A DNA stretch of 64,000 nucleotides from Collimonas arenae (GTDB lineage: Bacteria > Pseudomonadota > Gammaproteobacteria > Burkholderiales > Burkholderiaceae_D): contig NZ_CP013233.1 in assembly GCF_001584165.1 (NCBI RefSeq), forward strand, positions 1,798,001-1,862,000, read 5' to 3'. The notes beneath the pieces were generated by a model. It worked only from the letters and a program-made list of their open reading frames with translations, did no database searches and was not told where the DNA came from. Made by a program: the position numbers and the translations under genes. Of this stretch, positions 1 to 64,000 are shown piece by piece. The number at the start of each line of letters is the position of its first letter. The stretch's first letter is position 1.

Positions 1-2343
1 CTGGACCCGTACCTGGAAGGTGCGGCCGAACTTGTTGAAATCGTTCACGTACAGCGAGCCGAGATAGATCTGCAAGGTGTCGAATACCGATGGGATAGAC
101 ACGCCCAGTTGTTGTGCGCGCACCCGGTCGACATCGGCATACAGTTGCGGCACGTTGATCTGAAAGCTGGAAAACATGCCAGCCAGTTCCGGCGCTTTGT
201 GCGCTTTCTCCATGAATGCTTGCAACGCATCGTTCAACGCCTGGTTGCCCAGTGCGCCACGATCTTCAATCTGCAGCTTGAAGCCGCCGATGGTGCCGAG
301 GCCCTGTACTGGCGGTGGTGGAAATACGGCGATGAAGGCGCCCTGGATCGCGGAGAACTTCTGGTTCAACTGCTGCGCAATTGCCACGCCGCTCTGGTCG
401 GCGCCGCGGCGCTCGTCGAACGGCTTGAGCGTAGTAAACACGATGCCGGAGTTTGGGCTGTTGACGAAGCCATTGATCGACAGGCCAGGGAAGGCCACCG
501 CCGATTCCACGCCAGGCTGCTTCAGCGCGATTTCAGACATCTTGCGCATCACATCCTCGGTGCGGTCCAGCGAGGCGGCGTCCGGCAATTGCGCGAAGCC
601 GACCAGGTATTGCTTGTCCTGCGCCGGAATGAAGCCGTTCGGCACAGTGTGGAACAGCAGCATGGTCAGGCCGATCAGCACGGCATACACGCCGAGCGCT
701 GCAGACTTGCGCTTCAGGATGCCGGTGACGCCTTCGCCATAGGACACTGAGCCGCGATGGAATACCCGGTTGAACACCGAGAAGAAACCGCCGAAGACGC
801 GATCGATGGCGCGTTGGAAACCGTCCTTCTTGGCGCCGTGGCCTTTCAGCAGCAACGCAGCCAAGGCCGGCGACAGGGTCAGCGAATTGAATGCCGAAAT
901 CACGGTCGAGATGGCGATGGTCAGGGCGAACTGTTTGAAGAATTCACCGGTCAGGCCGCTGACAAAGGCCAGAGGCACGAACACTGCACACAGAGTCAGG
1001 GCAATCGCGACGATTGGTCCAGAGACTTCACGCATCGCCTTGTAGGTGGCTTCCTTGGCGGACAGGCCGTTTTCGATATTGCGTTCGACGTTTTCCACTA
1101 CCACGATGGCGTCGTCAACCACGATCCCGATTGCCAGTACCAGTCCAAACAGGCTTAGCGCATTAATCGAGAAGCCCAACCCCATCATCACCGCAAAGGT
1201 ACCGATCACCGAGACTGGCACTGCCAGCAGCGGAATGATCGAAGCGCGCCAGGTTTGCAGGAAGATGATCACCACGATCACTACCAGCAGGATCGCTTCC
1301 AGCAAGGTATGCACCACGGCTTCGATCGAGGAACGGACGAATTGTGTCGGGTCGTAGACGATCTTGTAGTCGACACCTTCCGGCATGTCCTTCTTCAGTT
1401 CGGCCATGGTGGCACGCACGTTGTCGGAGATTTCCAATGCATTGGAGCCGGGGGCCTGGAAGATTGGAATTGCTACCGCTTGCTTGTTGTCGAGCAGTGA
1501 GCGCAACGCGTAATCGCTGGCGCCGAGTTCGATGCGCGCCACATCTTTCAGGTAAGTCACCACGCCATCCGGTGAGGTACGGATCACGATGTTGCCAAAT
1601 TCTTCCTCGTTGGCCAGACGGCCGCGGGCATTCACCGAGATCTGGTAATTGACGCCTGGGACGGCAGGCGAGGCGCCGATCACGCCGGCGGCGACATTGA
1701 CGTTTTGCTGGCGGATGGCGTCGACTACATCGCTGGCGGCCAGGCCGCGTTCAGCGACCTTGCGTGGATCAAGCCAGATCCGCATCGAATAATCGCCGGA
1801 GCCGAACAGCTGCACCGAACCGATGCCAGGCAGGCGCGCCAGCCGGTCCTTGACGTTCAGCACCGCGTAATTGCGCAGGTAGGCCATGTCGTAGCGGTCG
1901 TTAGGCGACAGCAAGTGCACCACCATGGTCAGGTTGGGTGAGCTCTTGACCGTGGTCACGCCCAGCCGCTGCACCACATCCGGCAAGCGCGGCAAGGCCT
2001 GGTTGACGCGGTTCTGCACCAGTTGCTGCGCTAGGTCGGGCGAAGTGCCGAGCTTGAACGTGATGGTCAGCGTCATCAGGCCGTCCGAGGTGGCTTGCGA
2101 CGACATGTAGAGCATGCCCTCGACGCCGTTGATCTGTTCCTCGATCGGTGTGGCGACGGTTTCCGCGATGGTTTGCGGGTTGGCGCCTGGATACTGCGCC
2201 TTGACGATCACCGAAGGCGGAATCACTTCCGGGTATTCGGAGATCGGCAGGCTGAACATGGAAATCAGGCCGCCGATCAAGATGATCGCCGATAACACGC
2301 CCGCGAAAATGGGGCGGTCGATAAAGAATTTTGAAATATTCAT
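1..2343 (-). CDS. RND multidrug efflux permease (AcrB/MexB family), 3' part cut by window edge
   Basis: Inner-membrane proton-driven transporter of a tripartite drug efflux pump. The visible protein starts MNISKFFIDRPIFAGVLSAI, the usual first transmembrane segment of hydrophobe/amphiphile exporters. About 780 of roughly 1,050 residues are present, ending at the window edge without a stop. The porter-domain text (TVATPIEEQINGVEG) and the TM4 motif with paired aspartates (GIVVDDAIVVVENVERN) are both present; those aspartates carry protons in AcrB. The frame is open throughout. It lies 70 bp downstream of the adaptor gene on the same strand, so the two form an operon. An OprM/TolC-type outer-membrane gene would be expected beyond the left edge. 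Substrate cannot be told. Confidence 0.96.
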   Translation of the reverse strand, partial: MNISKFFIDRPIFAGVLSAIILIGGLISMFSLPISEYPEVIPPSVIVKAQYPGANPQTIAETVATPIEEQINGVEGMLYMSSQATSDGLMTLTITFKLGTSPDLAQQLVQNRVNQALPRLPDVVQRLGVTTVKSSPNLTMVVHLLSPNDRYDMAYLRNYAVLNVKDRLARLPGIGSVQLFGSGDYSMRIWLDPRKVAERGLAASDVVDAIRQQNVNVAAGVIGASPAVPGVNYQISVNARGRLANEEEFGNIVIRTSPDGVVTYLKDVARIELGASDYALRSLLDNKQAVAIPIFQAPGSNALEISDNVRATMAELKKDMPEGVDYKIVYDPTQFVRSSIEAVVHTLLEAILLVVIVVIIFLQTWRASIIPLLAVPVSVIGTFAVMMGLGFSINALSLFGLVLAIGIVVDDAIVVVENVERNIENGLSAKEATYKAMREVSGPIVAIALTLCAVFVPLAFVSGLTGEFFKQFALTIAISTVISAFNSLTLSPALAALLLKGHGAKKDGFQRAIDRVFGGFFSVFNRVFHRGSVSYGEGVTGILKRKSAALGVYAVLIGLTMLLFHTVPNGFIPAQDKQYLVGFAQLPDAASLDRTEDVMRKMSEIALKQPGVESAVAFPGLSINGFVNSPNSGIVFTTLKPFDERRGADQSGVAIAQQLNQKFSAIQGAFIAVFPPPPVQGLGTIGGFKLQIEDRGALGNQALNDALQAFMEKAHKAPELAGMFSSFQINVPQLYADVDRVRAQQLGVSIPSVFDTLQIYLGSLYVNDFNKFGRTFQVRVQ

Positions 2344-2413
2344 GGTGTGGGGCTCTGCTGGAGTTTGGGCATCGATACGATTCGATATGGCTGGAAAATC
2401 GTCGGCACCCTTG

Positions 2414-3625
2414 TTATTTAGCTGTAGCCACGGCCAGTGCATCCTTCGCCGGAGCGAGTTCTTCACCGTTCATCGCTACCGTCACCGGTGTGACTCTGTC
2501 GTTGGGGCGGATCCGCTGCAAGCCGTTGACCACGATCCGCTCATCTTTCTTGAGGCCGGAACGGACCACACGCAAGCCATCGACGATCGGTCCCAATTTG
2601 ATCGCCCGATAGGTAACCTTGTTGTCGGCGCCCAGGACCATCACGTATTTCTTGTCCTGGTCGGTGCCGACGGCCTTGTCGTCGATTAACACAGCAGTTT
2701 CGGCCGCCGCGCCGCCGGTGCGTACGCGGGCGTACATGCCTGGCGTCAGCGTGCCGTTGGGATTGTCGAACACGGCGCGCACGCGCATGGTGCCGGAGGC
2801 TGTATCCAGGCGGTTATCGAAGGATTTGATCTGCCCTTGATGTGGATAGCCGTCTTCGCTCGCCAATCCAATCGACACCGGCAAGTGGCTGACGCCGGAG
2901 TTGCCTACCGCGCCGTTGGCGGCGTAGCGGATGTAGGTTTGCTCATCCACTTCAAAATTGACGTAGACCGGCGATACCGACACCACGGTGGTCAGGGCAG
3001 GGGAACCGACACCGGCGCCGACCAGGTTGCCGACCGTGATTTCGGCGCGCGAGACGCGGCCGCTGACGGGCGCTGTAATCGCTGTGTATTGCAGATTAAG
3101 GCGTGCGGTCTGTACAGCTGCGTCTGCCGATTTCAGACTGGCGTCAGCTTCGAGCAGTGCATTGTTGCGCTGGTCCAGTTCTCGCTGCGCCACCGCATGT
3201 TCTTCGATCAGGCGGCTAGTGCGGGCCAGTTCGGTTTTCGCCAGCGACAGTCCGGCCTGGGCGCCGGCCTGGGCGGCAACCGCCCGCGCCAGATCCGCCT
3301 GGTAAGGGCGCGGATCGATGGTGAACAGCAGATCGCCTTTCTTGACCAATTGCCCTTCCTGGAAGTGTACGGCGTCAATGGTGCCGGAGACGCGCGGACG
3401 TATCTCAACCCGGTCGATGGCTTCCACCCGGCCGGAAAAATCGTCCCACTCAGTAACCGATTTTTCCAGAGCGGCGGCGACTGACACCGATGCCGGCGGC
3501 GGAGCGCCTTCGGCTGGCTTGGCGGCGCGGCTGGTCAAGGTGAAGGTGCCGGCAGCGGCGATGATGAGAATCCCGACGGCGATGGCAATTGCCTTGCGGG
3601 AAAACAATGGTGTCGAGGTTTGCAT
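2414..3625 (-). CDS. RND efflux periplasmic adaptor (AcrA/MexA family)
   Basis: Membrane-fusion protein of 403 residues that links the inner-membrane permease to an outer-membrane channel. A single N-terminal hydrophobic segment (AIAVGILIIAAAGTFTL, about residues 13-30) is followed by the lipoyl half-motif (VEIRPRVSGTIDAVHFQEGQ), an alpha-hairpin rich in Ala/Gln/Glu (about 110-170), the second lipoyl half (YTAITAPVSGRVSRAEI) and beta-barrel domains. No lipobox cysteine is seen, so it is probably anchored by an uncleaved or cleaved signal rather than lipidated. It is first in the pump operon and diverges from a TetR regulator, the common acrR-acrAB arrangement, so repression by that TetR protein is likely. 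Confidence 0.96.
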   Translation of the reverse strand: MQTSTPLFSRKAIAIAVGILIIAAAGTFTLTSRAAKPAEGAPPPASVSVAAALEKSVTEWDDFSGRVEAIDRVEIRPRVSGTIDAVHFQEGQLVKKGDLLFTIDPRPYQADLARAVAAQAGAQAGLSLAKTELARTSRLIEEHAVAQRELDQRNNALLEADASLKSADAAVQTARLNLQYTAITAPVSGRVSRAEITVGNLVGAGVGSPALTTVVSVSPVYVNFEVDEQTYIRYAANGAVGNSGVSHLPVSIGLASEDGYPHQGQIKSFDNRLDTASGTMRVRAVFDNPNGTLTPGMYARVRTGGAAAETAVLIDDKAVGTDQDKKYVMVLGADNKVTYRAIKLGPIVDGLRVVRSGLKKDERIVVNGLQRIRPNDRVTPVTVAMNGEELAPAKDALAVATAK

Positions 3626-3669
3626 GTGAGGCTCCTGATATCTTTAAGGAAAATTGCGAGCTAAATAAC

Positions 3670-3729
3670 TACAAAGCGAAATACAAACTGAAATACAAAG
3701 CGGAATTCAAGTCGGACTTCAAAGCGAAT
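3670..3729. repeat. Five tandem 12-bp repeats in the efflux-pump leader
   Basis: Five consecutive 12-bp units: TACAAAGCGAAA (3670), TACAAACTGAAA (3682), TACAAAGCGGAA (3694), TTCAAGTCGGAC (3706) and TTCAAAGCGAAT (3718). They start 45 bp upstream of the adaptor start codon, so they lie in the 5' leader or promoter region of the pump. The period is exact, while the units diverge toward the right. They could be a regulator-binding array or a relic of slipped-strand expansion. Function is unknown. Confidence 0.8.
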
Positions 3730-4093
3730 CGAAAACAAGTTGCCGGCTGATGGCGGAAGAGGTTGCGCGGGTGTCGTGATGGCTGGGCGCCGGTCAATAC
3801 CGGTTCAACCCTTGATTAGCAATATAGAGGCGAGGGGCTGACAGGCGATAGACGCTTCCTCTGAGCTTCTTGCCTGATCCTCCAAATCACTAATTTCCAT
3901 TGGCAAATTGACACGCATCCCATACTGAAAACAGTCCTTCCAAAACCGGATTTTTATTTCTGTGAGACAATCCGATTCGCGTTTTCCAACTATCGTTTTT
4001 CTAAAACCTGCTATTGAATAGTGATCGCTATGAATTAGTGATGGACTGTATCGGGCTTGTTTTACGCTGTCAAGTGGTTTAATATCGATCGCT
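3730..4093. other. Divergent intergenic region between the efflux operon and tetR
   Basis: AT-rich spacer expected to hold the promoters of both the pump and the TetR gene. The sequence ATCGCTATG recurs near 4023 and 4088. No convincing palindromic TetR operator was found by eye. A 105-codon open frame on the minus strand (3805-4122) has no family resemblance and overlaps the tetR start, so I do not call it a gene. Confidence 0.4.
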
Positions 4094-4715
4094 ATGGAAA
4101 TGACACAAGTTAAGCCGCGCAAGAAGCCCGGCCGCCCTTATCCTTCGATCGGGACCAAGCGCTTGAGAGTGCGATGCTGGTTTTTTGGCGGTTCGGGTAT
4201 GAGGCGACTTCCCTCAATGACCTGACGGCGGCGATGGGTATCACACCGCCCAGCCTGTATTCGGCGTTCGGCGATAAAGAACACCTGTTCCTCGAAGCGG
4301 TGGAGCGCTACCTGCAGAAAAAGCCTTGCTTCCTGGCGTCGATCTCCGCTGAAAAGCTGACCGCAAAGGAAAGCATCCGTAGTTATCTGGAAGTCATCGC
4401 CGTCTCGCAAAGCGATCCAAATCAGCCACCCGGTTGCATGGTGGTGACCTCAGCACCAACTGCACGGCAGCCTCTTCGCATGTGCAGGAAGTCCTGGCGG
4501 ATTATCGGGAACAGATGGAAGCGGGCATCCGCAAACGCCTCGACCGCGGCGTCGAGGAGGGCGATCTGGCTGCCGATACCGACACTGCGGCGCTTGCGAG
4601 TTTTTATGTGACGGTCATTCATGGCATGTCGACCCAGGCACGCGATGGCGCTGCGCGCGAGAAGCTGCTGGCGATCGGTGCGCAGGCGATGCGCGCCTGG
4701 CCAGAACCAGTTTGA
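4094..4715 (+). CDS. TetR/AcrR family repressor (two apparent frameshifts)
   Basis: Transcriptional repressor of about 207 residues once reading frames are joined. From ATG 4094 the protein begins with the typical basic leader (KPRKKPGRPYP). It then continues in the +2 frame as FDRDQALESAMLVFWRFGYE and the helix-turn-helix TSLNDLTAAMGITPPSLYSAFG. The frame breaks at 4144-4145 (TT for TTT) and near 4456 (CC for CCC), after which the ligand-domain sequence SSHVQEVLADYREQMEAG resumes to the stop at 4713-4715. Joining gives a normal family length, so these look like sequence errors. It is divergent from the RND pump and is its probable local regulator. Confidence 0.85.
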
Positions 4716-5100
4716 ACTGATTTTTTCGGCGCGGCAGATCTAGCCGCGCCTGCGTGCTTCCCGCTATCAGCCGTATCTACACGTGTATCTGCAATTAGCG
4801 GGGTAATCCTGCCACTTCCCTCCTTCAATCCTGCTCGGTCTTCGGCTTTGATCATCTGATTTTTGCCGGCGGCGTCACACATTTTCTGTCGCGTAGAAGC
4901 AACGCTGCTCGTTAGCCGGCTTGTCCTGGGCTAACGAACGTTCCGCTCGATGCGTGTCATTGCCTAATTCAATTCATTGCCGGCAAAGGCTGCCACGCAT
5001 ACCACACCAAACGAGAAATGCGGATGGCTGACATATGCCATCTAGGATCGCGTCCATTTGTAAGAAAGTGGCCTAGGGAAATGTCACGTTATTTAACGAA

Positions 5101-5130
5101 TTGACAATTTTTTTGGACAAATCCTATTTT
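5101..5130 (+). promoter_or_regulatory. Predicted sigma-70 promoter of the pilin gene
   Basis: A perfect -35 hexamer TTGACA (5101-5106) is followed, 18 bp later, by a -10-like TATTTT (5125-5130). It lies in an AT-rich tract and would give a leader of about 150 nt before the pilin ATG at 5287. The spacer contains an RcsB-like site, so a bound response regulator would contact or block RNA polymerase directly. Confidence 0.55.
5113..5126 (-). promoter_or_regulatory. RcsB-like box 1 (within the fimA promoter)
   Basis: On the minus strand this reads TAGGATTTGTCCAA, matching the pattern TAGGA-N5-CYGA shared by four other sites in the window except for one base (A for G). It resembles the enterobacterial RcsAB box (TAAGAATATTCCTA type). 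It sits between the predicted -35 and -10 elements of fimA, and the locus encodes two RcsB-type regulators. Confidence 0.45.
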
Positions 5131-5286
5131 CACAACATCACGCTAAAACAATACTTCGACCTAACTGAATGTCTGGCATTTCTGCGGCTGAAACTCATCA
5201 ACGAGTATCGACAGAAGTCATTCGGCAAAGCGATCCATCAGCCTGGATCTCGTTTCAAAATTGTTCTTACCAAGTTAAATTTCAAA

Positions 5287-5814
5287 ATGAAAAAATTAGT
5301 TGCTGCTACCGCTGTTATCGCTCTGTTCTCTTCTTTCGCACACGCTGCTACGCCAGCGACCGGCAATCCAGGCACCATCCGTTTCATCGGTGAAATCGTT
5401 TCCGGCGCCTGCGGTATTGATCCTAGCTCGCTGGATCAGACCGTGCCGCTGGGTCAAGTTCCTGCAGGAACCTTCAAGGCAGTTGGCGATCGTTCAAGCC
5501 CGGAAAAATTCGACATCGTTCTGACTGAGTGCGATACCTCGACCTACAAGAACGCGAAATTCACTTTCACTGGCACCCAGGATGCAAACGTGCCAGCCCT
5601 GTTTGCCACGACTGGCCTTGCCACGAACGTCGGCATCCGCCTGCAAGCCAGTGCTGGTGAGTTCCTCGACAACGGCAAAGAACAGGTGGCGCCGGTTGTC
5701 CTGCAAGACGGTAACAACACGGTGAGCTTCGCCGCAATGTACGAATCGACCGCCGCAACCGTAACTCCTGGCGAAGCCGATTCGGTTGCCAACTTTACCG
5801 TTGCCTACAACTAA
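5287..5814 (+). CDS. fimA: Type 1-like fimbrial major pilin
   Basis: Secreted structural subunit of 175 residues. The ATG at 5287 is chosen because it is followed by a clean signal peptide (MKKLVAATAVIALFSSFAHA, cleavage before ATP). The mature part has the FimA pattern: GTIRFIGEIVSGACGI with the first cysteine, a second cysteine in VLTECDTS forming the family disulfide, and a C-terminal donor-complemented strand ending in an aromatic (FTVAYN). A pilin with usher, chaperone and adhesin downstream makes a chaperone-usher operon. A strong terminator follows at once, so pilin is probably made in excess over the assembly proteins. Confidence 0.93.
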   Translation: MKKLVAATAVIALFSSFAHAATPATGNPGTIRFIGEIVSGACGIDPSSLDQTVPLGQVPAGTFKAVGDRSSPEKFDIVLTECDTSTYKNAKFTFTGTQDANVPALFATTGLATNVGIRLQASAGEFLDNGKEQVAPVVLQDGNNTVSFAAMYESTAATVTPGEADSVANFTVAYN

Positions 5815-5838
5815 TCATTGATGGTTGGTCGTTGACCC

Positions 5839-5864
5839 AAAAAAGGGGCACGCGCCCCTTTTTT
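5839..5864 (+). terminator. Intrinsic terminator/attenuator between pilin and usher
   Basis: A6 - GGGGC - ACGC - GCCCC - T6, a perfect stem with flanking A and T tracts, 24 bp after the pilin stop. Because the usher, chaperone and adhesin follow on the same strand with only about 36 bp to the usher start, it probably limits read-through and sets subunit stoichiometry. Confidence 0.85.
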
Positions 5865-5900
5865 ATCGAACATTTCAATGCTTTCTAAAGGGCATCAGTT

Positions 5901-8376
5901 GTGTCATATCGCCAGTTCTTACTTTTTGCCGCGTTGCTGTCGGGCAGCCAGGTCAGGGCAATCGAATTCAATGCGACGTTCTTGAACATCGATGGCAATT
6001 CCGATGTCAATCTAGAGCAGTTCGCGCGCGCCAACTATACGGTGCCGGGAAAGTATTTATTGGATGTTGCCGTCAACCGGCAATTCTATGCACAGCAATC
6101 GATCGAGTTCAAGCTCGACGATAACCAGCAAGACACCTATCCTTGCTTGCCGGAACAACTGGTCGCCATGTTTGGCTTGAAGGAAAAGATTTTCGCCGAA
6201 CTGCCGCGTACCGCGGTGGGTTCCTGCGTGCGCCTGGACGCGATGGATAGCGTGGTCATCAAATACGTCAAGAGAACAGGGCGTTTGACTATCAGCATTC
6301 CGCAGGCGGCATTTGAATACGATGATCCTAACTACATTCCACCGGCGGGTTGGAGCAATGGCGTTGACGGCTTATTGCTTGACTATCGGGTGATTGCCAA
6401 TACGCGTCGCTCAAACCTCTACGGCAACACCAATCAAGTTAATACGCTAAGCAGTTACGGCACTGCCGGCGCCAATTTCGGCGCATGGCGTTTGCGTGCC
6501 GACTACCAGGCGCAAAACAGCAGCGGCGACCAGAATTTCGGTTCGGACAATAAAGCCTTTCAATTGAACCGGCTCTATGCCTTTCGTGCGCTGCCGGGAA
6601 TTCGCTCCAATCTGTCGGTGGGCGACAACTATCTGAACTCCGATGTCTTCGATACGTTTGCTTTGCGCGGAGCGACATTAAGCAGCGACGATCGCATGCT
6701 GCCGCCCAACTTGCGCGGATATGCACCGCTGATCACTGGCGTGGCGCGCACCAATGCGACGGTGACCGTGGCTCAGCAAGGGCGTGTGCTGTACTCGACC
6801 AAGGTCACCCCGGGCGCCTTCAGCATCCAGAATTTGAACAGCAGCGTACAAGGGACGCTGGACGTGACTGTGCAAGAGGAAGACGGCAGCGAACAGAAAT
6901 TTACTGTCGCCACCGCAGCGGTGCCTTTTCTGTCGCGCCAGGGCGAAATGCGCTACAAGGTGTCGGCCGGCCAGCCACGCTTATTTGGCGTGCACGGTAT
7001 TACGCCGACTTTTACCACTGCTGAAATTGCTTATGGATTGCCGTTCGACTGGACGGTATACGGCGGCATGATTGCCGCTTCCGGCTATACGGCGCTGGCG
7101 ATGGGAACCGGGAAGGATTTCGGTGCGTTTGGCGCGTTGTCAGCCGATATCACGAATTCGCGCGCCAAGCTCTGGTGGAATGGACAGAACACTTCCGGTA
7201 ATTCCTACCGCTTGAACTACTCCAAACATTTCGATGGACTCGATACCGACCTGCGGTTTTTCGGCTATCGCTTTTCCGACCGCACTTTTACCAATTTCTC
7301 ACAGTTTGTCGGCGATCCGTCTTCCTATTCCTTCAATGCCGGCAAGCAGCGCTATTCCGTGGCATTGGCAAAGCGCATTTCCGGCGTGTCGACGACCTTG
7401 TCGTATGACCATTCGACGTTTTGGGATGTGAAGCCCACCGACCGTTTTGGCGTATCGCTAGCGCGCACGATTGCAATCGGTACGCTGAAAAATATCAGTC
7501 TCAATTTCTCAGCTTATCGCAGCAAGGATTACACCGGCAATACTTCCCAAGCCTATGCCGGCTTGACAATTCCGCTCGGCACCACGTCGATGCTCTCGAC
7601 CAATATGCAAAGCAGCAGTTACGGCGGCACATCAACCACCGTGGGTTACAGCGGTGATAACGGCGACGGTGTCAATTATCAAATGTACGGCGGTGTTGGC
7701 GCAAGCAATCCCTACATTAGCGGATATGTCGGCAAGAAGACTTCGTTCTATCGCGCCAACGCTTCCATTTCTGCGGATTCGAACATTACAGTGCCGCATC
7801 GGCGGAAATCGACGGTTCCGTGGTCCTTACCAAGTATGGCGTAACGCCGCACGGCAACGGCTCAAATGGTGACACGCGCCTGCTGGTATCCACCGATGGT
7901 GTATCGGATGTCGCGTTCTCCGGACAGGTGCGTTCCAATAGGAACGGCTACGCCGTGATCGACAGCCTGCCAGCATTTCAAGCCTACGATGCGCGCGTCA
8001 ATATGAACAAGCTGCCGCTGAACACGGATGTCGGTAATCCGGTGCGTCGCCTGGTATTGACCGATGGCGCCATCGGCTATGTCAATTTCTCAGTGGCGCG
8101 AGGTCGTAACGCTTACATCATCCTGTCGCTAGCCAGTGGCAGGGACGTGCCATTCGGTGCGTCGGTGCAGGACAAGACGAGCAACAAGGAGGTCGGTATT
8201 GTCGGCGAGCACGGCATTGCCTATTTGACGGGAGTCAAGAGCGATGCCGAATTGGTAGCCCGCTGGGCGATGACCAAGCTTGTGCGTTGGCAGCGTTGCC
8301 GCAAGATGACGGATTGACCGGGACCGCAACGCCGATAGCGTGCCAGCCTGAGTCGCTCAAGGAAGTGAATCGTTGA
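5901..8376 (+). CDS. fimD: Fimbrial outer-membrane usher (FimD/PapC family; two apparent frameshifts)
   Basis: Outer-membrane assembly platform of about 825 residues. The GTG start at 5901 follows an AAAGGG Shine-Dalgarno at 5887-5892 and a signal peptide (LLFAALLSGSQVRA). The N-terminal chaperone-binding domain begins EFNATFLNIDGNSDVNLEQF. The beta-barrel and the plug-region text GYAPLITGVARTNATVTVAQ are present. The frame is lost near 7785 and again at 8265-8267 (GGG for GGGG); after that the conserved usher end appears (RWGDDQACALAALP ... IACQPESL, two cysteines), with stop at 8374-8376. Adding two bases restores one ORF of normal length, so sequence errors are more likely than a dead gene. 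Confidence 0.92.
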
Positions 8377-8408
8377 AAATTATTGTAGAGATAGGCAGGA
8401 GCATTGAT

Positions 8409-9184
8409 ATGAACAGCAACACAAAAAGCAGCAACACAAAAATGATGAAAGCGAAAAACCAGATGAGGCATCTGGCAGCCAACCTGTTGGCCGCGCTGAC
8501 GCTTGGCTTGCCGCTGCTGGCGCATGCCGCGATCGTACCGGATCGTACGCGTGTTATTTATAACGAGGGTGAACCGTCGGTGAGCGTGACGATCAGTAAC
8601 AAAAATCCCAAACTCCCGTTTATCGCGCAATCGTGGATTGAAGATGAAAAGAGCGTCAAGATTACCAGCCCGTTCATGGTGTTGCCGCCGATTCAGCGGG
8701 TTGAGCCAAATGACAGCAATGTGCTGCGGGTTGTGAAGCTGCCGGGTGACACGTTGCCCAAGGATCGCGAATCGGTGTTCTACCTGAACATCCGTGAAAT
8801 CCCGCCAAAAGCGATGCAGTCAACTCGATGCAGATTGCGCTGCAATCCAAGCTCAAATTGTTCTATCGCCCCAAGGGTGTGCAAGCCAAGCGCGGCGAAG
8901 ACATCGGTTTGAGTCTCAACTTGCAGCTCGATCCGGCAGCAAGGAAAGTGGTCATTGATAATCCAACGCCGTTTCACGTCACCGTAGTTGGCTTCCTGGC
9001 GGGTGCGGAAAAAGCAAAAGTCGCGATAGATACGGTCATGATCAGCCCGATGAGCAAGGTCGACGTGCCGGTGAAGGACGCGAATTTCAGCAAGTTGTAT
9101 GTGTCGCACATGAATGATTTCGGCGGTCAGACAGACTCCGAGTTTGCCTGTAGTGCGAACCTCTGCAAGGGCGTGCAGCCATGA
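8409..9184 (+). CDS. fimC: Periplasmic fimbrial chaperone (FimC/PapD family; one apparent frameshift)
   Basis: Immunoglobulin-fold chaperone that carries pilus subunits to the usher. ATG 8409 has a good ribosome site (AGGAG at 8397-8401) and a long signal peptide ending LTLGLPLLAHA. Family signatures are TRVIYNEGEPSVSVTISNKN in strand A/B and the FYLNIREIPP motif in the subunit-binding cleft. The frame breaks at 8822-8823 (AA for AAA) and continues as SMQIALQSKLKLFYRPKG, the classic PapD G1 region, to the end. Restored length is about 258 residues. It overlaps the adhesin start by four bases (ATG 9181, stop 9182-9184). Confidence 0.93.
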
Positions 9185-10192
9185 ACGTAATGCTCCGGCT
9201 GACGCTGCTGTGTTGTGCCTGTTTTTTTCGCAGTCGGCGCAGGCGTTGCTCTGTAACTCTTTGACCGACGGTAGTTATCTGACCGAATCGATCGGTCCGG
9301 TCTCTGTGCCCGAATCGGTGCCGGACGGCACCATCATCTGGTATTCAAAAACCCATTCGGTTCCAGCCAAATGCTGGAAGATACGGGATATACATTTTGC
9401 TGAGGACGACCCCATTTATTTCTATGGCAATCCGGCAAGATTGAATACCCTGGGATGGGGCATCGAATTTGGCCTGCTGTACAAGGGCAGTTACGCTTGG
9501 GATGGCGACTGGAGTTCTACGCCGCGTGATGGCGTATTTACCGGATTTACCTCTCCCGGCTGCCCTGATGCCGCCAACAATGCCGAAATGCTGGCTTGTT
9601 CGCTGGTACAGCCGATCATCACATTCCAAGTGGTGATTCGCAAGCGCGGCCTGCTTCCGTTCCAGCGCCCACCTCAGGATACTTACGATGTCTTTCAGTT
9701 TGACGGTCAGTATGGGATGAACGGAGGTTCAGGTAATCCTTTTGGAAATTTCCGTTATCAGCTGAACGGACTGCAGAATATTGTCGGTACCCCGTGCACA
9801 GTTGACGTCACCGTGACGCCGGAGCCGGGTATCATCGATTTCGGTCAGGTGCAAAAGACTTCAACCGGATTTTCTCCGCCGAATCCGACCAAGCCGTTTA
9901 GCTTGTCGTTGGACAAGCAGTGCAATAGTCCGATCAACATCGGCGGCTATTTCAATACGGCTAACCAAAGCGGTAAAAATACTATTCTGCCTACCGCGGA
10001 TAGTCAGTTCGGTATCCAGATCAAAGATGCCGCTGGCAATCTATTGCCGATTAACGAGCCATTCCGCTGGCAAATTTTCCAGCCGATGTCAGTCACATCG
10101 ATGTGCCGTTCAGCGCAACGATGGTGCCGCTGGGCGATCCTCAAGTGGGGCCGTTCGAGGCGGTCACTGTGGTGCAGATTATTTATTACTAA
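9181..10192 (+). CDS. Fimbrial tip adhesin / minor pilin, two-domain (two apparent frameshifts)
   Basis: About 337 residues after joining frames. ATG 9181 starts MNVMLRLTLLCCACFF; a T7 run at 9222-9228 shifts the frame, and one more T would give the signal-peptide end SQSAQA. The N-terminal lectin-like half (about 20-190) has few family marks. The C-terminal pilin domain has a cysteine pair (GTPCTVDVTV ... LDKQCNSPI) and ends VTVVQIIYY, the donor-strand motif. A second shift at 10064-10065 (CC for CCC) precedes PLANFPADVSHIDVPFSATM. The position after the chaperone and the two-domain plan argue for a FimH-like tip adhesin; the receptor is unknown. Confidence 0.82.
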
Positions 10193-10498
10193 AAAAGCAA
10201 TTTTTGTTTGCTTTATGAGAAATTACCGAGTGTCGATGTGCTTGGCTTTTGACACCGGTCTTATAGAGGCACGCGAGAGAAATTGAGGTGTTAATTAAGT
10301 AATAATTAGATAATTTTTCGATGCGAAAATTGCGAATGTTAATTGTTGTATGATGACGGCTAAATGCACCAACTAGGCCGTTGTCTGAATCTGTTTTCTC
10401 CGCTTGCGTCGTTGTCCTTGCTCTTTAGGGGGAGAGCTGCAGGGACGGCTTTCGATAACCGGCATGAATGGCTATTGAATAAGGCGATTGAACACGTC
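10193..10498. other. AT-rich spacer between fimbrial genes and the first response regulator
   Basis: About 300 bp. Very AT-rich around 10285-10355, consistent with a promoter region for the regulator gene, but no hexamer pair with good spacing stands out. No gene or terminator hairpin was seen. An in-frame upstream ATG at 10364 precedes the regulator but has no ribosome site. Confidence 0.4.
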
Positions 10499-11194
10499 AT
10501 GTTGCACTCATCTACAAAAAGCATTCGTATTGCCATTCTGGACGATCATGCAATCGTCAGGCATGGCATGACGCTCCGGTTTGCCAAAGAGTCCGATTTC
10601 GACGTGGTAGGCGTCTACGCTACCGGTCGCGAGATGATTGAGGGCTTACGCAACGCGCCGGCTGAGATACTGCTGGTTGATTACTCTCTCGGGCCGACCG
10701 AGATCGATGGCATCAATTTACTTCAGGTGTTGAAAATCAAAGCGCCGGAGAGCAAGATCCTGGTTGTCTCGGCGCACAATAATCCCGCTACAGTCGAATT
10801 GGTCATGCGTGCCGGAGCCAAAGGTTTCGTTGCCAAGGCAGATCAATTGTCGACCTTGGTAGATGCCATCCGCTTGGTTGCCGCCGGTGGCATTTATGAG
10901 GAGGGGGCCGCGACAGCCTTGCCGGATCAGGTGGACGCTTCGACTTCAGCAGGCAAGGCGGTGACCGACTACGTTGTCGCGGCCGATGCGGGTTTAAAAG
11001 GTCAATCCTTGTCGCCGCGCGAGCGCGAAGTGATCCGTTGTTGCCTTGACGGCATGTCGGTAATCGAGATCGCCAAGAAATTTTCCAAGAGCCGCAAGAC
11101 CATCAGTACGCAAAAGCAGGCAGCAATGAGCAAGCTGGGCTTGCAATCCGACAGCGAATTGTTCGCCTTGCGCGATCGCGGCGAGATATTTTGA
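10499..11194 (+). CDS. RcsB-type LuxR-family response regulator, copy 1
   Basis: 231 residues with an N-terminal receiver (acidic pair at D15-D16 in LDDHAIVRHG, phosphoacceptor D61 in ILLVDYSLG, conserved K in FVAKAD) and a C-terminal LuxR/NarL helix-turn-helix. The recognition region (SVIEIAKKFSKSRKTISTQK, then AAMSKLG) is of the RcsB kind, where KTIS-QK-AM-KLG is typical, rather than the BvgA kind. ATG 10499 is chosen because the receiver starts directly after it. It is paralogous to the next gene. It probably receives phosphate from the hybrid kinase downstream and controls the fimbrial genes. Confidence 0.9.
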   Translation: MLHSSTKSIRIAILDDHAIVRHGMTLRFAKESDFDVVGVYATGREMIEGLRNAPAEILLVDYSLGPTEIDGINLLQVLKIKAPESKILVVSAHNNPATVELVMRAGAKGFVAKADQLSTLVDAIRLVAAGGIYEEGAATALPDQVDASTSAGKAVTDYVVAADAGLKGQSLSPREREVIRCCLDGMSVIEIAKKFSKSRKTISTQKQAAMSKLGLQSDSELFALRDRGEIF

Positions 11195-11265
11195 GCGGTC
11201 GAGCGATCTCAGCGTATACATGCTTAGTCGAACGGTAGAATATAAATTAATTTCCTGGCTGCGTT

Positions 11266-11279
11266 TAGGATAATTCCGA
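11266..11279 (+). promoter_or_regulatory. RcsB-like box 2 (between the two response regulators)
   Basis: TAGGATAATTCCGA, the best match in the window to the published RcsB consensus (13 of 14 positions of TRVGAAWAWTSYGR by hand count). It lies 72 bp after the first regulator and about 160 bp before the second, so it may mediate auto- or cross-regulation of the second regulator and the kinase. Confidence 0.5.
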
Positions 11280-11436
11280 TATGCCTTGTTTGTGAACTCG
11301 GGCAGAATAATTCTCATGGTTAATTTTTTGCAAATGGCACTGCCTGATATGCAAGCAAGTGGGGCGTCAAGACCGGAAAATTGATGAAGCGTCCGAATAT
11401 CTTGACGTGATAATGAGTTTATTGAGGAATTTTTAG

Positions 11437-12129
11437 ATGGATTGGACCGCTGCAAGGCCGCTCCGCATAGCACTACTGGATGATCATGCGGTAGTGCGCC
11501 ACGGCTTGATTGAATTGTTGCGCGCGGAGTCCGATTTTCGCGTCGTGGGCGCGTTCGCCAACAGCCGCGAGATGATGACGGCGCTGCGTAGTGAGCCGGC
11601 CGATTTACTGTTGGTCGATTATGCGCTGGCGCCAGATGATATCGAAGGCCTGAATCTGATACGCGCTTTGTGCACGCGTTTCCCCGACAGCAAAGTGCTC
11701 GTGGCCTCGGCACATTGCAGCCCTGCGACCGTGGCACTGACATTGCGCGCCGGCGCCGCGGGTTTCGTTGGGAAGAACCAGCCGTTGCCGGAACTGGTTG
11801 CCGCCATTCGCACAGTCGCTCGTGGGCGACTCTATTTGGATCCGGGCTTAGCCGTCGAGTTTGCCTATTTACTATCCGATGTCGCAGTACACGATGCGAC
11901 GCAGGCGGATGATGACAAGGATCCACTCATGGTCCATGTCGACTTGTCTCCGCGCGAGCGCGAGGTATTGCGCTGCTGCCTGAATGGCATGTCGGTTACC
12001 GACGTCGCCAAAAAATTCGGCCGTAGCGCCAAGACCATTAGCACCCAGAAACAGTCGGCATTTCGCAAATTGGGGATTCGCACTGATAATGAACTCTTCA
12101 AAATGCATCGTCAGCTAGGAATGCTATGA
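11437..12129 (+). CDS. RcsB-type LuxR-family response regulator, copy 2
   Basis: 230 residues, closely related to the upstream regulator: receiver with D15-D16 (LLDDHAVVRHG) and D61 (LLLVDYAL), then an RcsB-like DNA-binding domain (SVTDVAKKFGRSAKTISTQK, AFRKLG). GAGGAA lies at about 11425-11430 before ATG 11437. Its stop (12127-12129) overlaps the kinase start by four bases (ATGA), showing translational coupling, so this copy is the likely cognate partner of the hybrid kinase. The two copies could divide roles as homo- and heterodimers, as RcsB does with partner regulators. Confidence 0.93.
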   Translation: MDWTAARPLRIALLDDHAVVRHGLIELLRAESDFRVVGAFANSREMMTALRSEPADLLLVDYALAPDDIEGLNLIRALCTRFPDSKVLVASAHCSPATVALTLRAGAAGFVGKNQPLPELVAAIRTVARGRLYLDPGLAVEFAYLLSDVAVHDATQADDDKDPLMVHVDLSPREREVLRCCLNGMSVTDVAKKFGRSAKTISTQKQSAFRKLGIRTDNELFKMHRQLGML

Positions 12130-14506
12130 AGCGAAAGCTTCTTCAACTTCTGTTTTTCATTATCTCTTCGCTGTTTTGCCTGGCATCCGTCCAGGCTCAA
12201 TCTTCCATTCCCAATCCCAGTCTGTTTTCTGCCCAGGAGCGTGCCTGGATTGCTGCGCATCCGATCGTGCATATCGCTGTCGATCCGGATTGGCGTCCGC
12301 TGGAATACGTGGAAGACGGTCAGCACAAAGGCTTGACCGCGGAATATGTGGCGGCAATCTCGGCCGCCACCGGCTTGCAATTCCTGCTGGTGCCGGGTTC
12401 TGGCTGGAGTGGCGCTCAGCAGGCGCTGAAGGATGGCAAGGTTGACATGCTTCCGGCGGTGTCAAAGCAATTTGCCCAACAGAGCTTGAGGGATGTCGTG
12501 CTGTTCAGTGATCCCTATTTTGTCGGCTCCACGATCATTGTGACCACGGAAGCCGAGCCGATCATTTTCGATGCACGTAAATTGAATGGAAAGGTCGTTG
12601 CGATCAAGGGTGGCGGTGCCTACGAACGCTTGCTGGGTGAGCGTTTTCCCGGGATCAAATTGCTGCCGCTGCAAAGCCCGGAAGCGGTACTGCAGGCAGT
12701 CGTCGATGGACGCGCCGAGGCTGCGATAGGGGTAGATACGGCATTGTTGCCGTTGCTGCGCCGTAAATATCTCGGTACTTTGCATATTTCCGGCACCATC
12801 GGCGAAATGCCCGCAACGGTGTCCATGGGGGTGCGCAAGGATTTGCCGGAACTGGCATCAATAGTCCAGAAGACACTGTCATCCCTGACTGCCAGGCAAA
12901 CCGATGGCATGATGGAAAAGTGGTTGCAGGGTACCGATTACGGCGCGCCTTCGTGGCGCACTTTGCTGCAATATTACGATACCGAGATTCTATCTCTGGT
13001 GATTGCCATATCGCTGATCCTGCTTTTGGCGCAGCGTGCGCGGGTGGCTCGCCGTGCTGCGGTTCGGAGTGAGCGGGAAAAAAGCAAGTTCTTGGCGGTC
13101 ATGACCCACGAGATACGCACACCGATGAACGCTATCCTGTCCAGCGTGGAGTTGCTGCAGCGCTCCAAGCTGGACAGGCGGCAACAGGAATTGACGGCGC
13201 TGGCGGCCTCTGCGGCGGAAACCTGTTGGGTTTGCTTGACGACGTTCTGGACTTGTCCAAGCTGGAAGCCGACAAGCTGGAACTGGAAGAAGTGCCGACG
13301 GACATCGTCCTGTTGACGCAGAGTGCCATCGACATGATTCAGATCAAGGCGCAAGAAAAGAAACTGGCGATGCAACTGGATGCTCACATTCCGGACAATC
13401 AACGTGTCCTGATCGATCCCACGCGTATTCGTCAAGTGCTGCTCAATTTGCTGTCGAATGCTGTCAAGTTTACCGATCGTGGCGGCGTCACAGTATCGAT
13501 CAATCTGCAGAGCGAGTCGGTAGAGTCCAAGGCGATTCTTCGGGTCGCGGTTATCGATACGGGTATCGGGGTGTCGGATGATCAGAAAAAGCGCCTGTTC
13601 CAACCTTTTTCCCAGGCCGATAGCTCGACCACGCGGCGCTATGGCGGTACCGGTCTGGGCCTCGTGATTTGCCGTGAACTGATTGAAAAGATGGGTGGGA
13701 CGCTACAGTTGCAGAGCGAGGTCGGAGTCGGGACGTCGATCGCATTCTCTATTCCGGTGGAGACGCAATTATGCGACCCCGCGGTCAATCCTCCGGCAGC
13801 AGACCAGGCGTTGGCACAGGGTGGCGTGGCAACCAGCGCACGCCCGACGATACTAGTCGTGGATGATCATCCGAACAACCGCACAGTGATTCAGCATCAG
13901 CTGGAGGAGTTGAATTGCGACGTCGTGCTTGCTGAAGACGGTCCGACCGGATTGTCGCTGCTGGCGGCCAGGCAGTTCTCGCTGATATTGCTCGACTGTT
14001 ATCTGCCCGGGATGGATGGCTATCAGGTGGCAAGGACGATCCGCAGGCAGGAGGAGGGCGGTCAACGCCACCAGCCCATCATCGCGATCTCCGCGGCGGT
14101 TGACGAGGGGCATGTCAAGCTCTGTATGGATAGCGGCATGGACGGCATATTAAGGAAGCCGTTACGCCTCAATGAATTGAAATCCATCATTGAGGTTTGG
14201 TGCGATGTTGATATGGTCGTGCCGGAGCCAAGCAGTGCACCGCCTGTGTCGAGTGCGACAGAGTTGTTTCGCGACAGTTCACAACAGGATTTCTCCGAGA
14301 TTCAGCGCGCCTTCGACAATGGCGATCATGCGTTGATGGCGCGCTACGTGCATCGAATCAAGGGAGCTGCATTGATGGCCGGCGTTCCGGCGATTGTCGA
14401 AGCCAGTGAGCGGATAGAGACAATTCTCCGCGACGGGCAGTCCGTCGATGCAGAGAGCCTTGGCGCAGCCTGCTCTATGCTGGGCGCGCAGGTCGCACGT
14501 CTTTAA
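12126..14506 (+). CDS. Hybrid sensor histidine kinase, BvgS/EvgS-like (one apparent frameshift)
   Basis: About 793 residues when joined. Order: signal peptide (1-24, ending ASVQA); one periplasmic solute-binding-like domain (about 38-268); a transmembrane helix (about 289-302); HisKA with H328 in FLAVMTHEIRTPMNAIL; HATPase with N, G1 and G2 boxes (LLNLLSNAVKFTD, VIDTGIGVSD, GGTGLGLVI); a receiver (TILVVDDHPNNRT, phosphoacceptor in LILLDCYLPGMDG); and an HPt domain with histidine in YVHRIKGAAL. The frame is lost at 13219-13221 (AAA for AAAA) inside the HisKA dimerization helix and resumes as LLGLLDDVLDLSKLEA. BvgS itself has two binding domains and a PAS; this one has one binding domain and no PAS. 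It probably phosphorelays to the adjacent RcsB-like regulator. Confidence 0.92.
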
Positions 14507-14532
14507 TGTATCGATAGATTGCTTAAGTATTT

Positions 14533-14546
14533 TCGGACAATTCCTA
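14533..14546 (-). promoter_or_regulatory. RcsB-like box 3 (upstream of the solo transposase domain)
   Basis: Minus strand TAGGAATTGTCCGA, following the TAGGA-N5-CYGA pattern. It lies 27 bp after the kinase stop and about 145 bp before the next gene. It shares an extended context (TTTC-GACAATTCCTA on the plus strand) with the site at 35634, suggesting a common element. Confidence 0.45.
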
Positions 14547-14688
14547 TATTTCTTTGTGGGTAGTCCCGATAAAGTGCAAGTCCTGAACCTCCTGTTGATT
14601 GCAGCGCACCGATTCCATCTATTCGATCGCAAGCGATAAAGGCATGACGGCAATGGGGGACGGATAACATTTTCTACGGACTGTCACG

Positions 14689-15159
14689 ATGAATGAGATG
14701 CAGGAATACCAAATGATGCTCCGCGACGATCAATGGCAAGAGTTGGAGCCGCTGCTGATCGGCAAGCAAAGCGACCCAGGTGCTAGCGCCAAGAACAATC
14801 GCTTATTTATCGAGGCTGTCCTATGGATTGTGTCGAGCAATAATCTGTGGCGTCATCTGCCGTCTCAGTTCGGGAAGTCAAGTACGGTATATATGCGCTT
14901 TCGCCGCTGGAACGAATGTGATTTCTGGCGTCAGCTGGCACTGAACAATATCAACGATCGGGCGTTGCAGCAGATGCTTCAACTGATTGTCGAGTATGGC
15001 GATCAATACACCCGACGCATCGAACAGCGGCAGGCACGAAAGGTCCAGAAGGCGGTATATAAATCGGCAATCGGTGGAGGTAGCAATATAAGCCACATCA
15101 GGCAGTCCCTGCCGCCATCAGACGAATCGACCCTGCACTGGGTGGGACTGGTTTCCTGA
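14689..15159 (+). CDS. Solo IS5/IS4-type transposase N-terminal domain protein (DUF4096-like)
   Basis: 156 residues. Residues about 10-80 match the InsA/DUF4096 N-terminal domain of IS5-family transposases (LRDDQWQELEPLL, AVLWIVSSNNLWRHLP, VYMRFRRWNECDFW). The catalytic DDE part is absent; instead there is a Gln/Arg-rich helix (EYGDQYTRRIEQRQARKVQK) and a short tail. The frame is intact, it has its own strong terminator, and no terminal inverted repeats or target duplications are visible. It could be an IS remnant or a domesticated DNA-binding protein. The ATG at 14689 (or an internal ATG at 14698) is the likely start. Confidence 0.7.
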   Translation: MNEMQEYQMMLRDDQWQELEPLLIGKQSDPGASAKNNRLFIEAVLWIVSSNNLWRHLPSQFGKSSTVYMRFRRWNECDFWRQLALNNINDRALQQMLQLIVEYGDQYTRRIEQRQARKVQKAVYKSAIGGGSNISHIRQSLPPSDESTLHWVGLVS

Positions 15160-15193
15160 CGGTTGCAGCGGCCCCGATATGTCGGACGTGAAG

Positions 15194-15219
15194 CCCTCTC
15201 AGAGATGAGAGGGTTTTTT
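15194..15219 (+). terminator. Intrinsic terminator after the solo transposase domain gene
   Basis: CCCTCTCA - GAGA - TGAGAGGG followed by T6: an eight-base-pair perfect stem about 35 bp downstream of the stop codon. Confidence 0.88.
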
Positions 15220-15312
15220 ATTACTCCCCCCCATTTTTAGGGAACGAACGGGCGCAAAACACTATTTGATATAAATATTTGAGAAGGGCTAGCAAAAATA
15301 ATAAAGCGCGGC

Positions 15313-15318
15313 TATAAT
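15313..15318 (+). promoter_or_regulatory. -10 element of the tRNA-Lys gene
   Basis: Perfect TATAAT with GC-rich CGTCCCC just after it, 12 bp before the mature tRNA 5' end. A discriminator of this kind is usual for stable-RNA promoters. No strong -35 is seen at 17 bp spacing (TAGCAA). Confidence 0.7.
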
Positions 15319-15330
15319 TCGTCCCCTGTT

Positions 15331-15406
15331 GGGGCGTTAGCTCAGTTGGTAGAGCAGCGGACTCTTAATCCGTAGGTCGAGTGTTCGAGTCACTCACGCC
15401 CCACCA
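15331..15406 (+). tRNA. tRNA-Lys (anticodon CTT)
   Basis: A 76-nt cloverleaf: acceptor GGGGCGT pairs with the 3' ACGCCCC before A-CCA, which is encoded. D arm AGCTC-AGTTGGTA-GAGC, anticodon stem GCGGA/TCCGT with loop CTCTTAA giving anticodon CTT (15364-15366), and T arm GTGTTCGAGTCAC with the TTCGA signature. The gene stands alone between a transposase-like gene and mgtC. tRNA 3' ends are common integration sites, but no att-like repeat of the 3' end was seen nearby. Confidence 0.97.
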
Positions 15407-15416
15407 ACAAATTCAA

Positions 15417-15443
15417 AGCCTCCCGAGTAATCGGGGGCTTTTT
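15417..15443 (+). terminator. Terminator of tRNA-Lys
   Basis: AGCC(T)CCCGA - GTAA - TCGGGGGCT with a bulged T, followed by T5, starting 10 bp after the encoded CCA. Confidence 0.85.
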
Positions 15444-15465
15444 CAATTGTGCTAAATAGATGCCT

Positions 15466-15484
15466 TATTAGACAGTGTCTAATA
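15466..15484. promoter_or_regulatory. 19-bp perfect palindrome upstream of mgtC
   Basis: TATTAGACAGTGTCTAATA: two nine-base arms around one central G. It lies 23 bp after the tRNA terminator and 270 bp upstream of mgtC. The size and symmetry suit a dimeric repressor operator, or a relic of a mobile-element end. No cognate regulator is adjacent. Confidence 0.55.
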
Positions 15485-15753
15485 TCCGGTAGTCTATACG
15501 GTGTTTTCACTCGGCATTTAACCCCATTTTTACCTGACTGGGCATGATTGTTCCGTGCCAGCGGCACCCCACATAAATGTCCGTGGCGGCGTCGAATCAT
15601 GTCCGCAAAGCAGTTGGATCTGTTTCAGTGGGACGCCGGACAACACGTATCGGTCGCGCCTTCGCCCTTTCGGGTGTGAATCAGTGGCATGCACTTGAAA
15701 TTCATTACCTGCTCCCCGTTTCGGGGCCTTAAAGACAATTTGAACGAAATCAT
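15485..15753 (+). other. Long mgtC leader region with several hairpins
   Basis: About 270 nt without an ORF. Visible hairpins include CGCCC-TTTC-GGGTG near 15663 and CCCCG-TTT-CGGGG at 15714-15726, the latter 27 bp before the mgtC ATG. mgtC and related Mg2+ transport genes are often controlled through their leaders, but I do not recognise a known riboswitch consensus (M-box, yybP-ykoY) here. There is no strong Shine-Dalgarno before the mgtC ATG. Confidence 0.4.
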
Positions 15754-16503
15754 ATGAACATGCTTTTACTTGATTCACTGGCCGCCTATTGGTCAGCTCC
15801 CGAGGTTGCGGCTAATGTCCTGATTTTCTTTAACTTGTTGGGCGCCTTATTTTTAGGGATGCTGATCGGCTACGAGCGGGCATATCATGGACGCGCCGCC
15901 GGCATGCGTACCTATGGGCTAGTGTGCATGGCTTCGGCCGGACTTACCGTGTTCGTCGGCTATCCTGCGCTTTGGTATGGCGGGCATGTCGGATTGTCGC
16001 TCAATCCAGATCCGACCCGGGTGGTGCAGGGGGTGGTGACCGGCATCGGTTTTCTTGGCGCCGGCGTCATCATGAAAGAAGGCTTGAATATCAGAGGTCT
16101 GACTACGGCGGCGTCGATTTGGGCGGCGTCGGCGATCGGGATACTGGTCGGCGTCGGTTTCTACATCGCGGCAATTTCGCTCACGCTGTTATCGGCCACG
16201 TGCATGGTTTGGGTGGCAAAGCTTGAGAATTGGCTGCCGTCTCGTGCCGGCGTAGCAATTCTGGTTGAGTTCGAGAAGGGCTTTGTTCCGCATGAGGATG
16301 CGCTGCGTGAGCTGGCCATTCAACATGGCTATGAGATAGTCAAAGATTCCTTGTCCATCAGTTCGCACGACAGACATGCGAAATGGCACTTCATCGCGGT
16401 GGCGCTCGACAGCAAGAAAGGGACTTCCGTATCTGAATTGGCGCGCATGATGAATTCATACGAGGCGGTCGAGAATTTTGAATTGACCCATTGCCGCAAC
16501 TGA
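15754..16503 (+). CDS. mgtC: MgtC/SapB family membrane protein
   Basis: 249 residues. The N-terminal half has the MgtC signature: a first helix, then GMLIGYERAYHGRAAGMRTY, further hydrophobic helices, and GVVTGIGFLGAGVIMKEG followed by IRGLTTAASIWAASAIG. The C-terminal soluble domain (about 165-249) is of the long MgtC type. In pathogens MgtC proteins aid growth at low Mg2+ and modulate the F-ATPase; the role in this organism is inferred only by family. It stands alone on the plus strand with a long leader that may carry its control. Confidence 0.93.
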   Translation: MNMLLLDSLAAYWSAPEVAANVLIFFNLLGALFLGMLIGYERAYHGRAAGMRTYGLVCMASAGLTVFVGYPALWYGGHVGLSLNPDPTRVVQGVVTGIGFLGAGVIMKEGLNIRGLTTAASIWAASAIGILVGVGFYIAAISLTLLSATCMVWVAKLENWLPSRAGVAILVEFEKGFVPHEDALRELAIQHGYEIVKDSLSISSHDRHAKWHFIAVALDSKKGTSVSELARMMNSYEAVENFELTHCRN

Positions 16504-16740
16504 TCCCGGATTTCCGCTAATTGCAAGCAGATAGCGGTCGGCGCTAACAGGAGCATGTTTGACCTATAGGCAGGTGTTTGGCGCCAGTTTGCTGTGTTTT
16601 TACAACACAAGACGGTTCATGTCAGTTCTTTTGGATTTGTCATGTTTTTGTCACACGACTTGGTGAAAATCGGTGTGTACCCAGCGTGATTCGATGAATA
16701 GACGGATTGAACCGTCAATCTTTAAAGCAAGAGTGCCGAG
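16504..16740. other. Intergenic region after mgtC
   Basis: About 240 bp. No convincing terminator for mgtC was found. TTGACC at 16560 and several T-rich stretches could belong to a promoter for the small ORF at 16741, but spacing to a -10 element is not convincing. Confidence 0.35.
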
Positions 16741-16842
16741 ATGAGAACTTTTTTGCAGCTGTATCGCTATTACCGTAAGGGCGGCTACCGTGTGTTCCCT
16801 GCAGTAAAAAGGGCGAATCGGGCCTGGAACCACGGATTCTAG
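16741..16842 (+). CDS. Predicted 33-residue basic small protein
   Basis: ATG 16741 to TAG 16840-16842. The product is rich in aromatic and basic residues (LQLYRYYRKGGYRVFPAVKR), with predicted charge well above +8. The pattern 'LYRYYRKxGY...A.KRA' resembles short hypothetical proteins I recall from related betaproteobacteria, but this cannot be confirmed here. A weak GAG lies about 10 bp upstream. The stop codon lies in the loop of an inverted repeat (CGGATTC-TAG-GAATCCG, 16834-16850). It is in the 434-bp gap between mgtC and pstS, which otherwise holds no gene. Confidence 0.45.
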   Translation: MRTFLQLYRYYRKGGYRVFPAVKRANRAWNHGF

Positions 16843-16937
16843 GAATCCGCTTCAAATTTTCCCAAGGGGCGATTCGTCGTTCAACCCAGATGATCAGCAT
16901 CGATGGGATGATCGCGAACAATCATCCCCGCCGACAT

Positions 16938-17981
16938 TTATTTGAACAGAATCGGGATTGAAAGGCGATTGCCTTTGGTATCGACGACGCTGGATATTTC
17001 ATGCACGACGCGGGCCTGGACGTTATCCGGCAGGCGGATGTAGTCGAGGCTGTTGGCAATTTCGTCTCCTTCCATGAAGGCCCAGGTGAAGAATTGGATC
17101 ACGGCCGCGGTGCGTTCCGGCTGGCTGGTGACGCGCGGCACATATACATAAGTGGCGCCGGTGATTGGCCAGCTTCCTGAGCCGGGCTTGTCGGTCAGCA
17201 TTTCCTCGAAGTTACCGGTATTCCGCCAGCCGCTGTTGGCCAGAGCCGACTTGAATGACATGGCGTTCGGCTGGACGTACTGGCCTTCGCGGTTCTTGAG
17301 TTGCGCATAGTTCAGGTTGTTCTCGATCACATATGCGTATTCCGCATAGCCGATGGCGCCGGGTGTTTTCTTGAGCAGCGCAACCAGGTCGGTCGATCCC
17401 TTGATGGTTTTGACGTCAGCATGCCAGGCGATGGTGAAATTGCTGCCGTATTGCTGCTTCCATTCAGGATTGACGCGACTGAAGTAGTCGGTCAGGGTGA
17501 AGGTGGTGCCGGAGCCGTCGGCACGCGCCAGCGGCACGATGCGTAAGTTGGGTAGCGCCAGCTTTGGATTTTCCCTGGCAATGGCAGGGTCGTTCCATTT
17601 CTCAATTTTGCCGGAATACATGCCGACCACCAGGTCGGCGGTCAGGCGCAACTCGCCTTCCTTGACGCCAGGCAGATTGATGATTGGCACCACGCCGGAA
17701 ATGACGGTGGGGAAGTCCAGCAAATTGAATTTCTTCAAATCCGCGGCCGACATGGGCGCGTCGCTCGCGCCGAAATCGGTGCTGCTTTCCTTGATCTTCT
17801 TGATTCCGCCGGACGAGCCGATGGCCTCATAGGCAAGCTTGTTGCCGGTTTTTTTGATATAGGCTTGTTGCCATTTTAGATACAGCGGCGCCGCTGCAGT
17901 GGAGCCGGCGCCGCTGATGTCGATGGCCTGGGCTGCGCTAAAACCGAACGCGCAGAAGAATAGAGCAACGTATTTCAACAT
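16938..17981 (-). CDS. pstS: Phosphate ABC transporter substrate-binding protein
   Basis: 347-residue periplasmic phosphate-binding protein. ATG 17981 is preferred over an in-frame TTG six bases upstream because AGG lies at proper spacing. Signal peptide YVALFFCAFGFSAAQA. PstS marks: ISGAGSTAAAPLYLKWQQAY, the phosphate loops in SSGGIKKI and FGASDAPMSA, and ARADGSGTTFTLTDYFSRVN. No pstC, pstA, pstB or phoU adjoins it, so it is an orphan or second copy feeding a transporter encoded elsewhere. The gap upstream shows no clear Pho box. Confidence 0.96.
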   Translation of the reverse strand: MLKYVALFFCAFGFSAAQAIDISGAGSTAAAPLYLKWQQAYIKKTGNKLAYEAIGSSGGIKKIKESSTDFGASDAPMSAADLKKFNLLDFPTVISGVVPIINLPGVKEGELRLTADLVVGMYSGKIEKWNDPAIARENPKLALPNLRIVPLARADGSGTTFTLTDYFSRVNPEWKQQYGSNFTIAWHADVKTIKGSTDLVALLKKTPGAIGYAEYAYVIENNLNYAQLKNREGQYVQPNAMSFKSALANSGWRNTGNFEEMLTDKPGSGSWPITGATYVYVPRVTSQPERTAAVIQFFTWAFMEGDEIANSLDYIRLPDNVQARVVHEISSVVDTKGNRLSIPILFK

Positions 17982-18293
17982 TTTCAACCTATGAAATAAA
18001 TAATCTGGGAAGGTGTGCCGAGCGTGTTTTACGTTTAGTCAGCCAACAATCGAGCGTGAAAAAACACTGGGCGCAATTGTGCACGGATTGTGCCGGTATT
18101 GGGTAATCAAGCCGCGTTTTAGTATGCGTCGTCGGATAAAGCCGGCAAAAAAGCAACGATGCGGCGTTTTTCAGATGATGGTGGCAGTGGCAGATTGGCA
18201 AAAATGCTGCAAGCGGCGTCCGTCGTGTTTCAGGGATGCCGCTCGCTTGGGACAATGTTGCTGATGTTTGTTGTTTTGTTAATGTCTCTGTCG
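17982..18293. other. pstS upstream region
   Basis: About 310 bp expected to contain the pstS promoter (minus strand). I found no repeated CTGTCAT-like Pho-box units and no gene. Confidence 0.35.
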
Positions 18294-20075
18294 TCAGGTA
18301 AGTGCAGAGGTGACTTTCAGGACTTCATCGGCAGTGGTCACGCCTTCGACAATCTTTAGCGCACCGGCCAGGCGCAGCGGTTTCATGCCATCGGCGAAAC
18401 TTTGCTGCTTGAGTGCATGGATGTCGGTCTCGGTCTGGATCAGCTTGGAGAATGGCTGCGTAACGGTCAGCAGTTCATACAAGCCGGTACGGCCGCGGTA
18501 ACCAGTTTGGCGGCACTCGGGGCAACCGACCGGATGATAAACCTTGGCCGGCTTGGGCACGTTCCAGTTTTCGATCAGCGTGGCCCAGACATCGTCGGCA
18601 ATCTCGCCATCAGGACTCTTGCAGTGCGTGCATAGCGTGCGCACCAGGCGCTGCGCCATGATGCCGATCAGCGTGGTTTCCAGCAGGTAGTACGGGACCC
18701 CCAGTTCCAGCAGCCGCATCACTGCCGACGGCGCATCGTTGGTGTGCAGGGTCGACAGCACCAGGTGGCCGGTGAGGGCGGCCTGGATCGCCATCTCGGC
18801 GGTTTCCAGGTCGCGGATTTCGCCCACCATGATGATGTCCGGATCTTGCCGCATCAGCGCGCGCACGCCATCGGCGAAGGTCAGGTCGATGCCGTGGTTG
18901 ACCTGCATCTGGTTGAATGACGCCTCCACCATTTCGATCGGGTCTTCCACCGAACAGACATTGACCTCGGAGGTGGCTAGCGCCTTCAGCGTCGTGTACA
19001 ACGTGGTGGTCTTGCCGGAACCGGTCGGGCCGGTCACCAGGATAATGCCGTGCGGGCGCTTGGTCAGCGCATCCCAACGCAACGCATCATCAGGCGGAAA
19101 GCCAAGTTCGGGCAGGGTCTTGACCACCACATCCGGATCGAAAATCCGCATCACTAGCTTTTCACCAAACGCGGTAGGCAGGGTGGACAGCCGCAGTTCG
19201 ATTTCCTGGCCGCCAGCGGTGCGGGTCTTGATGCGGCCGTCTTGAGGCCGGCGCTTTTCGATTACGTCCATCCGTCCCAGCAGCTTGATGCGCGCGGTCA
19301 TGGCGATCATCACCACAGCGGGCACCTGGTAGACCTGATGCAACACGCCATCGATCCGGAAACGGATAGCGCTGAAATCACGCTTCGGCTCCATATGGAT
19401 ATCCGAAGCGCGCTGTTCGAAGGCGTATTGCCAGAGCCAATCGACGATGTTGACGATGTGCTGGTCGTTGGCGTCGACCTGCTTGTTGCTCTTGCCCAGT
19501 TCGACCAATTGCTCGAAATTGTTGCGCAGCGCCAGTTCCTGCCCGCCGGATTTATGCGCACTCTTGATCGATTTGGCCAGCGTAAAAAATTGCGTGATGT
19601 ACTGGGCGATGTCGAGCGGATTGGAAATCACCAGGCGGATACTGCGGCGCGTGATCTTGGCGATTTCGGCTTGCCACTCGGTGCGGAACGGTTCCGCCGT
19701 GGCGATCACCAGTTCAGTCGGCGTCAGTTCCACCGGCAGGATATTGAAGCGTGTGGCGTAACTGGCCGACATCACATCGGCGACTCGGGCGAAATCGATC
19801 TTGAGCGGGTCGATCCGGTAGAACGGCAGCTGCACTTGGCGCGCCAGCCACTCGGTGAGCCATTCCAGCGTGATCGCGCGGTGCGGCGGCAATGCCGATT
19901 GGCGTTTGCATTGCGCTACTGCGCTGAGCGGATGGATCGCCACTGGGGCGTTGCGGAAGATTCCCATCGCCTGCGTGTAGAACATCTTGACGTCGGCTTT
20001 GTCGACCGTGCCATCGGTCAGCAGCCAGGTGAAAATCTGCTGCAAGTCGAGTGTCTTGGGAGGCGCATTATTCAT
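18294..20075 (-). CDS. GspE/PulE/PilB-family secretion or pilus ATPase
   Basis: 593-residue hexameric ATPase. An N-terminal GspE-N-like region (about 75-165) is followed by the ATPase core with Walker A GPTGSGKTTTLY at about 349-360, the Asp box (SVEDPIEMV), Walker B (DPDIIMVGEIRDLETAE) and the His box (LSTLHTNDAPSAV). The tetracysteine zinc site of GspE/PilB follows (CTHC, then CPECRQTGYRGRTGLYE). It stands alone without other type II secretion or type IV pilus genes, so the system it powers must be elsewhere; GspE versus PilB cannot be settled from this gene. Confidence 0.93.
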   Translation of the reverse strand: MNNAPPKTLDLQQIFTWLLTDGTVDKADVKMFYTQAMGIFRNAPVAIHPLSAVAQCKRQSALPPHRAITLEWLTEWLARQVQLPFYRIDPLKIDFARVADVMSASYATRFNILPVELTPTELVIATAEPFRTEWQAEIAKITRRSIRLVISNPLDIAQYITQFFTLAKSIKSAHKSGGQELALRNNFEQLVELGKSNKQVDANDQHIVNIVDWLWQYAFEQRASDIHMEPKRDFSAIRFRIDGVLHQVYQVPAVVMIAMTARIKLLGRMDVIEKRRPQDGRIKTRTAGGQEIELRLSTLPTAFGEKLVMRIFDPDVVVKTLPELGFPPDDALRWDALTKRPHGIILVTGPTGSGKTTTLYTTLKALATSEVNVCSVEDPIEMVEASFNQMQVNHGIDLTFADGVRALMRQDPDIIMVGEIRDLETAEMAIQAALTGHLVLSTLHTNDAPSAVMRLLELGVPYYLLETTLIGIMAQRLVRTLCTHCKSPDGEIADDVWATLIENWNVPKPAKVYHPVGCPECRQTGYRGRTGLYELLTVTQPFSKLIQTETDIHALKQQSFADGMKPLRLAGALKIVEGVTTADEVLKVTSALT

Positions 20076-20150
20076 TGCTGTGGGTGCCTGATTTGAGGTT
20101 GATCTGCCTGAGATGGCTGTGACTTGAGTGACGCCGTCTGGGTAATCTCG

Positions 20151-21002
20151 TTACTTTGCCGAATGCCAGGCCTTCAAGCCGTTGACCCAGGATTTGGCCG
20201 GTAGCTTGGTCGCAGCGGTAATCTCGGCTGCGCGTTCATACAATGCACCGAAATCGATTTGCGGCGCGCGCTTGAACGCGATGGCGATGACGTTGCCTTC
20301 ATGGACTTCAGGCAGGCACCAGACATCATCGAAAGCGAACTTCATCGCCTTCAGATTCTTGGCATAGCTTGGATGGTCGCCGAACAGGTTGACGGTCATG
20401 ATGCCATCGTCGGTCAGGCAGGCCGCGCAGGCGCTGTAGAATTCCGGCGTGTCTAGCACCGGACCGCGCGCGGTAGCGTCATACAGGTCGACTTGCAGAG
20501 CGTCGATGCTGCCAGCGTGGTTCTGCTCCAGCACATAATCCATCGCATCCATTTCCAGCACCGACAGGCGCTCATCGTCGGGCGGCAATTTGAACATCGA
20601 GGCGCAAATTGCTAGCACCGACGGATTCAATTCCACTGCGGTGACGCGTGCCGCCGGAAACTGGCGATAACTGAATTTGGTCAGCGCCGCCGTGCCCAGG
20701 CCCAACTGCACGATATGCTGCGGCTGCGGATTGAACAGCATCCACGCCATCATCTGCTGCGCATATTCGAGCTCGGGCCAGTCCGGTTTGCGGATGCGCA
20801 TGGCACCTTGCACCCACTCAGTGCCGAAATGCAGGTAGCGTACGCCGTCCTGTTCCGACAGCGTGACGGGAGCGAATTTCGGTTTGCGCGACGGTTTTGG
20901 CGCATCCTTGCGTGCGGCTTCGGGGCGTTTGGCCGGGTTGGCCTTGCGCGGGCCTGCCATGCGGTTGGCATCGGCTTCGATGGATTTGCGTTTGATCAGC
21001 AT
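20151..21002 (-). CDS. Spermidine synthase-like methyltransferase-fold protein
   Basis: 283 residues. A basic N-terminal stretch (KRKSIEADANRMAGPRKANP) precedes a Rossmann domain like polyamine aminopropyltransferases: IVQLGLGTAALTKF (motif I), VTAVELNPSVLAIC with the acidic ribose-binding residue, and LQVDLYDATARGP. The spermidine synthase catalytic Asp environment is only partly kept. SpeE-like proteins of this short type often have no proven polyamine activity, so it is called by fold. It is downstream of the glycosylase gene on the same strand with a 65-bp gap, possibly co-transcribed. Confidence 0.8.
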   Translation of the reverse strand: MLIKRKSIEADANRMAGPRKANPAKRPEAARKDAPKPSRKPKFAPVTLSEQDGVRYLHFGTEWVQGAMRIRKPDWPELEYAQQMMAWMLFNPQPQHIVQLGLGTAALTKFSYRQFPAARVTAVELNPSVLAICASMFKLPPDDERLSVLEMDAMDYVLEQNHAGSIDALQVDLYDATARGPVLDTPEFYSACAACLTDDGIMTVNLFGDHPSYAKNLKAMKFAFDDVWCLPEVHEGNVIAIAFKRAPQIDFGALYERAAEITAATKLPAKSWVNGLKAWHSAK

Positions 21003-21067
21003 TAGGTAAATAGGTATTCAGCAAATAAAACCGGATGCGGCGACATCCGGCTGTGAAATAAATTACA

Positions 21068-21565
21068 TCAGGCAATGATACCGCGCCACAGCTGTAATTT
21101 TTGAGTAAATGTTGTCTGGGCATTGGCCGGTGACGACGAGGGCAGCACCAGCGTGTCGTAGCCGGCGGTCGCAAACTGCGGGGCGAATTTTCCGGAAGTT
21201 TTGCCATTGAAGCAAACTCGGACCAACTGCGGACAGTGCTGGCGCAGCAGATCGAACTGATTCGCCTGGGCGTTGCGGATGGCGCTATCGAGGCTGCCGA
21301 TCCGCTCGCAACCTGCGATCACGTCCCATAATCCGATCCGATGCGATTGCAGGCATGCCAGCCGATCGGCATAGACCAGCCCAACCAAGTCGTCGCCGAG
21401 CACCGCTGACAGTAGTGCCCAGAACTGGTTGCGCGGGTGGCCGTAGTATTGCTGGGCGCTGAGCGAGGCTACACCGGGGAAGCTGCCGAGAATCAGGATT
21501 CGGGTGCTGGAGTCTATCACTGGCGGAAAACCGGTCAGTGCGGGTTGTGGTGCGATAGCGGTCAT
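21068..21565 (-). CDS. DNA-deoxyinosine glycosylase (UDG superfamily, HDG type)
   Basis: 165 residues from ATG 21565, chosen because homology to the family starts soon after; an upstream in-frame extension to 21670 looks non-coding. The motif ILGSFPGVASLSAQQYYGHP with RNQFW is the family-6 hypoxanthine DNA glycosylase variant of UDG motif 1 (asparagine in motif 1 appears as HPRNQFW). The C-terminal motif 2 region is VLPSSSPANAQ. It removes deaminated adenine (hypoxanthine) and possibly other deaminated bases from DNA. It is a single-gene repair function beside the SpeE-like gene. Confidence 0.85.
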   Translation of the reverse strand: MTAIAPQPALTGFPPVIDSSTRILILGSFPGVASLSAQQYYGHPRNQFWALLSAVLGDDLVGLVYADRLACLQSHRIGLWDVIAGCERIGSLDSAIRNAQANQFDLLRQHCPQLVRVCFNGKTSGKFAPQFATAGYDTLVLPSSSPANAQTTFTQKLQLWRGIIA

Positions 21566-21747
21566 TGGCGGCGATGGATTACCTGTGGTGAAGAACGTGT
21601 GGCGGCTGAGGCGAGTTCCTATTATCCATGCAACTCGGCTTTTATGGAGGTGTCGACAGGTAAACCGCAACTGGCCCTAGAATAGCGATCATTGTGTTAC
21701 TGCGCTATTAGCAAGACTATCCACGACTATCGAAATAAGGAGCGCGC

Positions 21748-22499
21748 ATGTCAAAACCAGTCGTCATCATCACCGGCGCCAGCCGCGGCATCGGCGCCGC
21801 AACCGCGCACCTGGCCGCTGCCCGCGGCTACGCAGTGTGTGTCAACTACGTCCATAACCAGGCCGCGGCGCAAGCCGTGGTCGATGCGATCCGCGCTGCG
21901 GGCGGCGAGGCGCTGGCAGTGGCCGGCGATGTTGCCGTCGAGGCCGACGTGCTTAAGTTGTTTCAGGTGGTTGATAATGAACTCGGTACGCTTAGCGCTT
22001 TGGTCAATAACGCCGGGATACTTGAGCGTCAGATGCGCGTCGAAGAGATGGATGTGGCGCGTCTGCAGCGCGTTTTCACCACCAATATCGTCGGCAGCTT
22101 TCTGTGTGCGCGAGAAGCGGTGCGGCGCATGTCGACCAAATTCGGCGGCCAGGGCGGGCGATCGTCAACTTGTCATCAATGGCTGCAAAAAAACTTGGCG
22201 GGCCGGGCGAATATGTCGATTATGCCGCCTCCAAGGGCGCCATCGATGCGATGACCGTCGGCCTGGCAAAGGAGGTCGCCGACCAGGGCATCCGGGTCAA
22301 TGCAGTGCGGCCCGGTGTAATTTATACTGATATCCATGCCAGCGGCGGCGAGCCGGGCCGGGTCGATCGGGTCAAGGACAGCGTGCCGATGCGGCGTGGT
22401 GGCAGCGCCGAAGAAGTGGCGCAGGCGATTCTCTGGTTGCTGTCGGATGCCGCGTCGTATTCGACCGGATCGTTCATCGATGTCGCCGGCGGGCGTTGA
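21748..22499 (+). CDS. SDR-family oxidoreductase (one apparent frameshift)
   Basis: NAD(P)-dependent short-chain dehydrogenase of about 250 residues when joined. Strong ribosome site AAGGAG at 21736-21741. Nucleotide motif VIITGASRGIGAATAHLA, NNAG in SALVNNAGILE, catalytic Ser in VNLSSMAA and YAASK (YxxxK). The frame breaks at 22156-22158 (GGG for GGGG) between GGQGG and AIVNLSS. The end (STGSFIDVAGGR) is typical of FabG/YgfF-like members. Substrate unknown. Confidence 0.9.
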
Positions 22500-22723
22500 T
22501 TGTCTATGTGCGGCTTGTACGCAGTCGCGGATTTGTCGAATCATCAAAGAACCGGGAAACATTGTTAAAATAGATAATGTTGCTGAAAAATCAGCCTTGT
22601 CTTATAAAAAACGTTACCGCTGCTTTATGGATCACCTGGCAACCCCTGCAAGCTGGTGCGCCTGCGGGTTACCGTATAGTCAGCCATTTCCAATGTGAGA
22701 ACATCTAAATGGAGTTATCAAGA

Positions 22724-23175
22724 ATGAAAATCTGATCGCAGTCGCCGCGCTTGTGGTATTGGCAGGCTGTGCCTTGCCCCCGAATTCTGCCAGCGTTTAT
22801 AGCAGCAGCCAGGCGCAAGGCGAGCAAACCGTGCGCATGGGCGTTGTGGATTCGGTACGTCCGGTAACGATCGACAAGAATACCGGCGGTGGCGCTGGAA
22901 CGTTGGCAGGCGGCGCGCTGGGCGCCGTCGCAGCCGGTTCGACGATCGGCAGCGGCAACGGTTCGTTGGCTGCCGGCGTGGTCGGTGCAGTGTTGGGCGG
23001 GATTGTCGGCAACCAGGTGGAAAGCAACCTGAGCAAGCGTCCAGGCCTGGAAATTACCGTGCGCCTGAGCAATGGCGAACTGCGCGCAATCACCCAGGAT
23101 GCCGATGAGCAGTTCAATGTCGGCGACCGTGTGCGTTTGCTGTCGTCTCGTGGTGTGACCCGGGTTACCCACTAA
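22724..23175 (+). CDS. Glycine-zipper outer-membrane lipoprotein (SlyB/Pcp-like; one apparent frameshift)
   Basis: About 150 residues. ATG 22724 with GGAG at 22711 gives MK; after restoring one A in the AAAA run at 22727-22730 the signal peptide reads NLIAVAALVVLAGC with a lipobox cysteine. The mature part has a glycine-zipper segment (AGGALGAVAAG ... GVVGAVLGGIVGNQVE) as in Pcp/SlyB/RcsF-associated 17-kDa antigens, then a beta-strand domain (LEITVRLSNGELRAITQ). Outer-membrane location is inferred from the family. A strong terminator follows. Confidence 0.88.
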
Positions 23176-23207
23176 AAATCAGGACGGCGACAAGCCGTCA
23201 TGGAAGC

Positions 23208-23246
23208 AAAAGGCTGGGAGCGACGCGTGTCTCTCCCAGCCTTTTT
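23208..23246. terminator. Terminator shared by the lipoprotein and XRE genes
   Basis: AAAAGGCTGGGAG - loop of 12 - CTCCCAGCCTTTTT. A nine-base GC-rich stem with A and T tracts on both sides, so it can work for the convergent genes on both strands. Confidence 0.88.
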
Positions 23247-23266
23247 CATTTGCCTGAGGGGCGGCC

Positions 23267-23848
23267 CTAAGAACCGTTGTGAATCACCACCAGCAGCGCC
23301 GTCGCCATGCTCTTGCCGACATTTTTGATGTAATGTGGGCGGTCAGCGGCATATCTTGCGGTTTCGCCTACTTTTATTTTCGTTACGTTGGTGCCGCTTT
23401 GCACTTCCAGCGTGCCTGACAGCACAGTCAGGTGTTCGCGGGAAGCCGGTTCGTGCGCATCCGAATCGAGGCAGCCGCCGGGTTCTACCGACAACTCATA
23501 CCATTCGAACTGACCGGCCAGCTCAATCGGCCCGAGAATGCGCAGCACGCAATGGCCGTCGCGCGAACGCAGTGACGGCGTCGCATGGCTGGGCAAGGTT
23601 TCGATTGAGGCCGGAGCAGCCTGGTTGCCGTCGACCAGCAACGAGATCGGCACGCCAAGCGCGTTCGCCAGGCGCCATACCACTGCAACCGTTGGGTTTG
23701 CCTGGTTTCTTTCAATTTGCGATAGCATGGACTTGGAGACGCCGGCGCGCTTGGACAGGGCGTCGAGCGACAGCCCATCGGCCTGGCGCAGTCTTACCAG
23801 GGTGTCGCCGACTTTCGGTGGTGCGTCGTCTGAATTCTTGTCCGCCAT
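23267..23848 (-). CDS. XRE-family regulator with C-terminal cupin sensor
   Basis: 193 residues from ATG 23848, which has AGGA ten bases upstream; longer in-frame starts (23872, 23899) lack ribosome sites. N-terminal helix-turn-helix (LSLDALSKRAGVSKSMLSQI ERNQANPT) and a C-terminal cupin (VEPGGCLDSDAHEPASREHL, GETARYAADRPHYIKN) that usually binds a small ligand. It diverges from kbl-tdh over an AT-rich palindrome and is the likely regulator of threonine catabolism. The cupin ligand is unknown. Confidence 0.9.
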   Translation of the reverse strand: MADKNSDDAPPKVGDTLVRLRQADGLSLDALSKRAGVSKSMLSQIERNQANPTVAVVWRLANALGVPISLLVDGNQAAPASIETLPSHATPSLRSRDGHCVLRILGPIELAGQFEWYELSVEPGGCLDSDAHEPASREHLTVLSGTLEVQSGTNVTKIKVGETARYAADRPHYIKNVGKSMATALLVVIHNGS

Positions 23849-23915
23849 ATTTTTTCCTGAATTGCCGTCCATCTGGTTGACAGTCTTGTTTTTGTGCATT
23901 ATCGTGGAATTTGTG

Positions 23916-23929
23916 TTCGATATATCGAA
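23916..23929. promoter_or_regulatory. Operator-like palindrome between the XRE-cupin gene and kbl
   Basis: TTCGATATATCGAA is a perfect 14-bp palindrome, overlapped on its right by further copies of the core (ATCGAATATCGAACGATAT to about 23943). It sits about 40 bp before kbl and 70 bp before the XRE start, next to TATATT/TATAAG -10-like sequences, so the XRE protein could control both genes from here. Confidence 0.6.
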
Positions 23930-23965
23930 TATCGAACGATATATTATATAAGATCGAGGCCGACA

Positions 23966-25172
23966 ATGACGCAAAACAGTTCTCCGGGCTTTTACGCCCA
24001 TATCCGCGACGAATTGACCGCTATCCAGGCTGCCGGCCTGATGAAATCCGAACGTTTGATCCTTGGCCCGCAAGGCGGCAAGATCGATACCGAAAATGGC
24101 GAATTGATCAATTTGTGCGCCAACAACTATCTTGGCTTATCGTCGCATCCGGCCTTGATCAAGGCCGCTCACGCGGCACTCGATACGCATGGTTTCGGCA
24201 TGAGTTCGGTGCGTTTCATTTGCGGCACGCAGGATATCCACCGCGAGCTGGAGCAGCGCCTGTCGACTTTCCTCGGCACTGAGGACTGCATCCTGTACGC
24301 TGCGGCGTTCGACGCCAACGGCGGCTTGTTCGAGCCGTTGCTGGGCGAGCAGGATGCGATCATCAGCGATTCGCTCAACCACGCCTCGATCATTGACGGC
24401 ATCCGCCTGTGCAAGGCCAAACGCTACCGTTACGCGCACAACGACATGGCCGACCTGGAGCGCTGCCTGAAAGAAGCGCGGCCGATAACGCACGCTTTGC
24501 GATGGTGTTTACCGACGGCGTGTTTTCGATGGATGGTACGATCGCGCAACTCGGCGAAATCCGCCAGCTGTGCGACAAGTACGACGCATTGCTCGGCGTT
24601 GACGATTGCCACGCTACCGGTTTCATGGGGGAACGCGGTCGTGGCACGCACGAAGCGCGCGGCATTTTCGGCAAGGTCGATGTCATCACCGGTACGCTCG
24701 GCAAGGCCCTGGGCGGCGCCAGCGGCGGCTTCACAGCCGGCAAGCGCGAAGTGATCGAACTGTTACGGCAACGTTCACGGCCTTATCTGTTCTCGAATAC
24801 CTTGATGCCAGCCATCGTCGGCGCCTCGATTGAAGCATTGAACCTGTTGGAAGCATCGACCGAGCTGCGTGACCGCCTGGAGCGCAATACGGTGTACTTC
24901 CGTAAGGCGATCACTGAAGCCGGTTTCGACATCAAGCCGGCACGCATCCGATCGTACCGCTGATGGTGTACGACGCCGTGGTTGCGCAAAAGCTGTCGCG
25001 CCGCCTGTACGAACTGGGCGTGTATGCGGTCGGTTTCTTCTATCCAGTGGTGCCGCAAGGGCAGGCGCGCATCCGGGTGCAGATGTCGGCGGTGCACGAC
25101 GAGGCGACATTGCAGCGCGCGGTAGCGATTTTCCGGCAAGCAGGCGAGGAACTCGGCCTGGTGAAGAACTGA
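23966..25172 (+). CDS. kbl: Glycine C-acetyltransferase (2-amino-3-ketobutyrate CoA ligase; two apparent frameshifts)
   Basis: PLP enzyme of about 402 residues that cleaves 2-amino-3-ketobutyrate with CoA to glycine and acetyl-CoA. GAGG at 23956-23959 precedes ATG 23966. Marks: [52 protein letters not shown] and the PLP lysine in [15 protein letters not shown]. The frame breaks at 24480-24481 and at 24939-24940 (GG for GGG each); with both restored the text runs [19 protein letters not shown] and [15 protein letters not shown]. It is followed 10 bp later by tdh, giving the threonine-to-glycine pathway. Confidence 0.95.
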
Positions 25173-25182
25173 AGAGAGAAAT

Positions 25183-26145
25183 ATGAAAAAGATATTGGTA
25201 ATCGGCGCCAACGGCCAGATCGGCACCGAACTGACGACGGCGCTCGTCAAATTGCATGGTGCCAGCCAGGTTGTGACAAGTGATATCCAGCCGCAAGGCC
25301 GGCACCCGCAATTGTCCTATGAGACATTGGATGTGACCGACGCCAAGCGCTTGGCTGATGTGGTGGCGCAGCACAATGTCGGCGAAATCTATCACCTGGC
25401 GGCAGCCTTGTCGGCAAAGGGGGAGGAGCATCCGGAATGGGCCTGGAACCTGAATATGACCGGCTTGTTGAACGTGCTGGAAGTGGCGCGGCAGGCAAAG
25501 CTCTCCAAAGTGTTCTGGCCGAGCTCGATCGCCGCCTTCGGCCCGTCAACTCCGCGTGACAATGCGCCGCAGGTTGGCGCCATGGATCCCAAAACCGTCT
25601 ACGGCATCTCCAAACTGGCCGGCGAGCACTGGTGCGCCTGGTACGCCGAAAAATACGGCATGGACATCCGCAGCCTGCGTTACCCGGGCCTGATCAGCTA
25701 TTCCGCCGAGCCTGGCGGTGGCACTACCGATTACGCCATTCAAGCCCTGTTTGCGGCTGCGGCAGGTAAAAACTATACGAGTTTCCTCGATGTCGACAGC
25801 ACATTGCCGATGATGTACATGCCTGATGCAGTGCGCGCCACCATCGAATTGATGAGCGCACCAAAGGAGCAACTCAAAGTGGTTGGTTCATACAATCTTG
25901 CCGCATGGAGTTTTGCGCCGCGCGAACTGGCGGACATTATTCGTCGACGCTATCCGGCTTTCGAGATGCGCTATCAGCCCGATTTCCGGCAAGTGATCGC
26001 CGATGCCTGGCCGCGCTCGATCGACGACAGCAAGGCACGCGAAGAGTGGTCATGGACGCCGGCTTACAGCCTGGCCGACATGGTCGACGACATGCTGACG
26101 CATCTGGCCGCAGCCCAGCCGGCCGCGCAAGGAAAAGCGGCTTGA
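25183..26145 (+). CDS. tdh: L-threonine 3-dehydrogenase, SDR type
   Basis: 320-residue extended SDR with GANGQIG near the N-terminus and the catalytic YGISK motif (about 142-146). The sequence YPGLISYSAEPGGGTTDYAI and the final SWTPAY are typical of the UDP-galactose-epimerase-like TDH known from Cupriavidus and Flavobacterium, unrelated to the zinc MDR TDH of E. coli. It oxidises L-threonine to 2-amino-3-ketobutyrate, which Kbl then cleaves. The 10-bp spacing to kbl, with AGAGAG before ATG 25183, indicates co-transcription. Confidence 0.92.
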   Translation: MKKILVIGANGQIGTELTTALVKLHGASQVVTSDIQPQGRHPQLSYETLDVTDAKRLADVVAQHNVGEIYHLAAALSAKGEEHPEWAWNLNMTGLLNVLEVARQAKLSKVFWPSSIAAFGPSTPRDNAPQVGAMDPKTVYGISKLAGEHWCAWYAEKYGMDIRSLRYPGLISYSAEPGGGTTDYAIQALFAAAAGKNYTSFLDVDSTLPMMYMPDAVRATIELMSAPKEQLKVVGSYNLAAWSFAPRELADIIRRRYPAFEMRYQPDFRQVIADAWPRSIDDSKAREEWSWTPAYSLADMVDDMLTHLAAAQPAAQGKAA

Positions 26146-26177
26146 GACAAAGGGCGGCGCGTATGTTGCTGAAATAG

Positions 26178-26214
26178 AAAAAGGCTGGAAGACATGACGT
26201 CTTCCAGCCTTTTT
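26178..26214. terminator. Bidirectional terminator between tdh and htpG
   Basis: AAAAAGGCTGGAAGAC - ATGAC - GTCTTCCAGCCTTTTT: a 16-bp perfect stem with A and T tracts, serving two convergent genes. Confidence 0.93.
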
Positions 26215-26252
26215 ATTTACCTGGTGCGGATGGGCAAGCCATCCGCGCAAGC

Positions 26253-28166
26253 TTATTTGCCAGCCATGCCCAGCAACATTTCATTCAGGCGCTTGACGAA
26301 GCCCGACGGATCGGCCAGCGCGCCGCCTTCAGCCAGCAAGGCTTGGTCGAACAGGATGTGCGACCAGTCGCCGAACTTGGCGTCTTCATACTTCAGGCGT
26401 TGCACCAGCGGATGGTCCGGATTGATTTCCAGGATCGGCTTGGAATCCGGCGCTTCCTGGCCGGCGGCCTTCAGCATGCGCAGCAGGTTGCCTGACAGTT
26501 CGTTTTCATCGGCGACCAGGCAGGCCGGCGAATCGGTCAGGCGGAAAGTGACGCGTACATCCTTGGCCTTGTCGGCCAGGGCGGTTTTCATTTTCTCGAC
26601 CAGATCCTTGAACTGGGTTTCGGTTTCTTCGTGCTGCTTTTTCTCGGCTTCATCTTCCAATGTGCCGAGGTCGAGGCCGCCCTTGGCGACCGATGCCAGT
26701 TCCTTGCCTTCGAAATCCTGCAGGAAGGACAGCATCCATTCGTCAACGCGGTCGGTCAGCAACAAGACTTCAACGCCTTTTTTGCGGAAGATTTCCAGGT
26801 GCGGGCTGTTCTTGGCGGCCGCATAGGTTTCGCCGGTGGCGTAATAGATCTTGCTCTGGCCTTCTTTCATGCGGCCGATGTAGTCGGCGAACGACACGGT
26901 TTGCGCATCGCTGTCGTTGGCGGTTGAAGCAAAACGCAACAACTTGGCGATTCTTTCCTTGTTGGTCGCGTCTTCGCCGATACCTTCTTTTAGGACCTGG
27001 CCGAACTCTTTCCAGAATGTCGCGTACTTGTCCTTTTGCGCCTGGTCGTCGCTGTTGGCCAGCTCTTCCAGCAAACTCAGCACGCGTTTGGTGGAGCCTT
27101 CGCGGATCACGCGCACGTCGCGCGATTCCTGCAGGATTTCACGCGAGACGTTCAGCGGCAGGTCGCTTGAATCGATTACGCCCTTGACGAAGCGCAGGTA
27201 GATAGGCATCAGTTGCTCGGCATCGTCCATGATGAAGACGCGCTTGATGTACAGCTTGATGCCGCCGCGCTTGTTGCGGTCCCACAGGTCGAACGGTGCA
27301 CGGCTCGGTACGTACAGCAGTTGCGTGTATTCGCTACGGCCTTCGACCCTGTTATGAGTATAGGTCAGCGGTGCTTCGAAATCATGCGAGACGTGCTTGT
27401 AGAACTCGACGTACTGCTCTTCCGTGATGTCGGATTTGCTACGCGCCCACAATGCGCTGGCCTGGTTGACGGTTTCGAATTCATCCTTGACGACGGTTTC
27501 TTTCTTTTCTTCGTCCCATTCCTCTTTCTGCATCACGATCGGCAGCGAGATATGGTCGGAATATTTGCGGATGATGGATTTCAGTTTCCAGGCCGACAGG
27601 TACTCGTCTTCGCCTTCGCGCAGATGCAGCGTGATGTCGGTGCCGCGGGATGCCTTGTTGATCGCTTCGACGCTGAAATCGCCGGCGCCGGTCGACTCCC
27701 AACGCACGCCTTCTGCAGCGCTGGCGCCTGCGCGGCGGGTGTCGACGGTGATCTTGTCGGCAATGATGAAGGCAGAGTAAAAGCCGACGCCAAACTGGCC
27801 GATCAGCGCCGCATCCTTTTGCTGGTCGCCGGACAGTTTCGAAAAGAATTCCTTGGTGCCGGATTTTGCGATGGTGCCGAGGTGCGAGATGGCTTCATCG
27901 CGGCTCATGCCGATGCCGTTATCCGAGATCGTGATGGTGCGCGCAGCCTTGTCGAAAGTGACCTTGATCTTCAGTTCAGGATCGTTTTCGAACAGGGCGT
28001 CGTTGTTGATCGCTTCAAAGCGCAGCTTGTCGGCGGCATCGGATGCATTGGAGACCAGTTCGCGCAGGAAAATTTCCTTGTTGGAATACAGCGAGTGAAT
28101 CATCAATTGCAGCAGTTGCTTTACTTCTGCCTGAAAACCAAGGGTTTGCTTTTCGGATACGGCCAT
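26253..28166 (-). CDS. htpG: Chaperone HtpG (bacterial Hsp90)
   Basis: 637-residue ATP-dependent chaperone. ATG 28166 follows GAGGAA and starts [24 protein letters not shown] ATPase motifs: [17 protein letters not shown] (catalytic Glu), [14 protein letters not shown] and [12 protein letters not shown]. The middle domain has the ATP-sensing Arg in [15 protein letters not shown]. The C-terminal dimerization domain is complete ([10 protein letters not shown]), without MEEVD as usual in bacteria. The frame is intact. It is monocistronic between terminators and has a sigma-32-like promoter about 100 bp upstream. Confidence 0.98.
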
Positions 28167-28264
28167 TGTTTCCTCTATATAAATGGTGAAATAGTGATGT
28201 AAAAACGACAAAAATTGGTAAGGCAGCCGGCATGCCGCTGCTCTCATCTTGCGAGTTGCTCAAA

Positions 28265-28292
28265 AAATGGGGAGTAATCGGGATTTTACAAG
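28265..28292 (-). promoter_or_regulatory. htpG: Predicted sigma-32 (RpoH) heat-shock promoter of htpG
   Basis: On the minus strand: CTTGTAA (28292-28286), a 13-bp spacer, then CCCCATTT (28272-28265). This agrees with the RpoH consensus CTTGAAA-N11-16-CCCCATNT at all but one core position and is placed about 95 bp before the htpG start codon. Confidence 0.75.
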
Positions 28293-28323
28293 GGTGGGCG
28301 GAGCAACAACGGCTCAACTAGCC

Positions 28324-29789
28324 TTATTTACCGCATTCCCGTTCCAGGAAGCGCCAGATTGTCGGGTCCGACATCGCCGCCACGTTGACCCGCATGCGCG
28401 ACGAGGGCAGCTGGCTGGGCGAAAACAAGGCGCCGGGCGCCAGCAAAAGGCCCTCGGCCAGGGCTTTTTCCGCCATCACATTGGTGTCGTGGCCGGTATC
28501 GGCCCAGACAAAGATGCCAGCCGGGGTGCTGATGTCGACCGTCATGCCTATCCTTTCCATCTGCCGGATGGTGCGGTCGCGCACGCTGTCGAGCTTGTTG
28601 CGCAAGCGGTCCAGATGCTTGCGGTAGTGACCTTCAGACAGGATCTTGTAGACGACCCGCTCGCCGACTTCGGCGCTGGTCAGGTTGGTCAGCATCTTGC
28701 GGTCGGCAAAATGCTGTGCCAGCTCAACCGTGGTGGCGATGAAGCCGGAGCGCAGGTTGGGGAGAGTGTCTTCGAGAAGCCACCCATGTAGATCACGCGA
28801 TTGAGCTGGTCGAGCGAAGCAATGCGGGTCGCAGGCTGCACCGCCGAGCCGGGGTGCATGTCGCAATAGATGTCGTCCTCGACGATCATGAAATCGTGCT
28901 CCTCAGCCAGCTTGAGGATCTGGAATGCCTTGGCTGCCGACAGTGAGGTCGAAGTCGGGTTGTGCAGCACCGACACCAGCACGTACAGCTTGGGTTTGTG
29001 CAGCGCCACCAATTCCGCCAGTTTGACCATGTCAGGGCCGTCGGCCAGGCGCGGCACACCGACCACTTTGGCGCCCAGTGCGGCGAACGAGGCAAACATC
29101 AGGAACCAGGATGGATCGTCGACCAGGATCACGTCGCCGGGCTGGGTGAAGTGGCGCGCTACCAGGTCCAGCGCCTGGGTGACGCCGGTGGTGGTGACGA
29201 ACTGCTCCGGCGTGGCGGCGATTTCCAGTTCGGCCATCTTTAATTGCAATTGCTGGCGCAACGGCAGGAAACCTTGCGGAATGCCATAGGACAGCAGTTG
29301 CGCCGGATTTTGCCGGCTGATGCTGCGCAAGGCGTTGGCGATCAGGTCGGCATCCAGCCATTCGCTGGGGAACATGCCAGAGCCGGGCATTTTCTTGTTG
29401 GGCGCCTGCTGGTGCATATTGCGCACCAGCCAGACCACATCAATCAGTTGCGGTTGCTTGTCGCTGGACGGATTGCTGCCGCGCTCAGCCAGCAGCGGCG
29501 AGCGTTCGCGCACATAAAAGCCGGAACCGCGGCGCGATTCCAGGCAACCCTTGGCCACCAGCCGGTCGTAGGCTTCGACCACCGTGAAGCGCGACACGCT
29601 ATGGCTATCGGCAAACTGGCGGATCGACGGCATGCGGGCGCCGGTGCGCAACAGGCGGTCGCTGATGCGGGATTCGATGCTGCGCACAATCTGCTCGACC
29701 AGCGAGGTATCGCTATCGCGCGACAGAGGCTGAGATGTGGATGGCAGCTGGCTGTTGCTCAGCTTGCGCGGAGGGGCGTTGTTGGTCAC
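28324..29789 (-). CDS. MocR-type GntR/aminotransferase regulator (one apparent frameshift)
   Basis: About 488 residues. The N-terminal GntR winged helix (LVEQIVRSIESRISDRLLRT, then MPSIRQFADSHSVSRFTVVE) is joined to a fold-type I aminotransferase domain with the PLP lysine in YMGGFSKTLSP. GTG 29789 is the only credible start. The frame is lost at 28759-28762 (CCCC for CCCCC, coding strand) just after that lysine and resumes as NLRSGFIATTVELAQHFADR. MocR proteins sense PLP or an amino-compound and bind direct repeats. It diverges from DUF2917/LysE/EamA genes and is their likely regulator. Confidence 0.9.
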
Positions 29790-29887
29790 TGTATTGGTCG
29801 CTGTGCAGGTTACTGTATCGGTGATTCGGCCGGGACAATGTCAGAAATTACTTGTTTAACTGTATTGGTACTGTATTGGTGTATTGG
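29788..29887. promoter_or_regulatory. Direct-repeat array ACTGTATTGGT, likely MocR binding sites
   Basis: Copies at 29788-29798, 29812-29822 (ACTGTATCGGT), 29859-29869 and 29870-29880, plus a partial GTATTGG at 29881-29887. The last two full copies abut, giving exactly 11-bp (one helical turn) spacing. The first overlaps the regulator's start codon. Direct repeats in a divergent promoter are the known mode of MocR binding, so this fits an autoregulated divergon. Confidence 0.72.
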
Positions 29888-29938
29888 CTTAGCATAGACC
29901 TAAATCATTCATGCTGCAAATCCAGGAGCGAGTTAGCC

Positions 29939-30259
29939 ATGCAAACACTATTCAAACAGCAGTCTCATACCTTGTCGGGCGGCAGCGTGCTGTCCGGCGT
30001 GACCGAGCAGCAGCTGATCTTGAAGGTAGTCAGCGGCCGCGTCTGGGTGACTTTTGAAGGACAGCCGGAAGACCACTGGCTGCACGCCGGCCGCTCGCTG
30101 ACCTTGCTGCCGGGGCGGGTAGTGGTTGTCGAATCCGATCCGGGCAGCAGCCGTATCAGTTTGAGTGGCTTGCCGCAGCGCGGTACCCCGAACGTCCTGC
30201 GGACACTGCTGGCGCGCTTGCGCGGCCCAGGTTTCCATCCAGCTACCAGCGTGTCGTAA
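29939..30259 (+). CDS. DUF2917 family protein
   Basis: 106 residues. ATG 29939 has AGGAG about 10 bp upstream. The sequence (SGVTEQQLILKVVSGRVWVT FEG, then DHWLHAGRSLTLLPGRVVVV) follows the DUF2917 pattern: a small cupin-like beta domain with VTxEG and a W/H pair. Function unknown; such proteins commonly lie beside LysE or MocR genes. Its stop overlaps the next start (TAATG), so it is coupled to the exporter. Confidence 0.8.
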   Translation: MQTLFKQQSHTLSGGSVLSGVTEQQLILKVVSGRVWVTFEGQPEDHWLHAGRSLTLLPGRVVVVESDPGSSRISLSGLPQRGTPNVLRTLLARLRGPGFHPATSVS

Positions 30260-30852
30260 TGATAGAAGCCTTGTTGCCGCTGGCGGTGTTTGCTTTCGTA
30301 TCGTCGATTACGCCCGGCCCCAACAACATCATGTTGACCTCGTCGGGCATCATGTTCGGCTTCAACCGGACGATTCCGCACATGCTCGGTGTCACCTTCG
30401 GTTTTGGCGTGATGCTGGTGCTGTGCGCCGCCGGCATCGGCAGCCTGGTTCTGGCGCTGCCGTCGATTCATGTGGTCTTGAAAACACTGGGCTCGGCATA
30501 CCTGCTTTATCTGGCCTGGAAATTGCGCCATATGTCGTTCAAGTCCGAAGTCGGCGGCAACAGCAAGCCGATGACATTCCTGGGCGCGGCGATATTCCAG
30601 GCCGCCAATCCGAAAGCCTGGATCATGGCCATCACCAGCGCCTCGGCATTTTTGCCGCCACTGCAGCCGATCTGGCTATCGATTGGCGTTTATTGCCTGG
30701 TATTCTCGCTGATCAATCTGCCTTGCGTCGGCGTTTGGGCGGTGGCGGGGTCCATCTTGCGGCGCTATCTGGCGCAACCCTTGTGGCAGCGCGTTTTTTG
30801 TACGGTGATGGTGCTGCTGACCATTTATTCCGCCGTCTCCATCTGGCTTTGA
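30259..30852 (+). CDS. LysE/RhtB-family amino-acid exporter
   Basis: 197-residue membrane protein with about six hydrophobic helices. The family signature SSITPGPNNIMLTSSGIMFG is near the N-terminus, followed by GVTFGFGVMLVLCAAGIGSL and the mid-protein FQAANPKAWIMAITSAS. Exports amino acids or related compounds; the exact substrate cannot be told. It is translationally coupled to the DUF2917 gene and lies under the putative MocR control region. Confidence 0.93.
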   Translation: MIEALLPLAVFAFVSSITPGPNNIMLTSSGIMFGFNRTIPHMLGVTFGFGVMLVLCAAGIGSLVLALPSIHVVLKTLGSAYLLYLAWKLRHMSFKSEVGGNSKPMTFLGAAIFQAANPKAWIMAITSASAFLPPLQPIWLSIGVYCLVFSLINLPCVGVWAVAGSILRRYLAQPLWQRVFCTVMVLLTIYSAVSIWL

Positions 30853-30877
30853 CGACTAACAGGAAAAGATCCGCGGC

Positions 30878-31755
30878 ATGACAGACGAATCGAAGGGCAT
30901 GTGGCTGGGAGCGGTCGGGTGGCGATATTCAGCCTGACGCTACCGTTTACCCGCATGGCAGTGGCGGACCTGAATCCAGTATTTGTGGCATTCGGTCGCG
31001 CGGTAGTGGCGGCGCTGTGCGCCATCATCCTGCTGTGGAAGCTCAAGGCTAGCCGGCCCAGCCTGGCGCAGTGGAAGGCGCTGGCCGTGACCGCGTTGGG
31101 TGTGGTGGTCGGCTTTCCGCTGTTTTCTTCGGTGGCGATGCGTTACGTGCCGGCTTCGCACGGCGCCATCGTGCTTGGCATCCTGCCATTGGCGACCGCC
31201 GTGTTCGGTGCGTTGCGCTTCGGCGAACGGCCTTCGCTCGGATTCTGGCTGGCGGCGCTACTTGGCAGTGCGATCGTGATTGTCTTTGCGATGAGCCAGG
31301 GCGGCGGTGGTTTGCAGTTGGCCGATCTGGCGCTACTGGCAGCCGTGGTTGCCGCTGCCATGGGGTATGCCGAAGGCGGACGACTGTCGCAGACCATGGG
31401 CGGCCAACGGGTGATCTGCTGGGCGCTGGTGTTGGCTCTGCCGATATTGCTGCCGATAACTGTCTGGCTGGGTTGGCATTACGGCATCAATGCGTCCCCC
31501 AAGGCCTGGTTCGGTTTTGCCTACGTTTCCCTGTTTTCAATGTTCATCGGCTTCTTCTTTTGGTACAAGGGCTTGGCCCTGGGTGGTATCGCCCGGGTTG
31601 GTCAGGTACAACTGTTGCAACCGTTCCTGAGTTTGCTGGGTGCTGCGTTGTTGCTAGGTGAAACATTGGAGGCGAGCAATATGCTGTTTGCGCTGGCGGT
31701 GCTGGTTGTGGTGGGGTTTGGCCGGAAGATGGCGGTGCGGCGACAACCTGCCTGA
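30878..31755 (+). CDS. EamA/DMT-family transporter (one apparent frameshift)
   Basis: About 292 residues with ten predicted helices in two EamA repeats. ATG 30878 (AGGA at 30861) begins MTDESKGMWLGAVG; the frame breaks at 30917-30919 (GGG for GGGG) and resumes VAIFSLTLPFTRMAVADLNP. Repeat marks include VAFGRAVVAALCAI and HGAIVLGILPLATAVFGAL. It probably exports metabolites. It lies 25 bp after the LysE gene, forming the third gene of the MocR-divergent operon. Confidence 0.9.
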
Positions 31756-31937
31756 CGGACGCTTGAAGCCGCTAGCCAGATGGCAAAATATAAATTACCA
31801 ACCTTTTCGCAAACTTGGCGGCGGATTTGAGATAATCATAGGCTTCCCGGGAAAATACCCGGCGTTATCCCATTTATCCCGTCATTGTTGCTGGCGCCAT
31901 AAGCGTCGGCAAATGATTCCATCTATCGGAGTGTCAG

Positions 31938-32396
31938 ATGTCTGTCTATGAAAAGTTGCAAGCCCTGAATATCACGCTGGCTGCCGTTGCCGTACCTGCT
32001 GCTGCCTATGTGATGTATGCCCAAAGCGGCAATACGGTTTACCTGTCCGGCCATCTGCCAAAGAAGGACGGCAAGATCTGGGTTGGGCAACTGGGCAAGG
32101 ACACCACTACCGAAGAAGCCAAACTGGCCGCGCGCGCCGTTGCCATCGAACTGATCGCCACCCTGCAGGCGGCCTGCGGCGGCGACTTGAAGCGCGTCAA
32201 GCGTATCGTCAAACTGATGAGCCTGGTCAATTCGACCGGTGATTTCACTGAACAGCATCTGGTCACCAACGGTGCCTCGGAACTGATCGGCGAAGTGTTT
32301 GGCGAGCAGGGCAAGCATGCCCGTTCCGCATTTGGCGTAGCGCAACTGCCGTTGGGCGCCTGCGTTGAAATTGAAATGATTGCTGAAATAGAGTAG
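31938..32396 (+). CDS. ridA: RidA/YjgF family protein
   Basis: 152 residues, longer than classical RidA (about 128) because of an N-terminal extension, which places it in the YjgF-like-1 branch. GGAG at 31929-31932 precedes ATG 31938. Core: VYLSGHLPKKDGKIWVGQLG and ERFGEQGKHARSAFGVAQLP-like C-terminus in which R129 corresponds to the catalytic Arg105 of RidA. RidA members hydrolyse reactive 2-aminoacrylate imines produced by PLP enzymes, fitting the many PLP enzymes around it. Activity of this branch is less certain. Confidence 0.88.
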   Translation: MSVYEKLQALNITLAAVAVPAAAYVMYAQSGNTVYLSGHLPKKDGKIWVGQLGKDTTTEEAKLAARAVAIELIATLQAACGGDLKRVKRIVKLMSLVNSTGDFTEQHLVTNGASELIGEVFGEQGKHARSAFGVAQLPLGACVEIEMIAEIE

Positions 32397-32540
32397 TCCG
32401 CGCAGTTCTGGTAGCGTTATCCGCTATCGGCCCAGGAGACGGCAGATCATAAAAATCATGGGCGTCTGCCCAGCGTTCCAGCATAGGCTGGGCACCGGAC
32501 CGGCGCCTCTTAAAAGATAAGATCACTTGAAGAGAATCAT

Positions 32541-33734
32541 ATGAAAATCGAAAATCCAACCCCGCTTGAATGGCGTTTTTCGGAGCGTGCACAGAAACTG
32601 CAAAGCTCCGCCATTCGCGAAATCCTGAAGATCACCATGCGCCCGGAAATCATTTCGTTCGCCGGTGGCTTGCCGTCGCCGGCGACTTTCCCGGTCGAGC
32701 AATTGAAGGTGGCATTCGACAAGGTATTGTCCGAGCAAGGCAAAGTGGCGTTGCAATACGGCCCGACCGATGGCTACGGCCCGCTGCGCGAGTGGGTGGC
32801 CGATTCGCTGTCGACCAACGGCGCCAAGATTTTGCCGAACCAGGTGCTGATGACCTCCGGTTCGCAGCAAGGCCTGGATCTGCTGGGCAAGGTGCTGATC
32901 GATGAAGGCAGCAAGGTGCTGGTCGAGACGCCGAGCTATCTGGGGGCATTGCAGGCATTCTCGCTGTATGGCCCGGAATTCGTGTCGGTGCCGAGCGATG
33001 AAGGCGGCTTGCTGCCGGAGACGGTGGCAACGCTGGGGCAGGGCGCGCGCATGTTGTACGCATTGCCGAACTTCCAGAACCCAACCGGCCGCACGCTGTC
33101 AGTGGAGCGCCGGCATGCGCTGGTCGATATCTGCGCCCGGCTCGGCCTGCCGCTGATCGAAGACGATCCTTACGGCGCTCTCAGCTATCGCACTGAACCG
33201 CTGCCGAAGATGCTCAGCATGAATCCGGGCGGGGTGATCTACATGGGATCGTTCTCCAAGATCCTGACGCCAGGCATCCGTTTGGGTTACGTGGTCGCGC
33301 CGCGGCCGCTGATCGAGAAGCTGGAGCAGGCCAAGCAAGCAACCGACCTGCATACCGCGCAGCTGACGCAAATGGTGGTCTACAACACCATCAAGGACGG
33401 CTTCCTCAACGAGCACATCCCGACCATTCGTAAATTGTATTCGGACCAGTGCGATGCCATGCTGGATGCGCTGAAAACCTACTTCCCAAGCGAGTGCAGC
33501 TGGACCAAGCCGGAAGGCGGCATGTTCATCTGGGTGACCTTGCCGAAGCATATCGATAGCATGAAATTGCTGGACGAAGCAGTTCAACAGCATGTCGCAT
33601 TTGTTCCGGGCGCACCGTTCTATGGCAACACCCCGGAAAAACATACGCTGCGCCTGAGCTTCGTGACAGTCCCTCCGGCCAAGATCCGCGAAGGGATCGA
33701 GCGTCTGGGCAAGTTGATTGCGGCGAAGATTTGA
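32541..33734 (+). CDS. PLP-dependent aminotransferase, class I/II (LysN-like)
   Basis: 397-residue fold-type I aminotransferase without a helix-turn-helix. Marks: IISFAGGLPSPATFPVEQL, LQYGPTDGYGPLREWV, NFQNPTGRTLS (carboxylate/PLP Asn), IEDDPYGALSY (PLP-ring Asp/Tyr), PLP lysine in YMGSFSKILTPGIRLGY, and the substrate Arg in LRLSFV. This pattern resembles 2-aminoadipate or branched-chain/aromatic transaminases and MocR C-domains; amino-donor specificity is not determinable. GAGAATC precedes ATG 32541. Confidence 0.9.
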   Translation: MKIENPTPLEWRFSERAQKLQSSAIREILKITMRPEIISFAGGLPSPATFPVEQLKVAFDKVLSEQGKVALQYGPTDGYGPLREWVADSLSTNGAKILPNQVLMTSGSQQGLDLLGKVLIDEGSKVLVETPSYLGALQAFSLYGPEFVSVPSDEGGLLPETVATLGQGARMLYALPNFQNPTGRTLSVERRHALVDICARLGLPLIEDDPYGALSYRTEPLPKMLSMNPGGVIYMGSFSKILTPGIRLGYVVAPRPLIEKLEQAKQATDLHTAQLTQMVVYNTIKDGFLNEHIPTIRKLYSDQCDAMLDALKTYFPSECSWTKPEGGMFIWVTLPKHIDSMKLLDEAVQQHVAFVPGAPFYGNTPEKHTLRLSFVTVPPAKIREGIERLGKLIAAKI

Positions 33735-33894
33735 TTTGAATGCGCATACTGTCTGATTGCTGCATTGTTCAGGCAGGATGCAAGATAGCAAGCCTGGGCC
33801 AGCGCCTGCAGCACATGCCGTGCGAGCAGGCGTTGGCCCTTGGCAGTTTCATCGTTTGCCATTTGTAGCGGTCCACATCGATCAAAGGTGCTCC

Positions 33895-34925
33895 ATGCAA
33901 CAATTTGCCTCCGACAACCAAGCCGGCATTTGTCCGGAAGCGCTTGAGTATCTGCTCAAGAGCAATGACAGCGGCCACGAGTCGTCCTATGGCGACGACG
34001 CCTGGACCCAACGCGTGTGCGATCGCATGCGCGACCTGTTCCAGACCGATTGCGATGTGTTCTTTGTATTCAACGGCACCGCCGCCAATTCGCTGGCGCT
34101 GGCGTCGCTATGTCAGTCCTATCATTCGGTGATCTGCCATGAGCTGGCGCACATCGAAACCGATGAGTGCGGCGGTCCTGAATTTTTTTCCAACGGTTCC
34201 AAGCTGCTGACGGCTAAAGGCGAGAATGGCAAACTGACGCCGGATGCAATCGAGGCATTGGTGACCAAGCGCGCCGATATCCACTACCCGCGGCCGAAAG
34301 TGGTCAGCATCACGCAATCGACCGAAGTCGGCACCGTCTATACCGTCGAGGAAGTTCGTGCGATCGCTGCCATTGCCAAGCGCCGCCAGCTACGCGTGCA
34401 CATGGATGGCGCGCGCTTTGCCAACGCGGTGGCTTCACTGAACGTGCATCCTTCCGAGATCACCTGGCGCGCCGGCGTCGATGTATTGTGCTTCGGCGGT
34501 ACCAAGAACGGTCTGCCGGTGGGTGAGGTGGTGGTGTTCTTCGACAAGGTGCTGGCCGAGGATTTCGCCTATCGCGTCAAACAGGCCGGTCAACTCGCAT
34601 CCAAGATGCGTTTCATTTCCGCACCCTGGCTCGGCTTGCTCGACAACGATGTCTGGCTGCGCAATGCCCGCCATGCAAACGCCATGGCGAAATTGCTGCA
34701 TCAGCGCCTGCGCGATATTCCCGGCGTGCGGGTACTGTTCGAGCCGGAATCGAATGCCGTTTTCGCGGAGTTGCCGAACCATGCCGCCCAGGCAATGCGG
34801 GCGGGCGGCTGGAAGTTCTACCAATTCATCGGTGCGGCGGTTGTCGCCTGATGTGTGCCTGGGATACACAGCCGGAAACGGTGGAACGTTTTGCAGCGGA
34901 GTTACGTAGCATCTGCATTGCATAG
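33895..34925 (+). CDS. ltaE: Low-specificity L-threonine aldolase (one apparent frameshift)
   Basis: 343 residues when joined. AAAGGTG lies before ATG 33895. It cleaves L-threonine or allo-threonine to glycine and acetaldehyde. Marks: FASDNQAGICPEALEYL, FFVFNGTAANSLAL, HMDGARFANAV, and the PLP lysine in LCFGGTKNGLPVGE. The frame is lost at 34836-34837 (GG for GGG); restoring it gives GGCRLMCAWDTQPETVERFA and a stop at 34923-34925. Together with kbl-tdh it makes a second threonine-to-glycine route in this window. Confidence 0.92.
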
Positions 34926-34946
34926 AAACAATTGGGGTCAGGAAAC

Positions 34947-34993
34947 AATTAGGGTCAGAGTCAAATTAAATTAATTTGACTCTGACCCTAATT
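34947..34993. repeat. 47-bp palindrome with 22-bp perfect arms
   Basis: Two perfect 22-bp arms (34947-34968 and 34972-34993) with core AGGGTCAGAGTCAAATTA around a 3-bp centre. A partial extra copy (ATTGGGGTCAGG, 34931-34942) precedes it. I recall GGGTCAGAGTCAAATT...TTTGACTCTGACCC palindromes in many beta- and gammaproteobacteria next to REP-associated (Y1) transposase genes; no transposase is present here. It is an isolated mobile-type repeat. Confidence 0.8.
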
Positions 34994-35009
34994 TTGCCTT
35001 GGGAGTAAT

Positions 35010-35037
35010 AAAAAGGAGGAAAAGTCCTCCTTTTTTT
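35010..35037. terminator. Bidirectional terminator between ltaE and the DUF1090 gene
   Basis: AAAAAGGAGGA - AAAG - TCCTCCTTTTTTT. Flanking A and T tracts allow use by the convergent genes ltaE and DUF1090. Confidence 0.9.
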
Positions 35038-35070
35038 GATTGCCGAGACGATTTTCAGCTTAGTGACGCG

Positions 35071-35502
35071 TCAGTTCTTTAATGCAGACAGATCCGCTTG
35101 CGCAGCGCGCAGTTCTTCCCGTTCTTCTTGCAGATCGGCTTGCTTTTCGGTCAGTTTCTTTTGTGCCTTCTCGATTTTCTTGGTATTGCCGTTGGCTTGT
35201 GCTTCGCGCAATTTGGTTTCTGCTTTGCTGATGTCTTGGCGAGCCTCGTCAACATCTGCCTGCTTCTTTCGTACTTCTTCTTCCGCGCGCTGGGTTTGGC
35301 GGGCATCTGTGCAGTGTTGCTGGGTTTCCTTCAGTGCCTTTTCCAGGCCGGCGACTTGATTGATGTTGCCGGCTTTCTTGGCGAAATCAATTTGAGTTTG
35401 TATCTGATTGGCTTTTGTTGCGCAATTGACCGTGTCTGCGTAGGCATGGCCGGCAATCAGCATGGATACGGAAAGGATAGGGGCGATTAGTCTGGTTTTC
35501 AT
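35071..35502 (-). CDS. DUF1090 (YqjC-like) periplasmic coiled-coil protein
   Basis: 143 residues: signal peptide (LIAPILSVSMLIAGHAYA), two cysteines (NCATKANQIQTQID, QQHCTDAR) and a long charged coiled coil (about 65-140) rich in Glu, Lys and Gln. This is the DUF1090 layout. Periplasmic location is inferred; function unknown. Single-gene unit with a downstream terminator. Confidence 0.88.
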   Translation of the reverse strand: MKTRLIAPILSVSMLIAGHAYADTVNCATKANQIQTQIDFAKKAGNINQVAGLEKALKETQQHCTDARQTQRAEEEVRKKQADVDEARQDISKAETKLREAQANGNTKKIEKAQKKLTEKQADLQEEREELRAAQADLSALKN

Positions 35503-35804
35503 GTTATCCCTTTTTAAACAGATGAATTAATGCGATTGACCATTGAGGCCGTGTGGCCGAGGGTCGCGTCAGGACCATCAATATCGTTAATCCGCCACTT
35601 TGCGTCAAGGATAATTGGCATTTCGACCAAATTTCAGACAATTCCTAGTAATTTTTAAGAGTTTCCATATCTGGTGGCGGTGGTTACGCCAGCACAAATC
35701 TTACAAGGGCAAACAGGTAGGTAAGTTGGGTGGGCACCTGCGCTCACACGAAATTCGGGAGACGCGTGGGGCAGAATTTTCTGCCCACCCGACGGGGCGT
35801 TACA
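35503..35804. other. Intergenic region between DUF1090 and parC
   Basis: About 300 bp. It contains RcsB-like box 4 and an inverted repeat GGGCAGAA-TT-TTCTGCCC (35768-35785) about 20 bp after parC, which may end parC transcription although no T tract follows. No gene. Confidence 0.45.
35634..35647 (-). promoter_or_regulatory. RcsB-like box 4 (upstream of the DUF1090 gene)
   Basis: Minus strand TAGGAATTGTCTGA, identical to box 3 except one base. It lies 132 bp upstream of the DUF1090 start and is oriented with that gene, so an envelope-stress-like control of this periplasmic protein is possible. Confidence 0.45.
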
Positions 35805-38123
35805 TCAGGTCTGAGCAGTCAACGCCACCGGCTTCAGTTTCGACTCCAACACTTTCCCTTTGCGGGCGCGCTTGCCGATATGTGGAGCCAGTCCCGATGC
35901 CGACAAGGCAACCTGTTGCGCTTTGCCGCCGCGGCCAACGCCGGACACTAAGACCCCGCGTTGACTGATCGGTTGTGCCGCCAGCAGCTTCTCATTGCTT
36001 TCCAGTTCCATCAAGATCACACCGCGACCGCCGTTGCTAAGCGATTTGCATTCATCCAGGCCGAACACCAGCAGGCGTCCCTTTTCCGACAGGCAGGCAA
36101 TCGCGCTGACGCTGCTGTCGAGTGCCTGCGGCGACAGCGACAGGTCGCCTTCGTCGAGCGTGATGAAGGCTTTGCCGGCCTTGACCCGGCTCAGCATATC
36201 GCCGATCTTGGCAGTAAAGCCATAGCCGCCCGACGATGCCAACAACAATGTACGGTCTGACGGGCCGGCGAAGTAGTGCAGGATGCTGCTGCCGCTGGCG
36301 AGATCGATCAAGGTTGTGATCGGCACGCCGTCGCCGCGTGCGTTCGGCAATGTCGATACTGGCACTGAATAGATACGGCCGTTGGATCCGAAAGTCAGTA
36401 GGTTGTCGACGGTGCGGCATTCGAATGCACCGTACAGCGTATCGCCAGCCTTGAAGCCGAATTGGCTCGCGTCATGGCCATGGCCGGTGCGCGCGCGCAC
36501 CCAGCCTTTTTGGGAGATGATGACGGTGACCGGTTCATCCACTACCTTGGTTTCCACCACGGCCTTTTCGGCCGCTTCGATCAATGTACGGCGGGCATCG
36601 CCGAACTGTTTCTGGTCGGCTTCGATTTCCTTGATCACCAGTCGCTTCATCGATGCCGGATTGTCGAGCAGGTCTTGCAGCGTAGCTTTCTCGTTGCGCA
36701 GCTCGGCCAGTTCCTGCTGGATCTTGATGGTTTCCAGGCGCGCCAATTGGCGCAGGCGGATTTCCAGAATATCTTCGGCCTGGCGGTCGGACAATTTGAA
36801 CGCGGCAATCAGCGCCGGTTTTGGCTCGTCCGATTCGCGGATGATCTTGATGACCTTGTCGATATTCAGCAGGATCGCTTCGCGGCCTTCGAGAATATGA
36901 ATGCGGTCTTCAATTTTCTGTAGCTTATATTGCGAGCGGCGTGTGATGGTGGCGAAGCGGAAAGTGATCCACTCGCGCAGGATCATGCCCAGGCCCTTCT
37001 GGCGTGGACGGCCATCGCCGCCAATCATCACCAGGTTGATCGAGGCGCTGCTTTCCAGCGAGGTGTGCGCCAACAGCATGTTGGTGAATTCGGTCTGGTC
37101 GAGGTTCTTCGACTTCGGCTCGAACACCAACCGCACCGGCGCATCGCGTCCGGATTCGTCGCGCACGGTATCGAGCACTGACAAGATGGACGTCTTGAGC
37201 GCCAGTTGTTCCGGCGTCAGGGTCTTCTTGCCGAGCTTGATCTTCGGATTGGTCAGCTCCTCGATTTCTTCCAGGATTTTTTGCGAGGAAGCGCCAGGCG
37301 GCAGTTCGGTTACTACCGCTTGCCACTGGCCACGCGCCAGGTCTTCGATTTTCCAGGTGGCGCGCACTTTCAGGCTGCCGCGACCACTCTCGTACATTTC
37401 CGAAATGGCAGTCGGTGAAGTAATGATCTGGCCGCCACCAGGGAAGTCAGGGCCGGGGATGATCTGCATCAGTTCGGCATGGCTCAGCGCCGGATTACGG
37501 ATCAGCGCCACTGCCGCCTTGGCGACTTCCTGCAGATTATGCGACGGAATTTCAGTGGCCAGGCCGACAGCAATCCCCGATGCGCCGTTCAGCAGCACGA
37601 ACGGCAGGCGCGCAGGGAGCAGCCGCGGCTCTTCGGTGGAACCATCGTAATTGGGCTGGAAATCGACTGTACCCATGTCGATTTCTTCCAGCAGCAGGCG
37701 GGCGATCGGCGTCAACCGTGCTTCGGTGTATCGCATCGCCGCGGCGCCGTCACCGTCGCGTGAGCCGAAGTTACCCTGGCCGTCGACCAGCGGATAGCGT
37801 AGCGAGAAATCCTGAGTCATCCGCACCAGCGCGTCGTATACCGACTGGTCGCCGTGCGGATGCAGTTTGCCGAGCACATCGCCGACCACCAGCGCTGATT
37901 TGCGCGGCTTGGCGGCGGCGTTCAGGCCAAGCTCGTTCATTGCGTACAGGATGCGGCGCTGTACCGGCTTCTGACCGTCGGAGACGTCCGGCAGGGCACG
38001 GCCCTTGACGACGGAAATCGCGTAGTCGAGGTAAGCGCGTTCGGCGAAGGTGGCAAGCGTTAACGATTCTGCATCAGGGGAAGGGGCGTCCGGGGTGGCA
38101 AATAGATCGTTTTGGTCAGTCAT
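35805..38123 (-). CDS. parC: DNA topoisomerase IV subunit A
   Basis: 772-residue breakage-reunion subunit that decatenates daughter chromosomes with ParE. Catalytic Tyr132 lies in [11 protein letters not shown]. The quinolone-determining region reads [14 protein letters not shown]93 stands where E. coli ParC has Ser80 and D97 where it has Glu84. The C-terminal beta-pinwheel is present with repeats such as [14 protein letters not shown]. The frame is intact. parE lies about 1.2 kb away on the same strand with a lytic transglycosylase gene between. Confidence 0.97.
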
Positions 38124-38138
38124 GGAGATTCAAGCAAA

Positions 38139-39023
38139 TTATTCGTTAAAAGGCGTTGCCGCCGCAGGTATGGCTGGTGTTGACGAGATGGCTGGCGGAT
38201 TCGGCAGCGTACTGGCTTCTGTCACCGGAGGCGGCATATTGCTGCGCCCTGGAATGACCAGATGGACGCGCTTCAGGTTGCCGCTGCCGTTGCTTCCGCT
38301 GCTACCCATGGTGATCTCGCCGAATGCCGGCTTGTACAACTGGTAGAACTGGCGCACCAGTTGCACGTAGCTACGCGTTTCCGGAAACGGCGGCACCTGG
38401 TTGTTGTATTTCTGCACTGCGCCTTCGCCGGCATTATAGGATGCAATCACCAGATCTGGCCGCGAGGGAAACATATTTCGCAAGTCGCGCAGGTAACGTG
38501 CGCCAAGCCGGATGTTGGTGCGTGGATCGGTCAGTTTTTGCTCAACAGGTTTTTTCTTGTCGCCCGTCAGGCCGTAGCGTTCGGCTGTGGTCGGCATGAT
38601 CTGCATCAGGCCGATCGCACCCTTGGGAGAGACCGCACCGGGATTGAAACCGGATTCGGCTGCCATCACCGCGTTCAGCAACGCCGGCTCAAGTGCGAAT
38701 TCTCGCGCAGCCTGATTCACCAGCGCTTCGTATTTCTTCAGATTGGGATGCTGCGACAGGTAACGGAACAACGGGCTGTCGCGCAGTTTCGGATTGAGTG
38801 GCGTGCCCTTGTCGGCCATCAGTTGCGATGAGTCGAAAGCGGCGTCGCCGCGCATGAAAAGCTGATAGCGATTATCCAGTTTTTCGGTCGAGAAGTGCCC
38901 GGCGCCATCCGCATCGATGTAGCCGTAAATATCCGCACGCGCGCTGCCTACCGCGCCCAGCAGCGCGAGTGTCAACAGGAATCCTGCGAGATGTTGGCCC
39001 AGATGATGGAGAAGCTTGTTCAT
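38139..39023 (-). CDS. Lytic transglycosylase (SLT domain, with DUF4124-like N-terminus)
   Basis: 294-residue secreted murein hydrolase. Signal peptide (LAGFLLTLALLGAVGSARA), an N-terminal DUF4124-like part (DIYGYIDADGAGHFSTEKLD), then the SLT domain with catalytic Glu in VMAAESGFNPGAVSPKGAIG, LMQIMPTTAERYG, and LVIASYNAGEGAVQKY. A Pro/Ser-rich tail follows (about 255-294). It cleaves the glycan strands of peptidoglycan. It is 15 bp upstream of parC on the same strand, so the two may be co-transcribed. Confidence 0.93.
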   Translation of the reverse strand: MNKLLHHLGQHLAGFLLTLALLGAVGSARADIYGYIDADGAGHFSTEKLDNRYQLFMRGDAAFDSSQLMADKGTPLNPKLRDSPLFRYLSQHPNLKKYEALVNQAAREFALEPALLNAVMAAESGFNPGAVSPKGAIGLMQIMPTTAERYGLTGDKKKPVEQKLTDPRTNIRLGARYLRDLRNMFPSRPDLVIASYNAGEGAVQKYNNQVPPFPETRSYVQLVRQFYQLYKPAFGEITMGSSGSNGSGNLKRVHLVIPGRSNMPPPVTEASTLPNPPAISSTPAIPAAATPFNE

Positions 39024-39313
39024 CTGCTATCGGTAACCAACACTAGAGGTATTGGCGTTGCGGTATTTCATTAAAAACAATGTCCTTTGAGTTTGCCGGC
39101 CCGCACGACGGGTGGCATAAGTACTATGGGCAAACCGTTGCATGCTGGCGTTGCGCGGACGCATATTGCAGGATGATCGAAGTTACGTGGAACAGCCTTG
39201 TTGGGCTGGCCGCTGGAGCGTGCGACGTATAAAATTTCGTCCATCATAATACGTTTTGCCGATATGGATGGCCGACGCCGATTATGGCGTCGACTTTGCC
39301 GATTGACAACGTA
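39024..39313. other. Spacer between parE and the lytic transglycosylase gene
   Basis: About 290 bp with no gene. An inverted repeat GACGCC-GATTAT-GGCGTC (about 39274-39291) lies just after parE and might act in 3'-end formation, but lacks a T tract. Confidence 0.35.
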
Positions 39314-41301
39314 TCAGATATCGGCCTCGGCTTCATTGCCATGCTCTTCAATCCAGGCGCGCCGCGCTGCTGCTTCGCCTTTCCCCATCAGCATGTTGAA
39401 GCGGTTTTCCGAGGCTTCCAGATCGAAGGTGCCGAGCGTGACCGGTAGCAGCCGACGGGTATCCGGATTCATCGTGGTTTCCCACAACTGCTCGGCATTC
39501 ATTTCACCTAGACCTTTGAAGCGTGAAATGCTCAGGCGCCGTCCTTGACGCCGTCCTTGCGCAATTTATCTTCGGTGGCTTCCAGCTCGCCGTCGTCCAG
39601 CGCGTAGATCTTCTGCGCCGGCTTCTTGCCGCGCGCCGGAGCGTCGACGCGATATAACGGTGGCCGTGCGATGCAGATGTTGCCGCGATCGATCAGTTGC
39701 GGGAAGTGGCGGAAGAACAGGGTCAGCAGCAGCACCTGAATATGCGAGCCGTCGACGTCGGCATCGGACAGGATACAGATCTTGCCGTAACGCAGGCCGC
39801 TGAAATCGATGGTGTCGCCCTTGCTGTGCGGATCGACGCCGATGGCCACCGCAATATCGTGGATTTCATTATTGGCAAACAGCCGGTCGCGTTCGGTTTC
39901 CCACGAATTGAGCACCTTGCCGCGTAACGGCAGGATGGCCTGGAATTCCTTGTCGCGGCCCATCTTGGCGGAGCCGCCGGCCGAATCGCCCTCAACCAGG
40001 AACAATTCATTGCGGGTGATATCGCTGGATTCGCAATCGGTGAGTTTGCCAGGCAACACGGCAACGCCGGAGGATTTTTTCTTTTCGACCTTTTGCGCCG
40101 AGCGCAAGCGATTCTGCGCCTGCTTGATGACCAGGTCAGCCAGTTTCTTGCCATACTCGACGTGCTGGTTCAACCATAACTCCAGCGCTGGCCGAGTGTA
40201 GGTGGAAACCAGGCGCACTGCGTCGCGTGAATTCAGGCGCTCCTTGATCTGGCCCTGGAACTGCGGGTCCAGCACCTTGGCCGACAAGACGAAAGAGACG
40301 CGCGCAAACACGTCTTCCGGCAACAGCTTGACGCCCTTCGGCAACAGCGAGTGCATTTCGACGAAACTCTTGACCGCACCGAACAGGCCTTCGCGCAAGC
40401 CAGATTCGTGGGTCCCTCCGGCCGACGTCGGGATCAGGTTGACATACGATTCGCGTACGATGGCGCCATCTTCGGTCCAGGCCACGACCCATGCGGCGCC
40501 TTCGCCTTCGGCAAAACCTTCGGCGTCGGCGCCGGCGTATTGCTCGCCTTCGAACAACGGGATCAGTGGCTCGGCGTTCGACGATTGCGCCAGCGATTCC
40601 ATCAGATAGCCGCGCAAGCCCTGGTCATATTGCCAGGTCTGGCTGTCGCCGGTCTTGGCGTTGAGCAGCGTGACCTTGACGCCAGGCAGCAACACCGCCT
40701 TGGAGCGCAGCAGGCGCTGCAGTTCCGGTTGCGAGATGGCTGGTGAATCGAAATATTTCGGATTCGGCCAGGCGGTGACGCGTGTGCCGGATTTTTTGTC
40801 GTCGCGGCCAATCGGACGTGTGGTCAGTTTTTCGATCACGTCGCCATCGGCGAACACCATATGATGTACGCCGCCTTCGCGCCAGACTGTGATTTCCAGG
40901 CGCGACGAGAGGGCATTGGTAACCGATACGCCAACCCCGTGCAGGCCGCCGGAAAATGAATAGGCGCCGCCGCTACCCTTGTCGAATTTGCCGCCGGCAT
41001 GCAATCGCGTGAACACGATCTCTACCGTCGGGACTTTTTCTTCTGGATGAAGCCCGACCGGAATGCCACGGCCGTCATCCTCGACGCTGACGCTGCCGTC
41101 CACGTTGAGGGTAACCAGGATGTTCTTGCAAAATCCGCCGAGTGCTTCATCCGAGGCGTTGTCGATGACTTCCTGGATGATATGCAACGGATTTTCGGTG
41201 CGGGTGTACATGCCCGGACGTTGCTTGACCGGTTCCAGGCCCTTCAATACACGGATTGATGATTCGCTGTAGTCAGACTGCGGTGATTTTTTGGTTGCCA
41301 T
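39314..41301 (-). CDS. parE: DNA topoisomerase IV subunit B (one apparent frameshift)
   Basis: ATPase subunit, 662 residues when joined. GHKL ATPase motifs: [63 protein letters not shown] and [15 protein letters not shown]. The frame ends early at 39533 (one G missing on the coding strand); one more base gives [16 protein letters not shown], then [20 protein letters not shown] to the stop. Because ParE is essential and the downstream text is perfectly conserved, the break must be a sequence error. The ATG at 41301 starts [21 protein letters not shown]. Confidence 0.95.
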
Positions 41302-41588
41302 TCAGCTTTGTTGGGTTAAGTGTAACTTATTGTTAATTTGCAACTAAAACGGATGATGCTGGTTATTATCCTGTGCGCATTCTAATGAAAAAAAGGCCGG
41401 CCGTTGTTCAAGCCGTGTAGTCAATCAGAAATATCCATTCAAGCGCGTTGATATCAAAGCACTGCAGAGTTGGTGTTTGGCAAGAAAATGTTGTTGTTTT
41501 GCACATTGTATTGATAAAAATAAAATGCAAATAAAGACACTGATATCATGCGATCGTCGGTGTTCGCGTACCAGGGAGAACAAAAATA

Positions 41589-42428
41589 ATGAAAAATCAT
41601 AACGCACCATTTGCTATCCGTTTCATCGGCTTTTCCGCCCGTGAAATCAATATCTTCGATGCCACGTTCTCGGTAGAGCAGAATCGTGAGAAGCAGTACC
41701 ATCGTCTGTCGGCAGACAGCTTGCAGGAGCCGGACCTATATCTGGTCAATGCAGACGATCTCAAGGCGCTGGCAATCCTTGCCGACATGGAGCCGAATAA
41801 TTTGCGGCCCGCGCTGCTGGTCGGCAACCCGGATCTGGAGCTGCCGTACACCACGGTCGCTCGGCCGATCCGCTGGCTCAAACTGTTTGACGCCCTCGAC
41901 AGTTTGATTGAGCGCCGTCTCATCATGCTGGCCAAGCAGAATCCATCAGACATGGCGCTGGCGAATAGCGCGCCTGACCGCCGCCGGCGCGAACGTCTCG
42001 ATCTGGATCTGACCGATCCTGTTGAATACGAACGGATGAGGGTGCAGTCGCCGCAGATCGACCGCATTCTGGTGATCGACACCCAGTCGACATTTCGCGA
42101 CGACCTGGCCATGGCGATGGCGCACCATGTGGTGCCGGTCGAGTGGGTCGGCAGTGCCGAAGCCGCTGCGGAGGTCTATACCAGCCAGACCATTTCGATC
42201 GTGCTGATCAATCCGCAACTGCCGAACGTCGATCCCTACGATTTGTGTGCAACCATCAAGCGCCAACATCAAGACACCCGAATCGCGATTGTTCTCTTGG
42301 CTGACAAGGACTTCGTCTACGACCATGCGCGCGCCCAGCAGGCTGGTTGCGACGGGTTCTTGAGCCGGCATCTCGACCAGCCGCAGATATTGCTGGCATT
42401 GGGAAAATTTTTGTCGCTGCGCAGATAA
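41589..42428 (+). CDS. Double pseudo-receiver protein
   Basis: 279 residues. The C-terminal part (about 155-275) is a CheY-like receiver (RILVIDTQSTFRDDLAMAMA, then AIVLLADKDFVYDHARAQQA and GCDGFLSRHL), but the phosphoacceptor Asp is replaced by Asn in VLINPQLPNVDPYDLC and the conserved Lys by Arg/His. The N-terminal part (about 8-110) also has a receiver-like beta/alpha pattern (DLYLVNADDLKALAIL, PALLVGNPDLELPYTT). There is no output domain. It may bind partners without phosphorylation. A terminator follows. Function unknown. Confidence 0.65.
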   Translation: MKNHNAPFAIRFIGFSAREINIFDATFSVEQNREKQYHRLSADSLQEPDLYLVNADDLKALAILADMEPNNLRPALLVGNPDLELPYTTVARPIRWLKLFDALDSLIERRLIMLAKQNPSDMALANSAPDRRRRERLDLDLTDPVEYERMRVQSPQIDRILVIDTQSTFRDDLAMAMAHHVVPVEWVGSAEAAAEVYTSQTISIVLINPQLPNVDPYDLCATIKRQHQDTRIAIVLLADKDFVYDHARAQQAGCDGFLSRHLDQPQILLALGKFLSLRR

Positions 42429-42450
42429 AAGACTGCCAGGGATGATGTTC

Positions 42451-42475
42451 AAAGGGCGCTGCGGCGCCCTTTTTA
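42451..42475 (+). terminator. Terminator after the pseudo-receiver gene
   Basis: AAAGGGCGC - TGCG - GCGCCCTTTTT, starting 22 bp after the stop codon. Confidence 0.88.
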
Positions 42476-42526
42476 TCTGCCTGCAAATTGCATGCGTTCG
42501 CCTGAGGCGCGCGTCCGGCCCCGGTT

Positions 42527-43695
42527 TTACTTGCTCAGCAGGCGCATGCCGCGCTCAAGCCCATCCATTGTCACTGGAAACATGCGGTTGCTCATCAGCT
42601 GCCGGATAACTTCGACCGATTGACGGTATTGCCACAGGCCTTCCGGTTCGGGATTGAGCCAGATGAACTTGGGGAAAGTCTTGGTGAAGCGTTGCAGCCA
42701 TTCGGCGCCGGCTTCCTCGTTGTTGTATTCGACCGATCCACCAGGCTGCAGAATCTCATACGGGCTCATGGTAGCGTCGCCGACGAAGATCAGTTTTGTG
42801 TCCGGCGTGTACTTGCGCAGAATGTCCCAGGTCGGAAACCGTTCGGCATGGCGGCGCTGGTTGTTTTTCCACAGATAGTCGTAGACGCAGTTGTGAAAAT
42901 AAAAAAACTCCATGTTCTTGAACTCGGTCTTGGCCGCCGAGAACAGTTCTTCGGTACGTTCGATATGGTCATCCATGGTGCCGCCCACATCGAGCAGCAT
43001 CAGCACCTTGATGTTGTTCTTGCGTTCCGGCCGCATCTTGATATCGAGATAGCCGGCATTATTGGCCGTGGCACGAATGGTGTCGTCCAGCGCCAGCTCC
43101 TCGGCGATTCCTTCGCGTGCGAATTTGCGCAGGCGGCGTAGCGCCACCTTGATGTTGCGCGTGCCCAGTTCGCGTTCGTCGTCGTAATCGCGGTAGGCGC
43201 GCGCGTCCCAGACCTTGACCGCGGTGCGATTGCCGCCGCTGCCGCCGATGCGGATGCCTTCGGGATTGCTGCCGCCATGGCCGAACGGCGAGGTGCCGCC
43301 GGTGCCGATCCATTTGTTGCCGCCTTCGTGCCTTTCCTTTTGTTCTTCCAGCAGTTCCTTGAGGCGGTCCATCAGCTTGTCGTAACCGAATTTTTCCAGT
43401 TGCGCCAGTTGTTCCGGCGTCAATTCGCGTTTCATGCGCTGCACCAGCCAATCCAGCGGGATGTCAGCGTTCTTTTCGAAAATGGTCTGGATGCCTTTGA
43501 AGTAGCGGCCGAAGGCCTGGTCGAATTTGTCGAAGTGGGCTTCGTCCTTGACCAGCGTGGTACGTGCCAGATAGTAGAAGTTATCCAGCGTGGGCGAGAT
43601 GACTTGCCGCTGGAGAGCTTCCAGCAGAATCAGGAATTCCTTGATCGATACCGGTATCTTGGCATCTTTCAAGGTGAAGAAAAATCGATCAGCAT
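42527..43695 (-). CDS. VWA-domain protein, CoxE-like (one apparent frameshift)
   Basis: 389 residues when joined. ATG 43695 gives MLID; restoring one base in the A5 run at 43680-43684 continues FFFTLKDAKIPVSIKEFLIL. The middle is low-complexity and Gly-rich (GGTSPFGHGGSNPEGIRIGG). The C-terminal VWA-like domain (KVLMLLDVGGTMDDHIERTE) has DVGGT in place of the MIDAS DxSxS, so metal binding is doubtful. It lies 17 bp downstream of a MoxR ATPase gene; MoxR-VWA pairs act as metallo-chaperone or complex-remodelling systems. Confidence 0.88.
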
Positions 43696-43712
43696 GATGT
43701 AGGGCAGGGGCG

Positions 43713-44569
43713 TTATCGATTTTTTCGCGCCATGAACACCAGGCGTTCAAACAGATGCACATCCTGCTCATTCTTCAGCAATGCGCCGTGCAGCGGGGCA
43801 CGACTGCCTTGGTGTCGCTGCTGTGCAGCGCTTCTGGCGGAATGTCTTCGGCCAGCAGCAGCTTGAGCCAGTCCAGCAACTCGGAGGTCGACGGCTTCTT
43901 TTTCAGCCCCGCCACTTCGCGCACCTGATAAAAGGTTTCCAGGGCCTGCGCCAGTAGATCTTTCTTTAGGTTCGGGAAGTGGACGTTGACGATCTCTTGC
44001 ATGGTCGCCTTGTCGGGAAACTTGATGTAGTGAAAGAAACAGCGGCGCAGGAAGGCGTCCGGTAATTCCTTTTCATTATTCGATGTGATGATGACCAGCG
44101 GGCGGTGCTTGGCGCGCACCATTTCCCGTGTTTCATAGACGTAAAATTCCATGCGGTCGAGCTCACGCAGCAAATCGTTGGGGAACTCGATGTCGGCCTT
44201 GTCGATCTCATCAATCAATAACACCACTTGTTCGTCGGCATTGAATGCCTGCCACAGGACGCCCTTGACGATGTAGTTGTGAATATCCTTGACGCGCTCG
44301 TCTCCGAGTTGGGAATCACGCAGGCGCGACACCGCATCGTATTCATACAAGCCTTGCTGTGCCTTTGTGGTCGACTTGATATGCCATTGCATTAACGGCA
44401 TGTTGAGCGCAGCGGCAACTTCTTCCGCCAGCATGGTCTTGCCGGTGCCTGGCTCACCCTTGATCAGCAACGGCCGCTGCAGTGTCAAGGCGGCGTTCAC
44501 GGCCAGTTTCAGGTCGTCGGTGGCGACGTAGCTCGGGGAACTTTCAAAACGTGTCTCTGGTCGCATCAT
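43713..44569 (-). CDS. MoxR-family AAA+ ATPase (one apparent frameshift)
   Basis: 285 residues when joined. Starts MMRPETRFESSPSYVATDDL at ATG 44569 (or 44566). Walker A LLIKGEPGTGKTMLAEEVAA, Walker B VVLLIDEIDKADIEFPNDLL, sensor 1 in LVIITSNNEKELPDAFLRR. The frame is lost at 43795-43798 (one base missing in a C4 run on the coding strand); with it restored the end reads PLHGALLKNEQDVHLFERLV and stops at 43713-43715. It is upstream of and co-directional with the VWA partner. It probably remodels or matures a client protein; the client is not encoded nearby. Confidence 0.92.
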
Positions 44570-44736
44570 CAATTGTAAAGTGAAGTAAAGTGAAAGCAAA
44601 TAAAGTCGAGTATAAACGAGATTCAATTGGCCAATTGGCTGGCCATTAAGCTGCCCCATCGGCAACGCTTAAGAACGCTATCGAGTTATTTTGATGCTGA
44701 GATAACAGTTTCTTCACCGTCAATTCACTAGAGCCA

Positions 44737-46956
44737 ATGAAAATTCTATTTCTTCGCCTGCGGGTGATGTGGCGCCGGTTTCGGCTTGGCGAGCGCCACC
44801 AGCAAAAAGACAGCCTGCATTACGCCACGCAAGTCGATACCCTGATGCGTCGCGCCAGCCCATTTTCTGCCTGGCAGGAACGCGCCAACTGGATCATCGA
44901 TATTGTTGAGTGGCTGCGCCACACACCCAAAGTTTCTTTGTTGGATAAGGAAATTTTGCTGCGCGTCAAGCAGCAACGCCTGCATTTTTTGCTGGATTGG
45001 CTGGATGCAAATCGCCATGTACGGCGCGTGGTGCAGACTACATTGCAGAAAACCCTGCGGGAGGCCGCCGGTCCTGAACTGTTTTGCGCTACTGGTTTGC
45101 CGCATGAGCCGGCCTTCTTTAGCGAACTCTCCGAGCACCTGGTCAAGCTGGTGCTGCCAAAACCGCCCTTCGAGGCCGATCTGTCGGCTCTGTTTACCGC
45201 GCTGTTTCCAACCTCCGAAGATGCCGACTGGCTGCTTGAGCTGGATCAGCAAAGTGTCGCGCGGGTCTGGAAACTGATCGCCGATGACGGTATCGCCCAC
45301 ACTTATGAGCAACAAATCGACGAAGCCCTGATTCACCTGGCGACAACGGTAGTCGCAGATGGCATCAGCAAGGCGTTTCGTCAGCGCCTGGATGCCAAGA
45401 CGCCATTGCAGGCAACACCATTCATGGTGTTGCGCCGCGAACTGGAGACGTATCTGTATGTCAGTCCGCGCGACGAGGCGGCATTGCGCAGTGTGCGTAT
45501 GCTGATCGCTGTGTGCCAGGCGCAGACCGACAAGATTTATGCGCATCTCGATGAGCACGGTGTCTCGGTCAGCCTGGTGTATCGGGTCGAACGCATGCGG
45601 GCGCAACTGACGCGTATGGCGCGGTTGGTTGAGTTGCGCGGCGCCATCTATGGCACGCCGGATCATCATCGCGAAGCAGGGCCGGGCGCAGGTCAGATCC
45701 AGGCCCTGCTGGGCGACCTGATTGCGGCTCATCACCACGGTTCGTCGGTACGCGGTTTGGTCAAGCGCAGTTTCTCGCTGCTAGCGCGCAAGATGGTCGA
45801 ACGCAATGCCGGTCACGGCGAACATTACATCGCGCGCGACAGCAGGGAATACAGCGCCATGTTCAAGGCAGCCTGTCGCGGCGGCGTGATCACGGCCTTT
45901 ACAGTGCTGGGCAAATCGCTGGTGTCCGGTCTCGGCGCTGCGCGGTTTTTCGAAGGCTTGTTCGCCTCGTTGAACTATGCCGTCAGTTTCATCGCCATTT
46001 CCGCCGTCGGCGGCGTATTGGCGACCAAGCAGCCGGCAGTGACGGCGCCGGTGCTGGCGTCCAAGATGGGGCAGCTCGATACGGTCGAAGGTTTGCGCGC
46101 ATTGCTAAGTGAAATCGCGTTGCTGTTGCGTTCGCAGGCAGCGGCAGTGTTCGGCAACCTGATCGCAGTGATTCCGATGATGTTGCTGATTTCTGGCGGT
46201 GTCTTGCTGTTTGCCGATGCGCCGATGATGACTGCCGAGCATGCGCAAGCCAGCATGCATAGCTTGTCGCTGATCGGACCGACGCCTTTGTTTGCGGCCT
46301 TTACCGGGATACTGCTGTGGCTGTCGAGCTTGGCGTCGGGCTTTGCCGATAACTGGTTTGCGCTGCGCCGGATGCGTGAGGCGCTGACGCACCAGCGTCG
46401 CCTGGTCTATGTGCTGGGCGCGTTGCGGGCTGAGCGCTGGGCAGCATGGCTGGATCGCAATGTGGCGCAGATCGCCGGCAACGTAACGTTGGGTTTCCTG
46501 TTGGGCATGACGCCGGTGCTGGCACAATTCTTCGGTTTGCCGCTGGACGTGCGTCACGTGACATTGGCCACCGGCAGCCTGACCGCGGCTGCCAGCAGCC
46601 TCGGTTGGGAAGTCCTGGCGAGGCCGCAATTCTGGCTGGCGCTGGCCGGCATCGCCAGCATCGGATTGTTGAATGTCGGTGTTTCCTTCGCTTGTGCGCT
46701 AACGCTGGCGCTGCGCGCACGCGATGTGCCGAGGCGTATTCGGCGCCTGGTATTCAGGGCGGTGCTGCGGCGCTTCAGTGCGTCGCCGCGCTCCTTCCTT
46801 TTTCCTGAAAAACCGCCGGCCGTGGCGCCAACGGAACCCGCAGTAACGGAGGTCCTGGACTCTTCGGCCGACGATGATATCGCTTCGCCGCAGTCAGGTG
46901 CTGTGGCCGGAACTCCAAGCGAGATGGCGCGCCCGCCCGACAGCCGGCTGGGTTGA
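44737..46956 (+). CDS. 'Site-specific recombinase' Gcr family membrane protein
   Basis: 739 residues matching the family labelled gonococcal site-specific recombinase (SpecificRecomb). The N-terminal half is helical and soluble (about 1-370); the C-terminal half has several hydrophobic segments (for example VFGNLIAVIPMMLLISGGVL and PTPLFAAFTGILLWLSSLAS), with conserved GGVITAFTVLGKSLVS. There is no tyrosine- or serine-recombinase motif. The membrane segments make a true recombinase role doubtful. The tail (about 690-739) is Pro/Ser/Ala-rich. It is divergent from the moxR gene. Confidence 0.88.
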   Translation: MKILFLRLRVMWRRFRLGERHQQKDSLHYATQVDTLMRRASPFSAWQERANWIIDIVEWLRHTPKVSLLDKEILLRVKQQRLHFLLDWLDANRHVRRVVQTTLQKTLREAAGPELFCATGLPHEPAFFSELSEHLVKLVLPKPPFEADLSALFTALFPTSEDADWLLELDQQSVARVWKLIADDGIAHTYEQQIDEALIHLATTVVADGISKAFRQRLDAKTPLQATPFMVLRRELETYLYVSPRDEAALRSVRMLIAVCQAQTDKIYAHLDEHGVSVSLVYRVERMRAQLTRMARLVELRGAIYGTPDHHREAGPGAGQIQALLGDLIAAHHHGSSVRGLVKRSFSLLARKMVERNAGHGEHYIARDSREYSAMFKAACRGGVITAFTVLGKSLVSGLGAARFFEGLFASLNYAVSFIAISAVGGVLATKQPAVTAPVLASKMGQLDTVEGLRALLSEIALLLRSQAAAVFGNLIAVIPMMLLISGGVLLFADAPMMTAEHAQASMHSLSLIGPTPLFAAFTGILLWLSSLASGFADNWFALRRMREALTHQRRLVYVLGALRAERWAAWLDRNVAQIAGNVTLGFLLGMTPVLAQFFGLPLDVRHVTLATGSLTAAASSLGWEVLARPQFWLALAGIASIGLLNVGVSFACALTLALRARDVPRRIRRLVFRAVLRRFSASPRSFLFPEKPPAVAPTEPAVTEVLDSSADDDIASPQSGAVAGTPSEMARPPDSRLG

Positions 46957-47273
46957 CGGCTGCTTTTGCATCGTGCCCGACGTCCGCGGAAGAGCGTGCC
47001 GGGGCACCTGAAAAGCGGCACAAAATGCTGGCCATAGTGTTCTAAAAGCTGCGATTTTGACATCGACCGGCGTGGACTCTGATTGTTTCTTGGGGTAAAA
47101 TTAATCGCTTTTAGTGTAGGGTGGCGACGGCAACACGCGTCAGTTAGTGCTGCCTTATCTGCGGTATAAGCGGTGGAGAATGGAGATTATCTGCTGCCTA
47201 CGCTGTATATCTTGAAGCATTTGAGGCAATATTCGCGGCAAGTTTCGCAGCACAACACAATTACCCAGCTATT
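46957..47273. other. Intergenic region before the cytochrome pair
   Basis: About 317 bp. No gene. T-rich stretches around 47080-47110 may contain the cytochrome promoter, but no clear hexamer pair. Confidence 0.35.
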
Positions 47274-47594
47274 ATGAAAAAACTAATTGCACTTCTCGCG
47301 TTTGCGAGTCTTGCCAACGTGGCCGCAGCTGCGGACATCGTCGGCAATGCCAAGGCAGCTGAAAACAAGGTATCGATGTGTATCGGATGTCATGGCATCC
47401 CAGGCTATAAAGCCACCTTCCCGGAAGTCTATCAAGTGCCCATGCTGGGCGGCCAATCCGCAAAATATATCGAAAGTGCGCTGAAGGCTTATCAGAAGGG
47501 CGATCGCAAGATGCCAACCATGCACGGCATCGCGGCCAGTTTGTCCGATCAGGACATGGCGGACATTGCGGCTTACTACTCGCAGCAAAAATAA
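47274..47594 (+). CDS. Class I cytochrome c (c553-like), first of pair
   Basis: 106 residues. Signal peptide KKLIALLAFASLANVAAA, heme site CIGCH (about 36-40), and the distal Met ligand in RKMPTMHGIA. Periplasmic single-heme electron carrier. It is followed 12 bp later by a second cytochrome c, forming a two-gene operon. Such pairs often donate electrons to terminal oxidases or accept them from dehydrogenases; no enzyme partner is adjacent. Confidence 0.93.
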   Translation: MKKLIALLAFASLANVAAAADIVGNAKAAENKVSMCIGCHGIPGYKATFPEVYQVPMLGGQSAKYIESALKAYQKGDRKMPTMHGIAASLSDQDMADIAAYYSQQK

Positions 47595-47606
47595 GGAACC
47601 CACACA

Positions 47607-47960
47607 ATGAAAAAAATTTTTGCTGGCGTGGCGTTTCTTCTTTCCACCAGCGCATTCATCAATGCCCATGCTGCCGGCAACATTGCGGCGGGTGAAGCTG
47701 CAGTGAAAAAATATTCCTGCGCGTCCTGTCACGGTGCCGATTTCCACAGTCCTATCGATCCCAGCTATCCAAAGCTGGCCGGTCAGCCGCAGGATTACCT
47801 GCAGCATGCCTTGATCGCCTATCAGCGCGGTAGCGATGGCCCTTACGGCCGTAGCAATGCGATCATGGGTGGCCAAGCGAAGGCGCTGTCGCATCAGGAA
47901 GTGCAGGACATCGCAGCTTATCTGCACAGCTTGCCGACCACATTGGTGCTGCGCAAATAA
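47607..47960 (+). CDS. Class I cytochrome c, second of pair
   Basis: 117 residues. AAGGAA precedes ATG 47607. Signal peptide ending AFINAHA, heme site CASCH (about 37-41) followed by GADFHSP, and a Met ligand candidate in NAIMGGQAKAL. Together with the upstream gene it forms a diheme-equivalent pair of separate monoheme proteins, probably from duplication. A strong terminator follows. Confidence 0.93.
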   Translation: MKKIFAGVAFLLSTSAFINAHAAGNIAAGEAAVKKYSCASCHGADFHSPIDPSYPKLAGQPQDYLQHALIAYQRGSDGPYGRSNAIMGGQAKALSHQEVQDIAAYLHSLPTTLVLRK

Positions 47961-48000
47961 AATCAGGCGAGCGGTTCTTACCGAGCCGGATCAAATCGAA

Positions 48001-48032
48001 AACCACGCAATCATGATTGCGTGGTTTTTTTT
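48001..48032 (+). terminator. Terminator after the cytochrome pair
   Basis: AACCACGCAATCA directly followed by its reverse complement TGATTGCGTGGTT, then T6. The stem core is nearly identical to the terminator after the sedolisin gene at 50807. Confidence 0.9.
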
Positions 48033-48841
48033 CGTGCGTCTGCACCGGCAGAGTGCGAGGTACGCGTTGATTGATCTGTCGGCAGACCAGTTGAGTGCAT
48101 TCACCCTGCAGAACGAATGCTTGCGTGCTTGGCGCGCGCCGAATGAGTGCATGTTTATGTCTTTCGATACAGAAAATTGTGTGTATCTTTTTGTGCTGTG
48201 ACATTTCATTTTGTGTCCATTTTCTTACGCAGAATTTTCCTATGCCCGGGATTTCGGAAGATTTGTAAGGAGATGTAAAAGGGGATAAATAATTATTGCA
48301 GTGTGGAAACTGGCGATTTATGCTGGACCCGAATCAAGCAGCATCAGTAACGTGGAAAGACAAGATATTTCATGGCGACACTTACCTCACAAGCGTAATG
48401 CTGTCGTATCGGTAGTCCTTAAAAGGGAATAGTGATGATCGGCGTTGAGCATGCAGTACATGCAGTGTCCTTGCAGTCGCAATCCAGGCCGTTCATGGAT
48501 TCCTTCTTCCATATTCCCTTCCGTATTTCGGTACTGATTGCGCGATCTCCGCATCTCGCGCGACGGCCATCCCAATAACGAGTCCTTAGCAAGGCCGTTA
48601 TCCCCGCATCGCCACTAGCGATGCAAATCTGACGTTTGGCGTACTCATGCACGGCTGCTTTTTTGCAACCGCGTGGTGCTGCACATCTGTGGTCTGTGCG
48701 TGCCTCAAGATTTCAGGCTGCAGGGAGGTTTCATCTTGCGTGCATTGCATTCAGGATGGGTTGCTAAGTGCGCTGACGTTACTGCAAGTTGTCTCCACGT
48801 TGTTTCATGTTGCTTACTTTATTTAAAAAAGGAATAAGAAG
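48033..48841. other. Long non-coding region upstream of the sedolisin gene
   Basis: About 810 bp without a supported gene. It holds RcsB-like box 5 and an AAGGAG at 48268-48273 not followed by a good ORF. Minus-strand open frames near 48387-48652 look fortuitous. The AT-rich tail before 48842 includes AAAAAAGGAATAAG, the ribosome site of the protease gene. A long regulated leader or an unrecognised sRNA is possible. Confidence 0.4.
48229..48242 (-). promoter_or_regulatory. RcsB-like box 5 (upstream of the sedolisin gene)
   Basis: Minus strand TAGGAAAATTCTGC, matching TAGGA-N5-CYG. It lies about 600 bp before the protease start, so the link to that gene is weak. Confidence 0.3.
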
Positions 48842-50730
48842 ATGAAATCTAAAGCATCAGCAGTAAAGATCGGAGATTTGGCACTTCCGCGCACCTCTGC
48901 GTTGGCATTAGCGCTTTCCCTGGCATGTGCGGCACTCGGCGCGCAGGCTGCGACCGTCGATACGTCTTCTTGGGTTTCGACCAAGACAGAAGCGTTTTTG
49001 CCAAGAGTACAGACGCACGATACTACCGGTGCGGCGGTTACTGCGGATAAAGTCGCGGTGGATATGGCGCAGGGTGAATTGAAGAGCATCACAGTGAGTC
49101 TGCAATTGCGTAACCAGGACAAGCTTGAGAGCTTCCTGAAAGCGCTGCATACACCGGGCAATGCTTCGTATCACAAATTCCTGACCCCGGAACAGTTCGC
49201 CGCACAATATTCGCCTACCCAGGCGCAGGTTGATGCTGTCGTTGCGCACTTGACCAAAGCTGGATTCAAAAACATCAGCGTCAGCTCGAACCGCACGCTG
49301 ATCAGCGCAGACGGCACTGCAGCGACGGTGGCGCAGGCATTCAATACTTCCTTGAAGCGTTTTACGCATGAAGGTCGTAGTGTTTTTGCAAATGACAAGC
49401 CGGCGCAGGTTCCTGCCGAGTTGGGCAGCATCGTTGGTTCCGTGCTTGGTTTGCAGAATGCCGCGATACATCATGTTTTGCATAGCGGCGTACATGCAAC
49501 AGCGAAGACGATCACGCAAGCTGCAGCCGGCACGGAAACATCCCATACCCCGGTGCAATACCCGGCGATCTATGGCGATGTCACCACACCTGCCGCATCC
49601 ACAGCAGTTGTCGGTACGATTTCCGAAGGGGACATGACGTACACCCTGAATGATTTCGCCACTTTCCTCGCCAATAATCCGAGCCTGCCAAAACTGACGC
49701 CGACTGTTGTCTATGTTGGCACCGAGAGTTCCGACGAGTCCGGCGAAGTCGAATGGGCGCTGGATAGCCAAGTGATCTATGGCGCCTCCGGCGGCGTCAA
49801 GCAACTGATATTCTATACAGCGTCGTCGATGGAAGATGCGCCGCTGACCGCCGCCTATAATGCGGCAGTCACTGCCAACGTCGCCAGCGTCGTCAACGTT
49901 TCGCTGGGCGAGTGCGAGGCCGCTGCCAAGTCATCCGGTTCGCAAGCTGCAGACGATGCCGTCTTCAAGCAAGCTGTGGCGCAGGGGATCACTTTCTCCG
50001 TCGCAGCGGGTGATGCAGGTCCGTACAACTGCGATACCGACTCTGCTGGCAATCCGGGTGTGGCAAGGACTACCACCCAGAAAAAGACCTATGACGTGAG
50101 TGAGCCTGCCAGTTCTCCATATGTTGTCGCAGTGGGTGGCACGGCCTTGTTCACAACGTCGGCTGGCGCTTATAACGGCCAGGCAGTGTGGAATGAAGGA
50201 ACTGCTTCGACTGGGGATGGCACAGCGGTGCGTATCTGGTCCACCGGCGGCGGTTTCAGCGGCAATGAAGCGGCGCCAGCGTGGCAAACTTCCAGCATCG
50301 TCGGCACTGGCCACACCACACGCGGATTGCCTGATATCGTGTTCGATGCAGCGTCCGCCAGCGGCACTTACATCTACATCACCGCCTCGAACAACGGCGG
50401 CACGGCAGCCGGTGTAGTCGGCGGCACCAGCATGGCGGCGCCAATGTTCGCGGGTTTCTGGGCGCGCCTGGAGTCGGCGCACGGCAACAATCTGGGTTTC
50501 CCGAACTCGGCCTGTACGCAGCGATTCCATCTAACCCGAGCCTGGTTTTCCCTGTGACCAGTGCAACGGTTGACGGCGATGCAGTCAACTATACCGGTTG
50601 GAGCACGACCTATCCGGGGATGAAGGCGGCGGCATCGGGATGGAGTGCGGCGACTGGCTTTGGCAGTTTGAATGTCGATAAACTCAATGCTTACATTACG
50701 GCTAATCCAAGCGTTTTCCCTGCCAAGTAA
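48842..50730 (+). CDS. Secreted S53 sedolisin/kumamolisin protease (one apparent frameshift)
   Basis: 629 residues when joined. An extended signal region (ends LACAALGAQA, about residue 36), a pro-kumamolisin activation domain (about 45-215, with HKFLTPEQFAAQYSPT), then the S53 peptidase: catalytic E304 and D308 in GEVEWALDSQ, oxyanion Asp391 in SVAAGDAGPYN, and Ser530 in VVGGTSMAAPMFAGFW. The frame breaks at 50511-50512 (CC for CCC) and resumes ALYAAIPSNPSLVFPVTSAT to GWSAATGFGSLNVDKL. Sedolisins are acid-active extracellular endopeptidases. GGAATAAG precedes ATG 48842. Confidence 0.94.
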
Positions 50731-50806
50731 CATGGCTTGCCGCCTGCAGGCAAATCTGGTTTTGTGCAAGTAAAGCCGATTTGTTGACGGGATCAGGAAA
50801 GCACTG

Positions 50807-50840
50807 AAAGCCACGCGATCATCATTGCGTGGCTTTTTTT
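50807..50840. terminator. Terminator between the sedolisin and cusS genes
   Basis: AAAGCCACGC - loop - GCGTGGCTTTTTTT. It ends the plus-strand protease transcript; the A tract on the left lets it also serve the convergent cusS gene. The core CCACGC-ATCAT-ATTGCGTGG repeats that of the terminator at 48001. Confidence 0.88.
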
Positions 50841-52248
50841 ATTCTTGCGCGTTAGGAAAGCGCAGCGAAAACACTGTCAGTTGATCAGTTGATCGGATGA
50901 GATCAACCTGTCCGCCATGCAGTTTCATGATTGATTGCACGATCGCCAGACCCAATCCGGTTGACGAGGCAGAATCGCTACGCGCCGGGTCGACACGGTA
51001 GAAGCGATCGAACAGCCATGGGATCGCCGCATCGGCGATGGGCGGGCCGGGATTGCTTACGGAGATGACGGTAACGCTGCCCGCATGCTGTGCTTGCAAT
51101 AGTACCGTCTGTCCCGATGCTGTGTAGCGGATCGCATTGGCCACAAGGTTGCTGATTGCGCGCCGCAACAGTATTGGATCGGCGCGTACGCGGGCGCTGG
51201 CATCGATACTCAGGCGTACTCCCGTATCTGCTGCCACGCCTTCAAAATAGTCGGCGATGCGCTGCAATTCCAGATGACAGTCCAACTCCTCGAATGACAG
51301 CGCGACATGGGCGTGATCGGCGCGCGCCAGGAACAGCATGTTGTCCAGCATGCGCGCCAGCCGTTCGTACTCTTCGACATTCGATTCCAGCAGTCCCTGG
51401 TATTCCTCCGATGAACGAGGTTGCCCCAGCGCTACCTGGGTCTGCACCATCAGGTTATTGATTGGCGTGCGCAGGTCGTGCGCCAGGTCGGCAGAGAATT
51501 GCGAGAGCCGCTGGAAGCTGTCGTGCAGGCGATCGAGCATTTCGTTGAACGCTACGACCAGTTGCTGCAATTCGTAGGGTGCACTGGTGACATCGAGGCC
51601 GCGATCCAGCCTTTGCGCCGTAATCAGATGCGCCTGTAGAGCAATCAGCCGGGTCGGCTGCAGCCCGCGACGCAGCAGTACGTACCCGAGCAGCGCCGCG
51701 AACGCAGCGCCGGCCAGCGCGGCGCCGAGGATTTGATTGCGATAGCTGGCCAGCATGGCGAGGCTGTCGCTGGTGTTGTGGGCGACAATGACTTGGACTA
51801 GTTCGCCGCTGTTGTCGATCCTGGCCCAGAGCGCGGTCGCGCGCACCGGCAAACCGGTCGACGTGCGCAGGTTCAGTCGCGATTCCCGATCCGGCAAGCG
51901 GTCGGCAGAGGTCAGCGGCAGCGCCGGCAGGCTGCCAACGCCAGGGCGGGTATCGAGTAGCGGCGTACCGTCGGCGCTGCGCAGGATCAGCAGCAGGTCA
52001 TCGTGACCAAGTCCGGCGTCCATGAACATGTGCGGATCCTGGCGGATTGACTGCACGGACGCCGCTTTGCCAACCAGATGCCGCATCAGCGTCACCTTGC
52101 CCAGCAATTCCTGGTCGTCGTGGTTCTCCAGTTGGCGCGCCAGCGAATAATAGAGATAGCCGCCAACCAGCGCAAACGTCAACAGTGTAGCCAGTGCAAA
52201 CAGTAAAGCCAGGCGCACGGTCAGCGAGCGCGGTGCAGCCAGCTTCAA
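50839..52248 (-). CDS. cusS: Heavy-metal sensor histidine kinase, CusS-like
   Basis: 469-residue kinase of the heavy-metal family: TM1 ([20 protein letters not shown]), a periplasmic sensor (about 38-165), TM2 ([18 protein letters not shown]), HAMP, HisKA with [20 protein letters not shown], and HATPase ([29 protein letters not shown]). The TTG start at 52248 is favoured because GGAGG is placed 7 bp upstream and the codon overlaps the cusR stop. Partner of CusR; senses periplasmic metal (Cu/Ag or Zn/Cd/Co) and controls the divergent efflux operon. Confidence 0.93.
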
Positions 52249-52915
52249 GGCCGGTCCTCCAGCACGTAGCCCATGCCGCGTACAGTGTGTATTAGAGGCT
52301 TGCCGTAGGGCTCGTCGATTTTGACGCGCAGGCGGCGGATGGCGACATCCACGACATTGGTATCGCTATCGAAATTCATGTCCCAGACCTGGGAGGCAAT
52401 CAGCGAGCGCGACAGCACTTCAGACTGCCGTTTTGCCATCAGATGTAATAGCGAAAACTCCTTGCTGGTGAGATCGATGCGGTCGCCGCCCGGGTTACGC
52501 GACGCTTCATGACATCGATTGCCATGTCGGCAACGTGCAGCATTTCGAATTCGCGGATTGGTCCGCGCCGCAGCAACGTGCGGATGCGGGCCACCAGCTC
52601 GGCAAATGCGAATGGCTTGACCAGGTAGTCGTCGGCACCCAGTTCCAGGCCCTTGATACGGTCTTCAACTTCGTCGCGCGCAGTCAGGAACAGCACTGGC
52701 GTCGCATGATTCTTGCGCAGTTCACGAATCACCGCCCAGCCGTCCATGCCAGGCAGCATCACATCCAGCACGATCAGATCGTAGTCGTCTGAGGTGGCGC
52801 AATGCAGGCCATCGGCGCCGTTGCGCACCCAATCGACTACGTATCCGGTTTCGCTCAATCCCTTGCGCAGGTATTCGCCGGCCTTGGGTTCGTCTTCCAC
52901 CAACAGGATTCGCAT
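52245..52915 (-). CDS. cusR: Heavy-metal response regulator, CusR/CopR-like (one apparent frameshift)
   Basis: OmpR-family regulator, 223 residues when joined. Receiver with acidic EDE ([16 protein letters not shown]), phosphoacceptor D51 in [14 protein letters not shown] and K in DYLVKPFAF. The frame breaks at 52489-52491 (one base missing in a CCC run, plus strand) inside the winged helix; restored text is [20 protein letters not shown], then [19 protein letters not shown] and the wing [11 protein letters not shown]. Coupled to cusS by a four-base overlap. It probably binds the inverted repeat at 52981. Confidence 0.94.
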
Positions 52916-52980
52916 AGATCACCTTTCCGCTTACGCCAACACGCAGCAATGCCGATTATCGGCCATAAATTGCCGGTCGT

Positions 52981-53000
52981 GGATTACAAAACCGTAATCC
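52981..53000. promoter_or_regulatory. CopR/CusR/CzcR-type operator
   Basis: GGATTAC - AAAACC - GTAATCC, a perfect inverted repeat with the TTAC-N6-GTAA core typical of CopR/CusR/CzcR boxes. It lies 66 bp upstream of cusR and 125 bp upstream of the small metal-locus gene, between the two divergent transcription units, so it can control both. Confidence 0.75.
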
Positions 53001-53124
53001 GGTCGTCACCTTCCGGTTTTACCCCGCTTCCTACACTTGTCCCCAACGATGCAGCTCCCCGCTTTTGACTGGTGAGGATGAGGCTGTTTCGTTGGATTTT
53101 TCCTCAACTACCTGGAGATTGAAA

Positions 53125-53328
53125 ATGAATATCAAGCAAGTTATCGCCATTGCGACCCTGCTAACTGCCACTGGCGCTGTGATGGCGCAGACGCCCACCG
53201 GCCAAAAACCGGCGACCGGTGTACCCATGACCGACAACAAGCCGGCAACCGGCAAGGAAAAGGGGGCGCCGCAGCCACATGACCACAAACAAGATGCTCC
53301 CAAGAAAACGATTCATTCCGGTGCCTGA
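53125..53328 (+). CDS. Small secreted His-containing protein of the metal locus
   Basis: 67 residues from ATG 53125 (GGAG seven bases upstream). A signal peptide (IAIATLLTATGAVMA) precedes a short hydrophilic mature part with the repeat TGQKPATG / DNKPATGKEK and a His cluster (QPHDHKQDAPKKTIHSG). No known family recognised. It is the first gene after the CusR-type box and 80 bp before czcC, so it may bind metal in the periplasm, like CopG/CzcI-type accessory peptides. Confidence 0.7.
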   Translation: MNIKQVIAIATLLTATGAVMAQTPTGQKPATGVPMTDNKPATGKEKGAPQPHDHKQDAPKKTIHSGA

Positions 53329-53407
53329 TCGCAGTCTTAAGCAGATTTTCTTCAGCGCGTCCGGTCGTTTAACGGAATCGGCCGCGCTGGATTTCAGGGA
53401 GCCGTTG

Positions 53408-54733
53408 ATGCACAAATTTTTCTTGCCGCTCGGGCTGGCGGTATTGGCCTGTCAGTTGTCTTTTGCTCAGGATGCGCGGCATAGCCCGGATGCACCTGAA
53501 AGTGTGTTGCCGCATACGCAGCAACGCATCAATTACACCTTGCCGCCTCCGGACATCAAGGCTGGTGGCGCCAGTTTGAGCCTGGAGCAGGCGATTGCCC
53601 GCGCGTTCAGGAGTAATCCTGAACTGGCGGCGGCAGGGCGTGAGGTTGAGGCGGTAACCGCTTCGATTCAGCAGGCAGCAGCGCGGCCGAATCCGGAAAT
53701 ATCGACCTTGCTGGAAGATACCCGCAAGGAAAACCGCACGACAACTGTTCAATTGAACCAGGCGATAGAACTGGGCGGTAAGCGTCACGCGCGTATTACT
53801 GCGGCGGAAAAGGCGCGCGACGCGGCGCAAGTGGATTTGCTCGCCAAACGCGCCGATTTGCAAGCGGCCGTTGTCGCTGCGTATTTTGCCGTGCTGGAGG
53901 GACAAGAGAATCTGCAGTTACTGCAAAGTTCATTGCAACTGGCGCAGCGCGCCAGCGCCATCACTGCCAAGCGGGTTGCATCCGGCAAGGTGGCGCCGAT
54001 CGAGGAAACCAAGGCGCGGGTTGCCGAAGCCGGGATCCGGGTCGAATTGCAACAGGCACAAGGTACCCTGGATATCGAGCGGCGTCGCCTGGCAGCCACT
54101 TGGGGTGCCGGCGCGCCGGACTTTACTGCCGTCGATGGCGAAATCAATGCGCTGCCGGCGTTGCCTGATTTGGTAGCCCTACAGGCACGCTTGCCCAATG
54201 CACCCGGCTTCGTTCGCGCGCGGATCGAGGTTGAGCGGCGCCAAGCCATGTTGCGGCTGGAACGCAGTCGCCGCATTCCCGATGTCACCGTCAGCATCGG
54301 CAGCAAGCGCGCGGAAGAAATCGGTCGCAATCAGATGATCGTCGGCTTGTCGATTCCACTGCCGCTGTTCGATCGCAACCAGGGCAATGTGCTGGAAGCC
54401 TTGCGGCGGACCGACAAGGCGCGCGACGAACAGAGGAGCGCGGAACTGCGCATCAGTGGCGAATTGGCCAATGCTTACCAGCGCCTGCAACTGGCGCAGC
54501 AGCAGGCGGCGGCTTTGCAGTGGGAAATCCTGCCGGCGGCACAACAGACCTACGACATCACCACCAAGGGTTTCGAGCTTGGTAAATTCAGTTTCCTGGA
54601 AGTGCTGGATGCACAGCGCGTGCTGTTTCAGGCCAAATCACAAGCCCTGCGCGCGCTAGCAGAGACACATCGCGCTGCCACCGAGATTGAGCGCGTGGTA
54701 GGGACATCTCCATCAACCGATTCCCCGCAATAA
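53408..54733 (+). CDS. czcC: Heavy-metal efflux outer-membrane channel, CzcC-like (TolC family)
   Basis: 441 residues from ATG 53408 (AGGGAG upstream; an earlier in-frame ATG overlaps the previous gene). Signal peptide LPLGLAVLACQLSFA. Two OEP repeats with long helices (LSLEQAIARAFRSNPELAAA, TVQLNQAIELGGKRHARITA, and VGLSIPLPLFDRNQGNVLEA). It forms the outer-membrane exit of the tripartite CzcCBA-type pump. It is 6 bp before czcB. Confidence 0.93.
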   Translation: MHKFFLPLGLAVLACQLSFAQDARHSPDAPESVLPHTQQRINYTLPPPDIKAGGASLSLEQAIARAFRSNPELAAAGREVEAVTASIQQAAARPNPEISTLLEDTRKENRTTTVQLNQAIELGGKRHARITAAEKARDAAQVDLLAKRADLQAAVVAAYFAVLEGQENLQLLQSSLQLAQRASAITAKRVASGKVAPIEETKARVAEAGIRVELQQAQGTLDIERRRLAATWGAGAPDFTAVDGEINALPALPDLVALQARLPNAPGFVRARIEVERRQAMLRLERSRRIPDVTVSIGSKRAEEIGRNQMIVGLSIPLPLFDRNQGNVLEALRRTDKARDEQRSAELRISGELANAYQRLQLAQQQAAALQWEILPAAQQTYDITTKGFELGKFSFLEVLDAQRVLFQAKSQALRALAETHRAATEIERVVGTSPSTDSPQ

Positions 54734-54739
54734 AATCCT

Positions 54740-56017
54740 ATGAAAATCAATTCAACTAAAAGCAAAGTCATCGCCATTGGCTTGGTGACCGTGGTTGTGC
54801 TGGCGGCTGCCGGTTGGTACCTGAGCGGCAGCAACGATACAGCTAAAAAAGTCGTCGACGGCCAACATCGCGAATCGGCAGGTCACGCCGATACGGAACA
54901 TCACGGCGCCAAGGGCGACGACAAGCACATCGATTCCGACGAGCACGCCGATGGCGAACATCACGACGAAGCCAAGGAGTCGCACGATGACAAGTTGGAA
55001 TTGAGCGACGCGCAGGTTGCCGCGGCCGGCGTCAAACTGGAAAATGTCGGGCCGGCACGGATCAGGACAGCCATCACCTTGCCCGGAGAAATTCGCTTTA
55101 ACGAAGACAAGACCGCGCACGTGGTGCCACGCCTGGCCGGCGTGGTGGAGCAGGTGGCGGTTAGTCTGGGGCAGCAGGTCAAGCGCGGGCAATTGCTGGC
55201 GGTGGTAGCGAGCACCGATCTTGCCGAGCAGCGCAGCGAGTTGCTGGCAGCGCAGAAGCGCTACACATTTGCGCGGACTACCTACGAGCGGGAAAAAAAG
55301 CTATGGGATGAAAAAATCTCCGCCGAACAGGATTACCTGCAAGCGCGTCAAGTCATGAACGAAGCTGAAATCGCTTTGCAGAATGCACGCCAGAAATTGA
55401 ATGTGCTGGGCACCGGCGTCGGTGCTTCCGGCGGCCTTAACCGGTATGAGATCCGAGCGCCATTCAATGGCATGGTGACCGAAAAGCACATTGCACTGGG
55501 CGAGGCGGTGGCCGCCGACGCCAGTATCTTCACCATCTCTGACCTGTCAACCGTGTGGGCCGAAGTCATCGTACCGGCCAAGGATCTGAACCTGGTGCGC
55601 CTGGGCGAGAAAGTACAAATTCGCGCTACCGCCTTCGAATCGACGGCCAGCGGCAGCATCTCCTACGTTGGCGCGTTGCTGGGCGAACAGACCCGCACCG
55701 CCAAGGCCCGCATCACCTTGCCCAATCCCGACATGGCCTGGCGTCCCGGGCTGTTCGTCAATGTCGAAGTGATTTCCAGCGAGGTCGAAGTAAACGTGGC
55801 GCTGCCGTCGGAAGCGATTCAGAGCGTCGACGAAAAGCAAGTCGTGTTCGTCCGCACCGACGATGGTTTCATGGTGCAGGCGGTCGTTACCGGACGTACC
55901 GACGGGCGGATGACAGAGATTGTCAGCGGACTACAGCCCGGCTCGCGTTATGCCGCCACCGGCAGTTTCGTCCTCAAATCGGAGCTGGGCAAGAGCGGCG
56001 CCGAGCACGCCCATTGA
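54740..56017 (+). CDS. czcB: Heavy-metal efflux periplasmic adaptor, CzcB/CusB-like
   Basis: 425 residues. Single N-terminal membrane segment (VIAIGLVTVVVLAAAGWYLS), then a His/Asp/Glu-rich stretch (about 42-88: HADTEHHGAKGDDKHIDSD, HADGEHHDEAKESHDD) suited to binding metal before transfer, followed by the barrel-sandwich and hairpin domains (VVPRLAGVVEQVAVSLGQQV, IRAPFNGMVTEKHIALGEAV). It links CzcA to CzcC. The His-rich arm is the clearest metal-binding feature in the window. Confidence 0.94.
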   Translation: MKINSTKSKVIAIGLVTVVVLAAAGWYLSGSNDTAKKVVDGQHRESAGHADTEHHGAKGDDKHIDSDEHADGEHHDEAKESHDDKLELSDAQVAAAGVKLENVGPARIRTAITLPGEIRFNEDKTAHVVPRLAGVVEQVAVSLGQQVKRGQLLAVVASTDLAEQRSELLAAQKRYTFARTTYEREKKLWDEKISAEQDYLQARQVMNEAEIALQNARQKLNVLGTGVGASGGLNRYEIRAPFNGMVTEKHIALGEAVAADASIFTISDLSTVWAEVIVPAKDLNLVRLGEKVQIRATAFESTASGSISYVGALLGEQTRTAKARITLPNPDMAWRPGLFVNVEVISSEVEVNVALPSEAIQSVDEKQVVFVRTDDGFMVQAVVTGRTDGRMTEIVSGLQPGSRYAATGSFVLKSELGKSGAEHAH

Positions 56018-56067
56018 GCGCGTGATGCCGTTCGCCATTCCGCCCATGACGCAAAGGACCCGATTCC

Positions 56068-59000
56068 ATGTTTGAACGCATCATTCGTTTTTCCATCGAG
56101 CAGCGCTGGCTGATCCTGCTGGCCGTGTTTGCGATGGCCGCACTCGGTATCTACAACTATCAAAAACTGCCGATCGACGCAGTGCCGGATATTACCAACG
56201 TCCAGGTTCAGATCAACACCTCGGCGCCGGGTTACTCACCGCTGGAAACCGAACAGCGCGTGACCTTCCCGATCGAGACCGTGATGGCCGGCCTGCCGCG
56301 ACTGGAGCAGACACGCTCCCTGTCGCGCTATGGCTTGTCGCAGGTGACGGTGATATTCAAGGACGGCACCGATCTCTATTTCGCGCGGCAACTGGTCAAC
56401 GAACGGATCCAGGAAGCCAGGGACAAGCTACCGGCCGGGGTGACGCCGGCGCTGGGGCCGATTTCGAGTGGTCTCGGCGAGATTTACCTGTGGACCGTGG
56501 AAGCCAAGGACGGCGCCAAAAAGCCGGATGGCAGCGCCTATACGTCAACCGACTTGCGCGAAATCCAGGACTGGATCATCAAGCCGCAGTTGCGCAATGT
56601 CAGCGGCGTCACCGAGATCAATTCGATCGGCGGTTTTGCCAAGGAATACCAGGTGGCGCCGGTGCCGGAGAAGTTGGCCTCATACGGATTGACCCTGCAG
56701 GATATTGCCACTGCGCTGGAGCGCAACAACAGCAACGTCGGCGCCGGTTATATTGAAAAGCGTGGTGAGCAGTTGTTGATTCGCGCACCGGGGCAGGTGC
56801 AATCGCTTGAGGATATCCGCAATATCATCCTAGGCAATGTGCAGGGCGTACCGATCCGTATTCGCGACATCGGTGAGGTCGACATCGGGCGCGAGCTGCG
56901 CACTGGAGCCGCCACCGAGAATGGCCGTGAAGTGGTGCTGGGCACGGTTTTCATGTTGATCGGTGAGAACAGTCGGGCGGTCTCGCAAGCGGTTGACCGC
57001 AAGATGGTTGAGATCAATCGCAGCCTGCCTGCCGGCGTTGAGGCGATCACGGTGTATGACCGCACGGTGCTGGTCGACAAGGCGATCAACACGGTCAAGA
57101 AGAACTTGCTGGAAGGCGCGATCCTGGTGATTGCTATCCTGTTCATGTTCCTTGGGAATATGCGCGCGGCGCTTATTACTGCGATGGTGATCCCGCTGTC
57201 GATGCTGTTCACCTTTACCGGCATGGTGCAGTACAAGGTCAGCGCCAACCTGCTGAGCCTGGGGGCGCTGGATTTCGGCATCATCATCGACGGCGCGGTG
57301 GTAATTGTGGAAAACTGCGTGCGGCGGCTGGCGCATGCACAAACTCATCACGGTAGGCCGCTGACGCGCAGCGAGCGCTTCCATGAAGTGTTCGCCGCGT
57401 CGAAGGAAGCACGGCGGCCGTTGCTGTTCGGCCAGGTGATCATCATGGTGGTGTATCTGCCGATCTTCGCGCTGACCGGTGTTGAGGGCAAGATGTTCAA
57501 TCCGATGGCGCTGACGGTGGTGATTGCGCTGGTCGGTGCAATGATCCTGTCGATCACATTCATCCCGGCCGCAGTAGCCTTGTTCATCGGCAAGCGCGTA
57601 TCGGAAAGCGAAAATTTCCTGATGCGCGGCGCCAAACGCTTCTATGCGCCGGTGCTGGATTGGGTGATGCAACGCAAAGCGCAAGTGCTCGGCGCGGCGC
57701 TGGTCGTGTTGCTGTTATCAGGCTTGTTGGCGACGCGACTTGGCAGCGAATTCGTACCGAGTTTGAATGAGGGGGATCTGGCGATCCAGGCCTTGCGTAT
57801 TCCAGGCACCAGCCTGACGCAGTCACTGCAAATGCAGAAGCAGATCGAGAGCACCCTGAAGCGCAAGTTCCCTGAGATTGAGCGGGTATTTGCTCGCACC
57901 GGTACTGCGGAGATTGCTTCCGATCCGATGCCGCCGAATATTTCGGATGGCTACATCATGCTCAAGCCAGAGACGGAATGGCCGCAGCCGAAGAAATCGC
58001 GGGCCGAGCTACTGGCGGCGATACAGAAAGTTGCGAACGATATCCCTGGCAACAATTATGAGTTTTCGCAGCCTATCCAACTGCGTTTCAATGAGTTGAT
58101 TTCTGGCGTGCGCAGCGATGTCGCCGTCAAGATATTCGGCGACGATATGGCGGTATTGAACGACACCGCCGGCAAGGTCTCGGCCGTGCTCGGCAAGATT
58201 GATGGCGCTGCCGAAGTGAAGATCGAACAGACTTCCGGGTTGCCGATGCTGACCGTGAACATCGATCGTGACAAGACGGCGCGCTACGGCCTGAATGTCG
58301 CCGATGTACAGGATGTGGTGGCCACCGCGATTGGCGGCAAGGAAGCCGGCACCTTGTTCCAGGGCGACCGCCGCTTCGATATCGTGGTGCGTCTGCCGGA
58401 GAACCTGCGCAGCGATCTGGAAGCTATCAAGCGGCTGCCGATTTCGTTGCCGCGTGGGGGCGGCGGGGAAGGGCGTACCAGCTACATTCCACTGGCAGAA
58501 GTGGCCAGCCTGGAACTGGCGCCGGGGCCAAACCAGATCAGCCGTGAAAACGGCAAGCGCCGCATCGTGGTGAGCGCCAACGTGCGTGGTCGGGATATTG
58601 GCTCGTTCGTATCCGAAGCCGAACAGAAGTTGCAGCAGCAGGTGAAAATCCCGAGTGGGTATTGGACCAGCTGGGGCGGCCAGTTCGAGCAGCTGCAATC
58701 GGCCAGCCAGAGATTGCAGATCGTGATCCCGGTGGCGTTATTGCTGGTGCTGACCCTGCTGTTTGCGATGTTCGGCAACCTCAAGGATGGCTTGCTGGTG
58801 TTCAGCGGGATTCCATTCGCCCTGACAGGCGGCATCGTCGCCTTGTGGTTGCGCGGCATCCCGTTGTCGATCTCTGCTGCAGTTGGCTTTATTGCCCTGT
58901 GTGGCGTAGCGGTGCTCAACGGCCTGGTGATGATCGCCTTCATCCGCAGTCTGAGGGAGAGCGGCAGCAAGCTCGATGTGGCGATTCGGGAGGGGGCGTT

Positions 59001-59199
59001 GACGCGTTTGCGACCGGTGCTGATGACGGCGCTGGTGGCATCGCTGGGATTCGTGCCGATGGCGCTCGCTACCGGCACCGGTGCCGAGGTGCAGCGGCCT
59101 TTGGCGACTGTGGTGATTGGCGGCATCCTGTCGTCGACGATCCTGACGCTGCTGGTATTGCCGATTCTGTACCAGTTATTTCATCGGCGCGATGAATAG
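56068..59199 (+). CDS. czcA: Heavy-metal RND transporter, CzcA/CusA family
   Basis: 1043 residues, complete. N-terminal FERIIRFSIEQRWLILLAVF (TM1), then a periplasmic porter domain (LPIDAVPDITNVQVQINTSA). The TM4 motif LGALDFGIIIDGAVVIVENC carries the Asp/Glu residues of the HME1 group (DFG-x3-DGAVVIVEN), pointing to divalent Co/Zn/Cd rather than Cu(I)/Ag(I). No methionine-rich CusA-type path was evident by eye. The C-terminal half repeats the fold, and the frame is intact. It uses the proton gradient to export metal through CzcB/C. Confidence 0.96.
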   Translation: MFERIIRFSIEQRWLILLAVFAMAALGIYNYQKLPIDAVPDITNVQVQINTSAPGYSPLETEQRVTFPIETVMAGLPRLEQTRSLSRYGLSQVTVIFKDGTDLYFARQLVNERIQEARDKLPAGVTPALGPISSGLGEIYLWTVEAKDGAKKPDGSAYTSTDLREIQDWIIKPQLRNVSGVTEINSIGGFAKEYQVAPVPEKLASYGLTLQDIATALERNNSNVGAGYIEKRGEQLLIRAPGQVQSLEDIRNIILGNVQGVPIRIRDIGEVDIGRELRTGAATENGREVVLGTVFMLIGENSRAVSQAVDRKMVEINRSLPAGVEAITVYDRTVLVDKAINTVKKNLLEGAILVIAILFMFLGNMRAALITAMVIPLSMLFTFTGMVQYKVSANLLSLGALDFGIIIDGAVVIVENCVRRLAHAQTHHGRPLTRSERFHEVFAASKEARRPLLFGQVIIMVVYLPIFALTGVEGKMFNPMALTVVIALVGAMILSITFIPAAVALFIGKRVSESENFLMRGAKRFYAPVLDWVMQRKAQVLGAALVVLLLSGLLATRLGSEFVPSLNEGDLAIQALRIPGTSLTQSLQMQKQIESTLKRKFPEIERVFARTGTAEIASDPMPPNISDGYIMLKPETEWPQPKKSRAELLAAIQKVANDIPGNNYEFSQPIQLRFNELISGVRSDVAVKIFGDDMAVLNDTAGKVSAVLGKIDGAAEVKIEQTSGLPMLTVNIDRDKTARYGLNVADVQDVVATAIGGKEAGTLFQGDRRFDIVVRLPENLRSDLEAIKRLPISLPRGGGGEGRTSYIPLAEVASLELAPGPNQISRENGKRRIVVSANVRGRDIGSFVSEAEQKLQQQVKIPSGYWTSWGGQFEQLQSASQRLQIVIPVALLLVLTLLFAMFGNLKDGLLVFSGIPFALTGGIVALWLRGIPLSISAAVGFIALCGVAVLNGLVMIAFIRSLRESGSKLDVAIREGALTRLRPVLMTALVASLGFVPMALATGTGAEVQRPLATVVIGGILSSTILTLLVLPILYQLFHRRDE

Positions 59200-59238
59200 C
59201 TGTCTGACGAAGTTAAAACGTAAAGGGGGTAGGCCGCT

Positions 59239-59664
59239 CTATGCTCGCTTGCGAACGCAATCGATATACGCAGCGCCATCCGGCGGCAAGCCACTGCGCT
59301 GCGAATTCCAGATCATCTGGCCCAGGCATTCCATGATCTGGTGATGCGCTTCATGTTCTGATTGCAGGCGTTGGGTCAGCGCGGTGGCGGCGGCGCGGAT
59401 GCCTGGTGGTTGGTCGATCGAGATTTGTTCGGCAATTGACAGGTGCATCGACAGATGCAGGAAAGGATTGGTCTGGCCGTTCTCGACCGAATAATCGGCG
59501 GCCAGTGCTGCCTCAACATCCTTCAGGTCGCCGGCATATTCGGGGTGTTGCTGCAGCCAGTCGGCAGCGATCGCCTCCAGGGGTGTCAGGATTTCGTTGG
59601 CATGCTGCTTGCGATGGGTTTCACAAAAGAAACGGCGCACATCGTCTTGGGATGGATTGAACAT
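59239..59664 (-). CDS. DUF1841 family protein
   Basis: 141 residues. The N-terminus MFNPSQDDVRRFFCETHRKQ and the mid-protein ENGQTNPFLHLSMHLSIAEQ with QPPGIRAAATALTQRLQSEH are the DUF1841 signature; conserved His residues (HLSMHLS, EHEAHH) suggest metal binding. Function unknown. Its neighbour nth lies 53 bp upstream on the same strand, an arrangement common in Burkholderiales. Confidence 0.92.
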   Translation of the reverse strand: MFNPSQDDVRRFFCETHRKQHANEILTPLEAIAADWLQQHPEYAGDLKDVEAALAADYSVENGQTNPFLHLSMHLSIAEQISIDQPPGIRAAATALTQRLQSEHEAHHQIMECLGQMIWNSQRSGLPPDGAAYIDCVRKRA

Positions 59665-59717
59665 GATGCTTTACTGGGGCCTGTTATATCAATTAATCGG
59701 TGAGCGCGGCATAAGGA

Positions 59718-60368
59718 TCAGATTCCCTTGTCGGGCAACGGCGTCTTGCTCTTGAAATCGCACAGATCGGCAATGCAGCAGTTCCAGCATAGCGGCTTGC
59801 GTGCGATGCAGGTATAGCGGCCATGCAGGATGAGCCAATGATGCGCGTCCAGCAGAAATTCTGCCGGCACCAGTTTCATCAGTTTCTGCTCGACGGCATC
59901 GACGTCCTTGCCGGGTGCGATTCCGGTGCGGTTGGAGACCCTGAATATGTGTGTGTCGACAGCAATCGTCGGCATGCCGAACGCCGTATTCAGCACGACG
60001 TTGGCGGTCTTGCGGCCGACGCCGGGCAACGCTTGCAATTCTTCGCGGGTACGCGGTACCTGGCTGTCGTGCAGCGTCATCAGCATGCGGCAGGTCTCGA
60101 TGACGTTCTTGGCCTTGGTGCGGTACAGGCCGATGGTCTGGATATACGGAATCAAGCCGTCGACGCCAAGCGCGTAAATCTGTGCCGGCGTATTGGCGAC
60201 CGGGTACAGCTTGCGCGTCGCCTTATTCACCGAGACATCGGTGGCTTGCGCCGACAGGATCACAGAGATCAGCAACTCGAACGGCGAGGTGTACTCCAGC
60301 TCGGTGGTTGGGTGCGGCAGCGCGGCGCGCAGGCGGGTGAATATTTCACGGCGTTTTTCTGCGTTCAT
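59718..60368 (-). CDS. nth: Endonuclease III
   Basis: 216-residue bifunctional glycosylase/AP lyase for oxidised pyrimidines. Helix-hairpin-helix [12 protein letters not shown] with catalytic K120, D138 in AVDTHIFRV, and a [4Fe-4S] cluster C187-x6-C194-x2-C197-x5-C203 ([17 protein letters not shown]). Start ATG overlaps the rnfB stop (ATGA at 60365-60368), so it is translated coupled to the ferredoxin-like protein, which could help load or maintain its iron-sulfur cluster. Confidence 0.97.
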
Positions 60369-61087
60369 TGCGTGTCCTTGGCAGCTTGTTCTTTCTTCAG
60401 CCTGGCGCGTTCGATCGCCGCCTGAATGATCGCTTTCTTGCGCTGCTGTTCGGCTTGTTGTTCCGGTGTGGCGGCAGCTTCGGCAGCCACTGCCTTGAGT
60501 TTTTCTGCGGCTTTGGCTGCCAGCCGATCGTCATTCTCCTGCTTCTCCCGGCGTAGCCTGATTATATGGAAATCGTGGCGCGCGCGCGCGGCGTCCGCCT
60601 GCGCTTGCGTCCAGGCGTCCCAGCCGGTTTCCCTGCCAGTGGCGTCGACCATCGTGATGCAGTCGACCGGGCAAGGCGCCACGCACAGGTCGCAGCCGGT
60701 GCACAGCTCGGCGATCACTGTATGCATCTGTTTAGCCGCGCCGACAATCGCATCCACCGGGCAAGCCTGGATGCACAGGGTGCAGCCGATGCAGGCAGCT
60801 TCATCGATTACCGCCAGCGGCCTTGGACGCTCAAGGCCGTTGGCCGGATTGAGCGGGATCAACGGCTGGCCGAGTAGTTGCGCCAACCTTGCCACGCCTT
60901 GCTGGCCGCCGGGCGGACACTGGTTATAACTGGCGCTGCCGTCGGCGATGGCTTCGGCATATGGCCGGCAAGCCGGATAGCCGCATTTGGTGCATTGCGT
61001 TTGCGGCAACAGTGCTTCAATGCGGTCGGCGAGGGAAGGCGAGGATGGGGCTGGCACGGGCTGTAAGGAACTGGATGATGACAACAT
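60365..61087 (-). CDS. rsxB: Electron transport complex protein RnfB/RsxB
   Basis: 240 residues from ATG 61087 (the longer in-frame region upstream is non-coding in look). N-terminal Fe-S motif [20 protein letters not shown], then two 4Fe-4S ferredoxin motifs ([28 protein letters not shown]) and a basic Ala/Lys/Gln-rich tail (about 175-240). The usual RnfB N-terminal membrane helix is missing, as in the short soluble form found in betaproteobacteria without an rnf operon. Overlaps nth. Confidence 0.93.
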
Positions 61088-61194
61088 GGCGCGTATTATC
61101 CCGGATTCCTTGTTAGGGCGCTTATCTTTACTCGCAATGCGGCCATGCGCCTGCGGTGGCGGAAGTGCAGGATGTAAATTTTCGTGGCCGAAAA

Positions 61195-61228
61195 TGAAAA
61201 AAGCCGTCCCGGTGAAGGAACGGCTTGT
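61195..61228 (-). terminator. Terminator after phaZ
   Basis: On the minus strand: AAGCCGT - 12-nt loop - ACGGCTT followed by T-rich sequence (TTTTCATTTTC), 33 bp after the phaZ stop. Confidence 0.8.
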
Positions 61229-61260
61229 GCCGCAAGTACATTGGAGCAGGATGAACGCGC

Positions 61261-62496
61261 TTACGCGTTGTCCTTGATAAATGTCGCGATTTTCGGGCAA
61301 ATCACTTCGCGCCAGCGACGACCGGAAAAAATCCCGTAGTGACCGCATTTTTCTGCAGTGAAATGCTGCTTCTTGGCTTTCGGGATGGAACTGCACAAAT
61401 CATGTGCGGCCTGAGTCTGGCCAGGACCGGAAATGTCGTCCAGTTCGCCTTCGATGGTGAACAGCGCGACGCTCTTGATATCCTGCGGCCGCACCAGCTT
61501 GCCTTCGACTTCCCAGGTGCCTCGTGGCAAGGCATGATCCTGGAATACGGTCTTGATGGTTTCCAGGTAGTAATCAGCCGGCATGTCCAGCACTGCGTTG
61601 TACTCATCGTAGAACTTGCGGTGGCTTTCCGCCGACTCATTGTCGCCTTCGCGCAGATGCATGTAGAAATCCCAGTGGCTCTGCGCGTGGCGGCTTGGGT
61701 TCATGGCAACGAAACCGGCATGCTGCAGGAAGCCCGGGTATACCTTGCGACCGAAACCAGGGTAGTTCGACGGCACACTATAGATGACAGTGTTTTCAAA
61801 CCAGCTGAACGGCTTTTCGGTGGCCAGGTTGTTGACATCGGTCGGCGATTTGCTTGGATCGATCGGACCGCCCATCATGGTCATGCTCTTCGGCAGGTGG
61901 CTGTCCTTGGCACTGGCCATCAGCGAAATGGCAGCCAATACCGGCACTGTCGGCTGGCAGACCGAAATCACATGCAGATCCGGGCCCAGCAGGCGGATGA
62001 AATCCTGTACGTAATATATATAGTCATGCAAATGGAAAGCGCCATCGCTGGCCGGGACCATGCGGGCATCGGTCCAGTCGGTGATGTAGACATCGTGTTC
62101 CGGCAGCAGGCCGCGCACGGTATCGCGCAGCAATGTCGAGTGATGACCTGAGAGAGGCGCTACGAGCAACACGGTCGGCTGTTTGAGAGCGCTAACATCT
62201 TTATTGCTAAGGGCTTTTTTAAAATGCAGGAGCCGGCAGAACGGCAGCGTCTGGGCAACCTCTTCGACGATCCCGATTTCCTTGCCATTGATTAATGTGC
62301 TGGTGATATCGAAAGCTGGCTTTTCGTATTCCTTGCCCAGCCGGTACATCAATTCGTAGCCGGCGGCGATGCGTTGCGAGAATGGCGTGTGCGCCAGCGG
62401 CGAAACAGGGTCGGTGAACAACCTGGCGCCGGCGTCTGCCCATTGCACCAGCGGCAGCATTAAAGACCGGTTGAATTCGTGAAATTGATAGAGCAT
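61261..62496 (-). CDS. phaZ: Intracellular polyhydroxyalkanoate depolymerase
   Basis: 411 residues, the normal size of PhaZ1-type enzymes. Starts [20 protein letters not shown]. It lacks a signal peptide, as expected for mobilising intracellular PHB granules. An alpha/beta-hydrolase with a Cys nucleophile (C180 in [13 protein letters not shown], replacing Ser), an Asp in [12 protein letters not shown] (about 353-354) and His386 in [13 protein letters not shown]. Hydrolyses stored 3-hydroxybutyrate polymer to oligomers. Monocistronic. Confidence 0.96.
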
Positions 62497-62714
62497 ACCT
62501 TGCCTTTTGGGTGGTCCTGGACGACAACTGCATAAAGTTGCATATATTGCAACGCAATAAGTGACCTATTTTATCTTATGTAAAGGGTTGCCGTGTGAAT
62601 CCTGTAGTCGGGTAACAACGGTATAAATAGAAATACATATTTGGCTAGGCTGGTCGCAAATATACCACTTGCCGCCTGCATATGAGCGGTAAGTAATAAG
62701 TACATGAGAAGAGT

Positions 62715-63172
62715 TTATTTAGCGATCAGGTCCGACGACATGACTGCCTTCAGGTAGTTGGTCGTGATATCGCCACGCTCACGCTGGGCAATCCACCAGA
62801 CGTTGCCCTTGCGGACCGACCATTCCTGCATTTGTCCGGCAATCAGCAAGGCGGCGACCTGGCCCAGCGTGGGTTGGTGGCCGATGATCAGCACCGGCTC
62901 GCGATTGAAGGGCCAATTGGCGACCGCCAGCAATTGTTCGGCCGAGCAATCCGGTGCCAGGTGAGGGTGAGTCTTGAATTTGCGGCCGAGTGCCTCGGCG
63001 GTTTGTACGGTCCGGGTGGCCGGGCTACTGATGATTTTGCAGCTATTGGGCAAGTTGTGATCCAGCCAGTCGGCCATTTTCCAGGCTTGCTTGTGACCCT
63101 TTCCGGTTAGCGCACGGCCTTCGTCCGGCTCCCGATTTCTGCCTCCGCGTGCCGCCATAAAATCAGTTCCAT
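62715..63172 (-). CDS. sixA: Histidine phosphatase SixA-like (one apparent frameshift)
   Basis: 152 residues when joined. ATG 63172 gives MELILWRHAEAEIGS with the catalytic His (RHA); the frame breaks at 63127-63128 (one C missing on the coding strand) and resumes PDEGRALTGKGHKQAWKMAD. Other marks: IISSPATRTVQTAEAL (phosphate pocket Arg) and VLIIGHQPTLGQVAALL (second His). SixA dephosphorylates phosphohistidine on HPt domains or PtsO/NPr. It lies 29 bp from ppk on the same strand. Confidence 0.92.
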
Positions 63173-63201
63173 GATGTGGGTCCTTGCTTGAATGCGTCTT
63201 T

Positions 63202-64000
63202 TTACTTTAAGGGGGAAAGCGCGCCTAGGGAGAGCATCAGATGCCGTTGCGCACTATATGGCTTTTGCCTGTGATGCGGCTTTGATTTATGCCAATTACC
63301 GTCGGATCCCAGAATCCAGGCATTGGCATTGTCTTTCAGGTAAGGAGTGAGGCCTTCGTTGATTACCCGCTTCTTGAGTGTTTTGTCATGCACCGGGAAG
63401 GCTACCTCGATACGCCGGAACAGGTTGCGGTTCATCCAGTCGGCGCTGCTCAGATAAACGTCGTGCTGCAAGTTGTTACGGAAATAATAGATACGACTGT
63501 GTTCCAGGAAGCGGCCGATGATCGAGCGCACGTGGATATTTTCAGACAAGCCCGGCACGCCCGGCCTGAGCGCGCAAGCGCCGCGCACGATCAGTTCGAT
63601 CTTGACGCCGTCGGCAGAGGCAGCATACAGCGCGCGGATCACGGATTCGTCCAGCAGCGCGTTCATCTTGGCGACGATGCGCGCTGGCCGACCCCTGCGG
63701 GCGATCTCGGCTTCGTTATGAATGGCGCGGATGATTTCTTTCTGCAGCGAGAATGGCGCCAGCCACAGCAGATCCATTTTCTTCGGTTTGGTCAGGCTGG
63801 TCAGGTGCATGAAGACTTCGTTGACTTCGGTGGCCAGTTTCTGGTTGGAAGTCAGGAGTCCGAAATCGGTATACAGTTTGGTGGTGCTCGGATGGTAATT
63901 GCCTGTACCGAGATGGGCGTAGTAACGCAGCTCTCCATCGCCGTTCTTGTCTCGTTCGCGGCGGATTACCAGCGATAGCTTGGCATGCGTCTTCAGTCCG
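63202..64000 (-). CDS. ppk: Polyphosphate kinase 1, C-terminal part (cut by window edge)
   Basis: About 265 C-terminal residues. The visible part begins at the right edge with LKTHAKLSLVIRRERDKNGD (catalytic HKD-like region of PPK1), then LRYYAHLGTGNYHPSTTKLY and NALLDESVIRALYAASADGV, and the second histidine site in LPFVDRI-like text as HSRIYYFRNN. PPK1 polymerises ATP gamma-phosphate into polyphosphate. The upstream part lies beyond the window. sixA follows downstream. Confidence 0.95.
   Translation of the reverse strand, partial: GLKTHAKLSLVIRRERDKNGDGELRYYAHLGTGNYHPSTTKLYTDFGLLTSNQKLATEVNEVFMHLTSLTKPKKMDLLWLAPFSLQKEIIRAIHNEAEIARRGRPARIVAKMNALLDESVIRALYAASADGVKIELIVRGACALRPGVPGLSENIHVRSIIGRFLEHSRIYYFRNNLQHDVYLSSADWMNRNLFRRIEVAFPVHDKTLKKRVINEGLTPYLKDNANAWILGSDGNWHKSKPHHRQKPYSAQRHLMLSLGALSPLK

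Follow-up and report, generated by a model that had tools for sequence, protein, structure and literature searches.

The broken genes of this window (the whole stretch of 64,000 nucleotides that was analysed, part of a closed 4.72-Mb Collimonas chromosome) are, we hold with high confidence, consensus errors left over in a long-read assembly, the genes of the organism itself being intact, and the finding is almost certainly an ordinary data artefact rather than a real feature. A sequence-only reading of the window had already called them probable consensus error, and this is supported by the one-base size of the losses, their direction, their association with homopolymer runs, their genome-wide spread, the damage to secY and rpoC and the losses private to single rRNA copies. 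The polishing step would have undercounted bases in short homopolymers and thereby left isolated one-base losses over the whole chromosome; where such a loss falls inside a gene, the reading frame would be broken on paper only. If so, the deletions should be absent from accurate reads.

Broken reading frames in the window

Twenty-one positions in 17 genes had been listed as one-base deletions, and comparison with Collimonas relatives bore out 18 of them, in 16 genes, as private to this assembly (all but 8265, 9222 and 10064). Eight Collimonas regions were aligned to the window and one-base indels were scored for each covering relative; this DNA vote showed the window to lack one base at 13 positions relative to all covering relatives (from 3/3 to 8/8), the exception being 22727, where seven of the eight relatives show the missing base and the remaining one is without the event. 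The reading had named frameshifts shared with relatives as one observation that would speak against it; at these 13 positions, apart from that one relative, the relatives carry the base that is absent here.

At the low end, a TetR-family regulator (4094..4712, forward strand) is broken at about 4137 and about 4453; DNA shows each break against 3/3 relatives, tblastn shows frame switches, and the intact relative has a Pfam TetR_N domain. In a fimbrial/BvgS-like island, breaks fall at about 7785 in a chaperone-usher outer membrane usher (5901..8317, forward) and at about 8822 in a pilus chaperone (8373..9184, forward). Intact ushers and chaperones, 27-43% identical, change frame at these two points in 10 of 11 Collimonas loci, and the Pfam domains are broken there too, the Usher domain running over two frames and PapD_N and PapD_C lying in separate ones. 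A second break in the usher gene (8265) and one directly downstream of the chaperone (9222) come from the sequence-only reading's list. The fimbrial subunit or adhesin (9114..10286, forward) has a candidate break at 10064, also from that list. Its Fimbrial domain ends in mid-profile near that point, having reached position 106 of 151; no continuation of the domain beyond 10064 was found in two other-frame pieces. An EvgS/BvgS-type hybrid sensor kinase (12096..14506, forward) is broken at about 13219, where HisKA is cut at 49/66, with HATPase in another frame, and where the sole close homologue (L283; 804 aa, 64% identity) switches frame, other homologues, at most 40% identical, having been left out.

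Further along, an SDR oxidoreductase (21748..22496, forward) is broken at about 22156 (8/8 by DNA, 8/8 by tblastn, NCBIfam match on the intact relative), and a Glycine-zipper protein (22705..23172, forward) at about 22727, roughly codon 8, with 7/8 by DNA, relatives aligning from residue 8 and a Pfam match on the intact relative. The gene for glycine C-acetyltransferase, kbl (23951..25186, forward), singled out earlier as a housekeeping gene, is indeed hit twice, at about 24480 and 24939, with 8/8 relatives by DNA at both sites, 8/8 by tblastn and TIGR01822 on the intact relative. A MocR/PdxR-like regulator (28327..29789, reverse) is broken at about 28759 (8/8 by DNA, an NCBIfam match, and two pieces that match the G003 protein at 96% identity), an EamA-family transporter (30866..31755, forward) near its start at about 30917 (8/8 by DNA, a switch in four relatives, Pfam EamA on the intact relative), and a GntG-like PLP-dependent aldolase (33757..34919, forward) at about 34836, where tblastn switches frame in both relatives that align there and which has an NCBIfam match.

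The break in parE (topoisomerase IV subunit B; 39317..41301, reverse) lies at about 39533, as first described, and is seen against 8/8 relatives by DNA and 8/8 by tblastn; the pieces are 96-98% identical, TIGR01055 matches, and the last ~72 residues are removed. In a VWA/CoxE-like protein (42527..43696, reverse; Pfam) the break, at about 43680, falls at about codon 5 (8/8 by DNA), with residues 5-389 in a single frame in 8/8 relatives. As this break and that at 22727 lie within the first codons, annotation would in both cases still yield a product, shortened or re-started. A MoxR/MadB-like AAA ATPase (43697..44665, reverse, low end approximate) is broken at about 43795 (8/8 by DNA, Pfam AAA_5, NCBIfam), and a sedolisin/pro-kumamolisin-type peptidase (48656..50727, forward; Pro-kuma_activ) at about 50511, with intact homologues changing frame at 50494-50512 at 5/5 loci. 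A response regulator (52439..52915, reverse), which sits upstream of a heavy-metal sensor kinase, is broken at about 52489 (6/6 by DNA, six relatives by tblastn, Pfam Response_reg), and a SixA-like phosphohistidine phosphatase (62715..63172, reverse) at about 63127 (7/7 by DNA, two relatives by tblastn, NCBIfam/Pfam).

Across the window tblastn gave 30 frame-switch clusters, 13 of which coincide with listed sites. The remaining 17 rest on one or two relatives each (four at 25151) and resemble gene ends or antisense ORFs; one of them, near 2343, was re-examined. The DNA vote gave seven other one-base deletions (3497, 3636, 21745, 26198, 41403, 47960 and 61206), which by reading lie outside genes, adjoin a compensating indel or have weak support.

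The absence of insertions claimed for the window also stood, no coding insertion being found there by DNA vote or tblastn alignment. Six one-base insertions had at least 60% support in the vote, and none of them disrupts a conserved gene: 2359, 23930 and 47242 fall outside conserved gene starts, 26110 is within a gene whose product aligns to its end in a single frame, and 23180 and 31803 lie beyond the aligned ends of the flanking genes.

Rate, direction and context of the deletions

Private one-base indels were then counted in coding sequence of the window and of two areas far off, leaving out alignments of fewer than 400 bases or below 70% identity and sites covered by fewer than three relatives or lacking a unanimous vote; the window was compared with five of the eight fetched relatives and each other area with four. 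Compensating deletion/insertion pairs within 20 bases were dropped (4+4 in the window's genome, 3+3 in relatives). Over 217.8 kb there remained 41 deletions against 4 insertions (binomial P 9e-9), a set from which the unanimity and three-relative filters exclude 22727, 34836, 50511 and the fimbrial island, whereas the same count in six relatives gave 16 deletions and 10 insertions over 1,078 kb. Deletions per kb are thus 12.7-fold above the relatives. One of the four unpaired insertions, 23930, lies outside any conserved gene. The window holds 12 of the deletions and the other two areas 13 and 16; the rates in the three separate areas, 0.31, 0.18 and 0.15 per kb, point to a genome-wide phenomenon with no single locus. 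Private in-frame indels, taken as a yardstick of branch length, number 10 in the 217.8 kb versus 19 in the 1,078 kb of relatives, likewise an increase (2.6-fold), and the window's genome may therefore be on a longer branch.

The description of the losses as nearly all in homopolymers held for most sites, but not for all. Nine of the 12 unanimous window sites lie no more than two bases from a remaining run of at least three, while the other three touch only shorter runs. Over the three areas 25-27 of the 41 coding deletions touch a run of at least three, versus 16-39% of random positions (margins of 1-5 bases), so that about one third of the sites are without a clear homopolymer; gap placement at coding sites is uncertain, since the relatives are only ~83% identical. 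The touched runs are G or C at 27 of the 41 coding sites and at 10 of 12 rRNA sites.

Essential genes and rRNA operons

The losses appear blind to function, affecting secY, rpoC, parE, 16S and 23S, the first three being essential genes. The only secY locus in the genome is spread over three frames by two losses, its pieces being 90-99% identical to a relative, and the single rpoC match follows a relative at 100% (rounded) identity for 1,373 residues before its frame shifts at the 3' end.

The three rRNA operons, compared from 16S onward, are distinguished by 12 one-base losses and zero insertions (0.69 deletions per kb), all 12 in runs of 3-6, and the true letters are known there. They show no independent substitution, the sole substitution column belonging to two adjacent losses. 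Copy-private losses in 23S number six in the window's assembly, two in G012, one in G005 and zero in G003, G006 and G008. One further 23S loss is present in all three copies and absent from all relatives, and therefore probably reflects a true difference of the lineage. A comparison among the rRNA copies of a single genome provides a simple internal check for error that needs neither relatives nor reads.

Consensus error or real mutation

If not errors, the deletions might come from a real mutator lineage, for instance one that lost mismatch repair and contracts short homopolymers. Both the association with runs and the spread over three areas would agree with this; however, slippage mutators are expected to affect mainly longer runs and to give insertions as well as deletions, while here the rRNA runs are only 3-6 long, insertions are rare (41:4) and the only secY locus is broken, so that we regard a mutator as very unlikely. 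Less likely still is genuine pseudogenisation, in which a lineage losing genes would have fixed the frameshifts as mutations. In its favour one may cite the 4.72-Mb genome, below most same-genus genomes listed, the somewhat greater frequency of private indels of every kind, and in-frame stops, which are somewhat more numerous against one reference but not against the other (69 per 68,143 aa here versus 65 per 98,025 in G005 with the G003 reference; 23 per 67,043 here versus 38 per 100,205 in G003 with the G005 reference), a noisy count given little weight because some reference ORFs are spurious. Yet essential single-copy genes are not spared (secY, with its only locus split, rpoC and parE), copy-private rRNA positions are affected, and the 41:4 deletion bias speaks against it. 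Furthermore, split genes, which make up 15-29% of genes in the window's genome versus 1-15% in other genomes, retain similar identity: 82-90% at the amino-acid level versus 85-90% for intact genes, higher in four of six comparisons and lower in two (84.7 vs 90.4 and 82.1 vs 85.0), with no clear relaxation of selection. A third possibility is that genuine frameshifts are bypassed because slippage during translation or transcription is efficient. This would allow shifts in essential genes, although nothing direct favours it; since such rescue is impossible for rRNA, where 12 equivalent losses occur, and since the deletion contexts differ, with no common slippery motif visible by eye, we find it barely credible.

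More local is the possibility that some breaks in the lineage-specific fimbrial/BvgS-like island are genuine and stem from decay of this island, which has no close relatives, while most breaks are errors. Six listed breaks fall there within ~5.4 kb (7785-13219) versus an expectation of 1.0-3.7 calculated from the deletion rates in coding sequence and rRNA, but three of the six are candidates from the list, which makes the excess itself uncertain. A megablast search of the 25 kb at 4001-29000 for phage or plasmid matches returned only tRNA-Lys and short distant matches. We consider such island decay improbable, and consensus error by far the likeliest explanation for the window as a whole.

Published figures and consequences

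The record, we infer, is that of C. arenae Ter10. The figures published for that strain resemble those of the window's genome (4.7 Mb, one contig, 56.8% G+C versus 56.83% in the window), and its short CDSs (mean 834 nt, versus 899 nt in Ter282 and 904-927 nt in others) and low share of coding sequence (78.4%, versus 85.4% in Ter282) are what fragmented genes would give (PMC4690342). The published ANI between Ter10 and its sister Ter282 is 99.97%. Section 5 of that paper, describing what is apparently the same genome as the window's, states its figures without comment on error; the Collimonas assemblies are described there as made from one PacBio RS II SMRT cell per strain with HGAP3, Quiver being the last step, and Illumina reads of 2 x 51 bp are also described for Ter10 (PMC4690342). 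A simple ORF caller likewise gave a mean length of 901 nt here versus 981 in G003, 1,002 in G012 and 986 in G005, G008 also being lowish at 924 nt.

Extrapolating from 0.19-0.69 losses per kb, the chromosome would carry roughly 900-3,200 errors, and until the record is corrected it would be an unreliable basis for comparing gene content, counting pseudogenes or inferring traits. The Kastor paper ties gene-fragmenting deletions in long-read bacterial assemblies to homopolymers of two to eight, and in its example, with fewer than 2,000 indels, pseudogenes fell from 23.3% to 5.6% on correction (PMC12007338). In that example A/T runs are the commonest context (PMC12007338), whereas in the window's genome, presumably from PacBio RS II, the touched runs are mostly G or C. 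If the record is indeed Ter10, the sequence comes from a type strain (DSM 21398); the same symptom is described by the NCBI label "many frameshifted proteins", given to another type-strain assembly (PMC10228379).

Frame losses in the window

The frame losses are almost certainly consensus errors, as the sequence-only reading had held probable, and this is supported by a private bias towards deletions, by a spread along the genome and by losses in rRNA; the biology behind the broken genes is ordinary. An indel vote by syntenic regions from eight Collimonas genomes found the window short of one base at 13 of the 21 positions where a deletion had been proposed, with support from 3/3 to 8/8 (except at 22727, in a glycine-zipper gene, with 7/8). 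Searches by tblastn with the relatives' proteins showed a frame switch in 8/8 relatives at 22156, at 24480 and 24939 (both in kbl), at 28759 and at 39533 (parE). Further support came from both aligning relatives at 34836 (GntG-like aldolase), from five of five homologues at 50511 (sedolisin-type peptidase), from the one close homologue at 13219 (EvgS/BvgS-type kinase), and from 10 of 11 homologous loci, together with split Pfam domains, at each of 7785 (usher) and 8822 (pilus chaperone). DNA vote, tblastn, homologues and Pfam between them confirm 18 of the 21 deletions, the remaining three being 8265, 9222 and 10064; two of the 18 (22727 and 43680, the latter in a VWA/CoxE-like gene) fall within the first codons of their genes. 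That no insertion is involved also stands, in that six supported one-base insertions in the window disrupt no conserved gene. The placement of nearly all losses in homopolymers applies to rRNA, whose letters are known, but is overstated for coding DNA, because runs of at least three bases are touched at about two thirds of the coding sites, with relatives only ~83% identical limiting what such placement can show there.

The region 4713-18293, which adjoins tRNA-Lys(CTT) (15331-15406) and contains a chaperone-usher fimbrial cluster, two LuxR-type response regulators and the EvgS/BvgS-type kinase, is probably a lineage-specific island, since almost no DNA match to it was found in the syntenic regions of the eight relatives. 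For the segment with the sedolisin-type peptidase gene (48656-50727) no DNA alignment of at least 300 bases was found in those eight regions; 85-87% homologues of the peptidase occur at other places in five relatives' genomes.

Deletion bias along the chromosome

The vote, required to be unanimous, was repeated with each genome as subject in turn, over the window and two distant areas (A, 300001-460000; B, 3300001-3460000), and counts were made after compensating deletion/insertion pairs had been dropped. Private one-base coding indels in the C. arenae assembly comprised 41 deletions (12, 13 and 16 in the three areas) versus 4 insertions in 217.8 kb, and in six relatives pooled 16 deletions and 10 insertions in 1,078 kb, a 12.7-fold ratio of deletion rates. 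Private in-frame indels, a yardstick because they are expected to track branch length, were raised only 2.6-fold. Deletion density did not differ clearly between the window and the other two areas (P 0.06). The 5.6-Mb Collimonas genome G012, with 8 private deletions and no insertions, shares this bias, its rate being lower.

Among 29 deletion sites in areas A and B, 26 lie within a split relative of an ORF of G003, another Collimonas genome, and three do not, although some few of the ORFs behind this count may be antisense or spurious. Named split genes include rpoC, secY, exodeoxyribonuclease I, RutG, a PBP1A-family protein and a FadJ/FadB-like protein; a naming search on eight split proteins under a strict limit left two without a match, besides SecY, which was named by a separate search. 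SecY has one locus in the whole genome, in pieces, and RpoC one match, the shift affecting only its last ~38 residues.

Tolerated frameshifts or real losses as unlikely alternatives

One could suppose instead that the organism tolerates these frameshifts, or that the bases were really lost. Tolerance cannot account for bases missing from rRNA, and if the losses were real, substitutions should accompany them. When all three rRNA operons of the chromosome were aligned, the substitutions among them lay in the leader 5' of 16S; from 16S onward there were 12 one-base losses and no insertions, and the sole substitution column belongs to two adjacent losses. Five losses are in 16S, where one copy carries three and two copies lack a base each at a six-base G run, its length verified against G003. 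Another is at the 5' end of a spacer tRNA gene, lowering its Rfam score from 63.7 to 56.5 bits, and six are in 23S; the runs concerned are of G or C in 10 of the 12. Among the losses in 16S, one affects the GACGGGG region, a nearly universal stretch.

Nor do the split genes show clear relaxation, judging by mean identities of split versus intact genes: 89.2 vs 87.3 (window), 89.7 vs 87.1 (area A) and 86.4 vs 84.5 (area B) with G003 as reference, and 88.3 vs 85.7, 84.7 vs 90.4 and 82.1 vs 85.0 with G005, also of this genus, so that two of six comparisons run the opposite way. In-frame stops were somewhat higher with G003 as reference, but not with G005.

Consensus error may extend in milder form to G012 and G005, both closed assemblies. 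In an 18-copy alignment of 23S, losses private to single copies within a genome numbered six in the C. arenae assembly, two in G012 (23S loci L186, L192 and L196), one in G005 (23S loci L187, L191 and L199) and none in the same-genus genomes G003, G006 and G008. A further 23S loss, common to all three C. arenae copies, looks like a true lineage difference.

Probable sequencing source and published figures

The strains of the published Collimonas study were each sequenced on one PacBio RS II cell and assembled with HGAP3, with Quiver correction last; Illumina reads went into a separate Ray assembly, and no mention of Illumina polishing was found in the method passages, although the strategy is described as combined (PMC4690342). 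In Table 1 there, CDS of Ter10 average 834 nt and its coding fraction is 78.4%, against 899 nt and 85.4% for Ter282 (PMC4690342), two strains with a reported ANI of 99.97%. With a simple ORF caller the mean ORF was 901 nt in the C. arenae assembly versus 981 (G003), 1,002 (G012) and 986 (G005), a ratio of ~0.91. The published value for Ter10 is 0.91 of the mean for Ter331, Ter6 and Ter91, the presumed counterparts of G003, G012 and G005, and that for Ter282 is 0.98. Thus, the published table already bears the signature, and from ORF lengths we infer that the assembly is that of Ter10. No remark on such a signature in Collimonas was found in the literature surveyed (titles and abstract openings, with few subscription papers).

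The C. arenae chromosome is a single contig of 4,723,987 bases, and the window has 56.83% G+C, in keeping with the 4.7 Mb and 56.8% reported for the C. arenae strains Ter10 and Ter282, in a genus of mostly fungus-feeding soil bacteria (PMC4690342). The parE protein is 97% identical to that of Collimonas sp. OK307, and parC DNA is 85-87% identical to that of 14 same-genus genomes. One of the genus, G001 (~1.7 Mb in 130 contigs, reported 99% complete, parC 87% identical), is possibly a reduced Collimonas relative.
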